Of a stretch of 64,000 bases of DNA, positions 1 through 64,000 are shown in pieces (the first letter of the stretch is position 1; every line of letters begins with the position of its first letter). The notes beneath the pieces were generated by a model, which saw only the letters and a list, made by a program, of their open reading frames with translations, made no database searches and had not been told where the DNA came from. The position numbers were made by a program, and so were the translations under genes. Source of the DNA: CAVYHJ01 sp963768165 [NCBI: uncultured bacterium] (GTDB lineage Bacteria; UBP4; UBA4092); the NCBI GenBank assembly GCA_963768165.1, contig CAVYHJ010000003.1:602286-666285 (forward strand), read 5' to 3'.

Positions 1-290
1 TCGTTTCAGGGTCATTTGATTCCTTGGGGATTGTCTTGGTAGCGGCGTATGGAGTGCAATCGAATGGACAGCAAGCCATTGCCTTGGCACCCAGCGATTT
101 GGTAGCGGCGGCTGGAGTTGGCATTCTCACTCCCGGATTATATCAGACGGTGGGAGCTGGAATAAGTCCCTATTATCAATTCCAATTTGGTGTTCGTTCC
201 GATGTTCCAGGCGTCTTAGCCATCAGTGGAGTGGATTTTGATCATGACCAGGACGACCCCAACTTTGGGGACGCTGCGCTATTCCCGTAA
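1..290 (+). CDS. C-terminal fragment of a large secreted protein, paralogue of the PKD-repeat protein at 6681
   Basis: The reading frame is open from the left edge (codons in phase with base 3) to a TAA at 288-290, so the gene starts outside the window. The TTG at 24 is only an internal codon. The visible residues align without gaps to the last 95 or so residues of the 2191-residue PKD protein ending at 13256. Shared blocks include SGSFDSL/TGSFDSL, YYQFQFG and VDFD-D--DPN-GD, and more than half of positions are identical by eye. The domain is probably the second jelly-roll, carbohydrate-binding-like module of that family, so the protein is likely exported. No enzyme motif is visible. A strong terminator follows 31 bases downstream. 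Confidence 0.8.
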   Translation, partial: VSGSFDSLGIVLVAAYGVQSNGQQAIALAPSDLVAAAGVGILTPGLYQTVGAGISPYYQFQFGVRSDVPGVLAISGVDFDHDQDDPNFGDAALFP

Positions 291-320
291 TTTCATTCAT
301 TATTGTTACTACTCTCTCAA

Positions 321-356
321 GGCAGGTGATGAATATTTATCACCTGCCTTTTTATT
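321..356 (+). terminator. Rho-independent terminator
   Basis: There is a perfect 10-bp stem (321-330 with 339-348), an 8-base loop and a run of T from 349. It sits just after the stop codon at 290 and would end the transcript of the partial gene. Confidence 0.9.
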
Positions 357-478
357 TGAATCGTAAGACAAAATGACAATAGATAATTAATGTGCTAGAA
401 TCCTTGAAAAGATTGAGAAGAAAGACTCATGTAAATATTTTGAATCCTAATGCATAGAAAGTTTTTTGAGGGCGAGAT

Positions 479-3319
479 ATGACAAAAAAACAATTTTATC
501 TATTTCTAATTTTATCTATCATATCTATTTCGATTGGATGGGGTCAAGGAACCTATTATGACAATATTTCCACCTCCAGCCCCACCTTTATTTCTGATTT
601 GCAAACCTTAATCCGCAGTCCGTATAACCGAATAACCTACGGCGATTATCAAAATACGATGATTCCGTATTATGAATCCTATCAGATCAGCAGTACCCAA
701 AGGGCTGTCCAATGTGTGTATTCCAGTTATATTTATACCTATACCCCACCCTTTGCTTGGGGGAGCATCATGAGTCGGGAACATACTTGGTGTCAAAGTT
801 GGATGCCCGACGGAGCACCCACGAGCGCGGACAATTATTCCGACCAGCATCATTTATTTCCGGTCAATCAACCTAACGCGAACGATACCCGGAGTAATCA
901 TCCCCTGGGTAAAGTGGTTAATATCACCAAAACATTTATGGATTGTAAATTGGGAACGGATTCGTCCGGCATCACCGTGTTTGAACCCCGTGACCGGCAA
1001 AAAGGGGATTCTGCCAGAGCCTTGCTGTATATGTCAGTCCGATATAACGGGGTGAACGGGTATGACTGGACATTCACCGCATTGAGTACATATTTGGTGA
1101 CTCATTCGGAAGGGCCGGAAAGCGTAGAGCAATTAATCCAATGGCATAAACAAGACCCTCCTGATAAATGGGAAGTGGACAGAAATACGTATGTACAATC
1201 TACACAATTAAATCGCAATCCTTTTGTAGACCATCCGGAATATGTTAATTATATTAATTTTTGGAATTTGAGCGCGTTAAATCCCGTGTTTGCGGCGGAA
1301 CCCAGTAATTCCGTAACCAACTTTGGTGCGGGTGCGGTTACTAATAATTCCATTCAATTGACCTGGACCAACGCGACCGGTTCCCAACTCCCATCCGGTT
1401 ATCTCTTGATAGGATACAATTTTAACGATTATATTATTCCAATGGATGGAGTAACCTATTCGGATAGCAGCAATCTTTCCACAGGGACGACCTTAATTAA
1501 TATTTCCTATCCTACCACCAGTTATACCTTTACCGGACTTAATCCCGGTTCGCCTTATTACTTCCGGGTTTATTCCTATAACGGGACAAATACCACGATT
1601 AATTATTTGATTACCGGAACAATCCCCTCCGCTGTGGTCACCACCAGTATCGGGACACTGGCAACCGAACCTACAAATTACGCGACGAATTTCAGCATCT
1701 ATTCTGTGTCCAACTCTTCCCTCTCGTTAAGTTGGACGGATGCGGCGGCAGGCGCTCAAGCCCCTTCCGGGTATCTTTTACTGGCTAACAATAACGATTT
1801 ATTTACAGACCCCATAGATGGACTTACTTATTCAGACAACTCCAATCTGGCAAATGGGAATGCCGTAATTAATATTTCCTATCCATCCTCTGGCGCTTTT
1901 ACCTTTTCGGGATTATCTTCCAACACCAATTATTATTTCAAGCTCTATTCCTATAACGGGCTCACGACTCAGACAAATTATAAAACCGATGGAATAGTAC
2001 CTTATACATTTGGGATCACTCAATTATCACCGAATGTACTAACCTTTGACCCGACTAATATTACAGTATCCTATGCCACAGGAAATGCTCAAATTGTCTA
2101 CTTGGGAGACCCGAATCCGACGCAACATGGGTTTGTCTGGGATACCAATTCAGGGCCAACGGTTGGTTTAATAACCCAAACTCAGGATGGGCCTGTCTCC
2201 ACTGTCGGGGTGTTTACCAGTTCAATCACTGGCTTGTCTCCCCAAACCCTTTATTATCTTCGGGCCTATGCCATCAATACCGTCGGCACCAGTTATGGGA
2301 ATGAAGTCAATTTCTACACCTTGGCCAATGAACCGGTAAACCATGTATCCTCATTTATCGCCACAGCTATTTCCCAATCCCAGATTAATCTCTCGTGGAC
2401 AACCACGGCTTCCAGCGGTTATCTTATTCTTCAAAAAACTGTTTCCAGTCCGACAGTAACACCTACCGACGGTAATTCGTATGGTGTGGGGGATAGCATC
2501 GGAGATGCCCAGGTCGCGGCGGTGATTACCAATGGGAGTACTTCGACTCAATCCATTATAGGTCTGATTTCCGAAACGCTTTATTATTTTTCTATAATGC
2601 CGTTTAACTATGACGGCACTAATCCTGATACCTATAATTACCTAACGACAGCGGTCATTCCCACTTCTTATGCCACTACGTTATCCCTTCCCGTCATCGT
2701 AAATGAATTTTCTCAAGGGGCATCTGGTGCTAAAGAATGGGTAGAACTCTTGGTAACCCAAAATAATTTTAATTTGCAGGGTTATAAAATGACGGACGGC
2801 AATGGTTCCTTATCCATCACTCTTTCCGGGAGCGGATTTACTACCATGCAAGCAGGCTCTTTGATTGTTTTATACAATGGGGGAGATGTAGACGCTGGAA
2901 TAACGCCAGATTTAACTTATAACGGTACTTCCGACTGGACTTTACAAATCTCTTCTCTCAACAATAGTGGAACTTATGCGCTTACCAGAACTACTGGATG
3001 GACTAATACAACCGGTGCGTTTGGTAACACTACGAATACCGATGGGCCACAATTGTATGATGCCTTTAACAACCAAGTCTTCTTATTCCCGTCATCGGCT
3101 TATCCGGGTGCCGCACAATATTCCGCCTATACGGGTAATACGGTTTCAGGTGCTACGATTGGTTCCAATTGGGTCAAAGGTACCGATTCTTCGGGTTCCA
3201 CTCCCGCTCTCCCCAATGGCGGAGCTAATACAACTTGGATAAATTCTCTACGGGGATTAACTCCGGTGGAATTGTGGGAACTTGAAGCAACGAAATCTGA
3301 AAATAATTTCTATAATTAA
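479..3319 (+). CDS. Secreted endonuclease I (EndA-type) with FN3-like and lamin-tail domains
   Basis: A signal peptide (about residues 1-22) leads into an endonuclease I domain (about 22-265). It carries the family signatures SREHTW (99-104), DQHHLFP (122-128) and FEPRD (168-172), and ends in an NRNPFVDHPE block. Members are non-specific, metal-dependent DNases/RNases secreted to degrade extracellular nucleic acid. Behind it lie about four FN3-like repeats (roughly 285-735) and a lamin-tail-like domain (about 737-880, starting VNEFSQG). This is the usual architecture of multidomain secreted nucleases in FCB-group bacteria. A GAGGG ribosome site lies just upstream of the ATG. The end of the protein (WELEATKSENNFYN) does not look like a type IX sorting domain, so the export or anchoring route is unknown. 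The gene stands alone between two terminators. Confidence 0.88.
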   Translation: MTKKQFYLFLILSIISISIGWGQGTYYDNISTSSPTFISDLQTLIRSPYNRITYGDYQNTMIPYYESYQISSTQRAVQCVYSSYIYTYTPPFAWGSIMSREHTWCQSWMPDGAPTSADNYSDQHHLFPVNQPNANDTRSNHPLGKVVNITKTFMDCKLGTDSSGITVFEPRDRQKGDSARALLYMSVRYNGVNGYDWTFTALSTYLVTHSEGPESVEQLIQWHKQDPPDKWEVDRNTYVQSTQLNRNPFVDHPEYVNYINFWNLSALNPVFAAEPSNSVTNFGAGAVTNNSIQLTWTNATGSQLPSGYLLIGYNFNDYIIPMDGVTYSDSSNLSTGTTLINISYPTTSYTFTGLNPGSPYYFRVYSYNGTNTTINYLITGTIPSAVVTTSIGTLATEPTNYATNFSIYSVSNSSLSLSWTDAAAGAQAPSGYLLLANNNDLFTDPIDGLTYSDNSNLANGNAVINISYPSSGAFTFSGLSSNTNYYFKLYSYNGLTTQTNYKTDGIVPYTFGITQLSPNVLTFDPTNITVSYATGNAQIVYLGDPNPTQHGFVWDTNSGPTVGLITQTQDGPVSTVGVFTSSITGLSPQTLYYLRAYAINTVGTSYGNEVNFYTLANEPVNHVSSFIATAISQSQINLSWTTTASSGYLILQKTVSSPTVTPTDGNSYGVGDSIGDAQVAAVITNGSTSTQSIIGLISETLYYFSIMPFNYDGTNPDTYNYLTTAVIPTSYATTLSLPVIVNEFSQGASGAKEWVELLVTQNNFNLQGYKMTDGNGSLSITLSGSGFTTMQAGSLIVLYNGGDVDAGITPDLTYNGTSDWTLQISSLNNSGTYALTRTTGWTNTTGAFGNTTNTDGPQLYDAFNNQVFLFPSSAYPGAAQYSAYTGNTVSGATIGSNWVKGTDSSGSTPALPNGGANTTWINSLRGLTPVELWELEATKSENNFYN

Positions 3320-3345
3320 AAAACTATAAATAATTTATTTTGAAA

Positions 3346-3387
3346 GCATCAGGAATAGTATTCTTTACTATTCCTGACGCTTTTTTT
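3346..3387 (+). terminator. Terminator after the nuclease gene
   Basis: A 15-bp stem (3346-3360 with 3366-3380, one non-Watson-Crick pair) with a 5-base loop is followed by seven T. It separates the plus-strand nuclease gene from the convergent gene ending at 3389. The hairpin may also work in the opposite direction, but there the U-run is weak. Confidence 0.88.
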
Positions 3388-3388
3388 A

Positions 3389-4993
3389 TTACGTTATCGA
3401 GGGTGTAGTTGGAGGTGGCGTTGGAGGATTTGGCGGAACCGGTGAGGGTGTAGGGGGAATTGTAGGTACATGCGGACCATTGGCCTTCCCAAATTTTGTC
3501 ATAATTACAGCACCAAACCCCGCGGTTACTAAAACAAACGCAACAATAAAACCTAGGAATGGAATTAATCTCACCAGTCCTATAACAACAACTCCAAGAA
3601 CAACCAGGGCAACAATGGATTTGATATTCCAGTTAAAAGAATGATTGATTTTGGTTCCCAGCAGTAATCCAATAGCCGTGTGTCCTACCAACCAGGCAAT
3701 AATCACGAGGACTATCCACACGGGAATTAATGGAATACCGATACAAGTAAACAAGAGCAACAGGCCTATCGGTATTGTCAATATCAACCCCAGACATCCT
3801 ATTCCAAAAGATTGTCCGGGGGTATCATTGATAGTATTAGCAATACGTTGAATACGGTCGGGTACCAATACCGCAATTAATATCGCAAGACATATAAATA
3901 AAACCAAGGACATCAATCCAAGAATTGCAACCAAGGGAAACAAACCAAACCCTCGAATTAAGTTATGGTTATGTGTATAGGATCTCCCAAACAAATTACC
4001 AAAATTCGGATGAAATCCTGAGGCAACAGAAACCCTTTGACCTTTAACAATGGCACTCGGATCGATATCCTCACTTCCCCCGACAGTGACCACGTCCCCG
4101 TTGACCTGAGCGGTACTACTGAGCGTGACGGTACCACCGATAGAGACCACATCACCCGTAACTCGTCCGTCCACGGTAATATTTCCTCCAATGGATACCG
4201 CATCCCCATCTACAGATTCGTTGGTATGTATATAAATACTCTGGCCTATTTGTACCCTATCTCGTTGGTGATTCGTATAGCTGGCTTCATCACGAATATT
4301 TCCAGGTTTCACACCATAACTTAATTCGACAGGTCCTTCATAAATCCCGCCTTTGCCACGAATATCGCACACCCGCACTGCCAACACATTTTCTTTACTG
4401 GCTTTTATTTTTTGTGGGGGAATGGCATAGAGCCGATTTTCATTATAGGAAGTATAAGGTATATTATTTTCACCTTCATTTTCCTCCCCAATATGTCCCA
4501 CCAATTCACCATTCCAATAAGTCCAATCCAGATCGTCTACTTTACCCAATTGCAGAAAAACTGTATTATTTGTCCAAGTCGCAGGTATTTTGATAGTCTT
4601 CCGATACCAGGCATAGCCGCTATAAGGATTGTTAAAATCATCCCTCGTCCAGTTTGGATTATTGGTTGTAATTCCCTGGTCTTCCCAGTAGGAGGGCACA
4701 TTAATTTCTTTCCATTTGGAATCATTAAACTTTGCTTCATTCCATTTTTTGTTCAAGCCATTGTTTTCCGGATCAATCTGGAATTTCCATTTTCCTTCCA
4801 AAGACAACGAATCTTTATTTCCCGAAAGAGCCGGGGATTGGGGTGTTGCAGGTGTTATAGTTGTCGCCAGCGCAGTCGATTGAGTAGATATCGCGGGCGC
4901 AACTTGTTTGGCATTGACTTGCAAGAGAATCGCAAAAAATAACACGATTCCCATGACCAACCAGAGTTTTATATCGAAATGTTGTTTATTCAT
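3389..4993 (-). CDS. Membrane protein with GH2-type sugar-binding fold, bactofilin-like repeats and a multi-pass C-terminal region
   Basis: An N-terminal signal/anchor segment (about 12-28) is followed by a jelly-roll resembling the sugar-binding domain of family 2 glycosidases (about 55-225, with GKWKFQID, PSYWEDQG and YAWYRK). No GH2 catalytic domain follows, so this is not an enzyme of that family. Residues 245-325 are short hexapeptide-like repeats (GGNITVDG, GGTVTLSS, VNGDVVTVGG) like those of bactofilins and polymer-forming proteins. Several hydrophobic segments follow (about 345-490), then a Pro/Thr-rich tail. The gene is 17 bases downstream of the anti-sigma gene at 5011, so it is probably the third gene of the sigma operon. 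A role in envelope structure under ECF control is inference. The combination of a sugar-binding fold with a bactofilin-like membrane module is unusual. Confidence 0.7.
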   Translation of the reverse strand: MNKQHFDIKLWLVMGIVLFFAILLQVNAKQVAPAISTQSTALATTITPATPQSPALSGNKDSLSLEGKWKFQIDPENNGLNKKWNEAKFNDSKWKEINVPSYWEDQGITTNNPNWTRDDFNNPYSGYAWYRKTIKIPATWTNNTVFLQLGKVDDLDWTYWNGELVGHIGEENEGENNIPYTSYNENRLYAIPPQKIKASKENVLAVRVCDIRGKGGIYEGPVELSYGVKPGNIRDEASYTNHQRDRVQIGQSIYIHTNESVDGDAVSIGGNITVDGRVTGDVVSIGGTVTLSSTAQVNGDVVTVGGSEDIDPSAIVKGQRVSVASGFHPNFGNLFGRSYTHNHNLIRGFGLFPLVAILGLMSLVLFICLAILIAVLVPDRIQRIANTINDTPGQSFGIGCLGLILTIPIGLLLLFTCIGIPLIPVWIVLVIIAWLVGHTAIGLLLGTKINHSFNWNIKSIVALVVLGVVVIGLVRLIPFLGFIVAFVLVTAGFGAVIMTKFGKANGPHVPTIPPTPSPVPPNPPTPPPTTPSIT

Positions 4994-5010
4994 AATTTTC
5001 TCCTTTTCTG

Positions 5011-5592
5011 TTATGCGAATAATAGATTGTTTGATTTTTGTTTACGTACGTACCAGTACATTGTTCCAGCTAGAATTAATATGATTTCAATCATCCAAAT
5101 ATTCCAGAGAGTGGGTAAACTATATTTTATAAATAAATCTGCGACAATCCATAATTCCGAAGCCCATTCACATATTTTTATCAATCCAGTGGTCATAAAA
5201 ATTAGGGTATTGGAGAGTTTTTCTGTCCAGTGAATAGTCGCCCAGTCACTCCCTTCGTATAATAAATAAAGATAATACCCGCTTCCGCCAATCAAAATGG
5301 ACCCTAGCGCATAAGCGAATCCAAGTTCCGGAATCCAATGTCGCAGCATATCCCATAATGTAACGGGAGAAGATTGTGTCTGCACCCGGTTCATGACTTG
5401 AGATGTAAAATCTACGGGCGGGTCGAGTTCGGGAATGGATTGTAATGCGGAAACCAATTCGTTGAGTTCCTTCAATTCATTGGCACAAACAACGCACTTC
5501 GTGAGATGGGACTGAATTTCGTTCTTCTCGGATGAAGTCACTAGACCTTCCAGAAAATCCTGTAACTTGCTTTTGATTTCCTCATGCGTCAT
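5011..5592 (-). CDS. Zinc-finger anti-sigma factor, membrane-bound
   Basis: The N-terminus has the zf-HC2 pattern H-x3-C-x2-C (HLTKCVVC, about residues 29-36) of ZAS-type anti-sigma factors, which bind the cognate ECF sigma factor. Two to three hydrophobic stretches follow (about 90-115, 125-150 and 160-185), so the protein is anchored in the inner membrane with little periplasmic material. The start codon overlaps the sigma stop by four bases (ATGA), implying translational coupling. The signal it senses cannot be deduced, because there is no large sensor domain. Confidence 0.85.
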   Translation of the reverse strand: MTHEEIKSKLQDFLEGLVTSSEKNEIQSHLTKCVVCANELKELNELVSALQSIPELDPPVDFTSQVMNRVQTQSSPVTLWDMLRHWIPELGFAYALGSILIGGSGYYLYLLYEGSDWATIHWTEKLSNTLIFMTTGLIKICEWASELWIVADLFIKYSLPTLWNIWMIEIILILAGTMYWYVRKQKSNNLLFA

Positions 5593-6185
5593 GAGGCAAA
5601 CTCCTTTAATTTGTCTTTCATTATGTTGCGCGCACGGTATAAATTCGTCTTGACCGTACCGAGGGGCATACGCAATATTTGCGCGATTTCTTCCAATTGC
5701 AATTCTTCGATATGCCGCAAGACAATAACTGTTTTATAGGGTTCCGGTAAACTTTGAATCATTTGCTCAATCCGTTCCCCTTTTTGTTTTTCTATTAGTA
5801 GAGTTCGTGCGTTGGGGGAAGGATCTGCCCATTCTCTTTGCAGGCTGTCTCCCGAATCATCTTCGATTTCCTGATTCATGGAAATCTGGGGATGTCGCGA
5901 TTTTTTCCTCAATTGGTCAATGCTCAGATTTTGGGCAATCCGGAATAGCCAGGATTTAAAAGAATATTGCGGATTAAAACTTTGTAATGATTGATACGCT
6001 TTCACGAAAGCCTCCTGGGCAATGTCTTGGGCATCTTCAGCATTTCCCGATAAGCGATAAGCAAGGTTATAGATGGGTTTTTGATAACGATTGACCAGTA
6101 TTTCATAGGAGTTGGACTCTCCAGACAAGCATTGCTTGATAATATCTGTATCATTTAACTCCACTCCATTCGTTTCAATCTGCAT
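5589..6185 (-). CDS. ECF-type RNA polymerase sigma factor
   Basis: Region 2 is clear (YRLSGNAEDAQDIAQEAFVKAY, then FKSWLFRIAQN), as is region 4 (LPEPYKTVIVLRHIEELQLEEIA with the helix-turn-helix LGTVKTNLYRAR). The frame is open up to a GTG at 6233. I choose ATG 6185 because an ECF-like promoter (TGAAAC at 6227-6232, CGTAGT at 6204-6209) lies inside the longer version. Transcripts from it could not encode the GTG or easily the ATG at 6203. ATG 6185 also has GGAATGAGACA just before it. The protein would then be 198 residues, normal for the family. The last four bases overlap the anti-sigma gene. Autoregulation is inferred from the promoter position. Confidence 0.88.
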   Translation of the reverse strand: MQIETNGVELNDTDIIKQCLSGESNSYEILVNRYQKPIYNLAYRLSGNAEDAQDIAQEAFVKAYQSLQSFNPQYSFKSWLFRIAQNLSIDQLRKKSRHPQISMNQEIEDDSGDSLQREWADPSPNARTLLIEKQKGERIEQMIQSLPEPYKTVIVLRHIEELQLEEIAQILRMPLGTVKTNLYRARNIMKDKLKEFAS

Positions 6186-6203
6186 TGTCTCATTCCAATC
6201 CAT

Positions 6204-6232
6204 ACTACGTTTATCTGGTGATAATAGTTTCA
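6204..6232 (-). promoter_or_regulatory. ECF-type promoter of the sigma operon (TGAAAC-N17-CGTAGT)
   Basis: On the minus strand TGAAAC (6232-6227) is followed after exactly 17 bases by CGTAGT (6209-6204). The same two hexamers at the same spacing occur upstream of the genes starting at 62261 and 62959. An AAC-containing -35 box and a CGT-containing -10 box are typical of ECF promoters. Which sigma factor uses it is inference. Its position before the sigma gene suggests self-activation. Confidence 0.65.
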
Positions 6233-6578
6233 CTTTTTTAAAAAAACGTCAAGAACTGCCAGAATATACTACCTGTGGCAACTTTATATACTCTATATTG
6301 AGGGAATCTTATGTATATATATATATAACCTTATGTATATATAACTGCTTTATTGATTTATACGGAGACTACGTAAGATACCAGAGATCAAAATCAAGAT
6401 AACAGCAAAACATTGAAAAATCCCAGAAAAAATATGATATTTCATAAATTTGGGATAGCAAAGATACCAACATAGTTCAATGAGAGTTAGTACGGCGTTG
6501 AAAGGGAGACAATAGGGAGTTAAATAGACCCATAATCGGAACGGTTACTACTTTAAAATTATTTTAAAATAGAAAAAC
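6233..6578. other. AT-rich divergent intergenic region
   Basis: About 350 bases separate the sigma operon (minus) from the PKD protein gene (plus). The stretch holds an alternating TA tract around 6312-6342 and no open frame with a ribosome site on either strand. Apart from the promoters listed at its two ends I see no further structure. Confidence 0.5.
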
Positions 6579-6605
6579 TTGACAACAAGAAAAAAATGGT
6601 ATAAA
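6579..6605 (+). promoter_or_regulatory. Candidate sigma-70 promoter of the PKD-repeat gene
   Basis: A perfect TTGACA (6579-6584) is followed after 15 bases by TATAAA (6600-6605). The spacing is short, so activity is uncertain. The leader to the ATG at 6681 would be about 70 bases. Confidence 0.45.
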
Positions 6606-6680
6606 TTAATTATTGAGGTTTTTTAATCCCCAAAAATAAGAGTAAAACTGTTTTAACCCATGAAAGGGAGGAGTCCGTGT

Positions 6681-9600
6681 ATGTACAGCAATAACTATTT
6701 TTGTTGGAGATTTATTGACCGTTTTCTTGTGAAAATGTGTCTGTTGTTTTTGTTTGTTTTTACGATTCAAAGTGCGAGGTTGTTCGCTTGGGATACGATT
6801 AATGGGGTGGCGATATGTACCGCCAGTGGAAATCAAATGTATCCTCAGTTGGTTGGGGATGGTGCTCAAGGCGCGATTATTACGTGGCAGGATGCACGCG
6901 GATCGAATGATGATATTTACGCGCAACGGGTGGATCTCAATGGAAACAATCTTTGGACATTAAACGGGAATGCGATTTGTACAGTGGGTGGAAACCAGAC
7001 TGTACCGCAGTTAGTCTCCGATGGAAGTGGTGGAGCCATTATTGTTTGGCAGGATGACAGGGGATCGAGTAACGATATTTATGCCCAAAGAGTAGATGGA
7101 AACGGTTCGACATTATGGACACTCAATGGAGTTGCTATCTGTACCGCTAGTGGAAATCAGACGGTTCCACAAATTGCCACAGACGGGTCAGGGGGAGCCA
7201 TTATTACCTGGCAGGACGCCCGGGGTACTAATGATATTTATGCCCAACGAGTAGACGGTAATGGCAATACTTTATGGACTGTAAATGGAGTGGCTATTTG
7301 TACAGCTGCTTCAAATCAAACTATTCCTCAGATTATTGCCGATGGAAACGGCGGAGCGATTATTGCTTGGCAGGATACTCGAAATGGAGCTACTAATAGT
7401 GATATTTATGCTCAAGATGTGAATGGAAATGGTGCGACATTATGGACTCTCAATGGTGTGGCTATTTGTACCGCCAGTGGTAACCAGACGGTGGTTCAAT
7501 TGGTATCCAATGGAGCCAATGGGGCGGTTCTCACCTGGCAAGACTCTCGAAATGCAGGCACTAACAATGATATTTACGCACAACAAATAGATAATACTGG
7601 AACCGTTCTTTGGACAATAAATGGAGTCGCTATTTGTACGGCTACAGGAGCTCAAGATGTACCGGAGATTTGTACGGATGGGTTGGGCGGAGCCATCATT
7701 TCTTGGGAAGATAGTCGGAATGCAGCAAACTCAGTTGATTTATACGCTCAAAGAGTCAATTCTGCAGGAAGTACATTATGGACAGTCAATGGCAACGTCG
7801 TAGTGAGTACAACAGGTCTTCAGCATGAACATAAATCAGCTCCTAACGGATCGAATGGAGCAACCTTTGTGTGGGATGATCACCGGGTTACCGGACAAGA
7901 ATGGATTTATTGCCAGAGTTTTGACAGTACCGGATTTGCCTCTTGTGGTGACAATGGAATATCTATTTCAACAGTCGGCGCCCATGATAATGCTCAAATT
8001 ATTGATACAGGTAATGGTAATGCTATTTTTGTATGGGATGACCAGCGTTCAGGAAACCATGACATTTACGCGCAGTCTTTTTATAACCCCTGTCAAATTA
8101 CACCTCCAGCACCCAATGCTGGCTTCTATGGCAGTCCAACCAGTGGGTATGGGGTATTAACCGTCAATTTCGTAGATACCTCAGCGAATGCGCCAACTTC
8201 ATGGGCGTGGGACTTTGGTGACGGAAATACAGATACGACTCAAAATCCAACACATATATATGGTACAGTATCAGCACCAACTTCATATAGTGTGCAGTTA
8301 ATAGCCAGTAATTCTTTTGGAACAACGACCGCCATTTATGTCAATTATATTTATGTGACAGAGCCTGCACCGGGTCAAAACGGAACGGGATTAGGTTTCT
8401 ATGGAACCCCGACCAGTGGATATGGACCGTTGACCGTGAATTTCCAGGATACGACAGGCGGTAATCCGACCTCTTGGTCATGGGATTTTGGTGATGGTGG
8501 AACAGATACAACCAATAATCCTGCTCCATCATATCAATATGCCGCGGTAGCAACACCAACAACCTATACAGTCACATTGGTTGTTAGTAACGCCTATGGC
8601 AGTACGACGATTATTAATACCAATTACATATATATTACCGAACCGGCTCCAGGTGGAAATGGGACCGGATTAGGATTTACGGGTTCACCCACCACTGGTA
8701 TTGGTCCATTAACTGTGAATTTCCAGGATACCACAGGCGGTAGTCCAACCTCGTGGTCATGGGATTTTGGTGATGGTGGAACGGATACAACCAATAACCC
8801 TGCTCCTTCATATCAATATGCCGCGGTAACGACACCGACATCCTATACAGTTACCCTGATAGTTGGAAACACTTTTGGTTCTAATACCATCAGCTATCCT
8901 AATTACATTACTGTGACCGAGCCAGTACCGGGAGGAAATGGTACCGGATTAGGATTTACAGGTTCACCCACTAGTGGTATTGGTCCATTAAATGTAAATT
9001 TCCAGGATACCACAGGTGGAGCCCCAACTTCATGGGCTTGGGACTTTGGTGATGGTGGAATGGATACGACCAATAATCCTTCACCTTCCCATCAATATGC
9101 GCCTGTAGTTGCACCAACCTTTTATACTGTGACGTTGATCCTAGGTAATGCATATGGGACAACCACGGTAAGCTATGTGAACTATATCTATGTAACAGAG
9201 CCGGATACTCTTAGCGCAGGATTTTACGGAACACCGACAGCAGGTTCTACACCGTTTAATGTGACTTTTGTAGATACTTCTGCTAACAATCCAACCAGTT
9301 GGTTATGGAATTTCGGAGACGGTAATACAGATACTACCCAAAATCCCGTTCATACGTATGGAACAGTGGGTGCGCCGACTACCTATACGGTTCAACTGAT
9401 TGTGAGCAATGTTTTTGGCAGCAGTACCGCGATATACAACAATTATATTTATGCGATTCCACCGACCTTGCCGATAGCTGGATTCTATGGAAATCCAACA
9501 GCGGGTTCCAGTCCATTCAATGTGAGTTTTGTGGATACTTCGGCGAATTATCCCGTTACATGGAATTGGGATTTCGGGGATGGGAATACGGATACGACCC

Positions 9601-12600
9601 AGAACCCCGTGCACACCTATGGGGTAGTAAGTGCGCCGACGACTTATACGGTGCAATTACTAGTGACCAACAGTACGGGGAGCAGCACATCCGTACGTGT
9701 TAATTATATTTATGCGATACCACCAACCGCACCGGTATCTGGATTCTATGGGAGTCCGACGGCAGGGGCTACACAGTTCAATGTGAATTTTATAGATACA
9801 TCAGCAAACTATCCGGTCACTTGGTTCTGGGATTTCGGTGACGGGAATACCGATACGACGCAGAATCCGACTCATACCTATGGTACGGTTTCGGCGTCTA
9901 CGGCTTACACAGTGGAACTGATCGTGGTGAACAGTTCTGGGACCAGCACAACGATACAAACAGATTATATCTATGCGATACCGCCGACACCGCCGATAGC
10001 CGGATTCTATGCAAGTCCGTCTAGTGGATACGGTGCTTTAACGGTGAATTTCACAGATACGTCAGCGAATTATCCCGTTACATGGAATTGGGATTTTGGT
10101 GACGGAAATACAGATACCACCCAAAATCCAAACCATGTCTATAGTGCAGTTGCGGCACCCACGACATATATCGTTCAATTAATTGTCACTAATAGTGATG
10201 GGACAAGTACCACATCCAATAATATATTTGTGACGGAACCTGCACCCGGGGGAAATGGTAGTGGTCTTGGATTTTATGGCACACCTACTTCCGGTTATGG
10301 ACCCTTGGAAGTGTTCTTCACTGATACAACCGGTGGAAATCCAACTTCATGGGCATGGGACTTCGGTGACGGTAGTACTGATACTGTAGATCAGAATCCA
10401 TCCCATCTTTATGGGTTTGTATCCGCACCAACTACTTATACTGTGCAATTGATCTTAAGTAATGCCTATGGTACCAGCACAGCGACTCAAATCAATTATA
10501 TATCTGTCACCGAACCACCACCGGGAGCTAATTTCAGTGGAAATCCGACCAGTGGATATGGTGCCTTGACGGTGAATTTCACCGATGAATCGGTTCCTCT
10601 AGTTCACGGGAATTCAGAAGTTAGCCCGACCTTGCCGACGAGTTGGTCATGGAGTTTTGGGGATGGCGGAACCAGCACAACCGAGAACCCACAATATATC
10701 TATAGCGTGGTAGGAAACCCGACCAGTTATACGGTTCAATTAATCACAGGCAATGCCTTTGGAAACAATACTGCCACCCAGACGAATTATATTTCAGTGA
10801 CTGAGCCCGGTCCAGTGGCTGGGTTTGGCGCCTCACCATTAAGCGGGTATGGTCCATTAACGACACAATTTAACGACCAGTCCTCGAGCTTGTACGGGAA
10901 TGGTATATGGTCATGGAACTTTGGCGATGGGAACACTGGCAGTGGGGCAACAACCACTCATGTGTATGCCACCGTGTCTGTTCCGACAAGTTACACCGTA
11001 GTGATGACAATAACCAATCCATTTGGCAGCAGCAGTGCAGTTCAAAGCAATGCAATTTCTGTAACGGAACCTGCGCCTGGAGGCAATGGGACGGGTTTAG
11101 GCTTTACGGGTAGTCCGACGAGTGGCTATGGCGCCTTGACGGTCTACTTCACGGATACGACGGGTGGTAATCCGACATCGTGGAGTTGGAATTTTGGAGA
11201 CGGGAATACGGGTAGTGGATTGAGCACGAGTCATGTGTATCAGACAGTGAGCGCGCCGACGTCTTACACGGTCACCCTGATTCTGAGTAATACCTTTGGG
11301 ACGGCAACCGTCACATATATCAACTATATTACTGTGGCTGAACCAGCACCTGTAGCAGGATTCTATGCGAATCCGACGAGCGGTTCAGGTCCGTTGACCG
11401 TGAATTTCACAGATACCTCGGCAAATAATCCGACGAGTTGGAGTTGGGATTTTGGGGACGGTGGCACCAGTACCAGCGAGAACCCGACGCATGCGTATTC
11501 TTCAGTGACAGGAAATATCTCATATACGGTGACGTTAATCGCCAGCAACGTTTTCGGGACGAGCACGGCGATTCAATCCAATTTAATTACTGTTTTGGTG
11601 CCTCCACCGCCATATGAGACGCAGTTACCGGACTTGAAATTATTCCCTGGACAATCGCTTCCGTTGGCGTTTGATATCAATGATTTCATTACGCCAGGAT
11701 CAGCGAATAGCTATTCAGTGATTACGAATTTCCTAGAGTTGACATCTTTGAGTAACAGTACGGTGAACGAATTAAGTTACGGTAGTCCGACAGTAGGATT
11801 AAATGCCTATGGAGCGTCCAATGGGTTGAGTACCAATACGGTAACGAACCTGGTGAAATATTCGACCTACAAGATACAGGAGTTACCGAAGATTGGATTA
11901 AATCCAGGTGAGTCGTATGTGATCAATGTAGCGAATTATACCTTGAGTGACGGGGCATCGTTACCGCCGCCGTCGTTTGGGAATCCGAGTTCGATTACAG
12001 TGAGTGACTTTACCCGGGTCACGGCATACTGGAGTGGGGATACGGCAGTAGTAGTCACCTCTTTGAGTCCCTTCTTTGGGGAAGTGGATGTGGATGTGAT
12101 AGCGGCGCCGGTAGCGGCCCCGCCGTATGGCGTGGATATAGACAAGGAACGGATTGCGGTATTTACCAATTTGTTATCGAACGGGACATTCAGCACAGCA
12201 AATGACACGACCAACTATGGGTTGGAAGTAGCACCTGGCCGACCTAACTTGGCGACGCATTCGTGGATATCGAGTTATACGGATTTGGCGGGGACTCAAG
12301 CGGATGGAGTGTGGAAATTTACCTTTAATGATGCCTCCAGCGGAGTGAAAGTAACGCCATTCCCGTATAATTGGCTATCGGTATACACGACGCAAGGCGC
12401 CTGGTATATCGCGCGGATGCATGTAGTATCGGATACGCCGAACAACACACACACGACGTTATTATTCTCCTTTAGCAATTTAATAAATGTCGGGGTAGGA
12501 ACGAATGTTGGGGCGAATGTATTATTCGGGACACCGACGACGTGGACCTGGTTGGAAGCTCCCTTCCTACTGCATGTTGCGAGTACGTCGGCGTTTCCGC

Positions 12601-13256
12601 AGTTTGAGTTGAAGGCGGGCGGAGCGGGTTCGATTTATGTAGACGAGTTGCAATTTATCAAAGCGACCCCGACGTTGATAGATGCGAACCGGGCCAGTAC
12701 GCGGTACAAGTATATTCATGGAGAATTTAATCAAGCGTCAGACACGGCGGATTGGGGACAGGAAGTGTATTTAGGTTCTTCCGGTGCGCCGGTATTTTCG
12801 GTGAGCAGTGGATATTTACGGGTAGATTTTTCCGGGGCAACTTCGGGGAGCGGTCAGAAAGGGTTTAAATGGACGGCCAGTACAACCGGTAGCGGAAATG
12901 GGCTTGTGACACCGGAGGCGACTCCCGGCAGACAGATTGGGGCACAGTTGACCTTGACCAAGGAGACAGGGAGTTTCGATTCCTTATTGTTGGTGGTATT
13001 AACGGCGATAGGGGTACAGAGCAGCGGTCAATATGGTTTTGGAGTACCGCCGAGCAATTTGGTAGCGGAGGCGGGAGTGGGTGCGTTGGCAGAAGGAGAG
13101 TATCGGACCGTAGGGACAGCCCTAAATGGATATTATCAATTCCAGTTTGGGTTGCGCAGTGATGAACCAGGCATCCTGGATGTCAGTAATGTGGATTTTG
13201 ACCGGGATGTGAACGATCCTAATTACGGAGACTCTTCGCTCTATCCTTATCCTTAA
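6681..13256 (+). CDS. Giant secreted protein: beta-propeller-like repeats, 13 PKD domains, jelly-roll C-terminus
   Basis: I start at ATG 6681 rather than 6660 because GGGAGGAG (6665-6672) is a good ribosome site only for the later ATG. Residues 10-38 are a signal sequence. Then come eight repeats of about 54 residues with the pattern NG-AICT-SGNQ ... GGAII-WQD-R ... DIYAQRV (about 40-475), probably a beta-propeller. Thirteen PKD domains follow (about 480-1640), each with a W-W-FGDG core. The C-terminal 550 residues include two jelly-roll, carbohydrate-binding-like modules opening NGTFSTANDT and HGEFNQASDT. The second module is paralogous to the fragment at 1-290 and related to the end of the protein at 26424. 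PKD arrays usually mediate surface display or polymer binding. No catalytic motif is visible, so adhesion or substrate binding is the likely role. Confidence 0.85.
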   Translation: MYSNNYFCWRFIDRFLVKMCLLFLFVFTIQSARLFAWDTINGVAICTASGNQMYPQLVGDGAQGAIITWQDARGSNDDIYAQRVDLNGNNLWTLNGNAICTVGGNQTVPQLVSDGSGGAIIVWQDDRGSSNDIYAQRVDGNGSTLWTLNGVAICTASGNQTVPQIATDGSGGAIITWQDARGTNDIYAQRVDGNGNTLWTVNGVAICTAASNQTIPQIIADGNGGAIIAWQDTRNGATNSDIYAQDVNGNGATLWTLNGVAICTASGNQTVVQLVSNGANGAVLTWQDSRNAGTNNDIYAQQIDNTGTVLWTINGVAICTATGAQDVPEICTDGLGGAIISWEDSRNAANSVDLYAQRVNSAGSTLWTVNGNVVVSTTGLQHEHKSAPNGSNGATFVWDDHRVTGQEWIYCQSFDSTGFASCGDNGISISTVGAHDNAQIIDTGNGNAIFVWDDQRSGNHDIYAQSFYNPCQITPPAPNAGFYGSPTSGYGVLTVNFVDTSANAPTSWAWDFGDGNTDTTQNPTHIYGTVSAPTSYSVQLIASNSFGTTTAIYVNYIYVTEPAPGQNGTGLGFYGTPTSGYGPLTVNFQDTTGGNPTSWSWDFGDGGTDTTNNPAPSYQYAAVATPTTYTVTLVVSNAYGSTTIINTNYIYITEPAPGGNGTGLGFTGSPTTGIGPLTVNFQDTTGGSPTSWSWDFGDGGTDTTNNPAPSYQYAAVTTPTSYTVTLIVGNTFGSNTISYPNYITVTEPVPGGNGTGLGFTGSPTSGIGPLNVNFQDTTGGAPTSWAWDFGDGGMDTTNNPSPSHQYAPVVAPTFYTVTLILGNAYGTTTVSYVNYIYVTEPDTLSAGFYGTPTAGSTPFNVTFVDTSANNPTSWLWNFGDGNTDTTQNPVHTYGTVGAPTTYTVQLIVSNVFGSSTAIYNNYIYAIPPTLPIAGFYGNPTAGSSPFNVSFVDTSANYPVTWNWDFGDGNTDTTQNPVHTYGVVSAPTTYTVQLLVTNSTGSSTSVRVNYIYAIPPTAPVSGFYGSPTAGATQFNVNFIDTSANYPVTWFWDFGDGNTDTTQNPTHTYGTVSASTAYTVELIVVNSSGTSTTIQTDYIYAIPPTPPIAGFYASPSSGYGALTVNFTDTSANYPVTWNWDFGDGNTDTTQNPNHVYSAVAAPTTYIVQLIVTNSDGTSTTSNNIFVTEPAPGGNGSGLGFYGTPTSGYGPLEVFFTDTTGGNPTSWAWDFGDGSTDTVDQNPSHLYGFVSAPTTYTVQLILSNAYGTSTATQINYISVTEPPPGANFSGNPTSGYGALTVNFTDESVPLVHGNSEVSPTLPTSWSWSFGDGGTSTTENPQYIYSVVGNPTSYTVQLITGNAFGNNTATQTNYISVTEPGPVAGFGASPLSGYGPLTTQFNDQSSSLYGNGIWSWNFGDGNTGSGATTTHVYATVSVPTSYTVVMTITNPFGSSSAVQSNAISVTEPAPGGNGTGLGFTGSPTSGYGALTVYFTDTTGGNPTSWSWNFGDGNTGSGLSTSHVYQTVSAPTSYTVTLILSNTFGTATVTYINYITVAEPAPVAGFYANPTSGSGPLTVNFTDTSANNPTSWSWDFGDGGTSTSENPTHAYSSVTGNISYTVTLIASNVFGTSTAIQSNLITVLVPPPPYETQLPDLKLFPGQSLPLAFDINDFITPGSANSYSVITNFLELTSLSNSTVNELSYGSPTVGLNAYGASNGLSTNTVTNLVKYSTYKIQELPKIGLNPGESYVINVANYTLSDGASLPPPSFGNPSSITVSDFTRVTAYWSGDTAVVVTSLSPFFGEVDVDVIAAPVAAPPYGVDIDKERIAVFTNLLSNGTFSTANDTTNYGLEVAPGRPNLATHSWISSYTDLAGTQADGVWKFTFNDASSGVKVTPFPYNWLSVYTTQGAWYIARMHVVSDTPNNTHTTLLFSFSNLINVGVGTNVGANVLFGTPTTWTWLEAPFLLHVASTSAFPQFELKAGGAGSIYVDELQFIKATPTLIDANRASTRYKYIHGEFNQASDTADWGQEVYLGSSGAPVFSVSSGYLRVDFSGATSGSGQKGFKWTASTTGSGNGLVTPEATPGRQIGAQLTLTKETGSFDSLLLVVLTAIGVQSSGQYGFGVPPSNLVAEAGVGALAEGEYRTVGTALNGYYQFQFGLRSDEPGILDVSNVDFDRDVNDPNYGDSSLYPYP
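6800..8090 (+). repeat. Eight in-gene repeats of about 160 bp (propeller-like units)
   Basis: Successive units start WDTINGVAICT, WTLNGNAICT, WTLNGVAICT and so on. Each encodes about 54 residues including a GGAII-WQD core and DIYAQ. The first six are closely similar. The last two are divergent, as expected for capping blades. Confidence 0.8.
8110..11600 (+). repeat. Thirteen tandem PKD-coding repeats
   Basis: Each unit is about 250-300 bp and encodes GFYG-PTSG ... W-WDFGDG ... Y-V-L. Several neighbours share long near-identical DNA stretches, for example around 9570-9620 and 10085-10130. This indicates recent duplication or gene conversion, and the array may vary in number between strains. 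Confidence 0.85.
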
Positions 13257-13283
13257 ATCTAGTAAACAGTGAATAGGATAATT

Positions 13284-13320
13284 AAGCGGGTGTGGAAATT
13301 TCCATACCCGCTTTTCTTTT
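13284..13320 (+). terminator. Terminator after the PKD-repeat gene
   Basis: Inverted arms 13284-13298 and 13299-13313 (one G-T pair) would fold into a long stem with a tetraloop at the centre, followed by CTTTTCTTTT. It lies 28 bases after the stop codon. Confidence 0.85.
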
Positions 13321-13403
13321 ACTGAACGTTGGCCGGAATATTCAATGTTTCATTAAAACTATCCTACCCACCCCTCCTTTAAAATGATAAAATATCTAAT
13401 ACC

Positions 13404-14156
13404 ATGCGCTCCATCATTTTCATAGATTTAGATGAAACAATTATGCAGGGTCCTTTATCCTCTGGCGTGTTTCCGTTTGTTTTTAATGAATTTCGTAAAT
13501 ATCGCCCGGAATTAGATGATAAAACTCTTATCAATGAACTTATTAGTATTCTGGAATCCCGTTACGTGGATAAACGGGTAGACGCTTTCGATTGGGACGA
13601 ATTAGTATATATGGTTGCCCTCAAATACAATATCCCCGTTCGTGTCTCCATTGAACAATTGATTAAGGAATACGCCAAGCCTCCCTATATTCGCGTGTAT
13701 GAGCATGTAATTCCAACTCTGCAGGAATTGCGTGAAGACAAACAGCGAATTCTTGCCATAACCACCAACGGCTTCTGGAAATATCAAGAGCCAACGGTAA
13801 AAGCGTTGGGATTGCGTGATTATTTCGATTATATCCTGACACCCGATTTAATGAGTTGTATTAAGGGAGAAAAACGGTTCTACCAACATACCTTGGACGG
13901 AACCAAAGTGGGCATTACCATTGGTGATCGTTATGACGCTGATGTCGAATGGCCAAAAGATTTGGGGTTTCATGCTGTATGGATACCTGTCGAAATTCCG
14001 TCGGAAATAAACCCTGTCCAATCCCCCTTTGACCGTGCAAAATCTTTAAAAATACCTCCCCCGTTTCATCAACGGCCCGATGCGGTTGTTATGGGTTTTC
14101 ATGAAATTTTATCTACGGTTAGAGAGATCGAAAGACGGGCCACTGGCGATGAATAA
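13404..14156 (+). CDS. HAD-superfamily hydrolase
   Basis: Haloacid-dehalogenase motif I is D8-L-D10-E-T12 at the very N-terminus. Motif II is in LAITTNG (about 119), the motif III lysine in CIKGEK, and motif IV in TIGDRYDADVEWPKDLGF. The helical cap sits between motifs I and II, so it is a subfamily I phosphatase, usually acting on small phosphorylated metabolites; the substrate is not predictable. The length (250 residues) fits the family. There is no ribosome site. A TATCTA box lies five bases before the ATG, so the mRNA may be leaderless. The gene is single, preceded by a terminator. Confidence 0.85.
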   Translation: MRSIIFIDLDETIMQGPLSSGVFPFVFNEFRKYRPELDDKTLINELISILESRYVDKRVDAFDWDELVYMVALKYNIPVRVSIEQLIKEYAKPPYIRVYEHVIPTLQELREDKQRILAITTNGFWKYQEPTVKALGLRDYFDYILTPDLMSCIKGEKRFYQHTLDGTKVGITIGDRYDADVEWPKDLGFHAVWIPVEIPSEINPVQSPFDRAKSLKIPPPFHQRPDAVVMGFHEILSTVREIERRATGDE

Positions 14157-14242
14157 TTTTTACTTGAGGTTTATTTTATTCGTGATATAATTTTTTAAGA
14201 GGTCACGAGGTAGATAAAAAGAGATTTAAAGAGGGTGCTATT

Positions 14243-14842
14243 GTGAAATCACATGGTTTTACTTTGACAGAAGTAGCAATATTATTGGTTATTGTTGCAC
14301 TTCTTGTCGCTATCGCTGTGCCGAATTTTCGTTTAGCGACGATTAAATCCAAAGAAGCCTTGGCTCTGGGACAATTGAATGTTATTGCGCTGGCTCTAGA
14401 ATCCTATTATATGGATTACCAGTCCTATCCTTTAACCGCCTATACCAATCCTGTTGTACCGACAGTGGCGGATGACGGCGGATCAAGCCATACCAGCTAT
14501 TTCACCCTAAAACCATTAACCACTCCGATCGCTTATGTCACTCGGATTCCAGAAGATCCCTTCGCAGAAAAACCTATCCCCCCTACCTTTGATCAGGGAT
14601 ATGGGAGATATGGACATATCAATGCCGGGTTTGCCTATCGCAATACTCAGGGTTCAAATCGATTGACCTATCCCGCTTATCCGCAATATGGTCAGGAATG
14701 GCAATTAGCTTCCGTCGGTCCCAACGGACGGTATGATTCCTGGGGAACGACTCCCGATAATTTGGTCTTCTACGACCCAACCAATGGTATTCTTTCCAAC
14801 GGCGATATTATTCGGATGCAACGAAGCAGCATACACAACTAA
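14243..14842 (+). CDS. Type II secretion/type IV pilin-like pseudopilin
   Basis: The start is GTG 14243 with GAGGG seven bases upstream. The N-terminus MKSHG/FTLTEVAILLVIVALLVAIAVP is a prepilin: cleavage after Gly, Phe at mature +1, Glu at +5 and a long hydrophobic helix. Pseudopilins polymerise at the inner membrane as part of type II secretion or pilus machines. The soluble part ends with a GspG-like block (LASVGPNGRYDSWG ... YDPTNGILSNGDI). A nearly identical YDPTNG--S-GDI signature ends the otherwise unrelated protein at 46423. No other secretion or pilus genes are adjacent, so this is an orphan pilin whose machine is encoded elsewhere. Confidence 0.85.
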   Translation: MKSHGFTLTEVAILLVIVALLVAIAVPNFRLATIKSKEALALGQLNVIALALESYYMDYQSYPLTAYTNPVVPTVADDGGSSHTSYFTLKPLTTPIAYVTRIPEDPFAEKPIPPTFDQGYGRYGHINAGFAYRNTQGSNRLTYPAYPQYGQEWQLASVGPNGRYDSWGTTPDNLVFYDPTNGILSNGDIIRMQRSSIHN

Positions 14843-14865
14843 TTGACAAGTTCGTCCACCTTTTT

Positions 14866-16494
14866 TTATTTATTCCAAAGTTCATTGGAAATTAATTCTT
14901 GAGATCCTTCGTTTGCTATGAAATACAGGTGTTTGGAAACCTTTTTTTGAAGATAGCCAAAGTCTGATTCGTTTTGTAAAATGACATACGTTTTTCCGGG
15001 TTGATTTAGTATAATAGCGATTTCATCCAGTGTGTCAATATAATCCACCGGGTATCCGGGTTTTAAATAAAATGAAATCGACCACCGGTTGGGGTGATAC
15101 ACTACCACATAATCATTTTTTTGAAGAAGGAGATTTAATTTTTGACAAAGAGCACGAGTGGAATGGTTTTCTGCGAATTTAGGTCCTATATTAAAAAGAG
15201 CGAGTTGAATAATTAATAAAATATTGCACAATGCAATCGTGACAAACGACCAGTATACCTTCTTCCATTTGACAAACACAAAAGGTAAAATCCCCATGAG
15301 AAGAAGTAAAATTCCTTCCGCATACATCGGTCCGCTGAAAACCATATGTACTTGCGGGTCAAATTTGACAAACTCCATTCCTAAAATTAACAGGAAAATT
15401 CCTGGGATACACAGAAAAACCATTAAGATTGTAAAAAGTATTTTTGAACAGGGTTCCGAAAATTCTCTATCCCAATAATTTGCGATGAGTAGTGCTACTG
15501 GCGCAATATATGGCAATAAATAGGTCGGTAATTTGGAACTGGACAAAGAAAAGAAAATAAATCCTACTGCAAACCAAACAAAGCAGAAAAATCGGGGTGC
15601 GTCTTCGAACCACGCAACCCCGCGGTCATTTAATTTTATCCTTTTTAGAGAAACCGGTAAAAACCAAATCCAGGGAAATAAACCGAGAACCGCTACTGGA
15701 ATATAATAATACAAAGGGCCGGAACGTTGATGCGTGGTGGTCAAGAACCGCAATATGTTTTCTTTAATAAAAAAGAAATAAAGATAACCCGGAAGACGGT
15801 AATTCGCGAGTAAATACCAGGGTAGGGTTAAAATCAGAATAATTAGAATCCCCCAGCCTAATTGCATTTCTTTAATACGGGAAATCTGTTTTTGTTTCCA
15901 GAGATAGATGAATAAAATAATAGCGGGTAGGGCGATCCCCACGGGTCCTTTGGTTATCATGGCGCCACTGAAAGCAAGATAACTCAGATAATAATACAAG
16001 GGCTTTTTATATTGTAATCCAGTAAGAATCAACGTTATTCCAAGAGTGGTAAAAAAGGTCAGGGTCATATCCGTAATCACGAATCGTGCAGGTATGAAAA
16101 ATCCCGGACTGGTTAACAAAATTAAACCTGCGAGAAATCCTGTACGTGGATTCCACAGGATGGTTCCCAGATAATAAACAGTGAATAGTGTTCCCAATCC
16201 CATGAGTGCCGGGACGAGTCGTGCAGAAAATTCACTGACACCAAATAATTTAAACGAGGTCGCCACCAGCCACATGAACAATGGCGGTTTGTCAGGATGC
16301 GGTTCGTTATTGAGATAGGGAATCACCCAATCATGTCGGTCAATCATCCCTCGTGCCATGATGGCGTATCGCGTTTCATCCCGATCCAATAACGGCATAG
16401 TTCCTAGACGGTAAAATAATATGATTCCACTAAATATCAATAACAGCCATAAATATGCACGATGAGGAGTATTTGAATTTTTCGTCAAATCCAT
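14866..16494 (-). CDS. GT-C family glycosyltransferase (ArnT/PMT-like, GT39/83)
   Basis: The protein has about 12 hydrophobic segments. An early periplasmic loop holds the conserved LLDRDETRYAIMARG motif, whose acidic residues are the catalytic base and metal-binding region of ArnT and protein O-mannosyltransferases, followed by PHPDKPPLFMW. Such enzymes transfer a sugar from a polyprenyl-phosphate carrier to lipid A or protein on the outer face of the inner membrane. The length (542) is typical. The acceptor is unknown. The gene ends convergently with the pseudopilin. Two further GT-C genes lie at 19370 and 20833, and a polyprenyl-phosphate mannosyltransferase-like GT2 that could supply the donor is at 43844. 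Confidence 0.85.
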   Translation of the reverse strand: MDLTKNSNTPHRAYLWLLLIFSGIILFYRLGTMPLLDRDETRYAIMARGMIDRHDWVIPYLNNEPHPDKPPLFMWLVATSFKLFGVSEFSARLVPALMGLGTLFTVYYLGTILWNPRTGFLAGLILLTSPGFFIPARFVITDMTLTFFTTLGITLILTGLQYKKPLYYYLSYLAFSGAMITKGPVGIALPAIILFIYLWKQKQISRIKEMQLGWGILIILILTLPWYLLANYRLPGYLYFFFIKENILRFLTTTHQRSGPLYYYIPVAVLGLFPWIWFLPVSLKRIKLNDRGVAWFEDAPRFFCFVWFAVGFIFFSLSSSKLPTYLLPYIAPVALLIANYWDREFSEPCSKILFTILMVFLCIPGIFLLILGMEFVKFDPQVHMVFSGPMYAEGILLLLMGILPFVFVKWKKVYWSFVTIALCNILLIIQLALFNIGPKFAENHSTRALCQKLNLLLQKNDYVVVYHPNRWSISFYLKPGYPVDYIDTLDEIAIILNQPGKTYVILQNESDFGYLQKKVSKHLYFIANEGSQELISNELWNK

Positions 16495-16502
16495 ATTTAA
16501 TG

Positions 16503-16511
16503 ATTATAGCA
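16503..16511 (-). promoter_or_regulatory. Extended -10 promoter of the GT-C gene
   Basis: On the minus strand TGC-TATAAT is followed after eight bases by the ATG at 16494, so the leader would be only one or two bases. No convincing -35 box is seen, as expected for extended -10 promoters. Confidence 0.5.
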
Positions 16512-16653
16512 GGAGTAAATAAATAAGTGATTACATTATACACTAATGGTGCACTTCAAATTTGAATGCAGCATTTTTATTACCCAAAGTGGTTGGAATT
16601 TGGTATAAATATATAATATTGAATTTACGCTGGTTATACATTTTTTTAAAAAA

Positions 16654-16690
16654 GTGTAAGAAAATGCCTTCGAGATGACACTGCTATAGT
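16654..16690 (+). promoter_or_regulatory. Promoter-like block, copy 1 (upstream of second ECF sigma gene)
   Basis: GTGTAA (16654-16659) is followed by 11 bases and then CGAGATGACACTGCTATAGT (16671-16690). Copy 2 lies 131 bases downstream with 17 identical bases in the core, and a looser copy 3 is at 19135. The fixed spacing from GTGTAR to the GATG core and to TG-C/T-TATA in all three points to a shared promoter or operator. Confidence 0.6.
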
Positions 16691-16784
16691 AGAGAAATGT
16701 TTTAAAGTTTCCCGATTTTAGGCAGATTTAAAAGAAAAAAGGGGAATTTATAAAGTGTTGAAAAATAATGAGTTAACACTAAAA

Positions 16785-16821
16785 GTGTAGTAAAAATCGC
16801 TTGAGATGACACTGCTATAAT
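16785..16821 (+). promoter_or_regulatory. Promoter-like block, copy 2 (at the start of the second ECF sigma gene)
   Basis: GTGTAG (16785-16790) is followed by TTGAGATGACACTGC and a perfect TATAAT (16816-16821) with an extended -10 TGC. The sigma-gene ATG at 16820 lies within this block. Transcripts starting here would therefore either be leaderless or use a later start codon. Confidence 0.6.
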
Positions 16822-17398
16822 GAGAGATAATACACGGGTACAGTCAGACCGACGGAAAATAAATGCAGAATTGGTAGAGAAAATTCTAGCAGGAAATAAT
16901 GAAGCATTCACAGAGTTGGTTAAAGAACATTACGCGATTTTTTTCGCACTAGCATTACGGTATGTGCATGATATGGGTCGTGCCGAGGATATTGTACAGG
17001 ATGGATTAATGACGATTCATAAAGAATTGGGAACCTTGCGGAATCCGGAACAGTTCAGTTCTTGGGCGTATACCATTATCCGTAGGAAATCCATTCGGGC
17101 TATTAAAAATATATCTCGTGAATCGAAGGTTATGATGCAATACGCTGAAAATGAAGAAATAAGGAAAATCCGCGAGAAATCAGAGGAAACGATAAATTTG
17201 TCTCATAAAAAAGAGACGATTATGAAAGGAATTTCACAACTTTCAAATAAATATCGGGAAGTTATGGTGCTGTATTATCTGGAGGAATTGGATTTTAAAC
17301 AAATCAGCAAAAGACTTTTTTTAAGTCGGCGGGCGACGGATATCCGGTTATACCGGGCTAGAAAAAAGTTGAAGGAAATTTTGGGAGGAATCCTTTGA
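16820..17398 (+). CDS. ECF-type RNA polymerase sigma factor
   Basis: Region 2 is seen in LALRYVHDMGRAEDIVQDGLMTIHKEL and FSSWAYTIIRRKSIR. Region 4 is LSNKYREVMVLYYLEELDFKQISKRLFLSRRATDIRLYRARKKL, with an intact helix-turn-helix. The length of 192 is normal. The start is uncertain: ATG 16820 overlaps a promoter-like TATAAT and has no ribosome site, and an in-frame TTG at 16871 would still leave a complete region 2. The gene is translationally coupled (ATGA overlap) to its anti-sigma gene at 17395. Two upstream copies of a promoter-like block suggest autoregulation. Confidence 0.85.
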   Translation: MRDNTRVQSDRRKINAELVEKILAGNNEAFTELVKEHYAIFFALALRYVHDMGRAEDIVQDGLMTIHKELGTLRNPEQFSSWAYTIIRRKSIRAIKNISRESKVMMQYAENEEIRKIREKSEETINLSHKKETIMKGISQLSNKYREVMVLYYLEELDFKQISKRLFLSRRATDIRLYRARKKLKEILGGIL

Positions 17399-19017
17399 TG
17401 ACTAATTTTTTACTTCATTGGCGAAGAAAAAAGATGGTAGTGCTGTACTTGGCCGGAGGATTGTCCGCCCCCCGACGAAGGGCTTTTGAATTACATCTGG
17501 AACAATGCCCCCAATGCCGGGAATTGCTTGCAGAAGAAAAAAAATTCAATCAAGAAATTTATTCTACCAAAACATTGTTGGATTCGGCGTGGGGACGTAC
17601 CCAAAATCGGCTGAAAGAGTTACCCCATTATGCTGGTTCATTTCATAGAGAGGAGCAACGGTCGAAATATCGAATATTGGAATGGCGATTCTGGGATTGG
17701 AAATTACCAACCAGTTTTGCCACGTCAATCGTTGCATTGATTATTTTAGTATTTTTGATATTTTATTATTCGTTTGTTCCGTTAACACCCTATAATGTGT
17801 CCAAGTCATTAGGAGAAGGGCTATGGGTGCAAACGCAGGGCGAGACCGGTTGGCAGAGATTAAAGATAAATGATGAGTTACAATCTGGCGACCGGATTCG
17901 CGCGGATAACTATGGTCAAGGATTAATCACCTTTGGAAAAGTTGGCCAGGTCTGGTTGAATCATTCCACGGAGATTAGAATATTAAATACCACCACCACC
18001 ATTTTTGAAATAACACATGGTGAAGTTTATGTTGCACTGAATCATTATCACAGGTTATTTCAAGTAAAAACGCCACAAGGTCTGGTTCAAGTCTACGGAA
18101 CTGAATTTCAAATTATGGTGGACACGACCGCGAGGAGTACCAAGGTGGCTTGTTTTGAGAACACGGTTTATTTTGACAATCCGCGGGGACGGGTGGTTCT
18201 TCCAATAGGGTATCAGACAATAAGCGCAGCAGAAAATCAACCCACCATCCCCAGTTTGGTGGACCTCGCTCAAATTGCTTATTGGAAAACACAATTTGAT
18301 CAGTTAACTCGATTACCAGACAATGAACGAAAACAGTTGCATAAGTCTTTTGTTGAGCAAGGAGATTTATTATTTGATAATAAAAAGTATACGGACGCGC
18401 TGGAACATTATCAGGAGGCGATCTTTTTAGACCCCAATGATTATGTTCCATATTATGGAATAGGTAGGTCCTATCGTGAGTTAGGCCAGTTCGGGTTAGC
18501 TACAGCGACCTATTTACGAGTCCTTAGCTTAAAACCGGATGAATACGCCGTTATTTATCAATACAGTTTGTGTTTGTTGGAATTAAAACAGTATCAAGCG
18601 GCTCAGCAAATACTCCTTCACGCCATAAATAAACGGCCATTGAGCCATACGGAATGGGTTTATTTGGGCAATGCCTATCTCTTGGATCATCAAACAGATA
18701 AAGCGGAGCAGGCGTTTCGACAGGCCCAAAAATTGGGTGCTGAAACATTTCCGGAATGGGGGTCTCAGATTTACGGGGGATTGGCAGAAATTGCCCGCCA
18801 ACGGGGTGATTATAAAACATCCCTTTATGAGATTACCAAAGCCCTTCAATCGCAAGCTGTCCCCAGTTTAGTGTATGCGGAAGCGGCTTGGATTTACCGG
18901 GATAAGGCTAACCCGGATGATGAAAAATCAGCATGGCAAAATTATCTTAAGATTGACCCGAAAGGTTGTTTTGCACAGGAAGCTAAAGATAGGCTTACTC
19001 AATTGAGTCCTTATTAG
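17395..19017 (+). CDS. Membrane anti-sigma/FecR-like protein with C-terminal TPR repeats
   Basis: The domain order is: zf-HC2 finger (HLEQCPQC, about 30-42), one transmembrane helix (about 103-125, FATSIVALIILVFLIFYYSF), an exported FecR domain (about 135-265, including LQSGDRIRADNYGQGLITF and VKTPQGLVQVYGTEF), and about five TPR units (about 318-530, for example YTDALEHYQEAIFLDPNDYVPYYGIG). The finger should hold the sigma factor at 16820. The FecR domain is the usual periplasmic signalling module, and the TPRs probably bind a partner protein. The first four bases overlap the sigma gene. Fusion of anti-sigma, FecR and TPR in one chain suggests a self-contained envelope-stress sensor. Confidence 0.85.
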   Translation: MMTNFLLHWRRKKMVVLYLAGGLSAPRRRAFELHLEQCPQCRELLAEEKKFNQEIYSTKTLLDSAWGRTQNRLKELPHYAGSFHREEQRSKYRILEWRFWDWKLPTSFATSIVALIILVFLIFYYSFVPLTPYNVSKSLGEGLWVQTQGETGWQRLKINDELQSGDRIRADNYGQGLITFGKVGQVWLNHSTEIRILNTTTTIFEITHGEVYVALNHYHRLFQVKTPQGLVQVYGTEFQIMVDTTARSTKVACFENTVYFDNPRGRVVLPIGYQTISAAENQPTIPSLVDLAQIAYWKTQFDQLTRLPDNERKQLHKSFVEQGDLLFDNKKYTDALEHYQEAIFLDPNDYVPYYGIGRSYRELGQFGLATATYLRVLSLKPDEYAVIYQYSLCLLELKQYQAAQQILLHAINKRPLSHTEWVYLGNAYLLDHQTDKAEQAFRQAQKLGAETFPEWGSQIYGGLAEIARQRGDYKTSLYEITKALQSQAVPSLVYAEAAWIYRDKANPDDEKSAWQNYLKIDPKGCFAQEAKDRLTQLSPY

Positions 19018-19134
19018 AGAATTAGCATACCAGCCTCTTTTTAAATTCTATACCTTGATTAGCTTACCAATACTGTTTTCATAACCTACTATTTATCAAT
19101 AATTTATAAAAAAAGTATAAAAAATTAAAATTAA

Positions 19135-19171
19135 GTGTAATATTACCCTATCGGGATGTCTCTGTTATATT
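19135..19171 (+). promoter_or_regulatory. Promoter-like block, copy 3
   Basis: GTGTAA (19135-19140), then 11 bases, then CGGGATGTCTCTGTTATATT (19152-19171). The layout matches copies 1 and 2 before the ECF sigma gene, including spacing. It lies after the anti-sigma gene and directly before a run of three hairpins. Confidence 0.5.
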
Positions 19172-19176
19172 GTAAA

Positions 19177-19272
19177 AGGTTTATGAGATGATAACCTCCA
19201 TCTTATAACCGCTGATCGCTGCACGATTAGCGAATGTTGGGGACGGACACCCTCCCCGTCCCCAACGTGATT
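19177..19272 (+). ncRNA. Candidate small RNA with three hairpins
   Basis: Directly after promoter-like copy 3 come a small hairpin (about 19177-19197), a 9-bp hairpin with a 5-base loop (19210-19218 with 19224-19232, one G-T pair) and a perfect GC-rich 11-bp hairpin (19236-19246 with 19256-19266). No coding frame with a ribosome site overlaps. The next gene (19370) has its own promoter. The last hairpin lacks a strong U-run, so termination is uncertain. No known RNA family was recognised. Confidence 0.35.
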
Positions 19273-19334
19273 TAAAACTTTCCTGTAAAAGCATATATTT
19301 TCTTTACTGTAGAGTTAGCACAATACCGAAAATA

Positions 19335-19363
19335 TTGCTTAAATCCCCGTTATTGCATAGAAT
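19335..19363 (+). promoter_or_regulatory. Promoter of the tandem GT-C genes, leaderless
   Basis: TTGCTT (19335-19340), 17 bases, TAGAAT (19358-19363), then six bases to the ATG at 19370. Transcription would start at or next to the A of the ATG, and there is no ribosome site. Confidence 0.6.
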
Positions 19364-19369
19364 TCTTTC

Positions 19370-20827
19370 ATGCAATTTAAACGCCTATCAATCCCTCTTC
19401 TTCTTTTGGGCATTATCTTTGTGGGTCTTGGATTACGTCTTTATTGTCTTACCAAAGATGATATCTGGTATGATGAGTCAGTTACCATTATGGAGGCAAA
19501 AATGACCTTGCCGGACATGGTTCGCTTTACCCTTGGTACCATAGATGTCACAAATTTCCCACCTGTTTATTTTATCTTAATGAAGGGTTGGATTGATTTG
19601 TTTGGAGATTCCCCTGCGGCGGTTCGGATGTCGTCGGTTCTTTTTGGAGTACTGACTATTGTGGCGATATTTGGTATCGGAAAGCTTTTGTTTAATGAAA
19701 AGTATGGGTTAGTAGTTGCTTTATTGATGGCGGTCTCTCCCTTTGATATTTATTATTCCCAGGAAACTAGAGCTTATGCTTTACAAGTTTTGTTATTGTG
19801 TATATCCGTCTACTTTTTTATCCAGGCATTACTGGAAGACAAAAAAAATCTGTGGTTGTTGTATGGAATTATTCAATTATTCGCCATTTATGTTCATTTC
19901 TTTTCAACCTTTATTTGGTTTAGTTTGATTTTCTTTCACGCGATTTATGCCTGGCGAAAATCCTTTTCTCTTAACCAAATTCTAAAACATTCACTCGGAC
20001 ATGGCATTGTTCTAATTGGACTTTTCCCAATTTTAATTATACGGATAACACATTATTTTCCTAAACTTATTTCCTGGGTACCCCCATTTGAAGTGCCTTT
20101 TTATCGGCACACCTTGATGCAATTGCTATTTGGAAATACACATCCTTACTCAAAATTAGTATACAGTCTGGGAATCGCAATTTTTGTGCTATCCAGTTTC
20201 ATTTCCATTTATTATTTATTGAAGTATTGGAGGAAAAACTATGAAAAATCCTCAACTGGGAAATTAGATTTATTTTCCACCGGTATATTGTGTTGGATAC
20301 TATTTCTATGTCCCGTTATTATTTTCACCATTGTTTCCTTAACTGTTACGCCGATATACGTTCCGAATCGCTATTTGATCATTGTTTTGCCGGGATTTTT
20401 ATTGTTGTTAACCCAAGTATTATTTTTGATTCCATGGCGAACTATCGGGATGGCTATATTGTCTGTTCTGGTTATCCTATCCTTAATATCTGTTAAACAT
20501 AATCATCTTTGGTATGGCAAAATTGGAATGAAAAGTATTGCCCAATTTATTCAAATAAATGGAAACAAAAATGATGTTATTCTTTTTTTTCCTGGTTATC
20601 ATGCAGGCTCTTTCCAATATTATTTTAAGGGCCAAATTCGGTATAATGACGATTCAAAAGAAAATCCTCCAACCAAAAGAATCTGGGTGGTTCAAGATAA
20701 ATGGTCATTAACTCCAAATGAATTACAATGGGTGTACAGCAATATCGTCAATAAATATGGCAACCCCGTTCGAACCGAGTACCTTCCCCCGCATGGTATC
20801 AAAGTATGCCTTTTTGAGAAAAAATAA
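19370..20827 (+). CDS. GT-C membrane glycosyltransferase (GT39-like), tandem copy 1
   Basis: The protein is multi-pass with an N-terminal helix and the early-loop motif DDIWYDESV, carrying the acidic pair expected of GT-C enzymes that use polyprenyl-phosphate sugars. It also has NFPPVYFILMKGWIDLFGDSPAAVR, typical of PMT_2-type proteins, and SPFDIYYSQETRAYALQVLL. The length is 485 residues. It is followed after five bases by a close paralogue, so the two are a tandem duplication and probably one transcription unit. Acceptor and sugar are unknown. Adjacency to an ECF-controlled envelope cluster and a TolC-type exporter fits an envelope role. Confidence 0.85.
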   Translation: MQFKRLSIPLLLLGIIFVGLGLRLYCLTKDDIWYDESVTIMEAKMTLPDMVRFTLGTIDVTNFPPVYFILMKGWIDLFGDSPAAVRMSSVLFGVLTIVAIFGIGKLLFNEKYGLVVALLMAVSPFDIYYSQETRAYALQVLLLCISVYFFIQALLEDKKNLWLLYGIIQLFAIYVHFFSTFIWFSLIFFHAIYAWRKSFSLNQILKHSLGHGIVLIGLFPILIIRITHYFPKLISWVPPFEVPFYRHTLMQLLFGNTHPYSKLVYSLGIAIFVLSSFISIYYLLKYWRKNYEKSSTGKLDLFSTGILCWILFLCPVIIFTIVSLTVTPIYVPNRYLIIVLPGFLLLLTQVLFLIPWRTIGMAILSVLVILSLISVKHNHLWYGKIGMKSIAQFIQINGNKNDVILFFPGYHAGSFQYYFKGQIRYNDDSKENPPTKRIWVVQDKWSLTPNELQWVYSNIVNKYGNPVRTEYLPPHGIKVCLFEKK

Positions 20828-20832
20828 AATAT

Positions 20833-22314
20833 ATGAAATTTTCTAACACAACAAAATACCAGTTCTTGTTATTTACCATCCTTCTGCTCGGCATAGGCTT
20901 ACGCCTTTATTGTCTGACCAAAGAGGACATTTGGTACGATGAGGCGATTACCATTAAAGTGGCGGAAATGTCACTGCGGGATATGATTAATTTTACTCAC
21001 AGTGGTTCCCATGAAACGGGTTTCCCGCCGATTTATTATCTCTTGATGAAAGGGTGGATTAATCTGTTTGGGAACTCCCCGGCGGCAGTACGACTGTCAT
21101 CGGCTATTTGTGGAATATTCACAGTCTTGGCGATTTATGGGATAGGGAGAAAATTATTCAATGAATCGTTGGGCTTATATATGGGTCTGCTGATGGCCGT
21201 ATCACCTATGGATATCTATTATTCCCAAGAAACTCGAGGCTATGCTCTGCAAGTATTGCTGCTTTGTATGGCAATTTATTTTTTCATTCTGGCTTTGGAA
21301 AAAAACCATAAGGGCTGGTGGTGGAGTTATGCCGCAACTATCATAGTTGCCATTTATATTCATGTTTTTTCATCATTTGTATGGTTTGGCTTATTTTTAT
21401 TTCATTTTATTTATTTATGGAATAAGAAAATAGCATTACCCAAAATTATTAAAGGATTATTTTCACAATGGATTATCCTTATTGGAATACTATTATTGTT
21501 AATTGAGAAAATTATATATTATTCTCCCGATTTAATTAACTGGGTAGAGCCTTTTAAGTTGTCCTTTTATAGGCAAACACTAATCAATTTAGTATTCGGC
21601 TTTTTAAAGACTTATACTCATGTTATGTATATTGCAGGGATGAGTAGTATTACTGTATGTTTTATGGTTTCTCTTTATCATCTCGTTGTTACCCAGCTAC
21701 AAAACAAATCGTTAAACTTAAAATTTCCGAATATGTATCTAACAGGCTTATTGGGTTGGATATTATTTTTTGGCCCTGTCCTTATTTTTACAATCATTTC
21801 TTTAACCATTCACCAAATCTATGTTCCCTGGCGCTATTTAATTATCACATTACCGGGATTTTTATTGTTAATGACACATGGACTCTCCCAAATATCTTGG
21901 CGACCAATGCGTATTCTTGTGCTGATACTATTACCTAGCCTATGCTTTATTTCCGATTTACGAAATTATAGTGTCCCACAAAAAGTGGGAATGAAATCCG
22001 TGTCTGAATATATGGAAAAAAATTCTCAACCTTCCGATTATATCTACTTTATTCCCGCGTATCATCAGGAATCCTTTCTATATTATTACCATGGACATAT
22101 TCAAATGGCAGAAACGAATAATTGGGATAACGCTTTAAAAGATGCCAGTTTAAAAAAGTCTCGTGTCTGGTTGGCTCTGGATAGGGGATCTGTTTCAAAT
22201 GCAGAAGCAGACAATATGTTAAATTATTTTATTAGTGTTGTTGAAAAACCTGTTCAAAAAGAAATACTCCAACCTTATAAAGTCGAAGTGTATCTCTTTG
22301 TAAGAAAATCTTGA
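20833..22314 (+). CDS. GT-C membrane glycosyltransferase (GT39-like), tandem copy 2
   Basis: This is a paralogue of the preceding gene along its whole length. It shares LRLYCLTKEDIWYDEAIT, FPPIYYLLMKGWINLFGNSPAAVRLSS, SPMDIYYSQETRGYALQVLLLC and YVPWRYLIITLPGFLLL. The catalytic-loop acidic residues are kept, so both copies look functional. The pair may form a heterodimer, or act on different acceptors; this is not decided by the sequence. The 5-base spacing and absence of a separate promoter indicate co-transcription with 19370. Confidence 0.85.
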   Translation: MKFSNTTKYQFLLFTILLLGIGLRLYCLTKEDIWYDEAITIKVAEMSLRDMINFTHSGSHETGFPPIYYLLMKGWINLFGNSPAAVRLSSAICGIFTVLAIYGIGRKLFNESLGLYMGLLMAVSPMDIYYSQETRGYALQVLLLCMAIYFFILALEKNHKGWWWSYAATIIVAIYIHVFSSFVWFGLFLFHFIYLWNKKIALPKIIKGLFSQWIILIGILLLLIEKIIYYSPDLINWVEPFKLSFYRQTLINLVFGFLKTYTHVMYIAGMSSITVCFMVSLYHLVVTQLQNKSLNLKFPNMYLTGLLGWILFFGPVLIFTIISLTIHQIYVPWRYLIITLPGFLLLMTHGLSQISWRPMRILVLILLPSLCFISDLRNYSVPQKVGMKSVSEYMEKNSQPSDYIYFIPAYHQESFLYYYHGHIQMAETNNWDNALKDASLKKSRVWLALDRGSVSNAEADNMLNYFISVVEKPVQKEILQPYKVEVYLFVRKS

Positions 22315-22389
22315 TAAAAAAGATACTCGATCCATCTTAATTTTATAGGAATTTAAAAGTTAAGTCTATCTGTTATCCTCAATAAAAAG

Positions 22390-22395
22390 TATAAT
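22390..22395 (+). promoter_or_regulatory. -10 box of the exporter operon
   Basis: A perfect TATAAT lies exactly six bases before the ATG at 22402, with no ribosome site between, which suggests a leaderless message. No good -35 box is visible at 16-18 bases. Confidence 0.45.
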
Positions 22396-22401
22396 TATTC
22401 T

Positions 22402-23715
22402 ATGAAAAAACACGGCACTTGTTCCAATTTGTTTGGATTTATAATAATGGTCATTTCATTATCTTCGTTTGCAGTATGCCAAAAATTTGATAACTCCTCT
22501 TCTCAGAATGTCATACGACTCTCTCTTACCGATTGCATTACCACTGCTTTGGAACAATCGCCAGATATGGCAAATGCAGTTCAAGGGGTGGAATTAGCCA
22601 AATTGGCATTACAACAAGCCAAAGCGCAATATCTTCCTACATTAGGTCTGAATCTTTCTTATGGAATCAATGTTGATCAAAATGGAGGATTTTCCACCGG
22701 TGATGTATCCGGCGGGGTTTACATAAATTATGACCTCTTTGGCGGATTTTATCGGAAAGCAAATGTTGAACGCGCTAAAGTGGCCTATCAGATGGCTATT
22801 TTACAAAAAAAACAAAGCGAGATCGAACTGACCGGTTCAGTGGTAAAAACCTTCTATGACATTTTGAAATACCGTCATCGCTTGGAACTGGCTCAACAAT
22901 CTGTGGATAATGCTAAGAAGAATCTTCGTCAGACCGAACTACGACTCCAAACCGGTCAGGTGGATTCGACTGATTTTTCTTATGCGAAATTAACTTTGCA
23001 GGAAAGTGAATCTGATTTAATATCGGCTACGCATGCCGTGGAACGATCTCAAAGCGAACTCTTCCGAATATTGGGTATCCAATCGAATGGTTCTCTAGAT
23101 TTGATTCCTGCGCAAATAGACCCCATCGTCCTGAAACCAATTCAAGAATATATTGATTTTGCTCAAACCCATCGGCTGGATTTACAAATCGCAGAACAAA
23201 ATCTGAAGATTGCCGAATTGACTCTTAAATACACCAAGTTGGAAAAATTACCTCAAATAGAACTGTTTACTACAGGCAATGTCCCGATTACCGGCGCAAA
23301 CAATAACGCCAGTTTCACTCTGACACCCAACCTCTATTGGCAAATTTTCGATGCCGGAAATGTCCATTTTCAAATTGAATATGCCAAACAAAATTTGTAT
23401 TCCGTTCAGACCGCTCTCCAGGTATTAAAAACCAAGGTGGTTACGGATATTCAAAAAGCATACGATGCCGTGATAGAATCCCAACAGGCAGTTGAATTGG
23501 CCGGTCAAAGAACAATACTAGCAAAGAGCAACTTGCGGAAATCGGAAATTCGGTTTTATGGCGGTGAAATATCGGGATTTGAGTACCAACAAGCAAAACA
23601 AGAATTGGAAAAATCCGAGTTGCAAAAAACAGATGCCGAAAACAATGTAGTTCTCGCGCAAGCAGAATTGCAGCACTCCACCGGTATGGAAATTCTAAAG
23701 ATAAATGCTAAATAA
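22402..23715 (+). CDS. TolC-family outer-membrane efflux protein
   Basis: A signal peptide (about 1-27) is followed by two OEP repeats of long alpha-helices with short strands. These include LTDCITTALEQSPDMANAVQGVELAKLALQQAKAQYLPTLGLNLSYG and, in the second half, IQKAYDAVIESQQAVELAGQR and YQQAKQELEKSELQKTDAENNVVLAQAELQHSTG. TolC proteins are trimeric channels spanning outer membrane and periplasm. The gene is the first of three tightly packed genes (9- and 5-base gaps) encoding the channel, periplasmic adaptor and inner-membrane permease of a MacAB-TolC-like exporter. The length of 437 is normal. Confidence 0.88.
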   Translation: MKKHGTCSNLFGFIIMVISLSSFAVCQKFDNSSSQNVIRLSLTDCITTALEQSPDMANAVQGVELAKLALQQAKAQYLPTLGLNLSYGINVDQNGGFSTGDVSGGVYINYDLFGGFYRKANVERAKVAYQMAILQKKQSEIELTGSVVKTFYDILKYRHRLELAQQSVDNAKKNLRQTELRLQTGQVDSTDFSYAKLTLQESESDLISATHAVERSQSELFRILGIQSNGSLDLIPAQIDPIVLKPIQEYIDFAQTHRLDLQIAEQNLKIAELTLKYTKLEKLPQIELFTTGNVPITGANNNASFTLTPNLYWQIFDAGNVHFQIEYAKQNLYSVQTALQVLKTKVVTDIQKAYDAVIESQQAVELAGQRTILAKSNLRKSEIRFYGGEISGFEYQQAKQELEKSELQKTDAENNVVLAQAELQHSTGMEILKINAK

Positions 23716-23724
23716 GGTTAATGA

Positions 23725-24957
23725 ATGAGGCGATCAAGACGCATATCTACCTGGACAATGGCGCTGATATTTTTGGCAGTTGTTATAATTTATTTTACCT
23801 GGGTCAATCAAGCGCCCTCCAGCTCGCCTACTACGAGAACCGAAGTTGTCCCTGTGCAAACACGGGATATTCAGGATACCATTCGTGAAATCGGTACAGT
23901 GGATATTGGTAAGATGGTTATCGCCAGTGCTCCTGTTGCCACCAAATTAATCAAGATTCATGTGAAACAAGGGGATAAAGTACAAAAGGGACAAGTGTTA
24001 TTTCTTCTGGATAAATCCGAATTATTGACCGAGGAAAAAGAAGCCCAATCGATCAGGGATAAAGCGAAAACCGATTTGGATAAATTGAACAAGCAACCGG
24101 AGGCAAATGATGTGGGTCAGGCGGAAACGGCATATATACAAGCCAGTACCAATTTTCTTGACGCGCAACAAACCATGAAAACCAACGAACAATTATTTAA
24201 AGAAAGTTTCATTTCACAAGTCGCGTATCAACAATCCAAAGACGATTGGGATATTGCCAAACGTAAATTAGACCTTGCCCGTCAGGCGTATGACAAAGCC
24301 ACGGAGGTTCCACCCAAGGAAGATATTAGCAAAGCGGAAACCGATGTCGAAAAAGCGAAACAGGATTTAAAAAAGATTCAGGACCAATTGGATCTCTGTG
24401 AATACAAAGCTCCTTTTAATGCGGTTATTTTGGATTGTTTTATTAAACCATTTGATTGGGAAATTCACCCTGACGGAGTCCCACTAGCACAAGGTAATGC
24501 TGTTGTTCGGCTCGGAGATCCCAAACAAGCCATGATTCACCTCGATATTTTTGAAAGCGAAATTGGGAAAGTGTCGCGTGGGCAGAGGACTATTATTACT
24601 TCGGATACTCTGGGTAAAAAAGAGTTTCATGGAGTTGTGGATGAGATTGGTTCGTTTGCGGTTCCTGTGGGAAATCTGCGGAAATTTCCTATCAGCATTA
24701 AAGTCAATTCTGACAATGTGGAATTCAAACCCGGAACCAGTGTTGAGGTGAAATTAATTACCGGAGAACGGAAGTCTGTCCCGGCGATTCCGTTACGCTG
24801 TATTCAGGAAGATAACGGGAATCTGCGGGTCACTGTCTTGCATGGAGAGAAACGTGAATTTGTAAACGTAACCACCGGACTGGATGACGGAAAATATATC
24901 GAAATAGTCAAAGGATTATCCATCGGCGACCGGGTCATCGCAGAGCAAGTAAAATAA
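23725..24957 (+). CDS. HlyD/MacA-type periplasmic adaptor (membrane fusion protein)
   Basis: An N-terminal anchor helix (about 10-28) precedes a lipoyl half-motif (KLIKIHVKQGDKVQKGQVLFLLDKSEL), a long coiled coil (about 105-220) with Lys/Glu/Asp-rich heptads, the second lipoyl half (CEYKAPFNAVILDCFIKPFDWEI), and beta-barrel and membrane-proximal domains ending GLSIGDRVIAEQVK. The adaptor bridges the TolC channel at 22402 and the permease at 24963. The cargo could be a peptide, lipid or antibiotic. Nothing nearby identifies it. Confidence 0.88.
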   Translation: MRRSRRISTWTMALIFLAVVIIYFTWVNQAPSSSPTTRTEVVPVQTRDIQDTIREIGTVDIGKMVIASAPVATKLIKIHVKQGDKVQKGQVLFLLDKSELLTEEKEAQSIRDKAKTDLDKLNKQPEANDVGQAETAYIQASTNFLDAQQTMKTNEQLFKESFISQVAYQQSKDDWDIAKRKLDLARQAYDKATEVPPKEDISKAETDVEKAKQDLKKIQDQLDLCEYKAPFNAVILDCFIKPFDWEIHPDGVPLAQGNAVVRLGDPKQAMIHLDIFESEIGKVSRGQRTIITSDTLGKKEFHGVVDEIGSFAVPVGNLRKFPISIKVNSDNVEFKPGTSVEVKLITGERKSVPAIPLRCIQEDNGNLRVTVLHGEKREFVNVTTGLDDGKYIEIVKGLSIGDRVIAEQVK

Positions 24958-24962
24958 ATTAA

Positions 24963-26192
24963 ATGATTTTTCAAATTTCCAAAATCTTTGGAGTCGCTTT
25001 ATCCCACTTCCGCGATAACAAGCTACACGGCAGTTTGGCGACTCTCGGTGTCATCGTCGGCAGTGCTACCTTGATTGCAACCCTTTCAATCGGGGAAGGC
25101 GTAAAACGTCAAGTTTTGCGTGATATTGAAGCACTCGGTACCAATCTGGTGTTTGTTCGCGGACAATTTACCTTACTTGACCCGCATACCAAACATGTTG
25201 AGAAAATCCGTGGATTGACCACAGATGATATTCCGATTCTCAAAGAGGATTGTTCTGAAATACGCAATATCTCCGCGCAAATCCTTGACCGGATTACCGT
25301 GGGGTACAAAGCGATATCTGTTTCCACCAATCTAGAAGGGACAACTCCGGAATCCGCGGCTATCCGAAATTGGAAAATTTTACAAGGGCGGTATCTCTGG
25401 CAAAGAGACCTGGATGAACATCACAAAGTCTGTGTTCTGGGCGCAAAATTAGCACGAATCTTGTTCGGTTCGGAGAATCCGGTGGGGCAGACAATCACTC
25501 TGGAAGATTCGCCCTATTCGGTCGTGGGTGTTTTGGAACCCAAAGGAAATGTATTCAATATAGACTACGACGACCGGGTGATTATTCCCCTGACTACCGC
25601 GCAACAGCGTTCCAGTACACGAGATGGATTGGATTCACTGGTGATTGCCGGTACGTCTTCAGATATAATTCCTGAATTATCAAAAGAAGTCGTTGCCAGT
25701 CTCCGCCGGACGCATGGAACTGAAAATTTCACAGTTTGGTCACAGGACGAATATCTCCACCAACGTGAAAAAATACTTTATGCCTTTCAAATTCTCATGG
25801 GGAGTCTCGCCATTATTTCCCTGCTGGTCGGCGGGATTGGGATTATGAATATTATGCTGGCCGCTGTTCATCAACGTATCCGTGAAATCGGTATCCGTAA
25901 AGCCGTGGGCGCCAAACAGAACGATATTTTGGGACAGTTTTTAGCCGAATCTGTGTTGATTTCCGTACTCGGCGGTACACTGGGAATCGGATTAGGTTTT
26001 CTCTTGGGTTCCGGCGTCGCCAAAACCTTGGCACTCTATCTTCCTCTCAGCAAACCTTGGGTTTCGGTCTTTTCTTTAAAAATCGTAATGGTAGCTTTCT
26101 TCTTTGCTGCCGCTGTGGGCATTATCTTTGGTCTTTACCCTGCCATCCGTGCTTCCAGACTCAACCCCTCCGACGCTCTCCGGTATGAATAA
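24963..26192 (+). CDS. MacB-type ABC transporter permease without fused ATPase
   Basis: The order is: transmembrane helix 1 (about 20-45), a periplasmic MacB core domain (about 50-260), then three helices in the FtsX-like block (LMGSLAIISLLVGGIGIMNIMLAAVHQRIREIGIRKAVGAKQNDILGQFLAESVLIS ... LYPAIRASRLNPSDALRYE). This is the permease half of a mechanotransmission type VII ABC transporter. MacB itself carries an N-terminal ATPase, which is missing here. No Walker-motif protein lies in the operon, so the nucleotide-binding subunit must be encoded elsewhere. A long hairpin follows the gene. Confidence 0.87.
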   Translation: MIFQISKIFGVALSHFRDNKLHGSLATLGVIVGSATLIATLSIGEGVKRQVLRDIEALGTNLVFVRGQFTLLDPHTKHVEKIRGLTTDDIPILKEDCSEIRNISAQILDRITVGYKAISVSTNLEGTTPESAAIRNWKILQGRYLWQRDLDEHHKVCVLGAKLARILFGSENPVGQTITLEDSPYSVVGVLEPKGNVFNIDYDDRVIIPLTTAQQRSSTRDGLDSLVIAGTSSDIIPELSKEVVASLRRTHGTENFTVWSQDEYLHQREKILYAFQILMGSLAIISLLVGGIGIMNIMLAAVHQRIREIGIRKAVGAKQNDILGQFLAESVLISVLGGTLGIGLGFLLGSGVAKTLALYLPLSKPWVSVFSLKIVMVAFFFAAAVGIIFGLYPAIRASRLNPSDALRYE

Positions 26193-26243
26193 GTTTTCCA
26201 GTATCTAAGTGCAGAATAACAAAACTAACACCGAATGACTAGT

Positions 26244-26286
26244 GGAGGGGGACTGGAATTGCTAATAGCAACTCCAGTCCCCCTCC
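26244..26286. repeat. Long GC-rich intergenic hairpin
   Basis: Arms 26244-26262 and 26268-26286 pair over 19 bases with one mismatch around a TAATA loop. No T-run follows on either strand, so it is not a classical terminator, although it lies between the convergent ends of the exporter operon and the LVIVD gene. Confidence 0.6.
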
Positions 26287-26423
26287 GTTACCGATTCAAT
26301 ATAAATATGGGTTTTATGGGTAGGCAGAAAGGTGGAAAAGGGTGAGTAAAGGAATACGGTCTAAAACCTTGTTAACCGTGCACTTAAATGCCGTTGAAAA
26401 AATAACTTTCTACATTGCAGATC

Positions 26424-29400
26424 TTAATCCATGAGTTCTCTAGGTATAGAAGCAAACACTAATTCGCTCTGATTGTTGGATAGGATTGAGCCATAAAATA
26501 ACTCGATATCATCCAAATACACATTTTCAGGATACTGATTCGTATTCCGAATAAACAATTGTAACCGGTAGGAGGTTTGCTCTGACACGGATGTTAAAGG
26601 TACATAAATCGTATTCCAGGTATCCGCGGACAGAATCCCGATATTCCCGACTCCTGCCACATCCCAGATATAATTCTTTACATCCTTTTCCGCAAACAAA
26701 TACCCAATCACACTTAATCCCGTGGGAGTCGGTGAATCGGATAATACATTAAACGACATAACTGCATTGGAATTCACGGGAATATAAAAAGTATTTCGTG
26801 AGGTCATCTTCTGTCCTTGAGAGGATGTCGTGAAACTGTAAGACATGGCACTGGATTCCCAGCCCAAAGTCGGCTGACCATTGGGAGCACCGGGCGCAGG
26901 TTCAAGTCCCCAGTATGAGGTCTCTGTGGACATCTCAAACCCACCCCAAGGGAGGGTCACATAGGTTGAATTAGTAAATCCCGGAGGAGGCACGTTCTCC
27001 AAGTCAATCGAATCAATATACACATTCGCCGCACTCCCATTGTTATCTACAATGATCTGAATTTGACCGGAGGTGTCATGACAACACAAATATGCGTCCA
27101 AGGTATACCATGTACCCGGTTGAATCAATGAATCCCCGGTAAACGAAGCACCTAGTTCTTGAATCACCTCGGACAGATTATCGTGATAGGTCAGAATGAC
27201 TGGAATGATATATCCATTAAATATCGAATCGCTGTAATAGGTTACTCGCAACCGATACCACGGGTTAGTTGTATCTGGCGTAAAGCGTGTAAAGCTGGTC
27301 ATTTTTATTCCCTGTGTTTGCGAGGAAAACGTCAACTGTAATACGCCGGTATTCCCTTGGTAGGTAGGTACCCAGGTTATTGTGGGTTGGTTCGATAAAT
27401 TCGGCGCAGGCTGGAATGCCCAATTCTCTGTATCTGACGCATTAGCAAAATCTCCATTGGAATTGGTCCATGCGGAGTATGTTCCCACATAATCTTCATT
27501 GAGCTGATTATAATCCAAGCCGGTATACGTGTTTGTGGACGGTGAAAAACTTCCAAAAAGACTGTTGTAAGGAAAAACCGTATAATTCCCAAAAGGTAGA
27601 TTATCAAATTCATAATATCCGGACGAATCTGTGTACGTAAACTGATTAGTAGTTCCCGATAAAGTCATTGCCGTATTGGGAATGGGATAGGCGACATGGA
27701 TAATGCGTAAACCAGATGTATCATCGGCAATATAAGCATAATCTCCGCTAACACTAATATCCTGTACGATACTTGGAGTCTGGTAGGAGCCCATCACATA
27801 AGGGCTATAGGGATTGGCTACATTCACTACCTGAAGTCCTGAACCTTCTGAAGCAAGATAGGCAAAATCCCCTCGCACACTAATTCCATGTGGATTGCCG
27901 GGAATTGTAGTGCCCGATATTTCCACTGGATTCGTAGGTTGCGTTATATCCACAATTTCTAATTCCCCAGTATCGTATATATGCAATAAAAGATACGCAT
28001 AATTTCCTTTCACGTCTACACCATTCAAGGATAAATAGGGTCCCAAACCACCATATGTAAAACCTCCTACAATTTGCGGTTGAGATGGGTTTCGTATATC
28101 TACAATCCATAAATTGCTATAATAATAAATGAACCATCCAACTGTTGTCGTGACGTATTCAATCGCATAAGCGTAATTCCCAGAAACTGCTATGCGGAGG
28201 ACATCTCCGCTAGTTGGTATCGCACTTACCAAATACGGACTAGATGGATTACTGATATCAATGATACATAATCCAGCCATATCAAAAGCAATATATGCAT
28301 AATTACCTTGAACTGCAACTCTAACAGCATAATAACCGGATGTATCAAAACTACCTACTTCCACTGGATTAGAGGGATTGCTAATATCCAAAATTTGTAA
28401 CCCTGCGCTTCCGGCAGCCACATAGGCATAATTTCCTTGCACGTCCACGCCATCTATAACATCTGTTGTGGTATAACTACCCAGGGTAACAGGATTAGAA
28501 AGATTGCTAATATCAATAATTCGCAATCCCGCAGTACCATCCGCTAGAAAAGCTAAATTCCCATTGACTTTAACAAATAAGGATTCGTTTTGGGAGGGAC
28601 TATTTCCCACTTCATAGAAATCTCCCGAAAAATCAGGACGCACACAATATCCACCAATTTTGAAATTTCCACTGGAGATTAGGCTAAAATTAGCATTTAC
28701 GATTTTGGGTTCATTTATCAAAAGGGATACTGGATTACTGTCACTACTTATATCTCCCGTCCAATTTACAAATTGAAATCCATTATTAGGAATGGCAGTA
28801 CAGGAGAGAAGCGTTCCATTGAATACCCAGCCACTAAAGGGAGTGATTTCACCGCCATTGTTTGGTGTATATTGAGTCGTAACAAAAAAATATTGAGTAT
28901 CGTAACTCACAGTAAAGGTAGTGCTGATTGTCGGATAAACCGTATGGCTAAGAGCCCCACCATCACTCCATGAGTTAAAAACTATTTGTATTTCATTATC
29001 AATGGATATACTGGAGCTTGCACTTATTCCAAGGGCTACTCCTCCATAGACGACAAAACTAAAAGGTGTGGTGGTTGTAATCCCGTTTGCAGAGACTATC
29101 TGACCTGACGGGTTACTGGCAATGGTTATAGGAACGTTTAATGTGCCTGTAAAGTTTTGACTGGATTGGTTGGTTGATAATGTAGAATACTTTGTTGATG
29201 CTGGAGAAAATAATAAATAATCTATATTCGGCGTGACAGTATAATTCCCATTAGTTATTTGAGAAAATCGATAATATCCCGTTGTATCTGTCAAAGTCGT
29301 TAGAGTGGTATCTCCCGTGAGAGTCATGTTAACATTAGGAATAGGTTTATTGATATTGATAATGCGTAATTCTGGATACCAATCACTGACTTCATTACCA

Positions 29401-30545
29401 ATACTGGCATACACATAATTATCATCCAGCGCTAAAGTTGAAAAATCTCCAGCATGGAATCCAGCCAAAGTTGGGTTGGTGGGATCACTAATATCTACAA
29501 CATACAATCCTGAAGAAGAATCGGCATATACTCCCCCAGACACATCCGCATTTGACACATAAGCAAAATTTCCTGAAATTGCAACATCTTCCGGATCGGA
29601 AAAAATGAAACTTAATGAACCTACTTCAATGGGGTTGGACACATCGGAAATATCTATGATTTGTAGTTCGGAACTGCTATCTTCTACATGTACATATTGT
29701 CCGTTTACAACAAGAGGATGAGCAGTGACTTGTGGTATGGGACTGCCATCTGCCACATATAAATATTGTCCGTTTATCGCAAGGGAATAAGCAATTCCTG
29801 GAGTATTAATCTGACTTATCTCGACAGGATTCGCTGGATTGGTGATATCAATGACTTTAATACCAGCATTGCCCTCTGCCAGATACGCATAATTATTGGC
29901 AAGCCTTACTTTATATCCATTTCCAGTTGTACTGCTAACATATCCAATTTGAATTGGATTTGATGCTGTAGTCACGTCAAAAATCCATAATGCGCCGTCG
30001 GTAGTTATTATATAAGCATAATTTCCTTGAACAGCGATATCATTACCAGCGTAAGATCCCAAATCCACTGAACCAATGGCAGACGTTGTAGAATAACTAA
30101 GATCTAAAATATCCAGAACACCATAGTTGCCCGTACAAATTCCCGTCAAGTATATTAAGTTTCCTTGTTTCGCAACTCCATAATTGTAATAAGATTCATA
30201 AGAAGGATTAGCAGGAGGACAAGGATGTGAGAATCCTCCAAGCTGAAAGGGATATGATGGATCACTAACGTCCAAAATATTCAATCCTGCCCATCCTTCT
30301 GCAAGATAAGCCGTATTCCCATCCACTACGATATTATATATCCCAGCCATATCTGTTAAAAGATATCCCACATCCACAGTTATCCAATTATATTGCCCCA
30401 CCATTTCAATTCCTGAACAATACCCGCTAATGTTATAAGTCGTCGAAGATTGAGCAATGGAAGAAGAATATCCCGGGAAAAGAAGAAATAGAGTTAAGAG
30501 TGGACGTCTTGTAATCGCCTTATAAAGTATTTGAATAGGGTTCAT
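26424..30545 (-). CDS. Giant secreted LVIVD-repeat beta-propeller protein
   Basis: A signal sequence (about 12-32) precedes many LVIVD repeats of about 43 residues (GNYAYVA-G-AGLQILDISNPSNPVEVGS), which form two propellers (about 55-420 and 660-1010). Each propeller is closed by a carboxypeptidase-regulatory/SdrB-like strand domain (NVNMTLTGDTTLTTLTDTTGYYRF and NTAMTLSGTTNQFTYTDSSGYYEF). An InlB-B-like domain (about 535-640, FVTTQYTPNNGGEITPFSG) lies between them. The C-terminus carries two jelly-roll modules opening NSNGDFANASDT and LPWGGFEMSTET, the same type as in the PKD protein at 6681. No catalytic residues are visible. A surface-binding or matrix role is inferred. The gene is single, on the minus strand. 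Confidence 0.85.
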   Translation of the reverse strand: MNPIQILYKAITRRPLLTLFLLFPGYSSSIAQSSTTYNISGYCSGIEMVGQYNWITVDVGYLLTDMAGIYNIVVDGNTAYLAEGWAGLNILDVSDPSYPFQLGGFSHPCPPANPSYESYYNYGVAKQGNLIYLTGICTGNYGVLDILDLSYSTTSAIGSVDLGSYAGNDIAVQGNYAYIITTDGALWIFDVTTASNPIQIGYVSSTTGNGYKVRLANNYAYLAEGNAGIKVIDITNPANPVEISQINTPGIAYSLAINGQYLYVADGSPIPQVTAHPLVVNGQYVHVEDSSSELQIIDISDVSNPIEVGSLSFIFSDPEDVAISGNFAYVSNADVSGGVYADSSSGLYVVDISDPTNPTLAGFHAGDFSTLALDDNYVYASIGNEVSDWYPELRIININKPIPNVNMTLTGDTTLTTLTDTTGYYRFSQITNGNYTVTPNIDYLLFSPASTKYSTLSTNQSSQNFTGTLNVPITIASNPSGQIVSANGITTTTPFSFVVYGGVALGISASSSISIDNEIQIVFNSWSDGGALSHTVYPTISTTFTVSYDTQYFFVTTQYTPNNGGEITPFSGWVFNGTLLSCTAIPNNGFQFVNWTGDISSDSNPVSLLINEPKIVNANFSLISSGNFKIGGYCVRPDFSGDFYEVGNSPSQNESLFVKVNGNLAFLADGTAGLRIIDISNLSNPVTLGSYTTTDVIDGVDVQGNYAYVAAGSAGLQILDISNPSNPVEVGSFDTSGYYAVRVAVQGNYAYIAFDMAGLCIIDISNPSSPYLVSAIPTSGDVLRIAVSGNYAYAIEYVTTTVGWFIYYYSNLWIVDIRNPSQPQIVGGFTYGGLGPYLSLNGVDVKGNYAYLLLHIYDTGELEIVDITQPTNPVEISGTTIPGNPHGISVRGDFAYLASEGSGLQVVNVANPYSPYVMGSYQTPSIVQDISVSGDYAYIADDTSGLRIIHVAYPIPNTAMTLSGTTNQFTYTDSSGYYEFDNLPFGNYTVFPYNSLFGSFSPSTNTYTGLDYNQLNEDYVGTYSAWTNSNGDFANASDTENWAFQPAPNLSNQPTITWVPTYQGNTGVLQLTFSSQTQGIKMTSFTRFTPDTTNPWYRLRVTYYSDSIFNGYIIPVILTYHDNLSEVIQELGASFTGDSLIQPGTWYTLDAYLCCHDTSGQIQIIVDNNGSAANVYIDSIDLENVPPPGFTNSTYVTLPWGGFEMSTETSYWGLEPAPGAPNGQPTLGWESSAMSYSFTTSSQGQKMTSRNTFYIPVNSNAVMSFNVLSDSPTPTGLSVIGYLFAEKDVKNYIWDVAGVGNIGILSADTWNTIYVPLTSVSEQTSYRLQLFIRNTNQYPENVYLDDIELFYGSILSNNQSELVFASIPRELMD

Positions 30546-31028
30546 AATGAACCTCCATTTCGCAAAATTGTAGCATATATCTATACAAAGCAGTAGGTTT
30601 TCGAAGGCGATTCCTTACAAAACTTTTTAAACCATTGATTTTGTTGGAGATAAACTTTCTGCAATCGCAGAAAGTTTTCTGTGATTATTATGTAATCCCA
30701 AGTAAATGAAGATTTACTCCTTTCCAAATCTATAGGACATTTCTATCTTGGCTGGACATTCTAGCCGTTATACCTTTGACTTTATTAATATAAAAGTAGA
30801 GATATAATCATCTTATTTTATGTCTCAAAATTTCTTGACCGCAAGTCCTTTCTTCCTTGAGATATTCCGTCATCGCTGAAAATCAAAGATGGTCCATAGG
30901 AGATAATGATGGAGTTTCCCGGCGTGTAAAAAAAAGATAATGCCAATACTATAGAAACAAACGATTTTAGGGTAGATATTTTGGCAAGTTAATTAAATTT
31001 GTAATATTATTGCAGTGCTTGAAGGAAA
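30546..31028. other. Intergenic region with one perfect hairpin
   Basis: About 480 bases lie between the dtxR-like gene end and the LVIVD gene start. It contains a perfect 11-bp hairpin with a 4-base loop (30652-30662 with 30667-30677) followed on the plus strand by TTTCTG. No plus-strand gene precedes it, so a terminator role is unclear. No open frame with a ribosome site was seen. Confidence 0.45.
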
Positions 31029-31697
31029 TTAAGTTTTACTTTTGCCGATTTCGACGAATACCGAATCAGCAACTTCCTGTCCGATATGATGTTGTTTGCC
31101 GGCGACTTTGATCAGGGTTGGGCCGTTAAACGGTTCTCGTCTGACCACTTCGATACCCGCTTTTGGGACCATTCCCAATTGATTCAAATACCGCAGAATC
31201 TCGGGATTGGAATCACTCACCCGGCTGATGGTAGCGGTCTGTCCGGGTTTGAGCGTGGAGAGATTTTTGCCAAATCCTTTATGGAGTGTCCCGTCGCTTT
31301 TGGGGATAGGATCGCCATGCGGATCGGTTTCCGGACGTCCCAATAAATCGTCAATGCGTTGTTCCAATTCATCGGAGATAACATGCTCCAATCGTTCGGC
31401 TTCCGCGTCCACTTTATCCCAATCCATTTTGAGTACCTGGGTAAGGAATAATTCCAACAACCGATGGCGCCGGACGAGTTTTAAAATAAATTTTTCACCT
31501 TTCGGTGTGAGACGGACACCTTTATAGGGTGCATGGCTGACCATTCCTTCCCGTGCCAGCCGTTTGACCATATTGCTAGTGGATGCCATGGAAACTTTCA
31601 TTCCTTTGGCAATATCCGAGGTCGTTACGGTCTCCAACAATTGTTGTAATTTATAGATACTTTTTAAATAATCTTCAACAGCAGGTGTGGATTTCAT
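31029..31697 (-). CDS. DtxR/MntR-family metal-dependent repressor
   Basis: The N-terminal winged helix (about 1-65) reads PAVEDYLKSIYKLQ ... TTSDIAKGMKVSMASTSNMVKRLAREGMV. The dimerisation/metal domain (about 66-140) has the hallmark LVRRHRLLELFL and AERLEHVIS. An SH3-like FeoA domain (about 150-222) makes it the long DtxR/IdeR form. These proteins bind Fe2+ or Mn2+ and repress uptake genes. Co-location with mntH suggests Mn2+ or Fe2+ sensing. Its promoter carries, over the -10 box, the same ACTAAATTATAA half-site found in the palindrome at the mntH-cluster promoter, so it probably autoregulates. Confidence 0.9.
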   Translation of the reverse strand: MKSTPAVEDYLKSIYKLQQLLETVTTSDIAKGMKVSMASTSNMVKRLAREGMVSHAPYKGVRLTPKGEKFILKLVRRHRLLELFLTQVLKMDWDKVDAEAERLEHVISDELEQRIDDLLGRPETDPHGDPIPKSDGTLHKGFGKNLSTLKPGQTATISRVSDSNPEILRYLNQLGMVPKAGIEVVRREPFNGPTLIKVAGKQHHIGQEVADSVFVEIGKSKT

Positions 31698-31728
31698 AAT
31701 TTATTTAATTAAGGCATAGATTAATAGC

Positions 31729-31762
31729 ACTAAATTATAATTGAGTATGAACAGAGTAGCAA
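31729..31762 (-). promoter_or_regulatory. Promoter of the dtxR-like gene with operator half-site
   Basis: On the minus strand TTGCTA (31762-31757), 17 bases, TATAAT (31739-31734). The plus-strand 12-mer ACTAAATTATAA (31729-31740) covers the -10 and is identical to one arm of the palindrome at 35328-35365, at the same position relative to the -10 box. The other half-site is not recognisable. Confidence 0.6.
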
Positions 31763-31780
31763 GTAAACAATAGGATTGTT

Positions 31781-32410
31781 TTATTTACAACAACATTTGC
31801 CTGTGCGAATTGTTTCAAATGATTCCTGGGTCTCCCCAAAAAGCCAATAAAGAAATAAAAGGCCTGCCACGTGTTCCGCCCACCACCAATGGAAAAGTGT
31901 ATTCAATAACAAACCAACCAAGACCGCCCCTGCCATGTAAGCGCAGACAATGGAACACGAAGCATCTCCCGCAAGAGCAGGACTGTTGATTTCTTTGGCA
32001 ATTCGTTTCTTTTCCCACGCGAGAAAGGGCATACCCACGACGGCGATTAATGTGATACCGATTCCCGCAAGAGACCCTTCTGGCAGTCTCCGTACAACCA
32101 GACCGTAGACCGAGGTAACTAAAATATATAGACAAAGAAGACCCAAGGAGATTGCAACTATCCAGTTGGCACGCTTTTCTGCTTGCTCAACCTGTTCTAT
32201 GTGCTTGCCGCTGGATTCCACCGACAATCGCCATAAGAGCACACCACCCGTGACCAATTCAATTATACTGTCTATGCCAAAAGCGGTAAGTAAAGCGCTT
32301 CCCGCAACGATTCCAGCTCCAATAGAAACAACCGCTTCGACAGTCATCCAAAGGACTGTGATGATTTCAATTCTAACACCTTTGTGAGCATGGTTACTTT
32401 TTAAGATCAT
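31781..32410 (-). CDS. Cation-diffusion-facilitator-like membrane protein
   Basis: There are five to six hydrophobic helices. IDSIIELVTGGVLL lies in helix 2 and LAGDASCSIVCAYMAGAVLVGLLLN in the later half. These correspond to the helix pair that holds the Asp/His metal site in CDF exporters, here with Asp in each. The usual cytoplasmic C-terminal domain is absent, and the chain ends in GKCCCK, which could bind metal. At 209 residues it is short for a CDF protein. It sits in the minus-strand metal cluster between the UspA and DtxR-type genes, which supports a role in metal export, but transport is inferred. Confidence 0.75.
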   Translation of the reverse strand: MILKSNHAHKGVRIEIITVLWMTVEAVVSIGAGIVAGSALLTAFGIDSIIELVTGGVLLWRLSVESSGKHIEQVEQAEKRANWIVAISLGLLCLYILVTSVYGLVVRRLPEGSLAGIGITLIAVVGMPFLAWEKKRIAKEINSPALAGDASCSIVCAYMAGAVLVGLLLNTLFHWWWAEHVAGLLFLYWLFGETQESFETIRTGKCCCK

Positions 32411-32469
32411 GCAGAAGGATAAATATATTTTGCGTGTTAAATTATCAATATACTTTGATTTTCTATTTT

Positions 32470-32886
32470 TTAACGCGACCTTAGTAACAAAACCGGCACA
32501 GAAACATTATGCTGTACCTTGATGGCGGTTGTTCCCAGTATTATATCTTCCAATAATTTGTGTCCATGGGTACTCATAGCCACTAAATCACATTTATTAG
32601 CGCCCACCCATTTTATAATCTCTGTGACCGGGTCGCCATATAACAGTACCTTTTCCGCTGGAATACCAAGCGCCGTGAACTCGCGCTCTATTTGAGCCAA
32701 ATACGATTGATCTTCTTCAATTTCTTGGCCTGCCGCGTCGGCTCCAATTACTTGTGCCGGGACACCGGTCGCCACATGCAGTAATATCACACGGCTCTGC
32801 ATACATTTCGCTAGTAGTTTGATATGTTCGATAATCGCCCGGTCTGTCGGGGTGTTATCTAATGTCATCAGAATGGTTTTGTACAT
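32470..32886 (-). CDS. Universal stress protein, UspA family
   Basis: A single Usp domain fills the 138 residues. It has MTLDNTPTDRAIIEHI near the N-terminus, VAMSTHG, and an ATP-loop of the type G-x2-x-x9-G-T (GHKLLEDIILGTTAIKVQHNVSVPVLLLR). The loop suggests the ATP-binding class. An AAGGAG ribosome site precedes the ATG. It lies 30 bases downstream of mntH in the same orientation. Usp proteins next to Nramp transporters are common and are thought to modulate the transporter, but that role here is inference. Confidence 0.88.
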   Translation of the reverse strand: MYKTILMTLDNTPTDRAIIEHIKLLAKCMQSRVILLHVATGVPAQVIGADAAGQEIEEDQSYLAQIEREFTALGIPAEKVLLYGDPVTEIIKWVGANKCDLVAMSTHGHKLLEDIILGTTAIKVQHNVSVPVLLLRSR

Positions 32887-32916
32887 TTCTGCTCCTTACC
32901 TAGTAGTATAGCATTT

Positions 32917-34329
32917 TTATCCACCGATAATCACCCGCCAAGCATCCTTGAGTGCGTCTGGTAAACTGTAAATATCCATAACGGTTATCAGTATAACAGT
33001 AGTCCATCCGGTAATCATAAGGAACCAGCCGTTTCTCCATTTGCCCATTCTCTTACGGGAAGAGGTGAAATGGAGTAACGGGAACATGGCAAAGGGCAAT
33101 TCTAAACACAGCACTACCTGGCTGAGATTGACCAAATCAGTGACGCTGCCATTCCCACGTATGCTGATAATAAAGATTGCCGGTACTATGGCAAGGGCAC
33201 GAGTGATAATCCGCCGCACCCAAGGACGAATACGCCAGTGCATAAATCCTTCCATAACCACCTGCCCGGCGAGGGTGCCGGTAATGGTACTGCTTTGTCC
33301 GCTGGCTAGTAACGCCACGGCGAAGAGTGTGCTGGCCAATACAGTTCCAAGCAGGGGAGCCAGCGTCAAATAGGCGATGCGAATCCAATCGCTGTCGGGA
33401 CTGAACGTAACCACTTGTCCACCCGCCACCGTTACGCTGGTCTTGCCAAAAAAGACGATCGCGGCTAATACGAGAATTGCGGCATTGACAAAAAATGCAA
33501 TCGTGAGAGCCGCTGTCGAATCAATGGTATTAAATTTGATGGCAGATTTAATAGAAGCATCGTCTTTTTGCAGTTTCCGGCTTTGGACTAATGCTGAATG
33601 TAAATAAAGATTATGCGGCATAACCGTCGCGCCGATCATGCCAATAGCCACTACGATCATGCCGTTTTCCCGAAAATTGGGACTAATCATGGCATGACCC
33701 ATCTCCAAGAAGCTGGGGGATGTTTGCGAAAATACGAAAATCTCGATGGCGTAGCATACGCCAATGGTTGCCACAAAAACTGCGATGACAGCTTCAATCA
33801 TTCTCATTCCCATCCCTTGCAGTCCTAAAAGAAGCAATACGTCGAAGGCAGTGATTACAATTGCCCACGCCATGGGGATGTGGAACAACAGGTTAAGGGC
33901 TACCGCACTACCCAACGCTTCCGCCAAGTCTGTCATACCAATCGCTATTTCCATAGATATCCAATTGGGAATGCGTGTCCAGCGCGGGTACCAGTCTCGG
34001 GAACATTGCGCCAAGTCTTTACCGGTGGCGACTCCCAACCGAGCTGAAATGACCTGCAAAAAGATCGCCATGATGCTGGCAACTCCAACGACCCAGAGCA
34101 AACCATATTTGAATTGTGCTCCACCTTGCAAGTCCGTTCCCCAATTGCCGGGATCCATATAACCCACACTCACCAGGATAGCCGGACCCACGAAGGCTCG
34201 CCAATGGTTCCAAAAACCAGCCTGGGGGGGTGGTAGTGCCACGGTGCTATGCAACCCCTCCAGCGAGACATGGCTGCCGGGTGCCTTCTCATCGGGTTGG
34301 GTATCCTTTTTTATTTTTTCGTCGTCCAT
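32917..34329 (-). CDS. mntH: Nramp-family Mn2+/Fe2+ transporter
   Basis: Eleven or so membrane helices are visible. The diagnostic helix-1 motif is DPGNWGTDLQGG, and the helix-6 motif is MPHNLYLHSALVQSR, supplying the Asp/Asn and Met metal ligands of Nramp transporters. These proteins import divalent metals with protons. The N-terminal 40 residues are a polar extension. An AGGAGA ribosome site lies before the ATG. The gene is second in a cluster with an outer-membrane barrel, UspA, a CDF-like protein and a DtxR-type repressor, and is probably transcribed from the operator-bearing promoter at 35328. Confidence 0.93.
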   Translation of the reverse strand: MDDEKIKKDTQPDEKAPGSHVSLEGLHSTVALPPPQAGFWNHWRAFVGPAILVSVGYMDPGNWGTDLQGGAQFKYGLLWVVGVASIMAIFLQVISARLGVATGKDLAQCSRDWYPRWTRIPNWISMEIAIGMTDLAEALGSAVALNLLFHIPMAWAIVITAFDVLLLLGLQGMGMRMIEAVIAVFVATIGVCYAIEIFVFSQTSPSFLEMGHAMISPNFRENGMIVVAIGMIGATVMPHNLYLHSALVQSRKLQKDDASIKSAIKFNTIDSTAALTIAFFVNAAILVLAAIVFFGKTSVTVAGGQVVTFSPDSDWIRIAYLTLAPLLGTVLASTLFAVALLASGQSSTITGTLAGQVVMEGFMHWRIRPWVRRIITRALAIVPAIFIISIRGNGSVTDLVNLSQVVLCLELPFAMFPLLHFTSSRKRMGKWRNGWFLMITGWTTVILITVMDIYSLPDALKDAWRVIIGG

Positions 34330-34374
34330 ATTGCTTCTCCTAAATTTTCCTTGGGCATAATATTTCTCCTTTTT

Positions 34375-35289
34375 TTAGTATCTCAATGAAAGTCCAGAAA
34401 ATACTGTGAAAGCATCCGTATCTCCTGATAGACCGATATTAATTCCTCCATCCAGTTGTATTTCTTTGGTAATCGCATAGGTAACTCCCGTGTCGAAATA
34501 AGCAAGATAATTATGAGACGTGCCCATCGGTGAAATTCCCACATATTCAACATATCCTTCCACTTTCTCAAAAAGTTCGTGGTCAAAAGTAATCGTATGA
34601 ACGAAATCCACGCCATACCCATCATTTTCATCGTTACGGTTAATATCAAATTCTGCCATAGTTCCCATTTCAAATCCTTCAGGAAGTTGGGCATTCAATG
34701 GGAGAATCAGTCCGCCCTCTACGTGGTGATCGCTTAATCCACCGGTGCCTGTTGGCAATTGAATAAACGGCATGACACCGCCGGCAGTGACTCCTCCATC
34801 GTTCCCCCATAAATTAAGCTTCGTCCGAATTTCTGTGTCTCCGAAACCGGCAGCGTGATTGGAAACTCCATTTCCATGAATCAAAATATTCTCGTAAGGA
34901 TTCAGTATCAATTGCAGATCGAGATTGTTCAAAAGACCGACTTTGAGATTCATCGGGAGTACAGAGAAACCATCGAATCGTACGCCCTGGTCATGGTCAT
35001 AGGTATACTCGACAAAACTGAATTCCGCTTGAAAATGTCCCGCATCTACTGTGAATGGACTCTCGGTTACATCAGGACGGTCAGTATTAAACTCCCGCAT
35101 CTGCGACCGTGGTGTTGGATTGAACAGGGTATAGCTTGATTTATCCGCATGGGATGCACTTGGGTTTAACTCGGTTGTATCTTGCGAATCTTCCGCGTTA
35201 CACCGATTCGTTAATACTAAAATTGCACTGCAACTTATAAAGTACAAGGCTATTTTATTCCGTTGAATTTTTGATACGAAAAGTCTCAT
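34375..35289 (-). CDS. Outer-membrane beta-barrel protein (MetA/phenol-degradation transporter type)
   Basis: A signal peptide (about 10-33) is followed by the family opening TDRPDVTESPFTVDAGHFQAEFSF. The rest alternates as amphipathic strands, ending in an aromatic terminal residue (SLRY), as in outer-membrane barrels. It resembles the pfam group named after a phenol-pathway transporter. Here it leads a metal-uptake operon, 45 bases upstream of mntH, so it may be an outer-membrane metal pore; that substrate is inferred from context. No ribosome site is visible. Confidence 0.78.
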   Translation of the reverse strand: MRLFVSKIQRNKIALYFISCSAILVLTNRCNAEDSQDTTELNPSASHADKSSYTLFNPTPRSQMREFNTDRPDVTESPFTVDAGHFQAEFSFVEYTYDHDQGVRFDGFSVLPMNLKVGLLNNLDLQLILNPYENILIHGNGVSNHAAGFGDTEIRTKLNLWGNDGGVTAGGVMPFIQLPTGTGGLSDHHVEGGLILPLNAQLPEGFEMGTMAEFDINRNDENDGYGVDFVHTITFDHELFEKVEGYVEYVGISPMGTSHNYLAYFDTGVTYAITKEIQLDGGINIGLSGDTDAFTVFSGLSLRY

Positions 35290-35327
35290 AGGTAATTATT
35301 TTTTTAAAATATGCTAGTTTGTATGGC

Positions 35328-35383
35328 CTCATTTATAATTTAGTTAAGACTAAATTATAAATGAGCCAAATCTAATTTGTCAA
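35328..35383 (-). promoter_or_regulatory. Metal-cluster promoter with DtxR-type palindromic operator
   Basis: On the minus strand TTGACA (35383-35378), 18 bases, TATAAT (35359-35354). The -10 box lies inside a perfect palindrome with 17-base arms (35328-35344 and 35349-35365) around TAAG, with the core TTTAGT-TAAG-ACTAAA. DtxR-family operators are palindromes with TTAG/CTAA half-sites, and binding over the -10 box would block transcription. The cluster encodes its own DtxR-type regulator. Confidence 0.75.
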
Positions 35384-35425
35384 GTAGCAAATAGCCGGGG
35401 AAAGAATTATTTTAAAAAGTGAAAT

Positions 35426-35632
35426 TTAATCGAGTTCGTTTAGGACTTTAACAAGCAAATCTACTGGAACGTTAAATTGGCGAGCGACAAATTCCAAGGT
35501 TTCTCGGGAATCGTAGGCACAATTCGCGCAGCCGCCAATATGAAAATAGGTAAGGGATTCCTTTGCCTTAGGTTGAATTTTAATTATTTCTTTCACGGTC
35601 ATTTTTTTTGTAATTAGGATTTTTTGTGCCAT
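35426..35632 (-). CDS. Small redox-disulfide protein (DUF1858/prismane-associated type)
   Basis: The 68-residue protein has the family pattern: an N-terminal TVKEIIKIQPKAKESLTYFHIGG followed by a CxxC (GCANCAYDSRETLEFVARQFNVPVDLLVKVLNE). Such domains occur alone or near hybrid-cluster proteins and are assumed to be thiol-redox or metal-cluster related. No hybrid-cluster gene is near. It sits upstream of the metal cluster and downstream of the IS1380 insertion, so its original upstream neighbour may have been displaced. Confidence 0.82.
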   Translation of the reverse strand: MAQKILITKKMTVKEIIKIQPKAKESLTYFHIGGCANCAYDSRETLEFVARQFNVPVDLLVKVLNELD

Positions 35633-35702
35633 AGGATTTATCTCTCTCGATTCAAAACGATTATTTCATCAGGATTCCTTTTTGTCAACAAAACCCCTTT
35701 AA

Positions 35703-37291
35703 CCCCAAAAACCGAAATAGAGAATTGAAATCATGAAAGGACTGTTCTAAAGAGTGTAACTCCGTTAGAAAACGGGTTATTCTCTCTTCCTTAACACGCT
35801 GAGAGGATAAAAAGATGATTCAAACATCACTCTTGGGCAATTGGGGACAGAGGGGTAGTGTCATTGAGAATAGTGAAAGCGAATTAGTCGGTTATTCAGA
35901 CCGATTGCAAGCGTTGACGGAATCGTTGAAACAAGTGTAAGTAGGGAATGGGAATTTTGAGGAGGGTTTCTCGTGCATGCCGTACCACCTTACCGGCAAT
36001 CCCTAGGAGTTCCCAACGCAAGGTGGCAATGGTTTTTCCCCACCAGCCCTTCCCCAGAATCAAGCGCTTGATGGCGATGGTGAGATTGTAGGCCAACACC
36101 CCCAAATGAAAAAAGACGGCATTGGCGGTGAAATCCTGACAGGGAACATACTCCATCCCAAACCCATTCTTGATTTCTTTATGATAATTCTCCGACTGTC
36201 CCCGCTGACGATGAAAGGCGATCATCTGCACTCCGGTCTGCTGGGTTTGATTGGTTGCAAGGGCATGGTAGAGATACCGGGAAGAATCAAATAACTCCGG
36301 TTGGGGATTGACCCAACGTTGCACCACCAGAGTAAACGACTGGGGCGTCTTCTCCATGCAATGCACCGTGACAGCATACTCTCGACCCGTCGGTTGGTTT
36401 TGTTCATTCAAGAGCGGTTTCCAGTCCTCCTCGGGAATGGCGGCAAGGGTGGCTCGCACCGCCGAATCCAAATCCGCGGTAATACTAAAAGTAATCTGTT
36501 CGGTCTCACAGTAATTGAGAATCTCTGAGCGATAGGCGGCGGAGTCACTGCGGAAAGCCCCCAGCTTCTTCTTCCGGCGCTTCAATAAAGTTCGGGTTCT
36601 CTGAATCTGTTCTAGAATCCCTACTGCCGGGGAAGTATTCCCTGGGCGGTAATCGGCGGTGACACATAGATCCAATTCCGCCAAATAGCCCAGCAGGGCT
36701 GAATATCCAGGAAAACCCGCATAGGTCCACGGCGTTCCCTCTTTCTCACTTTGAATCAAGGTGGCATCCACATCCAAGGTAAATTCTTTCCAGGAACTCT
36801 TCGCAATGACCTTCCCGGCTAACGCCTCATTCACCGCCTTTAAAGCGGGTATCCATGTCTCTCGTCGTAGCCACAGACGGATCGCATCCGAGGTGGGGAT
36901 TTGTTTCCACCCGCATAGATGCACTAATCCCGCATCCCGCTGAAGCTCTCGAATATCCTCCAGATGTTTTCCTCCTCCACAGAACATCAGGACCAATGGA
37001 AAGACATACTGTTCCGGCGCATACCCTCGATTCGATCCCGGTACCGGAAAATGCTCCCGCACACTCTCCACTATCCCTAAGCGTACGGCCGTTTCATAAA
37101 ACAATCCTAACCCCGCATGTCCTGTCAAACTCTCCTGTGTCCCTCCCAGTTTATATTCTACTTTTTCTTGTGCTATCATCTCTCTCAAGCCTCCTTGGTT
37201 CTCACCCGTTGGGTGAGTATCGTTTTTTCGCAAAAACATTATACCATCGAGGCTTTCTTTTATTCCTTACATTCCTATCTCGGTTTTGGGG
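35703..37291. mobile_element. IS1380-family insertion sequence
   Basis: The element has terminal inverted repeats CCCCAAAAaCCGAaATAG (left, 35703-35720) and, read inward on the minus strand, CCCCAAAACCGAgATAG from 37291, with one gap and one mismatch. It is about 1.59 kb and holds one transposase gene. The immediate flanks CTTTAA (35697-35702) and CTTTGA (37292-37297) could be an imperfect target duplication. Confidence 0.8.
35896..37179 (-). CDS. IS1380-family DDE transposase
   Basis: The frame extends up to 37239, but ATG 37179 (MIAQEKVEYKLGG) has AAGGAGG ten bases upstream and is preferred. The protein carries the IS1380 pattern: LTGHAGLGLFYETAVRLGIVE, then the DDE blocks LDVDATLIQSEKEGTPWTYAGFPGYSALLGYL (first Asp), FRSDSAAYRSEIL (second Asp), and an ENYHKEIKNGFGMEYVP block with the catalytic Glu. 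All are intact, so the element may be active. A small hairpin (37201-37217) lies just upstream of the ribosome site, as often seen in ISs to damp read-in expression. Confidence 0.9.
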   Translation of the reverse strand: MIAQEKVEYKLGGTQESLTGHAGLGLFYETAVRLGIVESVREHFPVPGSNRGYAPEQYVFPLVLMFCGGGKHLEDIRELQRDAGLVHLCGWKQIPTSDAIRLWLRRETWIPALKAVNEALAGKVIAKSSWKEFTLDVDATLIQSEKEGTPWTYAGFPGYSALLGYLAELDLCVTADYRPGNTSPAVGILEQIQRTRTLLKRRKKKLGAFRSDSAAYRSEILNYCETEQITFSITADLDSAVRATLAAIPEEDWKPLLNEQNQPTGREYAVTVHCMEKTPQSFTLVVQRWVNPQPELFDSSRYLYHALATNQTQQTGVQMIAFHRQRGQSENYHKEIKNGFGMEYVPCQDFTANAVFFHLGVLAYNLTIAIKRLILGKGWWGKTIATLRWELLGIAGKVVRHARETLLKIPIPYLHLFQRFRQRLQSV

Positions 37292-37389
37292 CTTTGAATA
37301 ATAAGGGTAAATGTAGTAAAATATAAGCATATATAAATATCTTTACATTTATATAAATCTACTAATTTCATAACCCAGAAGGAGTTCTT

Positions 37390-38460
37390 ATGGATATAAA
37401 AAAAATAAGGGAATTGTTGGGTGCGAATGCGGATAATTTACTAAATTATTCCACCCCAAAAATTTCCAAAGATCTTTTACATTTACCCGGTCCGGATTAC
37501 GTGGACCGCATTTTAATTCAATCTGATCGATCTCCCAATGTTTTGCGGAGTTACCAGGCCTTGTTAAGTCATGGGCGGTTGGCGGGAACAGGATACGTTT
37601 CGATTCTACCCGTAGATCAGGGTATCGAACATTCTGCCGGGGCCTCATTTGCTCCCAACCCAATTTATTTCGATAGCGAAAATATCATTAAACTAGCGAT
37701 GGAAGGCGGATGCAATGGAGTCGCTTCGACTCTCGGAGTTCTCGGAAGTATCTCCCGCAAATATGCCCACAAAATCCCCTTTATTCTTAAAGTCAATCAC
37801 AACGAACTGATGACCTTGCCCAATAAATTCGACCAGATTCTCTTTGCCAGTGTTAAACAAGCGTTCGATATGGGTGCCGTCGGGGTCGGTGCGACGATAT
37901 ACTTTGGTTCGGATCAATCGGCCCGCCAAATCGTTGAAATCAGTAAACTGTTTCAACATGCCCACGAATTCGGTTTGATAACAATTCTCTGGTGTTATCT
38001 CCGTAACCCCGGTTTCAAAATCGGGGATAAGGATTATCATGTCGCTTCTGATTTAACGGGTCAGGCAAATCATCTCGGCGTTACCATCGAAGCAGATATC
38101 ATTAAGCAAAAGTTGCCCGAAAATAACGGTGGGTTTAAAGCCGTCGGTGGTGAAAAGAAAAATTACGGTAAATTCAGCGAAAAAATGTATACCGATTTGA
38201 ATTCCGACCATCCGATTGATTTGACCCGCTATCAAGTGGTCAATCAATACATGGGACGTATCGGTCTCATTAATTCCGGTGGAGCCTCCGGCAAGAACGA
38301 TGTCGCCGAAGCTGTTGCCACAGCCGTCATTAACAAACGTGCAGGCGGGATGGGCTTGATTTCCGGTCGTAAAGCCTTCCAGAAACCTATGAAAGATGGT
38401 ATCGCTATTCTCAACGCTATTCAAGATGTCTATCTCTGCAAAGACGTCACAGTTGCTTAA
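37390..38460 (+). CDS. fbaB: Class I fructose-bisphosphate aldolase (DhnA/FbaB type)
   Basis: The sequence matches the archaeal/bacterial DhnA-type aldolase along its 356 residues. It has [19 protein letters not shown] near residue 75, [24 protein letters not shown], and the C-terminal phosphate-binding loops INSGGASG and [15 protein letters not shown]. It forms a Schiff base with a lysine and cleaves fructose-1,6-bisphosphate in glycolysis or makes it in gluconeogenesis. AAGGAG lies just before the ATG, and a terminator follows, so the gene is monocistronic. It sits directly beside the IS1380 right end, about 100 bases away. Confidence 0.92.
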
Positions 38461-38490
38461 CATTTTCTGATTTTGAATTACTAACAAACT

Positions 38491-38525
38491 AAGGCTCTGC
38501 CGATCACAGCAGAGCCTTTATTATT
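38491..38525 (+). terminator. Terminator after the aldolase gene
   Basis: Perfect 10-bp stem (38491-38500 with 38509-38518), 8-base loop, then TTATTATTT. It lies 30 bases after the stop codon. Confidence 0.82.
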
Positions 38526-38692
38526 TAAGAAGTATTGTGGAAACTGGTTATCCTCAACCTGATAGAGTATCCATCTATTCCCGATGTCATCATTTTTCTC
38601 TTTTCAAAATAAAGGAAGCGTCGGAAGATTGTAAAGAACATTCAAATTAATGGCGCATTGAACCTTTGGCTAAAGCACAATAGAAGAGAGGG

Positions 38693-39727
38693 TTATTTAA
38701 GGCTTTGGAGAAATTTCACGAGTGCATCCAGGTCTTTTTGAGAGAGTTTGACGGGCGGCATGTTGGAATTGGGTGCGACGGATTTGGGTGCCGTGAGAAC
38801 TTTTACGAGATATTTATCGGTGCGTTTCGCAGAGACATGGATCAAATCCGGTGCTGTTTTTCCGCCGATTCCATTGATGGAATGACACACGCGGCATCCC
38901 AATTGGTCATACAATTCTTTTCCCCGTACTAAAACGGGGTCGTTATGGGAAGAGGAACCCTGCTGATCCATAATATTGGAGGCGTTGGCGCCCATGACAT
39001 TTTTCCCGGTTTTGACTTGAGTTTCCATTTGGGCGATTTGCTGGCGAATATCATTGGCATTTTCGTAGGTTGGATTTAATTGTAGGAATTTGTTCCACAC
39101 CTCAATGGCTTTGGAATAGTCCTTTAAATCCATGGCATACACTACCCCCAAATTGAAATAGCTTTGTGCAAAATTGGGATTATGTTTCAAGGCTTTATTA
39201 AAATATTCAATGGCTTTGTTGTAATTTCCCCCTTCGCGATACATAACCCCGCAATCCGTCCAGACATCGGGCATATCCGGTTTTAATTTTAAGGCAGCTT
39301 CATAATGTTCAATGGCCTGCGCGGATTGATTGGCATCATAATACAGGTTCCCCAGATGAACCCAAAGGTCCACATTGTTGGGGTCTTGTTTAAGGGAGGC
39401 TTCTAGTGAGTCAATTTGTTTTTGCGTATCAGCCAGGGAAGTGGGGGTTTGCCCTTGACCCATATTGGCAACTTCGGGATGACCCGAGGGGAGTTGACCG
39501 TTATTATTAATCGGTGGATGCCCTTCAGGTAATTCACCATTCATGGTCGCCGGTGGCATTTGACCTGCAGGCATTTGTTCTTGAGAACCCATGCCCTGTA
39601 TCCCCAATTTGCGGTATACGCGGTCGGAATAGACAATCCCACCCATAAAACCGGCAACGATTGCCATTACCACCAGTATCGTAGCGGTAAACGTTGTAAC
39701 GGGTTCTTTCCAAAAACCTTTAGCCAT
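38693..39727 (-). CDS. Membrane-anchored TPR protein with C-terminal cytochrome c domain
   Basis: An N-terminal helix (about 12-32) anchors the protein. A Pro/Gly/Met-rich linker is followed by about four TPRs (about 88-235, for example YEAALKLKPDMPDVWTDCGVMY) and then a mono-haem cytochrome c domain (about 267-344). That domain has CRVCH (Cys278, Cys281, His282) and the candidate axial Met in NSNMPP (Met323). The haem domain would be periplasmic and membrane-tethered. It probably passes electrons between respiratory complexes. The TPR module may recruit a partner. It lies 100 bases downstream of the membrane pyrophosphatase in the same direction. Confidence 0.87.
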   Translation of the reverse strand: MAKGFWKEPVTTFTATILVVMAIVAGFMGGIVYSDRVYRKLGIQGMGSQEQMPAGQMPPATMNGELPEGHPPINNNGQLPSGHPEVANMGQGQTPTSLADTQKQIDSLEASLKQDPNNVDLWVHLGNLYYDANQSAQAIEHYEAALKLKPDMPDVWTDCGVMYREGGNYNKAIEYFNKALKHNPNFAQSYFNLGVVYAMDLKDYSKAIEVWNKFLQLNPTYENANDIRQQIAQMETQVKTGKNVMGANASNIMDQQGSSSHNDPVLVRGKELYDQLGCRVCHSINGIGGKTAPDLIHVSAKRTDKYLVKVLTAPKSVAPNSNMPPVKLSQKDLDALVKFLQSLK

Positions 39728-39827
39728 AAATAAAAAAGCTACCGACTCGCAGTTATCAAATTTTGCTTACTTAATATTAACACCAGTAAGCTGATAACTG
39801 AAAGTCGGCAGCTGAATTGAAATCTAA

Positions 39828-41936
39828 TTATATGAATAGAGCGGCTAATGCCAGAGTCAGCGTGCTTAATAATTTAATCAACACGTGCAATGACGGACCC
39901 GCGGTATCTTTGAATGGATCACCGACGGTGTCCCCGGTAACTGAGGCTTGATGTGCGAAACTGCCTTTACCGCCATAATTTCCGGCTTCGATATATTTTT
40001 TGGCATTGTCCCATGCGCCACCACCGTTATTCATGACCAAGCCCATTAACACTCCGACAATCGTACCCACCATCAACATGGACGCCACCGCTTCGGCTTT
40101 TAATACGATACCCACGGCAATCGGCACGGCTACGGCTGTAATCCCCGGCAATATCATTTCTTTCAAGGCACCGTGTGTAGCAATACCCACGCATTGAGCA
40201 TAATCCGGTTTGGAAGTCCCTTTCATAATACCAGGATTTTCATTAAACTGCCGACGAACTTCGAGAATGATATATTGCGCTGCTTTCCCTACCGCACGAA
40301 TGGCAAAGGAACTGAAAAGAAATACCAACATCCCGCCAAACATGGCACCCAAGAAGGTCGGTATATTTGACAAGTTGACGGAGTCAATGGTGTGTTTCCC
40401 AGCTTCAATTAAGAGTTTATTGGTATCTTCCAAAAATGCGCTGAAGAGAAGGAATGCTGCCAACGCCGCAGAACCTACGGCATACCCTTTGGTGAGGGCT
40501 TTGGTGGTGTTTCCAACAGCATCCAATCGGTCAGTGTTACGGCGAATTTCTTCCGGCGCGCCAGACATTTCGACAATCCCGCCAGCGTTATCAGTAATCG
40601 GACCAAACGTGTCCATCGCTAGGATATAAGCGCAAGTGGCTAACATACCCATGGTGGCGACGGCAGTACCAAATAACCCGCCGATATTGTGTCCGGCAGC
40701 GTTCATAATCCCCGTTTGTTGGCCACACCAAAATGAACCCCATAATGCCGCTGCAATGGCTACGATTGGAACTGCGGTACATTCAAACGCCACGGCAAGT
40801 CCGGCAATAATATTGGTTCCGTGACCCGTTAAGGAGGCTTTGGCTATTTCTTTGACGGGACGATATTTATAATCGGTGTAATAGGTTGTCACAAATACAA
40901 AGACAATACTTAACACGACACCTATAACTCCACAGGCAAAGAACCAGAGATATTGTTCACCTAATAACCAGCGGGAGGCAAAATAGAAACCTACTAAAGC
41001 GAGGAAGCAAGTTACGTAGTATCCACGATTCAAGGATGCCATAGGGTCTTCATGTTCTTTGGGTTTGACACATTCCAAACCTATAATAGCGGCGATTAAT
41101 CCGAAGGCCCGTGCGATTAGAGGAAATAATATCCACCCGATATTCTTTGCCGGGTCAGCTAAATATAAAGCAACGCCTAGGATCATGGCACCGATATTTT
41201 CTGCAGCGGTAGATTCAAACAAGTCCGCGCCACGGCCCGCGCAATCACCCACATTATCACCTACTAGATCAGCGATTACCGCAGGGTTACGAGGGTCATC
41301 TTCGGGAATGCCTGCTTCGACTTTTCCGACCAGGTCAGCGCCAACGTCCGCAGCTTTGGTATAGATACCGCCGCCTAGTTGAGCAAACAAAGCGACGAAA
41401 CTCGCACCAAATCCATAACCGATAATAATGGAAGGAATTTTCTCAATGGGATAATGTAAGAGAGCGTCATAAATAAAATAGAGGAGGGAGATGCCAATCA
41501 AACTCATGGATACCACGGTAATTCCTGAAACTGAACCACCCCGTAAAGCAGTAGTTAATGCCGGTCCAAGACCTTTTTTCGCGGCAGCAGCGGCACGAAT
41601 ATTGGTTTTGACTGCAATCTTCATCCCGATGATGCCGGCTATTCCAGAACAAACAGACCCGAACCAGAAAGCAACAGCGGTCTGGATTCCCATCGTCCAA
41701 TCCCCTTTAAACATCCCATAAGCTACCAACAATAAAGCGCCAAAAACAACTGCCAACATCGCAATAGTGCGATATTGCACCTTCACAAAAGCATTAGCCC
41801 CTTCCCGAATGGCATCGGAAATAGCCTGCATTTCTTTAGTTCCAATATCCTGCTTATTCAACCAGGATATAAGATAAGCAACATACCCCAATGAGAGTAT
41901 GGCGATTAAACCGGACAACACTTCTAGCCGTGGCAT
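39828..41936 (-). CDS. hppA: Membrane-bound proton-translocating pyrophosphatase, K+-independent type
   Basis: This is a full-length 702-residue M-PPase with about 16 helices. The pyrophosphate site is intact (GIYTKAADVGADLVGKVE, DDPRNPAVIADLVGDNVGDCAGRGADLFES, and the C-terminal DTVGDPFKDTAGPSLH). It hydrolyses pyrophosphate and pumps H+ across the inner membrane. The sequence GNTTKALTKG has Lys where K+-dependent enzymes have Ala (GNTTAA). This established determinant marks the K+-independent, H+-pumping class. A good ribosome site (AAGGAG) precedes the ATG. The next gene downstream is the TPR-cytochrome c. Confidence 0.94.
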   Translation of the reverse strand: MPRLEVLSGLIAILSLGYVAYLISWLNKQDIGTKEMQAISDAIREGANAFVKVQYRTIAMLAVVFGALLLVAYGMFKGDWTMGIQTAVAFWFGSVCSGIAGIIGMKIAVKTNIRAAAAAKKGLGPALTTALRGGSVSGITVVSMSLIGISLLYFIYDALLHYPIEKIPSIIIGYGFGASFVALFAQLGGGIYTKAADVGADLVGKVEAGIPEDDPRNPAVIADLVGDNVGDCAGRGADLFESTAAENIGAMILGVALYLADPAKNIGWILFPLIARAFGLIAAIIGLECVKPKEHEDPMASLNRGYYVTCFLALVGFYFASRWLLGEQYLWFFACGVIGVVLSIVFVFVTTYYTDYKYRPVKEIAKASLTGHGTNIIAGLAVAFECTAVPIVAIAAALWGSFWCGQQTGIMNAAGHNIGGLFGTAVATMGMLATCAYILAMDTFGPITDNAGGIVEMSGAPEEIRRNTDRLDAVGNTTKALTKGYAVGSAALAAFLLFSAFLEDTNKLLIEAGKHTIDSVNLSNIPTFLGAMFGGMLVFLFSSFAIRAVGKAAQYIILEVRRQFNENPGIMKGTSKPDYAQCVGIATHGALKEMILPGITAVAVPIAVGIVLKAEAVASMLMVGTIVGVLMGLVMNNGGGAWDNAKKYIEAGNYGGKGSFAHQASVTGDTVGDPFKDTAGPSLHVLIKLLSTLTLALAALFI

Positions 41937-42086
41937 AAAAAAACTCCTTCTTTATAATGAGATTATGATTTGATCGGATTTTCTTGGAAGAATTCAAGAG
42001 GCGATTATATCGGATAAATCCACACTTTTATCACGAACAAATTGCCACCATTTCTCCTAAAAATCTAGCATGTGAATTATATCACA

Positions 42087-42235
42087 AGGAGTTTTTAAAT
42101 GACAAGTGAACTTTCTAGGTGATATTCCGTGGAGTGCGTGGTTCAAAAAGCGACGATACCCTTGTGGATGCCTTGGATTCAAGAACAGGATGTCTTGAAC
42201 CAAAAGATCGAGAAGACGGATTGCAAAAAGCCAAA
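42087..42235 (+). pseudogene. Possible broken gene start next to the inverted-repeat scar
   Basis: AAGGAG is followed by ATG 42099 in good position, but the frame stops after seven codons (42120). A frameshifted continuation is open up to about 42240, where the inverted repeat starts. This may be the 5' end of a gene ruined by the insertion event. No family is recognisable. Confidence 0.2.
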
Positions 42236-42973
42236 GTTAAGATGACAGCCCCATAGCGGAAGGTGTGGTGAACAAGACACAGACTTGGATAAAGCGAAAA
42301 TGCGTATCGATCCCGATGCCGTAGGGTAAGATTATTTTTTCTGGCTTGAATTGCTCAAACTCGGCATTAGGTATTTGAGCTATTAATTCAGCTTCTTTTC
42401 TATATTGCTCGTATGATTGTACTCCAATTTTTACTTTGGAGTTAACTTTAGGCACAAAACCTCCAATAAAATCAGCTTCGATTTAAACCAGTCAAAAGAA
42501 AACTCTCAACATGCGTCATACGTAAAGTCACCTAAATCTATTGGTTCTATTTACCACGCGGGTAAATGAACGAAACTCCTATTCGGGCTCCAAGGCACCA
42601 TAACTTTAACGTCGACCCGCAAGGCTCAGTCTTCTCTAGAGGAGTTAAACTCCTAAGGAATATATCGAGCTCGCTGTCAGGTTTCTCTTCTGCAGATTAA
42701 CCCAACAACTATTAGCCTAACATACGATAACCTACTTGTCAAGGGGTAATTTAAAGAATTATTCATCTTAATAACCATTCCTAATATGAGGTTAAAAATT
42801 GTAAATCCAGCTACACACTGTCTCCGTTTTAACTCCCATTTGTCTCCCATTTTATCATCAGGGTCATTTGGAGCTTTTTCAGGGTATTTTCAGGGCTTTT
42901 AGGAAGGCAGGGGATTTTTTTTCAGGGTTTTGAGGGCTGTCATCTTAACTTTGGCTTTTTGCAAGGAGTCTTC
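42212..42973. mobile_element. Inverted-repeat-bounded scar, probable degenerate transposable element
   Basis: A 31-base perfect inverted repeat bounds the segment (42221-42251 and 42934-42964). Six more matching bases (GAAGAC) lie outside each arm after a 3-base mismatch. Read inward each arm begins TTGCAAAAAGCC and ends GATGACAGCCC. The only protein signal inside is a truncated transposase-like frame at 42237-42455. The remaining 480 bases show no coding frame. No target duplication was found. It may be a non-autonomous or decayed element. Confidence 0.6.
42237..42455 (-). pseudogene. Truncated transposase-like N-terminal fragment
   Basis: The 72-residue frame reads MPKVNSKVKIGVQSYEQYRK ... 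ILPYGIGIDTHFRFIQVCVLF and then runs into the inverted repeat, where it stops. GIDTH followed by a hydrophobic strand resembles the first catalytic strand of RuvC-like DEDD transposases (IS110 type). Only that first Asp is present, so this is a remnant. The family call is tentative. Confidence 0.45.
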
Positions 42974-42987
42974 GTATCAAGAAATGG

Positions 42988-43051
42988 GCATAAATCACCT
43001 GTTCTCCTATCGGAGTCTGCTTTTTAGACGGAGATTAAAGGTGATTTATGC
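42988..43051. repeat. Perfect-arm stem-loop with structured loop
   Basis: Arms GCATAAATCACCT (42988-43000) and AGGTGATTTATGC (43039-43051) are perfectly complementary. The 38-base loop contains a second small hairpin (GTCT-GCTTTTT-AGAC). It could be the end of a transposon or a structured RNA. It lies 24 bases right of the inverted-repeat arm. Confidence 0.5.
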
Positions 43052-43453
43052 TTATACCTAAACCACTATTATAAACAGTAACATAAGAATATAATACTAT
43101 AGCTGTCATAGGAGGAATTGTTTATCCACCCGTGTCTACCTTTATGAAAAGTTTTGATTAATACAACAAACTCATGTTTGGAAAAAAACTTTTAACAAAT
43201 GTATAAGGTTATTTTCAATAAAATCAATTAATAATTCTTGCGCAATTGCACAAATATACCAATTGAAACCTCTGAATCAGTAGTTATAAAATAATTAGTA
43301 ATAAATGTTACAAATTTTATCTCCAGTAAAATCAATTCTTTAGAATTATTTACCATTTGGGGGATGAATTGTTTAGAAGACTCCTTCTCGACAAGAACTT
43401 TCGGGGCAAGTTTAATTAAAATTACCCTTAAATCTTTTCCCGAACCGGGTTGT

Positions 43454-43482
43454 GAGTGGAATTGTTATTTTCAATTCCACTC
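43454..43482. repeat. Dispersed hairpin, GGAATTG family, copy 1
   Basis: Perfect 11-bp stem GAGTGGAATTG/CAATTCCACTC with a 7-base loop. A close relative is at 58805-58831. No T-run follows. Confidence 0.55.
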
Positions 43483-43517
43483 CAAAGACGGATAAGGATT
43501 TAAGAGAAATTTGATGG

Positions 43518-43548
43518 AAATAAGTGTCGACAGTGGCGACACTTATTT
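43518..43548. repeat. Intergenic hairpin
   Basis: Perfect 12-bp stem AAATAAGTGTCG/CGACACTTATTT with a 7-base loop, followed by AGAAG rather than a T-run. Function unknown. Confidence 0.5.
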
Positions 43549-43843
43549 AGAAGATTGATTTCATTGAGGATAAATTTGTCTTCATCGTAAACAATTTTCA
43601 AAATAGACACTGTCCACTTTGTGTACCATTTCATGGAGATAAGCAGAGGTGGCAAGGACACCTTTGAAACCTTTTGACAAATATCAAAAAGTTATCTTTA
43701 ATAAAATCAATAGTTTAATTTTTGACCATTGGATCAATAATTATTTTCGCCACTAGGGGAACTTTTTCAGAAGTCTCAATTGCACAAGAATATTAAATGA
43801 ATGAATTCATCCAATTTTTGATGTTTGTGAAAAAGTCGAGAAA

Positions 43844-44548
43844 TTATGAAAAGCGGATTTTTAGGAGAGATTTCAACCATTTGAGAATGACGGAAAGGGA
43901 GACTTTGGAGGTGCCAACGGTGCGGTCAATGAAGGTGATGGGGATTTCTTTGACGTGGAGTTGAGGGTTGATTTTGAGGGCATGCCACATCATTTCCTGC
44001 AGGATGGAAGGGCCGGGAGAAATGAATTTATCCCAGGGGAGAGATTGCAATACTTCTTTACGGAAGGCACGGTAACCGGAATTATTGTCATGAAATTTAA
44101 GACCTAGAACAAGCCGCGCCAGGGTCCGGGAAACCCAGCTGTTGAGTTTGCGATTCCATGCCCATCCCTCGACTTTCCCGCCCTGGATATATCGCGATCC
44201 AATGACCACATCCGCGTATGTCATCGCTTTCACGAACTCCGGTAGATACTGTGGTTGATGAGAAAAATCGGCATCCATTTCAATAACGACATCGGCGCCT
44301 TGTTTGATTGCTTCCTGAAATCCAACAATACCCGCGGGTCCGCGTCCTCTTTGTCCCTGACGATGAATGACCTTCACGCGCCCGGGATTTTCTTTCGCCA
44401 GCCGGTCGGCGATGTCACCCGTCCCGTCGGGAGATAAATCATCCACGATCAGAACATGGAACCCTTCCGGAAATTTTAGAATCTCCCGAATCAAAGATTC
44501 TATATTTTCTTTTTCATTATATGTGGGTATAAACACAAAATAATTCAT
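43844..44548 (-). CDS. GT2 glycosyltransferase, polyprenyl-phosphate mannose synthase-like
   Basis: A GT-A fold is marked by FIPTYNEKENIESLI at the N-terminus, LIVDDLSPDGTGDIA, the metal-binding DXD in IEMDADFSHQP, and the acceptor-side NNSGYRAFRKEVL ... EIPITFIDRTVGTSKVS. Close relatives make polyprenyl-phosphate-mannose or -glucose from the nucleotide sugar at the inner face of the membrane. That product would be the donor for GT-C enzymes such as those at 14866, 19370, 20833 and 44630. There are no C-terminal membrane helices. It is divergently transcribed from the TMTC-like gene at 44630, which supports a shared glycosylation pathway. Confidence 0.88.
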   Translation of the reverse strand: MNYFVFIPTYNEKENIESLIREILKFPEGFHVLIVDDLSPDGTGDIADRLAKENPGRVKVIHRQGQRGRGPAGIVGFQEAIKQGADVVIEMDADFSHQPQYLPEFVKAMTYADVVIGSRYIQGGKVEGWAWNRKLNSWVSRTLARLVLGLKFHDNNSGYRAFRKEVLQSLPWDKFISPGPSILQEMMWHALKINPQLHVKEIPITFIDRTVGTSKVSLSVILKWLKSLLKIRFS

Positions 44549-44588
44549 TATCGAAAGTTACCATGAGACCCGCCAAAGGGTCAACCGA

Positions 44589-44617
44589 TTGCTTATTTTC
44601 AGTCTCCATTTTACAAT
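44589..44617 (+). promoter_or_regulatory. Promoter of the TMTC-like gene
   Basis: TTGCTT (44589-44594), 17 bases, TACAAT (44612-44617), then 12 bases to the ATG at 44630. The -35 is the same TTGCTT used before the GT-C gene at 19370. The expected leader is about six bases, with no ribosome site. Confidence 0.6.
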
Positions 44618-44629
44618 GGACAACCGACA

Positions 44630-46381
44630 ATGAATTCAAAATTGAATAATCAAAACAGGCATCTGTTGTATACCTTTTTATTGGTTTTGGCGTGCATAGT
44701 AGTTTATCTCAATTCTCTGCCCAACGAATTTGTTATAGACGACAAATTGATTATTCCACAAAATCCAATTATCAGTAATTTGGGTTATCTCCCAAAAATC
44801 TTCATGACTTCTTACGCGGTCAGTTATCCGACCACTTATTACCGTCCGTTATTTTCCGCAACACTCCAATTGGAATATCAAATCTGGAAATTGCATCCAT
44901 GGGGTTATCGTCTAATAAATATTCTACTACATATTCTTGTCACACTCATGGTATTTCGACTCGGTCTCCGCCTTCTTCCCAATACTTTGAGTGCGTTTTT
45001 TGCGGGGTTGCTTTACGCGGTACATCCCGTTCATGTGGAATCGGTGGCATGGATTTCGGGCCGGGCGGATGTTCTCGCTTGTCTTGGATTGCTCTTGAGT
45101 TTTTATTTTTATTTAAAGTACCGCTGTGATGAATGGCATTCTCCGATACTTTTTATCGGTTCTCTCTGTTGTTATTTACTCGGTCTTTTGGGAAAAGAAA
45201 TGGCCATTACACTACCGTTTCTCATACTCTTTTACGATTTCACTTTCCCGCCCAAAAAAGAAGAGAACTATCCACCCAACAAATGTATCGCAGCCTACTT
45301 TGGTTATTTTTTGATTCTTGTCAATTATCTACTGATTCGCAAGTATGCCATCGGTTCGACATTTGGCACAAATTTTACACAAACCAGTTTATGGGTGAGG
45401 TTATTGACTATTCTTGGGGTCTGGATGGATTATTTCCGGTTACTCCTCTTTCCCACCAATCTGAGTGCGGATTACATTACACTGCCGGTGACACAGTTGT
45501 TTGATATGCGTGTGATTTTTCCGCTGTTGATTTTGATTGCGATAATATATCTATTTGTCAAACAGCGAAAATCCAATCCTTTGATTTTCTTTTTTGGATT
45601 TTGGATTTTTATTACCTTATTACCGGTATCGAATATTTTACCCATTCGTGATTCCTTGCGTATTGAAGCGGAACGGTTTCTTTATATTCCATCGGTGGGT
45701 TTTTGTTTATTAATCCCGGTTATTGCAGAGAATCTGGGAATGAAATTCAGAATTCAAAATAGAAAATCCATTGTTTTTATTGTACTTATTTTTGTGCTTT
45801 ACTCAACGCGTACCGTTGTCCGTAATCTAGATTGGAGAAATGATCATATCTTCTATACCAAAATGACCCGGGATTCTCCCCTTTCGTCGCGTGGGTGGAT
45901 GGAACTGGGTAATGTCGAATTCCGCAAAGGAAACTCCACCGGTGCGATTTCATATTACGAACAAGCCTTATCCTGCGAATCCACAGAATCGTCCATTTAC
46001 TCGAATTTGGGGAATGCCTATGCTTTGCAAAATGATTATGACAAAGCCAGCGACTACCTGATACAGGCACATGACCTTTCCCCCGCAGACCCCAAAATTA
46101 TTTCCAACCTTGCATATATGCAATTACAATTAAAAAATTATAATACTGCTATCCTGTTATTAGACAAAATTATTCCCCTGACCCCGCAAAATTATTTTAA
46201 TTATGATTTGCTGGGACAGGCGTATGAAAAAAAGGAGATGTATCCCGAAGCTCTTTCTGCCTATCAGACATCTTTATCCATTAATTCCACCTATTCCGAT
46301 GGTTGGAAGCGATTAGGGGATCTCTATACGAAGTTGAAGCAAACTGAACTTGCTAAAAAGGCATATTCTCATGTAAAGTAA
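44630..46381 (+). CDS. TMTC-like membrane O-glycosyltransferase with TPR tail
   Basis: About ten membrane helices (15-410) include the GT-C loop NEFVIDDKLIIPQNP with its Asp pair, YYRPLFSATLQLEYQIW, and HPVHVESVAWISGRADVLA, the signatures shared with eukaryotic TMTC mannosyltransferases and bacterial relatives. Residues 425-575 are four TPRs (SRGWMELGNVEFRKGNSTGAISYYEQALS onward). Such proteins probably transfer a sugar from a lipid carrier to secreted proteins. The large PKD/LVIVD proteins here, rich in Ser/Thr, are plausible acceptors, but this is inference. It is divergent from the polyprenyl-phosphate GT2. Confidence 0.85.
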   Translation: MNSKLNNQNRHLLYTFLLVLACIVVYLNSLPNEFVIDDKLIIPQNPIISNLGYLPKIFMTSYAVSYPTTYYRPLFSATLQLEYQIWKLHPWGYRLINILLHILVTLMVFRLGLRLLPNTLSAFFAGLLYAVHPVHVESVAWISGRADVLACLGLLLSFYFYLKYRCDEWHSPILFIGSLCCYLLGLLGKEMAITLPFLILFYDFTFPPKKEENYPPNKCIAAYFGYFLILVNYLLIRKYAIGSTFGTNFTQTSLWVRLLTILGVWMDYFRLLLFPTNLSADYITLPVTQLFDMRVIFPLLILIAIIYLFVKQRKSNPLIFFFGFWIFITLLPVSNILPIRDSLRIEAERFLYIPSVGFCLLIPVIAENLGMKFRIQNRKSIVFIVLIFVLYSTRTVVRNLDWRNDHIFYTKMTRDSPLSSRGWMELGNVEFRKGNSTGAISYYEQALSCESTESSIYSNLGNAYALQNDYDKASDYLIQAHDLSPADPKIISNLAYMQLQLKNYNTAILLLDKIIPLTPQNYFNYDLLGQAYEKKEMYPEALSAYQTSLSINSTYSDGWKRLGDLYTKLKQTELAKKAYSHVK

Positions 46382-46422
46382 ACGCGTAAGAGAATAAGGC
46401 AATTTGGTCTCAGGGAATGGAT

Positions 46423-47757
46423 ATGAACCGACATCGTGGATTGAAAATTGTCTTGATTATTTTGGTTCTCGTATTTCTGCTTCCATATCTGTATATATTA
46501 TATGATCGTTCTCTGGTTCCTCCTCCTCCAACGTGGTCTTCACCTGCTTACACGCCCGGACAAACTTGGGAACAATATGCGCAAGACTTTATAAAAAAGC
46601 AAAATAAACCCAATGCCTTGGAGCATTATTTAATTGCGTTTTCTGCGGCAACGACCAACTTCAAACATATAGACGATATATCTGCAATCCTAAAAAGAGG
46701 GTGGTTTCAAGATTTCCCCGAAGTTGATAATATTCTACAATTAAACCAAACTACCCTTGATGAAATCATTAAAGGTGCTCAGATACACAATTGTGAATTC
46801 CCACCTCAACCGTATGGGGAAGGCGCACCTATTTTCAGAAGCTTTTTGAAGGCACAAGTTTTAGGAAAATATATTGCATTAGCCGGAAGAAGGTTGGAAC
46901 GAGATAATAGAATCAATGATGCTTTGGATTATTATTTGGATGGAGTTCAATTTGCACAAGATATGGAATTGAAGGGCACTGAGATTAGCTTACTTTTGGG
47001 TGCAATGAACATTAAAAATGAACTTGTACCGATTTATTCTCTACTATCAACCAACAAATTAAATGAAAAACAGTATTTGAATATAATCCAAGACTTAAAT
47101 CGAATTGACCGGCAACAAATAAGTTTTGGTAAGTTCTTAGATGAATCCAATCGAAGGAGTTATGCTTATTCCTATTATTACCTAAACCATCAAAATGAGT
47201 ATTTCAAAGAGTATGCTCAGTCCGTTTATCACCTATCTCAGACTCCGGGTGGATACAAATCAGTTTTTGATGAAATAACTTTTGGCGGATATATGATGTT
47301 TAATTATGGAAGAGTATTGCGGAATGATACTAATTTTCGGAAGGAATTAGTTGATGCTGCCACAACCAAAACATATCAAGAATTTATGCAGATTGATTGG
47401 GATAAAAAAGTCCCCAAAGATTTCGCTCACCGCTCATCGAATGCATGGTATGTATTAAAACAATCTTTTACCCGACAAATGGACATGTTATCGCGGCTAC
47501 GTCTCGCCGAAATCCAATCTGCCATTCAAATGTATCATTTGCAGAAAAAGAAATGGTCCAAATCGTTGGAAGAGTTAAAGCCGGATTATTTGGCAACCAT
47601 TCCTCTCGACCCCTTTACCAAGAAACCGTTTCTCTGGTCACAGGATTCTACGGGACCTTTTGCCTATAGTGTCGGTCCGGATTTTAAAGATAATTCTGCT
47701 AAAATCGTTTACGATCCAACCAACGGTACAGTAAGTTCAGGAGATATTCGACCTTAA
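46423..47757 (+). CDS. Membrane-anchored protein of unknown function with GspG-like C-terminal signature
   Basis: ATG 46423 is chosen over 46417 because AGGGA lies six bases before it. One N-terminal helix (about 8-27) is followed by a proline-rich segment (SLVPPPPTWSSPAYTPGQTW) and a helical body without recognised motifs. The last 80 residues resemble the soluble end of pseudopilins: AEIQSAIQMYHLQKKKWSKSLEELKPDYLATIPLDPFTKKPF ... YSVGPDF ... IVYDPTNGTVSSGDI. That end matches the pseudopilin at 14243. There is no prepilin peptidase site, so it is not processed as a pilin. The last 21 bases overlap the convergent HIT gene. Confidence 0.7.
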   Translation: MNRHRGLKIVLIILVLVFLLPYLYILYDRSLVPPPPTWSSPAYTPGQTWEQYAQDFIKKQNKPNALEHYLIAFSAATTNFKHIDDISAILKRGWFQDFPEVDNILQLNQTTLDEIIKGAQIHNCEFPPQPYGEGAPIFRSFLKAQVLGKYIALAGRRLERDNRINDALDYYLDGVQFAQDMELKGTEISLLLGAMNIKNELVPIYSLLSTNKLNEKQYLNIIQDLNRIDRQQISFGKFLDESNRRSYAYSYYYLNHQNEYFKEYAQSVYHLSQTPGGYKSVFDEITFGGYMMFNYGRVLRNDTNFRKELVDAATTKTYQEFMQIDWDKKVPKDFAHRSSNAWYVLKQSFTRQMDMLSRLRLAEIQSAIQMYHLQKKKWSKSLEELKPDYLATIPLDPFTKKPFLWSQDSTGPFAYSVGPDFKDNSAKIVYDPTNGTVSSGDIRP

Positions 47758-48213
47758 TTTATCTATTTCATTTCGCAAATCTGAAATGATATGTTGCAAT
47801 TCCTGCGGGGTCAATTGGATTTTAGGAATTTTGTCTTCCGGTCTTGACCAAATGGGTAACCGGAAAAATTCATCAGATTTTTTGCGCGGGAAGATATGAC
47901 AATGGAGATGGGGTTCCTGGTTTCCCAGGATTTCATAATTCAATTTATCAGGATGAGATAAGTTCCAAATCGCTTTCGCTACCAAAGAAATTTCGTCAAA
48001 ATAATTTTTCCGTTCGTCGGATGTCATGTCAAATAATTCAGTTTTATGTTGTTTGAACAGGACGATACAATATCTTTTATAGTATTGATATTGCCTGTTT
48101 CCCAAAACAACATAGGAATTGGGTAATTCGCAAATAAAATCCGGATTGGAGTGAGCCTGACAACTTGCAATCGTTTTACAAATTCCACAGCTCGAATTTT
48201 CCATAGTTACCAC
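47737..48213 (-). CDS. HIT-family hydrolase
   Basis: The histidine triad is present as HLHCHIFPR (His-x-His-x-His), preceded by NYEILGNQEP. An N-terminal pair of cysteines (CGICKTIASC) may bind zinc, as in some HIT proteins. The family hydrolyses nucleoside phosphoramidates and dinucleoside polyphosphates. The length of 158 is normal. An AGGTGG ribosome site precedes the ATG. The 3' end overlaps the convergent gene at 46423 by 21 bases, and a perfect 36-base palindrome lies 50 bases upstream of the start. Confidence 0.85.
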   Translation of the reverse strand: MVTMENSSCGICKTIASCQAHSNPDFICELPNSYVVLGNRQYQYYKRYCIVLFKQHKTELFDMTSDERKNYFDEISLVAKAIWNLSHPDKLNYEILGNQEPHLHCHIFPRKKSDEFFRLPIWSRPEDKIPKIQLTPQELQHIISDLRNEIDKLRSNIS

Positions 48214-48263
48214 CTTATTTTAAGATTAATATACGATAAAAACAACAAAATATCTATTAAAAT

Positions 48264-48299
48264 GCCGCAAATACTGTATTATAATACAGTATTTGCGGC
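48264..48299. repeat. Perfect 36-bp palindrome between divergent genes
   Basis: The sequence from GCCGCAAATACTGTATTA is its own reverse complement over all 36 bases. It lies between the HIT gene (minus) and ogt (plus). It could be an operator shared by both or a bidirectional terminator-like hairpin. There is no T-run on the plus strand. Confidence 0.7.
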
Positions 48300-48383
48300 C
48301 AATAATATATAATTTTTCAGAAAAATTAACTTTCCTATTGCAATTGAGTAAAAAATGATGTAATATACGCAAGGAGATTTGAA

Positions 48384-48911
48384 TTGCAGGAAGGGAAACA
48401 GGTGGTTAAGAGTTCTATTTATTATATTTCAATGGTTACACCACTGGGAATATTATACTTAGCTGGTGGTAAGACAGGATTGTGTCGTATAGACTTTACA
48501 GTAAAATCCGAAAAATCTTTTATAGAATCCATTCATGCTGATTATAATACTATTCCCATCAAATCTTCCCAACCATTTAAAAAAATTATCAAACAACTTC
48601 AAGAATATTTTTCCGGTAAGCGGAAAAAATTCAATATCCCTTTGGATTTATCCAGCGGAACATTATTCCAACAGAAAGTTTGGAAAACCTTGTTGGAAAT
48701 TCCATATGGAAAAACCGAATCCTATAAATGGGTTGCTAGGCAAATCAGAAAACCGAAAGCAACCCGCGCTGTTGGAAACGCCAATGGCAAAAATCCGATC
48801 CCAATCATCATTCCATGTCATCGGGTGGTCTCCTCGGACGGGGGATTGGGTGGATATTCAGCAGGACTTCATAATAAAAGAAAATTGTTGAAACTGGAAG
48901 GATTGAATTAA
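48384..48911 (+). CDS. ogt: Methylated-DNA-protein cysteine methyltransferase
   Basis: The active-site block IPCHRVV (Cys145) is followed by SSDGGLGGYSAGLHNKRKLLKLEG, and the DNA-binding helix is upstream (YGKTESYKWVARQI, ATRAVGNANGKNP). The protein removes alkyl groups from O6-alkylguanine by suicidal transfer to the cysteine. The start is TTG 48384, seven bases after AAGGAGA. No ATG fits as well. The length of 175 is normal for Ogt. A UroD-like methyltransferase gene follows after 21 bases. Confidence 0.92.
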   Translation: MQEGKQVVKSSIYYISMVTPLGILYLAGGKTGLCRIDFTVKSEKSFIESIHADYNTIPIKSSQPFKKIIKQLQEYFSGKRKKFNIPLDLSSGTLFQQKVWKTLLEIPYGKTESYKWVARQIRKPKATRAVGNANGKNPIPIIIPCHRVVSSDGGLGGYSAGLHNKRKLLKLEGLN

Positions 48912-48932
48912 AAATAAAGAGGTAAGATAAGA

Positions 48933-49889
48933 ATGAAAAAAATGACTAAAATTGAACGGGTGAACGCGGCAGTCAAAGGCAAAGAAGTGGACAGGGTGCC
49001 GTTTAGTTTCTGGTATCACTTTGGATTACATCACAAACCCGGTGAGGTATTTGCGGAAGCAGAGTTGGATTTTTACAAAACCTATGATTTGGATTTTCTG
49101 AAAGTGATGCACGATTACCCGTACCCTCCTCCGGAAGGATTAACGGAAATCACCAAAAGGGAAGACTGGTTGAAATTAAAACCTTTGAAATATAATGAAG
49201 GCGGATTCAAGGAACAATTGCGTGCTTTGAAAATTATCGGGAAAGAACTCCAGGGGAAAGCGTATTACATTGATACGATCTTTAGTCCATGGTCGACCGC
49301 GCATAAACTCTGCGGCGAGAAATTGACCCGGTTTATGAAAGAATCTCCGGACGAATTGCTCAAGGCATTAAAGGTGATTGCCAAAAGTTTTGCGGCGTAT
49401 TGTGAAGCAGCAGTCAACGAAGGATTGAGTGGTATTTTTCTATCGCTGGGCGGCGCCAGTTATGACATTATGAGCGAAGCGGAATATGCTAAATTCGGCA
49501 GGCCTTTTGATTTAATGGTCTTGGAAGCCGTCAAGGGCGCGCCATTTAATGTGTTGCATATTCATGGAACAAATATCCATTTCAAGTCATTATTGGATTA
49601 TCCTGTTCAGGCGATCAACTGGTCTCACCGGCATAGTTCGCCGAATATCATCCAAGCGAGAAAGTTATATGACGGATGTATTATAGTCGGGGTAGATGAA
49701 ACCAATACTAATTCCGTCCACCCGGATGATGTGAAAGCACAAGTTTTGGAAACGCTTCAGCAAGCGGGAAAACGAAAATTAATCCTAGGTCCCGGATGCG
49801 CCGTACCGACCCAAACTCCTGTGGCCAATCTGACGGCCATGCAAAAGACTCTCGATAGTTATTTTAAAAAGGGAAATAAAGAACAATGA
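48933..49889 (+). CDS. UroD/MtaA-superfamily protein, probable corrinoid-linked methyltransferase
   Basis: The TIM-barrel of the uroporphyrinogen decarboxylase superfamily is recognisable from KIERVNAAVKGKEVDRVPFSFW, SPWSTAHKLCG, VLHIHGTN and LGPGCAVPTQTPVANLTAM. HemE-specific N-terminal motifs are lacking. It fits the MtaA/CmuA-like branch that moves methyl groups between corrinoid proteins and a thiol acceptor. In MtaA zinc is held by His-x-Cys and a later Cys. Here the first pair reads His-Ile-His, with the later Cys kept (GPGC). The RamA/RACo-type corrinoid activator at 51452 supports a corrinoid role. No corrinoid protein gene is in the window. Confidence 0.75.
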   Translation: MKKMTKIERVNAAVKGKEVDRVPFSFWYHFGLHHKPGEVFAEAELDFYKTYDLDFLKVMHDYPYPPPEGLTEITKREDWLKLKPLKYNEGGFKEQLRALKIIGKELQGKAYYIDTIFSPWSTAHKLCGEKLTRFMKESPDELLKALKVIAKSFAAYCEAAVNEGLSGIFLSLGGASYDIMSEAEYAKFGRPFDLMVLEAVKGAPFNVLHIHGTNIHFKSLLDYPVQAINWSHRHSSPNIIQARKLYDGCIIVGVDETNTNSVHPDDVKAQVLETLQQAGKRKLILGPGCAVPTQTPVANLTAMQKTLDSYFKKGNKEQ

Positions 49890-49926
49890 TTTCAAAAAAT
49901 CTTACGAAAGAGGGGTATCATGCCAT

Positions 49927-50373
49927 ATGGCAAAACCTAAGTATGAAGACGCAGAATTGTTGTTAAAGATTTACGACATCCGGCGGGAAGCTTTATTACG
50001 CAAAGCACGGATATGGTTTCTGACCCAATTTCAAGCGTATAATTGGGAAGATAAAATCCGCAAATATCCGACTGGTTCAGAGGAGGAAAGATATTCCCGG
50101 ATGGTCATTAGTTATTGGGATATGGTGGCAGCATTGGTCAATAACGGGATATTAAACGAGGACCTGTTTTTCCAGACGACTGGAGAATTTGCGCGGGTAT
50201 GGGAGCGTGTGAAAACATGGGTGGAGACTGCACGTACCGAAGCCAATCCTTTGTTATACCGCAACTTGGAAGAATTGGTAGGAAAACAAAAAAAATGGGC
50301 TGAAAAAAGAACGAAAAAATATGTTTCACGGGGAAAAAGCCGGTCTTCCGAAAAAAAGAAATCTCGACGATAA
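49927..50373 (+). CDS. Conserved-looking small helical protein, unknown function
   Basis: A 148-residue cytoplasmic protein, highly helical and charged. It reads LLLKIYDIRREALLRKARIWFLTQF, then SYWDMVAALVNNGILNEDLFFQTTGEFARVWERVKTWV, and ends in a very basic tail (KKYVSRGKSRSSEKKKSRR). The tail could bind nucleic acid. The first ATG (49920) is out of frame; ATG 49927 follows an AGAGGGG site. It lies 38 bases after the UroD-like gene in the same direction. I recognise no family with certainty. Confidence 0.7.
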   Translation: MAKPKYEDAELLLKIYDIRREALLRKARIWFLTQFQAYNWEDKIRKYPTGSEEERYSRMVISYWDMVAALVNNGILNEDLFFQTTGEFARVWERVKTWVETARTEANPLLYRNLEELVGKQKKWAEKRTKKYVSRGKSRSSEKKKSRR

Positions 50374-50400
50374 TATACAAATCTTGATTTAAAAAAAGAG

Positions 50401-50436
50401 AAAAAAGGCGGGCTTTTTCAGTTTCGCCTTTTTTAT
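50401..50436 (+). terminator. Terminator
   Basis: Stem AAAAAAGGCG (50401-50410) with CGCCTTTTTT (50425-50434) and a 14-base loop, followed by ATTTTT. It ends the transcript of the 48384-50373 gene run. Confidence 0.82.
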
Positions 50437-50486
50437 TTTTGAGAAATATTGCCAGAAACAATAAATTTCAGAGATAATGAGACATC

Positions 50487-51290
50487 ATGTCTTCCAATCT
50501 AAAAGCTACGGAATATTACGATTTGGGAGTAGAATACTCCCGGAAATCCCAATGGGAAAAGGCCATTACCGAGTTTAAAAAAGCTATCGAAGCCGACCCG
50601 ACATTTCAAGAAGCCCATTATGCGTTGGGGATTTGTTACGAGTATAACGCGGAAGGAATACATTACGGGAAAGGGTTTCGGTCGGAACAGGCGATGCTGC
50701 ATTACCGGACCGCTCTGCAACTTAACCGAAAAAATGCTGCTGCCCGTACGCGGTTGGGAAATATATTAGTGCATTTCGAAATGCATGACGAAGCAATTTC
50801 TGAGTATTTATCGGCGATTCAAGCCGACCCGGGATGTTTGGATGCCCACATCAATCTCGGCGCGGAATATGACCGGATTCAATCGTATGATTTCGCCATT
50901 ACCGAGTATGAAACCGCCTTGAAACTTAATCCCAAACATGCCGTGACCCATTTCGATTTAGCGAATGTTTTATTTAAACAGGAGAAAACTGCGACAGCCA
51001 TAGAACATTACCAGCAGGCAATCGCGCTGAGTCCCGATTATCTGGCGGCGTATAGTAATTTGGGACTGGCATACGCAGAATTGGAAGAATATGCCAAAGC
51101 GATAACCAATCTCCAGCAAGCGATACAAATTAATCCGAACTATGCGCGCGGATATTTGATGTTGGGAGCAGTTTATGCCAAACAGGGGCAACGCCAAAAT
51201 GCCCTCGAAGAATATAAACTTTTAAATGCCATTAATCCTGACATGGCCGGACAATTACTGGATTTGATTGTGAAACAAACGATTCAATAA
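50487..51290 (+). CDS. TPR-repeat protein
   Basis: The protein is made almost entirely of about seven TPR units of 34 residues (YYDLGVEYSRKSQWEKAITEFKKAIEADPTFQEAHYALG and on to YARGYLMLGAVYAKQGQRQNALEEYKLLNAINPD). There is no signal peptide or membrane helix, so it is cytoplasmic. Such proteins are protein-interaction scaffolds. The partner is unknown. A GATAAT box lies eight bases before the ATG and no ribosome site is seen. Confidence 0.85.
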   Translation: MSSNLKATEYYDLGVEYSRKSQWEKAITEFKKAIEADPTFQEAHYALGICYEYNAEGIHYGKGFRSEQAMLHYRTALQLNRKNAAARTRLGNILVHFEMHDEAISEYLSAIQADPGCLDAHINLGAEYDRIQSYDFAITEYETALKLNPKHAVTHFDLANVLFKQEKTATAIEHYQQAIALSPDYLAAYSNLGLAYAELEEYAKAITNLQQAIQINPNYARGYLMLGAVYAKQGQRQNALEEYKLLNAINPDMAGQLLDLIVKQTIQ

Positions 51291-51451
51291 ATCCATTTTG
51301 TACGGAGATGAATATGAGAGAAACGAGTCATGTCGGTTAAATCCCCATATATATCCCGTCTCCCTTTATCCTAAACGACTTTTCTACGTATGATATAATG
51401 TATTTTTATTGGTTTGTGTGTCCCTAAATTTTCCAACGGGCTCAATCTGTT

Positions 51452-53086
51452 ATGGCAAAACTCATTATCAATGATGAAGCAGTAGATTTGCATGTCGGAG
51501 AAACTATTTTTTCTCATGCCGATAAAACGCAAAAAGCGATTCATGAAATCGCCACATCCTGCGGTAGAAACGGAACATGCAGGGAATGTATCATTGAAAT
51601 TAAAAGTGGTTTCGAATTTCTCGCGCCTCGAACCGAAAAGGAAAATTTCCTGCTCTATCATTCCAGTGACCCCTCCTTGGGAGAGTTCCGTTTATCCTGC
51701 CAGGCAATTGTCCAAAAAGACGATCAAGATATTCTCTGCGAGACCTTTAAACGAACCTTACAAATTGTCAAAACTGGAACGGGCGTGGATGTCGCGCTTG
51801 ATCCGATGACCTATCAAAAAAACAGCAAGGTTTATTTTGATAACACGGAATTGGATACTTATCGTGGACATATCTACGGAATCGCGATGGATGTCGGAAC
51901 AACGACTATTGTATTTAATTTGGTAGATCTCGAATCGGGTAAATTAATCTATACCTCGTCTCTTGAAAATCCCCAGAAATACGGCGGGTCAGATATTCTC
52001 AATCGAATATCCTATGATTCCGACCCGCAAAAACACGGGCAGTTACACGATACTATCATTTCCTTTTTCAATAAAGAAATCCGTGCCCTGCCAGTCAACC
52101 GTCGGCAGATTTATGAAGTCGTCATGGCAGGTAATGCCACTATGCGAGACATTTTCTTTAATCTGAATGTCGAAACTCTCGGTACCAGCCCTTATAAATC
52201 CATGACTCAATTCGAATTGGAAGAAGGAAAACGCACCACGACTTCTCTAATGTGTAAGGCTAGCGATTTGAAAATTCAGATTCATCCTAAAGGCATAATT
52301 TACGGACTTCCTCTCATTGGGTCACATGTCGGCGCCGATACCGCCGCCGCTTTGATGGTCATTGGAATTGATAAAGAAGATGAACCCGTGATGATGATTG
52401 ATATCGGAACGAACACCGAGGTTGTCCTGGGAAATAAAAATAAAATCATGGCGGCTTCCTGTCCCGCGGGTCCGGCTTTTGAAGGTGGAAAAATTAAATT
52501 CGGGATGCCGGGAATCGAAGGCGCGATAGAACGCATCGCTCTACAAAATAATCATGTAGAATTTCATGTCATTGGAGATTTGGAACCCAAAGGAATTTGC
52601 GGGTCAGGACTAATTGATTTGCTCGCCGAACTTTTACGCACCGGGAAAATGGATGAATTAGGCCGTTTACAGGAGGGAGTAGATGAATTTGTCGTTGTGC
52701 CCGATCGCCATATTACCTTCTCCCGCGCCGATATTTCGGAATTGGCGCAAGCCAAATCCGCCAATGTCGCCGGGCAAAAACTCATCATGCGGCGCTATGG
52801 TGTTACCCTTGACCAAATTAAAAATTATTATCTTGCGGGTGGTTTTGCCTGGTATATTAATTCTGATAATGCCAAATGGGTGGGACTCATTCCACCATTT
52901 CCCAATGACAAAATCTTCAAACTGGGCAACGCTTCTTTGGAAGGAACCAAAGCCATTCTTTTAAACAAACAAAAACGCATGGAAGTAGAATCACTGGTTA
53001 AACGTATTGAACATATTGAACTGGAACAGGAATCCGATTTCTTTGATATCTTCGTCGAAGGGGCGCAATTCAAACCTATCGTGTAA
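51452..53086 (+). CDS. Corrinoid-activation protein (RACE: RamA/RACo type), 2Fe-2S plus ASKHA domains
   Basis: The N-terminal 95 residues are a ferredoxin-like domain with Cys37-x5-Cys43-x2-Cys46-x36-Cys83, the adrenodoxin-type 2Fe-2S pattern. A linker leads to an actin/hexokinase-type ATPase domain (about 137-540: GIAMDVGTTTIVFNLVDL, MAGNATMRDIFF, MIDIGTNTEVVLG, KGICGSGLIDLLAELLRTG). RACEs use ATP to drive reduction of inactive Co(II) corrinoid to Co(I) in methyltransferases. The length of 544 is typical. Its client is probably encoded elsewhere, since only the UroD-like protein at 48933 is near. The gene converges on folE2 with a 7-base gap. Confidence 0.87.
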   Translation: MAKLIINDEAVDLHVGETIFSHADKTQKAIHEIATSCGRNGTCRECIIEIKSGFEFLAPRTEKENFLLYHSSDPSLGEFRLSCQAIVQKDDQDILCETFKRTLQIVKTGTGVDVALDPMTYQKNSKVYFDNTELDTYRGHIYGIAMDVGTTTIVFNLVDLESGKLIYTSSLENPQKYGGSDILNRISYDSDPQKHGQLHDTIISFFNKEIRALPVNRRQIYEVVMAGNATMRDIFFNLNVETLGTSPYKSMTQFELEEGKRTTTSLMCKASDLKIQIHPKGIIYGLPLIGSHVGADTAAALMVIGIDKEDEPVMMIDIGTNTEVVLGNKNKIMAASCPAGPAFEGGKIKFGMPGIEGAIERIALQNNHVEFHVIGDLEPKGICGSGLIDLLAELLRTGKMDELGRLQEGVDEFVVVPDRHITFSRADISELAQAKSANVAGQKLIMRRYGVTLDQIKNYYLAGGFAWYINSDNAKWVGLIPPFPNDKIFKLGNASLEGTKAILLNKQKRMEVESLVKRIEHIELEQESDFFDIFVEGAQFKPIV

Positions 53087-53093
53087 GTTGAAG

Positions 53094-53882
53094 TTATTTT
53101 TTTTCTTTTCGCCCGTTCGCCGATTGAATCAGGGCATACGCATTATGATTATGAATGGACTCGAAGTTCTCCGCTTCCACGGAAAACCATTTTATTTCTT
53201 TAATCTTCTTTAACTTCACAGATACTTCCCGCACGACATCTTCCACAAACGCCGGATGATCATAGGCGTATTCCGTCACAAACCGCTCATCCGGTCGTTT
53301 TAGCAAAGTGTACAACGGGCTGCTGGCGCAATGTTCCACAATTTTCACCAAATCTTCAATCCAAATCAATTTTTTCATTTTCACTTTCAAGGTCACAATT
53401 CCCCTCTGATTATGCGCGCCTCGCGTACTAATGGCTTTGGAACACGGACACAATGTTGTAACCGGAATATCCAATTGCAACATCAAATCTAACTTGGCAT
53501 TGTGTTCGCCGATGAATTTACAGCGGTATTCCATCAGAGATTTGGCATGGCTAACGGGTGCGTGTTTCTCAATAAAATAAGGAAATTCAATCTCAATATA
53601 CGAAGATTCCGCTTTCAATTTCTTTTTCATTTCCACTAAAATATCTTCAATTGTATGCAAAGAAATCTGTCCCCGGTGATTTTCCAATACTTCAATGAAT
53701 CGGCTCATGTGCGTCCCGCGAAAATCATGCGGCAGGTTTACATACATATTGAATAGGGCTATGGTAGATTGTTTCTTATTCTTTTTGTCTAAAACCGTGA
53801 TGGGATAACTAACTTTCTTTACACCCACTTGGTCTATAGGGACACCACGTTTATCTTTCTCACTTTGCGTATCATGTAACAC
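53094..53882 (-). CDS. folE2: GTP cyclohydrolase FolE2 (type IB)
   Basis: Family signatures run throughout: DTQSEKDKRGVPIDQVGVKKVSYPI at the N-terminus, DFRGTHMSRFIEVL, the catalytic Cys block TLCPCSKAISTRGAHNQRG, and YDHPAFVEDVVREV. FolE2 converts GTP to dihydroneopterin triphosphate, the first step to folate and, in many bacteria, queuosine. It works with metals other than zinc, so it often replaces FolE under zinc limitation. The start is GTG 53882 with GGAGG nine bases before it. The IS4-type element lies 94 bases upstream and may influence its promoter. Confidence 0.93.
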   Translation of the reverse strand: MLHDTQSEKDKRGVPIDQVGVKKVSYPITVLDKKNKKQSTIALFNMYVNLPHDFRGTHMSRFIEVLENHRGQISLHTIEDILVEMKKKLKAESSYIEIEFPYFIEKHAPVSHAKSLMEYRCKFIGEHNAKLDLMLQLDIPVTTLCPCSKAISTRGAHNQRGIVTLKVKMKKLIWIEDLVKIVEHCASSPLYTLLKRPDERFVTEYAYDHPAFVEDVVREVSVKLKKIKEIKWFSVEAENFESIHNHNAYALIQSANGRKEKK

Positions 53883-53967
53883 AAAAATATTCCTCCGCTA
53901 AATGGTGTAAGGGTGATACGTTATAGTATAGCGAAAATGGCAAGGGCATGCAAAAACGAACTTTTTA

Positions 53968-53976
53968 AAGTCGAAT
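53968..53976. repeat. Target-site duplication, left copy
   Basis: AAGTCGAAT immediately left of the IS4-type element is repeated exactly at 55354-55362. Confidence 0.8.
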
Positions 53977-55353
53977 CAGACTTGTCCAAAATAGGGATTT
54001 AAAAAGAACTCCGGTCGAAGTAAAATTGTAGTTTGCGAAAAACAAAATCTTAGACCGGAGGTAATACTATGAATAAGTGTAGCAGTATTTTTGGACAGAT
54101 TCTATCCCTCCTCCCACGGATAGGATTTGAGGGGTTGGTACAGGAAACGAAATCGGAGAAAGGGGCCAAGGGATTTAGTAGTTGGGAGCAATTAGTAGGG
54201 ATGCTGTTTTGCCATATCGGACAAGCCTGTACGTTACGTGAGATTACGCAAGGATTATCCAGTATGCTCGGGAGAGTGAGGCATCTAGGGATGGAGGAAG
54301 CGCCGAAACGTTCCACCTTAGCCTATGCCAATGAGCACCGAACCTGGGAGTTATACCGCCAGACGTTTTATTTGCTATTGCAACGCTACCAAGGAGAGTT
54401 TGTGGGGAAGAAAAAGTTTCGGTTCAAGAACCAGTTGGTGAGTTTTGATACGACGGTCATTGATCTATGCGCCAAGGTGTTTGACTGGGCGAAGTTCCGA
54501 CGGACCAAAGGGGCCATCAAGTTGCCTTTGGTGTTGGATCATGAAGGATATCTGCCGACCTTTGCCTGTGTGACCGAAGCGAAAGTACATGAGGTGAATG
54601 TCTTACGCAGCCTGCGTTTTAGCGCTGGCAGTATCGTGGTGATCGATATGGGTTGTGTGGATTATCAGATGTTGGGAGACTGGAATGAAGAAGGCATCTA
54701 TTTTGTGACCCGGCAAAAAAGCAATGCCCGCTATGAGGTGGTGGAAGAGAAGGAAGTCCCCCAGAATCGGATGATTCTAAAGGATGAGATCATCTATCTG
54801 ACGGGTCAATATGCCTTACATAATTATCCCGATCCCTTACGGCGGATCGAGGTAAAAGATCCCCAATCCAATGAAGGGATCGTATTCCTGACCAACCATA
54901 TGAACTTTGGAGCCACCACGATTGCCGCTATTTATAAAGACCGCTGGCAGATTGAGATCTTTTTTAAGACCCTCAAACAGAAACTACGGGTGAAAAGCTT
55001 TGTGGGAACCTCGGCCAATGCTCTCAAGATTCAGATTTGGACAGCACTGATTGCCCTGTTGTTGCTCAAATACCTGAAAACGCGCTCCACCCATGGCTGG
55101 TCCTTCAGCAACCTGTTGGCTCTTTTGCGTTTTAACCTGTTTGTCTATCGGGACTTATGGGAATGGCTTGAAAATCCATTAATCCCACCCCCGGAACCCT
55201 TGGGGGCCCAGCAACTTTCTCTGGGGATTATTTAATTGGACAGCAGAGATGCCTAGAGGAGACAACCTGGTTTATCAAAATGGCATTTGCTTGTCTAAAA
55301 CCGTGATTTGGAAGGATATTTATAGAGAATAGAATTTATCTTGGACAGCAGTG
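53977..55353. mobile_element. IS4-family insertion sequence with 9-bp target duplication
   Basis: The 1377-bp element is bounded by a perfect 9-base direct repeat. The ends read inward CAGACTTGTCCAAAATA (left) and CACTGCTGTCCAAGATA (right), 12 of 17 identical. It contains one intact transposase. The right part has a second end-like motif (TTGGACAGCAG at 55237-55247) and a copy of the left end (55290-55309), so the terminus looks composite. Confidence 0.82.
54069..55235 (+). CDS. IS4-family DDE transposase
   Basis: The N-terminal domain (SSIFGQILSLLPRIGFEGLV ... GFSSWEQLVGMLFCHIGQACTLREITQGL) is the DUF4372 type found in IS4-group transposases. The catalytic core has LVSFDTTVIDLC (first Asp), VVIDMGCVDYQML (second Asp) and YKDRWQIEIFFKTLKQKLRVKSFVGTSANA (the YREK-like block with Glu). 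All catalytic residues are in place over 388 residues, so the element may be active. The ATG follows GGAGG at a normal distance. Two copies of a TTGGACAGCAG end motif flank the region after the stop. Confidence 0.92.
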   Translation: MNKCSSIFGQILSLLPRIGFEGLVQETKSEKGAKGFSSWEQLVGMLFCHIGQACTLREITQGLSSMLGRVRHLGMEEAPKRSTLAYANEHRTWELYRQTFYLLLQRYQGEFVGKKKFRFKNQLVSFDTTVIDLCAKVFDWAKFRRTKGAIKLPLVLDHEGYLPTFACVTEAKVHEVNVLRSLRFSAGSIVVIDMGCVDYQMLGDWNEEGIYFVTRQKSNARYEVVEEKEVPQNRMILKDEIIYLTGQYALHNYPDPLRRIEVKDPQSNEGIVFLTNHMNFGATTIAAIYKDRWQIEIFFKTLKQKLRVKSFVGTSANALKIQIWTALIALLLLKYLKTRSTHGWSFSNLLALLRFNLFVYRDLWEWLENPLIPPPEPLGAQQLSLGII

Positions 55354-55362
55354 AAGTCGAAT
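55354..55362. repeat. Target-site duplication, right copy
   Basis: AAGTCGAAT, identical to 53968-53976. The perfect match indicates a recent insertion. Confidence 0.8.
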
Positions 55363-55466
55363 GATTACAATATTTGTCGGAATAAATATTATATAAACTG
55401 AAGTATACTTTTCACCATCTCAGAATGGACGAAAATTCTGATGAACCCCATTATCCCATTTTAAGA

Positions 55467-56033
55467 TCATACTCCCGTTTCGTGTGAAACAACGGATTCT
55501 GCGTTTACTAAACGTGCTATCGCTTCGGCGAATTCTTCTGTCTGGGCCGAACTTTGAGCGGTTATTATATTTCCGTCAATTTCAACAGCCGTTCCCGTAT
55601 AATGCGCGCCCGACGCCTGCAGCTTCGTTTCTTCCGTTGCCAATACCGTCGCACATTTATGATGGAGCATTTCCGCATGAGCCAGGATCATCGGGGCATA
55701 ATCAATCGCTCCTATAATTTTTCCCTTCTGGTTTGCTTTTTGTAAAACCCTATGGAGATTCGCGTCATTATAATGGTCCCGTGCACCGGTTCCACCAATC
55801 AAGATAACTGCATCACACTCATCGAAATTAATATCAGAGGCCTTGATTTCCGGTTTCAAGGTTTCATTATGCATTCCGGTAATCGGAGCAACTATGGAAG
55901 ATACCGCGCGAACTGGCTTGATCTGATTTTGTTTGAATACTTTTTCGAGAGTATGGACTTCCGTTTCGTCGCACTGTTTGGAAGGAATTATCAGTACGGC
56001 CGTCTTCTTGTATTTATGACCAAAGCCAAACAT
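55467..56033 (-). CDS. DJ-1/PfpI-family protein lacking the nucleophile cysteine
   Basis: The fold is recognisable from the N-terminal strand and Glu region (TAVLIIPSKQCDETEVHTLEKVF), CDAVILIGGTGARDHY and the terminal NAESV helix. At the nucleophile elbow, where active members read A-I-C-H-G-P, this protein has A-I-D-Y-A-P (GAIDYAPMILAHAEM). Both catalytic Cys and neighbouring His are thus replaced, and protease, glyoxalase or deglycase activity is not expected. It may be a binding or sensor protein. GGAGG precedes the ATG. It is a single gene just downstream of the IS4-type insertion. Confidence 0.8.
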   Translation of the reverse strand: MFGFGHKYKKTAVLIIPSKQCDETEVHTLEKVFKQNQIKPVRAVSSIVAPITGMHNETLKPEIKASDINFDECDAVILIGGTGARDHYNDANLHRVLQKANQKGKIIGAIDYAPMILAHAEMLHHKCATVLATEETKLQASGAHYTGTAVEIDGNIITAQSSAQTEEFAEAIARLVNAESVVSHETGV

Positions 56034-56134
56034 TCGTATTCACCTCCTCCCTGGAGAGAATACCAGTCCTCAATTTTTCTACTCTATCTTGTACCATAAA
56101 TCAAATCCAAAATCAAATAAATCTTTAAATATAG

Positions 56135-56140
56135 TACAAT
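56135..56140 (+). promoter_or_regulatory. -10 box of the small membrane protein gene
   Basis: TACAAT lies exactly six bases before ATG 56147, with no ribosome site, suggesting a leaderless transcript. The -35 region is not convincing. Confidence 0.4.
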
Positions 56141-56146
56141 ACTCTT

Positions 56147-56515
56147 ATGGCATGGGGACAAGGAAAAGGTCGCAAATCACCGCTGGTGGCTAGGATTCTA
56201 TCTTTTATAATTCCCGGATTGGGTCATATCTACGCAACTCAATTTGTTGAAGGGATTTCCTGGTTTTTCATAGCCATCCCTTTTCTACTGCTTGTCATTT
56301 ACTGCTACCACTTGGATCAGAATTTAGAAAAAGCAATTAGTCCCTATCCTTATTTCTCAAGGGGCTGGGGAGGATTTGATATTCTTGATATCCCTTTCGT
56401 AGTATATATCTTATACTTAATTGGGTGTGCGAATTCTTCCGCAAATGCTACGATTACTTATAACGTTGCAAAACAAGAAAAAGAAATCGCCCTTCAGGAT
56501 AACCACCGGCGTTAA
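56147..56515 (+). CDS. Small TM2-like membrane protein
   Basis: The 122-residue protein has three hydrophobic stretches. The first opens with LSFIIPGLGHIYATQFVEGISWFFIAIPF, the PGLGHIY turn typical of TM2-domain and related two-helix membrane proteins. The N-terminus (MAWGQGKGRKSPLVAR) and C-terminus (VAKQEKEIALQDNHRR) are basic and charged. The function of such proteins is not known. The gene stands alone. Confidence 0.7.
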   Translation: MAWGQGKGRKSPLVARILSFIIPGLGHIYATQFVEGISWFFIAIPFLLLVIYCYHLDQNLEKAISPYPYFSRGWGGFDILDIPFVVYILYLIGCANSSANATITYNVAKQEKEIALQDNHRR

Positions 56516-56761
56516 CGCCAATTTCCAAAACATCCTCCTGCAGAAAATGGGCTTGCCTTTGGAGAATACCTAATTCAATTGCGTCAAAATAAAGACACTG
56601 GATTTCCCTTTTCAGGGGAATGACACCTCTCCCCTCCGTCATTCCTTATCCCTCTCTTTGTTATCCCTGTACAAGTCTTGAGTCCTGATTCTTTTTATCG
56701 AACCGGGAATCCAATATCTTTATTTTGTGAAAGTAACAAAATATGGCATAGTATACACAAT

Positions 56762-57196
56762 ATGAAATTTGGTTCTAGATTTGTACGTTGGTTATTTAAA
56801 GTACCCGAGGATATTGGTACTCCAAGTTCAGTTATAGTATGGTGGGAAAAGCGTCGTATTCCATACAATATCATTGTTGGATCAGGAGCTATCATTAGTC
56901 TGGTTCTATTTTATGTTTTTATATTATCGGCAAATGTCTTACAGCCGGGGGAAGACGCTGAAGAGCCGCTTGGATTACTTTTTGGTGCAATAGTAGGACC
57001 TATTTTAATAAATATCTGTTATACCGTAGGTTGGGTTACCGAAATCTTTGCTCGCATAGTTTTACATAATAAGTCCAATAAATTAGGACCACAGTTGTTC
57101 AAATTGGGAATTGGATTTTCGCTTTTTATTGTATTTATACCATCACTTTATTGGTTTGGTTATTGCCTTCTAAAATTTATCGGAATGATCAAATAA
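56762..57196 (+). CDS. Membrane protein of unknown function
   Basis: The frame opens at a TTG (56678), but ATG 56762 is preferred: TTGTGA and TAGTAT with an 18-base spacer lie upstream, and the -10 is seven bases before this ATG. The 144-residue protein has WWEKRRIPYNIIVGSGAIISLVLFYVFIL and two further hydrophobic segments (about 70-95 and 110-140). I recognise the WWEKRR-PYN opening as a recurring feature of small bacterial membrane proteins without known function. It converges on the HtrA-like gene with an 11-base gap. Confidence 0.6.
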   Translation: MKFGSRFVRWLFKVPEDIGTPSSVIVWWEKRRIPYNIIVGSGAIISLVLFYVFILSANVLQPGEDAEEPLGLLFGAIVGPILINICYTVGWVTEIFARIVLHNKSNKLGPQLFKLGIGFSLFIVFIPSLYWFGYCLLKFIGMIK

Positions 57197-57207
57197 TTGC
57201 AATCTTC

Positions 57208-58233
57208 TTAAACCCTAAACTCCGGATAGATATCCAATTTCTTTAATTCCGTCCCACGGATGATTGTCAAAACGGATTTCACACCGACTTGATTTTCGGT
57301 CAAGAGACGATGCAAATCATCAATTCCGCTGACGGGTTGGTCATTGAATCCGATAATCAAATCCCCTTCGCGCACACCCGCCCGTTCCGCCGGACTAGAT
57401 TTTTCAATCGAAATAATCCATATCGCGTTTTCGACCGGCAAGTTGTAATATCGCACAATTTTTCGGAGAATGGGTACGTTCTGTCCCGCCAATCCAATAT
57501 ATCCCCGGCGGATTTTCCCGTCTTTAATCAACCGCCCGGCAACAAATTTTGCCGTATTAATCGCAATGGCAAAACAAATCCCCTGCGCCGGTAAAATCAC
57601 CGCCGTGTTGACACCGATAACTTCGCCCCGGGAATTCACCAGCGGTCCGCCGGAATTGCCCGGATTGAGCGCCGCGTCGGTTTGAATCACATTATCAATC
57701 AATCTTCCCGATTGTCCCCGCAAGGTCCTGCCGAGCGCGCTTACCACACCCGCCGTCAAGGTGCATTGAAACCCGTAGGGGTTGCCAATCGCAATCGCCA
57801 TCTGTCCCACTTGTATCTCTTTGGAATCGCCCAGTTTCACCGGCACCAATTCCGTCCCGCCGATGCGAATGACCGCCAAATCCGTGTCCGGGTCATCCCC
57901 CATCAAGACCGCAGGAAATTTCCGTCCATCTGGCAAACTCACATCTATCTTATCCGCGCTATGCACCACGTGACTGTTGGTCAGGATAAATCCGTCCGGC
58001 GTGAAAATAAATCCCGAGCCGCTCCCGCCTCTTTCTTCGGGTGTGCGTTGAGGATTTCTTTGGGAATTCTTCACCTTGTGCCGAACTTCAATATTCACCA
58101 CCGACGGGCTGACCAATTTTGAAACACCCGTTACTGCCTGCGAATACGTATCCAATAATAGCCCGTCAGAAATTGGCTTTACACTATTTTCCTGCTCTTT
58201 TACCAATTCGTCTGTAGACACAAATTCCAACAT
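57208..58233 (-). CDS. HtrA/DegP-like serine protease with PDZ domain, no signal peptide
   Basis: The trypsin-like domain (about 30-235) has an intact triad: His in LTNSHVVHSAD, Asp in DPDTDLAVIRI, Ser in ALNPGNSGGPLVNSRGEVIGVNT. One PDZ domain follows (about 245-335, GVREGDLIIGFNDQPVSGIDDLHRLL). Family members degrade misfolded proteins, usually in the periplasm. The chain starts MLEFVSTDELVKEQENSVKP with no hydrophobic segment, so it looks cytoplasmic unless a start was missed. It is divergent from the HxlR regulator gene at 58393, which may control both. Confidence 0.88.
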   Translation of the reverse strand: MLEFVSTDELVKEQENSVKPISDGLLLDTYSQAVTGVSKLVSPSVVNIEVRHKVKNSQRNPQRTPEERGGSGSGFIFTPDGFILTNSHVVHSADKIDVSLPDGRKFPAVLMGDDPDTDLAVIRIGGTELVPVKLGDSKEIQVGQMAIAIGNPYGFQCTLTAGVVSALGRTLRGQSGRLIDNVIQTDAALNPGNSGGPLVNSRGEVIGVNTAVILPAQGICFAIAINTAKFVAGRLIKDGKIRRGYIGLAGQNVPILRKIVRYYNLPVENAIWIISIEKSSPAERAGVREGDLIIGFNDQPVSGIDDLHRLLTENQVGVKSVLTIIRGTELKKLDIYPEFRV

Positions 58234-58292
58234 AATCTTTCTTCCTACCTCCTCCCTTTTTATTATTCTACTACTTTACTTTCTATAAATCA

Positions 58293-58336
58293 AGTACATA
58301 CTTAATAGTTATATACTTACTTCTTAGTATGATACT
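58293..58336. promoter_or_regulatory. Candidate HxlR operator sites
   Basis: AGTACATACT (58293-58302) and AGTATGATACT (58326-58336) form an imperfect inverted pair, with ATACTTACTT between. HxlR/DUF24 regulators bind AT-rich palindromes containing TACTTA-like halves. The sites lie between the divergent protease and hxlR-like genes. Confidence 0.4.
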
Positions 58337-58348
58337 CGTTTAAATAGA

Positions 58349-58377
58349 TTGTATTGGCGGAGTCTTGATGCTATACT
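58349..58377 (+). promoter_or_regulatory. Promoter of the HxlR-type gene
   Basis: TTGTAT (58349-58354), 17 bases, TATACT (58372-58377) with an extended -10 TGC. The AAGGAA ribosome site directly follows the predicted start point. Confidence 0.65.
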
Positions 58378-58392
58378 AAAGTAAGGAACAGT

Positions 58393-58779
58393 ATGGACAA
58401 GACCAAACCCAATATTTTGAACCAACAATGCGGGACGAGGGAAGTTCTTGATTTAATTGCCGATAAATGGACGGCGATTATTATCTATATTCTCGCCAAA
58501 GGCACCAAACGGTATAGCGAATTATTGCGGGAGATTGACGGGGTATCCCAGAAAATGTTAACCCAGACCCTGCGGAATCTGGAACGGGATGGGATTGTGG
58601 AACGGAAAGTATACCCGGTTGTCCCCCCGATGGTGGAATATTCCCTCACTCCGCTCGGTAAAACCCTCGTCGAACCCTTGAAAGCCATCTGCAAATGGGC
58701 GGAAACCCATCTCTCTGAAGTCCAATCCGCCCGAATCAAGCACGACAAATCCCATCCTAAAAAGTCCTTTACCACCTGA
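58393..58779 (+). CDS. HxlR-family (DUF24) winged-helix transcriptional regulator
   Basis: The 128-residue protein has the family hallmarks: an N-terminal Cys (QQCGTREVLDLIADKWTAIIIYILAKGTKRYSELLREIDGVSQKMLTQTLRNLERDGIVERKVYPVVPPMVEYSLTPLGKTL). The single conserved cysteine is where HxlR/YodB-type regulators sense quinones, aldehydes or thiol stress. Most repress a divergent neighbour, here the HtrA-like protease, but the link is inferred. AAGGA lies just before the ATG. A hairpin follows the gene. Confidence 0.9.
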   Translation: MDKTKPNILNQQCGTREVLDLIADKWTAIIIYILAKGTKRYSELLREIDGVSQKMLTQTLRNLERDGIVERKVYPVVPPMVEYSLTPLGKTLVEPLKAICKWAETHLSEVQSARIKHDKSHPKKSFTT

Positions 58780-58804
58780 CCATCCACTCTTCTACCGTCT
58801 TGTA

Positions 58805-58831
58805 AGCGGAATTGAGATTTTCAATTCCGCT
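58805..58831. repeat. Dispersed hairpin, GGAATTG family, copy 2
   Basis: Perfect 11-bp stem AGCGGAATTGA/TCAATTCCGCT with a 5-base loop. The arms and TTTT in the loop match the hairpin at 43454. It lies 25 bases after the hxlR-like gene and could be an attenuator or a REP-like element. There is no T-run. Confidence 0.55.
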
Positions 58832-58926
58832 CCCACTCCGTATTTGGTCGGTGATGAAGAGCAGTTTTATTCTCAGTTGAGGCAAACCGGACACGTCTAG
58901 GATTTCCATGAGATGATAGGCAAATT

Positions 58927-59184
58927 TTAGTTCTGCCAATTCGGAGGAGTTTTAATTTTGGGTTTAATCCAGGCACTGACCCCGTTGAGTTGGCGGTTGC
59001 CGTCGAATCCGGAATGAACAATCTCAATCTCCGCGTCAGGATATTTTTGCTGGATCGCCATTTCCAAATCTAGCATGGAATCTTCGGGAAACGGATGATC
59101 CACCGAACAGACAAAATTATATTCCGGCAATAGGACATATCCGTCCGCGGTTAATTTGGCATATAAATCCGTATTGTAACCCAT
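58927..59184 (-). CDS. Small hypothetical protein
   Basis: An 85-residue soluble protein (MGYNTDLYAKLTADGYVLL ... VSAWIKPKIKTPPNWQN) with no recognised motif. TATAAT lies exactly six bases before the ATG on the minus strand (59196-59191), a leaderless arrangement seen at other genes here, which supports that it is real. Its neighbours give no hint of function. Confidence 0.5.
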   Translation of the reverse strand: MGYNTDLYAKLTADGYVLLPEYNFVCSVDHPFPEDSMLDLEMAIQQKYPDAEIEIVHSGFDGNRQLNGVSAWIKPKIKTPPNWQN

Positions 59185-59259
59185 GGCTCAATTATAGACG
59201 AATTGATGAAGCGGGAAAATCTTTTTGACTTATTTAGTAATACGGAGTGTATAATATCA

Positions 59260-61140
59260 TTAAAGTTTGGATGTTGTATCTGACACTGCGGGTGAGGTAG
59301 TATCCTCCAAAAACTGGGAGGATGTCTCCTCGCCAACCTGTTCTACACTGATTATTTTACATTTAACCTGTTGCTTTTCAGTCATTGTGTGTTTTTGTTC
59401 TTTGGAACCGCCTTTTCCCGGTAGGTTCATCGTTATTTCAAAAACCATATTTTGGTTTTGTGAGGATTCAGTCGTCACTCCCTTGGCTGGATCCTCGAAG
59501 GAGTACCCCGCGAATTGCAAATCCTTCATGTCTATATGGATCGGTATATTTGATTGAGGTAAAGTGGAGGGTGATACGGCTTTCATAGTCCCGCTATAGT
59601 TCAATAAGGCACAGGTCACACCTTCATATTCTCTCCAACCGGTAAAGGTACAGTTCACATCTATTTTCATTTTCCCAATTATGGGAACATCCTGTTCTAT
59701 ATTAAATGGCCAGGTTTCCCCAATCTGAATTGGCCGTTCCGGTATAGAGCTTATGGAACTGAAACCTTCTAAGATGTTCTTATAATAATCTGGATTTAAC
59801 GTGCTGATGAATACTTGACCTATCGGTGTATTAAAACTGCCCTTGAGTTTCTCCTCTAACTCTGTATTTCCGGACATTGATTCCACCTTCCCGTCGGCTC
59901 CCAACATCATGGTTATTTTCTCCCCCAAAATAGCTCTAAAAGTGTCTTCCATATGTTTATCCAGTAAAGATGTTGATTCCGAATTGCTATCCAATACCAT
60001 TTTGCCATCTTTACTATCTATTTCCATCTTAAATGAATCAATTTGTAAATCAATTGCATATCCACCTTCCGGTCGTGAGGATACCGTAGTTAAGGCAATA
60101 TCTTCTGTAATGTGTGTGTTGGTTTCTGCGGAATGTTGGATGTCAGGTGTTTCCGAATTTATTTCTATCCGGAGCACTCTCTTTTCTCCCACATTCCATT
60201 TCCTCCGAAAATTCAATGGTTCCTTTGACACAGACTCCGTAGTCGCCGGAAGTTCCGGCGCTTTGACCGGTGGTGCGGTCATTTTCCTTTCGGTTCCTGT
60301 GAAGTATTGATACGTGAAATATCCGCCAACACCTATCGCAATGACCAAGATTAAAATGACTAACTTTTTCATAATTGCTCCTGTTTTATTTTGTATAGGT
60401 TTCATCGGATCAATCCAATTTCCAACCTTTTGCTTATGTTGAATCGGCATTACCGCCGGTTTGGTATACTCCGCCGCTCCAGTTTGTTTATTTTTTTTGA
60501 CTACGACCTCGCCGGTCTTGTTCTTAAATGCCACTTTCCCTTTTAACACTTTCAAAATCGTCTGCTTCTCTTTATTTACTTCTGTATCAAAATCTGTCCC
60601 TATGACGCTCAGCACCGCCGAAGGCGTTTGTATCTCAAACCTTTCCCTCTGCGGATTCATCATGGAAAAAATTTCACCCAACCGCAGTGTCAGAGGGTAC
60701 GCCGATGTCTGGAAATCCAATTCGGTATTCTTGTTAATATAAATTTGGCTTCCATCTTTCCAAAGTACCAGCGCTTTACTTTCACCGACGGTCAGTAACG
60801 TATCCCCCTTGCGTAAGGCACAACCGGGAAATGCCTCGAGTTCATCTCCCTTTGTACCTGTGCGGATGATTACTGTTCCAACAACGGAATTGATTTCTCC
60901 AACAATCTCACCCTGTGTATCCATTTTCTCCGTCTTAATTCCATCCAGGAATATCGGAGAATCTGCTGCTTTCATCTTCTCTGGGACCCGCAGGAAGGAT
61001 CCGGACAACTCAAGTATCTCAACTTTTTTCCGGCACTTCTCACATCCATCCAGATGTTTCCTAACACTGTCTTGACCGGTTGGTGTTAACTGATGATCCA
61101 GGTAAACGGAGATTTTTTTTAACGAAGGATGAAACATCAT
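59260..61140 (-). CDS. Zinc-finger anti-sigma/FecR protein fused to a secreted-type domain
   Basis: An anti-sigma finger (HLDGCEKC, about 29-36) is followed directly by a FecR domain (about 85-225, LRKGDTLLTVGESKALVLWKDGS ... TPSAVLSVIGTDFDTEV). Only then comes a membrane helix (about 259-280), and a 340-residue extracytoplasmic domain resembling DUF6263-type proteins (WNVGEKRVLRIEIN ... ERPIQIGETWPFNIEQ). FecR domains normally lie after the helix. Residue 257 is a Met (ATG at 60372) preceded by AGGAG at a perfect distance, and MKKLVILILVIAIGVGGYF resembles the starts of the proteins at 62261 and 62959. The ORF may therefore be a fusion, or the second half may be translated separately. It overlaps the sigma gene by four bases. 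Confidence 0.8.
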   Translation of the reverse strand: MMFHPSLKKISVYLDHQLTPTGQDSVRKHLDGCEKCRKKVEILELSGSFLRVPEKMKAADSPIFLDGIKTEKMDTQGEIVGEINSVVGTVIIRTGTKGDELEAFPGCALRKGDTLLTVGESKALVLWKDGSQIYINKNTELDFQTSAYPLTLRLGEIFSMMNPQRERFEIQTPSAVLSVIGTDFDTEVNKEKQTILKVLKGKVAFKNKTGEVVVKKNKQTGAAEYTKPAVMPIQHKQKVGNWIDPMKPIQNKTGAIMKKLVILILVIAIGVGGYFTYQYFTGTERKMTAPPVKAPELPATTESVSKEPLNFRRKWNVGEKRVLRIEINSETPDIQHSAETNTHITEDIALTTVSSRPEGGYAIDLQIDSFKMEIDSKDGKMVLDSNSESTSLLDKHMEDTFRAILGEKITMMLGADGKVESMSGNTELEEKLKGSFNTPIGQVFISTLNPDYYKNILEGFSSISSIPERPIQIGETWPFNIEQDVPIIGKMKIDVNCTFTGWREYEGVTCALLNYSGTMKAVSPSTLPQSNIPIHIDMKDLQFAGYSFEDPAKGVTTESSQNQNMVFEITMNLPGKGGSKEQKHTMTEKQQVKCKIISVEQVGEETSSQFLEDTTSPAVSDTTSKL

Positions 61141-61691
61141 AACAGCCCATCCCCCTGTGCTTTTTTCAATAAGAACTCCCGTGCATGAAACAAACGCTTG
61201 GTCACCGTGCTTACCGGAATCCCCAATACCTGCGCAATCTCCTTATAAGAGGAATCATGGAGATACCTTAACAAAATAACCTCTCGATAATTCTCCGGCA
61301 GCGAGTACACATAATTGGAGATTTTTTCCAACTGCTCTTCTGAATAAGAAGACCGTTGGCCGGAATCCGGGGGATCATATCCCAATTCACCGAGAGAGAT
61401 AGTTGGGATTTTGTTTTCTCTCCCCAGATTCCGCCATTTGTTTTTCAAAATTCCCAAAAGCCATCCCGGAAATGCCTTCGGCTCCTTTAACCGTCCCAAA
61501 TGTTGATACCCTGTAATAAACGTATCTTGTGCCAAATCCATCGCCACTTCCCTATTCCTGCATAAATGAAACGCATACCCCTTGACCAAATTCTGATACC
61601 GCTCCATTAATTGACCATACATTTCCTTGTCTCCATGTATAACCGCTTGAATAATTTCTTCATCTGTTCGATTGTCTATACTCTGATTCAC
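61137..61691 (-). CDS. ECF-type RNA polymerase sigma factor
   Basis: Region 2 (YAFHLCRNREVAMDLAQDTFITGYQHLG, FPGWLLGILKNKWRN) and region 4 (LPENYREVILLRYLHDSSYKEIAQVLGIPVSTVTKRLFHAREFL) are complete over 184 residues. The stop overlaps the start of its anti-sigma gene by four bases. Upstream lies a 67-base element shared with 63100-63168, possibly its promoter or an operator. The TGAAAC-N17-CGTAGT motif is not present in front of it. Confidence 0.9.
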   Translation of the reverse strand: MNQSIDNRTDEEIIQAVIHGDKEMYGQLMERYQNLVKGYAFHLCRNREVAMDLAQDTFITGYQHLGRLKEPKAFPGWLLGILKNKWRNLGRENKIPTISLGELGYDPPDSGQRSSYSEEQLEKISNYVYSLPENYREVILLRYLHDSSYKEIAQVLGIPVSTVTKRLFHAREFLLKKAQGDGLL

Positions 61692-61738
61692 AATTCATCT
61701 ATCTCTCTCGCTATATAGGTAACCCATAGCGCGGTTTT

Positions 61739-61806
61739 CATCCTAAACTTTGTAAAACCACCAAATTATCCCATAAATCCTTGGTTTTACTATAGGGTTG
61801 TAAGTT
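61739..61806. repeat. 67-bp intergenic element, copy A
   Basis: On the plus strand CATCCTAAAC ... AATTATCCC-TAAATC-TTG-TTTT--TATAG matches copy B at 63100-63168 at roughly 70% of positions with one 1-base length difference. It lies about 50 bases upstream of the third ECF sigma gene. Confidence 0.6.
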
Positions 61807-61880
61807 GTAGGTAAGATTTTCTAAACGTGAGGAATATACATGGTAGAGCTAGAATTAGAATTTCTAATACCAGTTTTTAA

Positions 61881-62261
61881 TTATATCCCGCCATCCACTT
61901 GCCAGACATGGGCAGGGTTGTCATTATGGATTTGCAGACGGAATTTCTTGATCTCTCCTGATTTAAGTTTGATTTTATACGGCACACACAATCCCTCGAT
62001 CCAAAAAGGCTTGTACGGTTTCCCAATATAGATAATTTCCAAACCGACTAAATTCTTTTTGGCATAGTCTTTTAAATTGTCATAATAAGGGCAATAAACT
62101 TTGGCTTTCGCCTCATCCCCCGCAGAACAGGCTTGAAAAAAATTGGTGGCAACATCCTGAACAGACTTGGTATCTTGGGTAGAGATGGAAGACTTAAATA
62201 GATATGCCCCACCATAAACAATGATGGTAAGAACAATAATAATAATACCCAGCTTTTTCAT
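61881..62261 (-). CDS. Small membrane-anchored or exported protein
   Basis: A 126-residue protein with an N-terminal helix (MKKLGIIIIVLTIIVYGGAYLF) and an NTF2-like small domain (VQDVATNFFQACSAGDEAKAKVYCPYYDN ... FRLQIHNDNPAHVWQVDGGI), similar in style to DUF4878-type lipoprotein domains but without a lipobox. AAGGAGGAG precedes the ATG. The leader contains TGAAAC-N17-CGTAGT, so ECF control is likely. The promoter, leader and first codons closely resemble those of the gene at 62357-62959. Confidence 0.75.
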   Translation of the reverse strand: MKKLGIIIIVLTIIVYGGAYLFKSSISTQDTKSVQDVATNFFQACSAGDEAKAKVYCPYYDNLKDYAKKNLVGLEIIYIGKPYKPFWIEGLCVPYKIKLKSGEIKKFRLQIHNDNPAHVWQVDGGI

Positions 62262-62294
62262 AACTCCTCCTTTTTGAGTTCCATACTACTTATC

Positions 62295-62323
62295 ACTACG
62301 TTCTTTTCCCGAAGAAAGTTTCA
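62295..62323 (-). promoter_or_regulatory. ECF-type promoter (TGAAAC-N17-CGTAGT)
   Basis: TGAAAC (62323-62318) and CGTAGT (62300-62295) on the minus strand with a 17-base spacer, 33 bases before the ATG at 62261. Same as 6204-6232 and 62991-63019. Confidence 0.65.
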
Positions 62324-62356
62324 AAGAATGGATTTTGATTAAAAATCAGTCGCGTT

Positions 62357-62959
62357 CTATCCTTCCACCGGAATATAGATATCTACCTGCGAATCCGGAT
62401 CGTTCGGTTTCTTGAAGCGGTCGTCATAAGACTCGAAAGATTCTGCTTGTTTCACCTTCTTTCCGGATTTGGGCAGCCACACTTGATAAATATAGGAATA
62501 AGAATTCCCGATATTACTGTACGGACCTTTATGCGTAAATACCGCGTATTTCACTGCCGGAATGGTCTTCCCCGTCATCCCCTGGGGAACCGAATCTGTA
62601 TTATTGACTCCCATGCAAATCATATACGTAAACGGCGTGTTCTCATTGAATCCAGTGCGGTCCATATAATCATAGACCCCGAAAAGCACCTTGTTATCAA
62701 TTCTCCCTTGAATCTCATCGGCACGTTTCATCAACTCCCCAAACGCATTGTTTATTTCCATGATACAATTTTTCCGGGTCGTCTGGAGTTGCATCCCGAT
62801 AACGGGAAGGTCTCCCTGGTCTACCCATTGCGGTTCTTGTGCGACCAGCCATTTCCCCGTCGGACTCATAAAACCGGGTGCAGCATAATAATTCTGATAG
62901 ACCCAATACCCTCCAATCATTAACACCAGAACTACTGTAATAATGCCCAACTTTTTCAT
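62357..62959 (-). CDS. Membrane-anchored GyrI-like effector-binding domain protein
   Basis: ATG 62959 is preferred over the in-frame start at 62980 because AAGGAGGAATT directly precedes it. An N-terminal helix (MKKLGIITVVLVLMIGGYWVY) anchors a GyrI-like/AraC-effector-binding domain (about 45-200: VIGMQLQTTRKNCIMEINNAFGELMKRA, KTIPAVKYAVFTHKGPYSNIGNSYSYIYQVWLP, QVDIYIPVEG). Such domains bind small molecules, usually in the cytoplasm, so an exported version is unusual. The upstream ECF-type promoter suggests stress control. Confidence 0.82.
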   Translation of the reverse strand: MKKLGIITVVLVLMIGGYWVYQNYYAAPGFMSPTGKWLVAQEPQWVDQGDLPVIGMQLQTTRKNCIMEINNAFGELMKRADEIQGRIDNKVLFGVYDYMDRTGFNENTPFTYMICMGVNNTDSVPQGMTGKTIPAVKYAVFTHKGPYSNIGNSYSYIYQVWLPKSGKKVKQAESFESYDDRFKKPNDPDSQVDIYIPVEG

Positions 62960-62990
62960 AATTCCTCCTTTTGAAATCAAAACTACTTAT

Positions 62991-63019
62991 TACTACGTTT
63001 TTTTCAAAAAAAAGTTTCA
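62991..63019 (-). promoter_or_regulatory. ECF-type promoter (TGAAAC-N17-CGTAGT)
   Basis: TGAAAC (63019-63014) and CGTAGT (62996-62991) on the minus strand with a 17-base spacer, 31 bases before the ATG at 62959. The geometry is almost the same as at 62295-62323. Confidence 0.65.
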
Positions 63020-63099
63020 GAAAACAGATATTATTTCAATGACGAATTTATCTGGAAAAAGATTTACATTATAAAACTTATAGTCTTTAGTGATATTTT

Positions 63100-63168
63100 C
63101 ATCCTAAACCATTAAAGACTCTCTGAATTATCCCCTAAATCTTTGATTTTGTTATAGATTATAAAGGA
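63100..63168. repeat. 67-bp intergenic element, copy B
   Basis: Relative of copy A at 61739-61806 (CATCCTAAAC ... AATTATCCC-TAAATC-TTG-TTTT--TATAG). It lies about 80 bases further upstream than the ECF-type promoter at 62991. Confidence 0.6.
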
Positions 63169-63329
63169 GTGTTCCCAAATAAAATGAAGGCTAATTTCTC
63201 TCTGAAGAAGAACGTGAAGTTTTTGAATCGTATAAGGTACAACCCAGCAGAAAGAAAGGGATGAGGACTCCAATAACCAGTACGAACGTATGCCTGGTAG
63301 TGGGGCACTTCGTGTGAAATGACTATTGT

Positions 63330-63812
63330 TTAAGGAATAATATTCACACGTGCCATTGCCACATCTCTTAAGTCACGGATGTTTATATCAAATATAAGTC
63401 CAGATTTCCCTTCTTTGAATAGAGCCTTTTGTTTTTCCGGTTTTGTGCCGAATTCATATAGGGGTATTTTCCAAGTCATATTCATCAAATATTGCCCATT
63501 TTTATCATAAAGATTTATTAACCAAATATTGAGGTGTATTTTCTCTGATGTATATTCAGGTACACTGGTTGGGTCGAAATCCGAGTAAATTATTAACTCA
63601 CCCTTGTCCACATTCTTTTGAATATGAATACTTTTAAGGAGCTTGTCTAGTCCAAAATTTGATAATTTCTTTTCAAAATACTCCTTACTACCATTCCAAA
63701 AAAACTGAGTAGTAACCTTCAATTCAACCGTATCTGATTCTTTTGGGACATTGTTTTTATTCCCACAGGCGGTTAGGAATATGAGCATAATAAATAATAA
63801 ATGTCTTTTCAT
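63330..63812 (-). CDS. Lipoprotein of unknown function
   Basis: The N-terminus MKRHLLFIMLIFLTACGNKNN is a lipoprotein signal with lipobox L-T-A-C (Cys16), so the protein is exported and lipid-anchored. The 145-residue mature part has no recognised motif. A Lys/Glu-rich helix (YFEKKLSNFGLDKLLKSI) is followed by strand-like segments (GELIIYSDFDPTSVPEYTSEKIHLNIWLINLYDKNGQYLM). No promoter of the ECF type was found in front of it. Confidence 0.75.
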   Translation of the reverse strand: MKRHLLFIMLIFLTACGNKNNVPKESDTVELKVTTQFFWNGSKEYFEKKLSNFGLDKLLKSIHIQKNVDKGELIIYSDFDPTSVPEYTSEKIHLNIWLINLYDKNGQYLMNMTWKIPLYEFGTKPEKQKALFKEGKSGLIFDINIRDLRDVAMARVNIIP

Positions 63813-63905
63813 AAATTACCTTTCAATGGAAATTATAATAACTAATTATGGTATTGTCAAAAGCCATATATCTTGGAGCTATTCGGAAAAACCCTAATAG
63901 ACCTA

Positions 63906-63933
63906 TTGACGTTTAAAGATAGATTATTATAAT
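63906..63933 (+). promoter_or_regulatory. Strong sigma-70-like promoter pointing out of the window
   Basis: TTGACG (63906-63911), 16 bases, perfect TATAAT (63928-63933). A second TTGAC-TTTAAAG block starts at 63984 (TTGACA). The gene it serves lies beyond the right edge. Confidence 0.5.
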
Positions 63934-64000
63934 TATAACCATATTGATTATTAAAGCTGGCATTAAAAAGTTTACCAGACCCCTTGACATTTAAAGTGTT

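What the first reader, a model, noticed from the sequence alone, without database searches (positions are those of the whole stretch)
6204..63019. A shared ECF promoter, TGAAAC-N17-CGTAGT, links a sigma operon to two membrane-anchored protein genes 56 kb away
Three intergenic or leader sites (6232-6204, 62323-62295, 63019-62991, all minus) have both hexamers at exactly 17 bases. One precedes an ECF sigma gene and the other two precede genes whose proteins both start MKKLGI. The combination of box sequence and spacing fits ECF promoters and suggests a regulon controlled by the first sigma factor. It also moves the sigma start codon from 6233 to 6185.
Basis: partly seen in the sequence, partly recalled or inferred. 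Interest (0 to 1): 0.65.

Follow-up and report, generated by a model that had tools for sequence, protein, structure and literature searches.

The report
SigW-like sigma factor and its promoters
A bacterial stress-type sigma factor probably switches on its own operon and two distant genes for membrane-anchored proteins through one shared promoter sequence; the design is an ordinary one, but related genomes show an unusually clear fingerprint of it.

Summary
The three boxes are real, with one error: sites 1 and 2 are TGAAAC-N17-CGTAGT, but site 3 (63019-62992) has N16. Sites 2 and 3 are diverged copies of one leader, so they are not independent. Recurrence alone proves little, because 175 hexamer pairs at N16/17 recur at three or more places in the window. 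Relatives carry the argument. Among 90 distinct homologous sigma genes, 16 have a recognition helix of sig1's type (KTxL[FY]R); 15 of those 16 have [TC]GAA[AT]C-N17-CGTA upstream, against 1 of the other 74. Two other helix classes have other -35 boxes at the same spacing (TGCAAC 5 of 5, xxCAAC 6 of 6). The published SigW consensus is TGAAAC-N16,17-CGTA. Of the window's three ECF sigmas only sig1 keeps the three residues with which SigW reads TGAAAC. So sig1 most likely autoregulates, starts at 6185, and also drives the gyrI and ntf genes. Not shown: any transcript, or conservation of the two distant targets. Kind: an ordinary ECF regulon, a new member of a known kind.

The parts
6204..6232 (-). 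Site 1: -35 TGAAAC (6232-6227), N17, -10 CGTAGT (6209-6204); predicted autoregulatory promoter of sig1
   Evidence: same boxes, spacing and position upstream of homologous sigma genes
5589..6185 (-). sig1, SigW-like ECF sigma factor, start ATG 6185 (in-frame ATG 6203 abuts the -10 box; GTG 6233 precedes the -35 box)
   Evidence: Pfam Sigma70_r2 and r4_2; best NCBIfam model SigW, 179.4 bits, below its cut-off of 209; PDB SigW 5wuq E=1.7e-38
5011..5592 (-). anti1, probable anti-sigma factor (HxxxCxxC motif), overlaps the end of sig1 by 4 bases
   Evidence: zf-HC2 E=0.0011, 19.5 bits against a cut-off of 22.2; weak homology to the ORFs after sigma genes in relatives; only weakly hydrophobic segments
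3389..4993 (-). gh2, third gene of the operon: GH2 sugar-binding fold, bactofilin-like stretch (below Pfam cut-off), several hydrophobic segments
   Evidence: 9 near full-length homologues in 291 genomes, each downstream of a sigma gene
62992..63019 (-). Site 3: TGAAAC (63019-63014), N16, CGTAGT (62997-62992); predicted sig1-dependent promoter of gyrI
62357..62959 (-). gyrI, MKKLGI-start protein with N-terminal hydrophobic segment and GyrI-like small-molecule-binding domain
   Evidence: PF06445 E=1.2e-26; hydropathy; PDB relatives
62295..62323 (-). Site 2: TGAAAC (62323-62318), N17, CGTAGT (62300-62295); predicted sig1-dependent promoter of ntf
61881..62261 (-). ntf, small MKKLGI-start protein with N-terminal hydrophobic segment; no Pfam family; name 'ntf' is only a working label
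   Evidence: structure model of low confidence, mean pLDDT 57.5

Best explanation
The gene at 6185-5589 encodes a SigW-like ECF sigma factor (sig1). With RNA polymerase it recognises TGAAAC, 16 or 17 bases, CGTA(GT). From site 1 it transcribes its own operon (sigma, anti-sigma, GH2N/bactofilin-like membrane protein), a positive feedback loop. From sites 3 and 2 it transcribes two unlinked genes for anchored proteins, one with a GyrI-like small-molecule-binding domain. At rest the anti-sigma would hold sig1, and an envelope signal would free it. Shown here: the sites, the gene order, the co-occurrence of helix type and -35 box in homologues, and the conserved sigma-to-gh2 gene order. Inferred: binding, transcription, the anti-sigma's action, the signal, and regulation of the two distant genes.
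For: SigW consensus TGAAACN16,17CGTA fits all three sites (passage). In 79 homologues [CT]GAAAC-Nx-CGTA lies upstream in 14 at x=17 and in 0 at any other x from 10 to 25, and in 0 on the other strand at x=14-19. Of 90 distinct sigmas, 15 of 16 with a KTxL[FY]R helix have the GAA box against 1 of 74 others; KSHxHR helices 5 of 5 TGCAAC, KSxLH-type 6 of 6 xxCAAC, all N17. All 15 gh2-linked stretches that I fetched hold a sigma gene upstream of the gh2 homologue on the same strand and an A[AT]C-N17-CGTA promoter. sig1 keeps T168, K170, T171 and R175 of SigW. TGAAACC-N16-CGTA is found 46 times against 15 for the reversed pattern in 9 such genomes.
Against: No transcript data. The gyrI homologues (4 of 291 genomes) lack the anchor and a TGAAAC promoter, so the distant targets are not conserved. 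Sites 2 and 3 are copies. sig1 has N where SigW has R172, a backbone contact. One helix-matched homologue, L065, lacks the promoter, and one without the helix, L013, has it. The strict motif gave only 12 hits against 4 control hits in ten genomes, 4 of the 12 being the sigma genes' own sites. The tree does not place sig1 in the Armatimonadota clade.
Confidence: 0.75

Rival explanations
1. Sites 2 and 3 are promoters of sig3 (61691-61137), the ECF sigma encoded just downstream of the two target genes; only site 1 belongs to sig1.
For: Proximity: sig3 lies about 190 bases beyond the end of ntf. A further element of about 60 bases is shared by the DNA upstream of sig3 and upstream of gyrI, so sig3 and gyrI may share some control.
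Against: sig3 has none of the three base-reading residues K170, T171, R175, and no A[AT]C-N15-18-CGT candidate was found in the roughly 300 bases upstream of it. Its anti-sigma has no relative at E<=1e-20 in 291 genomes, so its own promoter type could not be inferred.
Confidence: 0.12
2. A different ECF sigma of similar specificity, encoded elsewhere in the genome and outside the window, uses sites 2 and 3, alone or together with sig1.
For: Genomes of relatives hold many ECF genes, and the rest of this genome could not be searched.
Against: Site 1 in front of sig1 has the same boxes, and most homologues with this helix type carry such a promoter in front of themselves.
Confidence: 0.1
3. The three sites are a chance recurrence found by searching a large space of motifs.
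For: 175 hexamer pairs at N16/17 recur at three or more places in the window, and sites 2 and 3 are copies of each other.
Against: Boxes, N17 spacing and position are conserved upstream of homologous sigma genes and go with the recognition helix.
Confidence: 0.03

Closest known systems
Bacillus subtilis SigW (with anti-sigma RsiW)
   Same: Promoter consensus TGAAACN16,17CGTA (PMC2375139, passage); best NCBIfam and PDB match of sig1; residues that read the -35 box kept (PMC6713349, passages).
   Different: Score below the SigW equivalog cut-offs; a gh2 gene follows the anti-sigma gene; the two distant targets are not known SigW targets as far as I recall (no call).
ECF sigma factors in general (AAC at -35, CGT at -10, autoregulated with a co-transcribed anti-sigma)
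   Same: These hallmarks are stated in PMC8103513 (passages); the boxes and gene order here fit them.
   Different: Nothing in kind; the -35 box differs between helix classes within one related set, which fits the published residue-to-base code mentioned in the same passages.
GyrI-like small-molecule-binding proteins
   Same: PF06445 domain in the site 3 target; PDB relatives are multidrug-type regulators.
   Different: Here behind an N-terminal hydrophobic segment and without a DNA-binding domain; hydrolase activity known for a subfamily (PMC5684135, search listing and start of abstract only) was not tested.

Membership tests
ECF (group IV) sigma factor | Only sigma2 and sigma4 domains | tested here: met
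   Pfam Sigma70_r2 30-97 and r4_2 137-186 in a 198-residue protein
ECF (group IV) sigma factor | Promoter with AAC in the -35 and CGT in the -10 box upstream of its own gene | tested here: met
   site 1; conserved in homologues
ECF (group IV) sigma factor | Cognate anti-sigma gene directly downstream | tested here: inconclusive
   anti1 overlaps sig1 by 4 bases; zf-HC2 below the Pfam cut-off
ECF (group IV) sigma factor | Positive autoregulation | not testable with these tools
   inferred from the promoter alone
SigW equivalog | Score above the curated NCBIfam cut-off | tested here: not met
   179.4 against 209 bits and 161.8 against 243.1 bits
SigW equivalog | K170, T171 and R175 that read the -35 box | tested here: met
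   sig1 aligned with SigW; contacts from PMC6713349
SigW equivalog | Release from a membrane anti-sigma by regulated proteolysis under envelope stress | not testable with these tools
   no experiment; anti1 segments are only weakly hydrophobic

The most novel reading that the evidence does not exclude
A widespread, undescribed envelope-stress system: a SigW-like sigma, its anti-sigma and a sugar-binding/bactofilin-like membrane protein that may act as sensor, whose -35 box has shifted together with the recognition helix in at least three classes. In this lineage a promoter-leader-anchor cassette has been duplicated to bring new exported domains, GyrI-like among them, into the regulon.
Probability: 0.3. 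Interest if true: 0.55.

Novelty: new member of a known kind. Interest (0 to 1): 0.38.

Why it matters
It gives a testable sigma-promoter assignment in an unplaced lineage from sequence alone. The homologues form a natural series in which recognition-helix changes and -35 box changes go together, useful for checking published ECF specificity codes. It also ties a conserved but unexplained GH2N/bactofilin-like membrane protein to a stress-type sigma operon.

Tried and rejected
Rejected: 17 bases at all three sites. Rejected: sites 2 and 3 as independent evidence. Rejected: significance from recurrence alone. Not possible: a count in the window's own genome.

Taxonomic placing failed. The closest gh2 homologue is 41% identical, in the phylum of the Armatimonadetes record L001; gh2 gave 0 of 118 and 0 of 84 genomes at E<=1e-35 in two other phyla. 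The window's pyrophosphatase matched 10 of 12 genomes reached, at 34-47% in the longer alignments and 61% over 255 residues in one fragment.

gyrI homologues as conserved targets: 4 of 291 genomes; two without anchor, two fused to an AraC-like part, none with a TGAAAC promoter; one weak ECF-like candidate (TTTAAC-N17-CGTATA) lies 172 bases before the match in L157. Relatives of the sig3 anti-sigma: 0 of 291 at E<=1e-20. Rfam on the window: 0 matches. ntf structure: mean pLDDT 57.5, so no fold search was made. Papers: 'Armatimonadetes' with 'ECF sigma factor', 0; 'bactofilin' with 'ECF' and 'anti-sigma', 2, seen as listings only.

Row handling: the 79 rows are the 18 loci, the 4 automatic loci and 57 places that I took from its listed matches, mostly from the strong end but not strictly in order, and without regard to promoters; the listing itself was cut. 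Of the 37 genomes matching gh2 I fetched 15 (9 near full-length, 6 matching only the C-terminal part); most of the others match only the sugar-binding domain, and one C-terminal match at a contig end was left. 94 sigma rows became 90 after identical ones were removed; seven very distant rows were left out of the tree. Of the 46 sites, 30 were read.

Full report
What is there. The window has exact TGAAAC-N17-CGTAGT at 6232-6204 and 62323-62295 on the minus strand, with none in 100 shuffles. The third site is 63019-62992 with a 16-base spacer. Site 1 precedes three genes in a row: sig1 (ECF sigma), anti1 (probable anti-sigma) and gh2 (GH2 sugar-binding fold, a bactofilin-like stretch below Pfam's cut-off, several hydrophobic segments). 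Sites 3 and 2 precede gyrI and ntf, whose proteins both start MKKLGI and carry one hydrophobic segment at the N-terminus. The two leaders align from promoter to first codons, so one is a copy of the other.

Is it more than chance? Recurrence alone is weak evidence: 175 hexamer pairs at N16/17 occur at three or more places in this window, a pair and its reverse complement counted apart. The strength comes from outside. B. subtilis SigW, the best match of sig1 among NCBIfam models and PDB chains, has the published consensus TGAAACN16,17CGTA (PMC2375139, passage), which covers all three sites and both spacings.

Comparison with relatives. No whole genome is held for the window. A scan of genome contigs gave 18 sigma homologues, the best (38%) in an Armatimonadetes record. 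A draw of 121 genomes from that record's phylum gave matches in 110 at E<=1e-30, the best 45% identical. In 79 homologues taken by protein similarity, [CT]GAAAC-Nx-CGTA lies upstream in 14 at x=17, in none at any other x from 10 to 25, and in none on the other strand at x=14-19. With 15 stretches chosen by linkage to gh2 homologues and identical sequences removed, 90 sigmas remain. Of 16 with helix GT[VI]KT[HLMN]L[FY]R, 15 have xGAA[AT]C-N17-CGTA (two of them TGAATC); the exception is L065. Of the other 74, one has it, L013 (Fisher p 5.5e-15, not corrected for relatedness). Five with KSHxHR helices have TGCAAC and six with KSxLH-type helices have xxCAAC, all at N17; 42 with KS[RK]LNR have none. 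The loose test AAC-Nx-CGTA gives 25 at x=17, 1 at x=20 and 0 at the other nine spacings from 12 to 22.

Which sigma? The window has three ECF sigmas: sig1, sig2 (16820-17398) and sig3 (61691-61137). PMC6713349 (abstract and passages) reports that SigW K170, T171 and R175 make the purine-specific contacts to G-35, A-34 and G'-31. sig1 keeps all three, sig2 only R175, sig3 none. Against a perfect fit, sig1 has N where SigW has R172, a backbone contact. Neither sig2 nor sig3 has an A[AT]C-N15-18-CGT candidate upstream. I therefore assign the three sites to sig1, while a further sigma of like specificity elsewhere in the genome cannot be excluded.

Operon. gh2 has 9 near full-length homologues (34-41% identity) among 291 genomes of that phylum; 37 genomes match at E<=1e-25, most of them by one domain. 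In all 15 stretches that I fetched (the 9 and 6 with C-terminal matches) a sigma gene lies upstream of the gh2 homologue on the same strand, and an A[AT]C-N17-CGTA promoter precedes it. An anti1-like sequence was detected by tblastn in 4 of these 15, and in one more, G115, by comparing ORFs; anti-sigma sequences diverge fast, so this is a lower bound.

Regulon in relatives. The strict motif TGAAAC-N17-CGTAGT gave 12 hits against 4 for the reversed pattern in ten genomes with this sigma type, 4 of the 12 before the sigma genes themselves, and 1 against 0 in ten genomes without a sigma match at E<=1e-30: weak. TGAAACC-N16-CGTA gave 46 against 15 in nine such genomes; by place, nine of the 46 are the sigma genes' own sites, which is why those genomes were chosen, leaving 37 against 15. 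Of 30 sites read, 8 precede the sigma gene and 4 others lie inside ORFs of 250 codons or more and are probably chance. Targets that recur in two genomes are an ABC transporter ATPase (64% identical), a zinc-ribbon-like protein (31%) and two kinds of small membrane protein (36%, 49%); single ones include an HlyD-type adaptor, a beta-lactamase-fold protein, and a DUF2089 gene followed by DUF4097 and SHOCT-domain genes. This resembles an envelope-stress regulon, as SigW's is (PMC6713349 passages). The window's own targets have no counterpart in it.

Start codon. The TGAAAC box begins 47 bases before ATG 6185. Site 1 begins 77 bases before the codon of sig1 residue 11; in homologues of the same helix class the box begins 75-92 bases before the aligned codon.

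Limits and kind. There are no transcript data. The tree leaves sig1 unplaced relative to the Armatimonadota sigmas of its helix class, so helix and box may be inherited together or convergent; the shared sigma-gh2 gene order favours inheritance. AAC/CGT boxes, autoregulation and a residue-to-base code are established for ECF sigmas (PMC8103513 passages; PMC3817407 passages). This is therefore a new member of a known kind.

Noticed in passing
16672-16688 and 16803-16819 (+): Exact 17-base direct repeat GAGATGACACTGCTATA upstream of sig2, the second copy abutting ATG 16820; 2 matches against a shuffle mean of 0.01. Perhaps a sig2 promoter or operator.
   Followed up: no
61735-61795 (-) and 63096-63157 (-): An element of about 60 bases (GATTTANGGGATAATT ... 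TTTAGGATGAAAA) upstream of both sig3 and gyrI; it may be a second promoter shared by the two.
   Followed up: partly
60341-60385 (-): A third, weaker copy (69%) of the Shine-Dalgarno/MKKL start region lies in frame inside the sig3 anti-sigma ORF (59260-61140), before its hydrophobic segment and DUF6263 domain; the ORF may be a fusion of two genes.
   Followed up: no
L110:4878-5663: Secreted protein behind a TGAAACC-N16-CGTAGT promoter in genome G126, weakly similar to the window's sig3 anti-sigma, which has a DUF6263 domain (59 residues, E=4e-4); no Pfam match of its own.
   Followed up: partly
L141-L155 and L019-L039: The -35 box of sigma genes related to sig1 changes with the recognition helix (TGAAAC, TGCAAC, xxCAAC) at constant N17 spacing.
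   Followed up: yes
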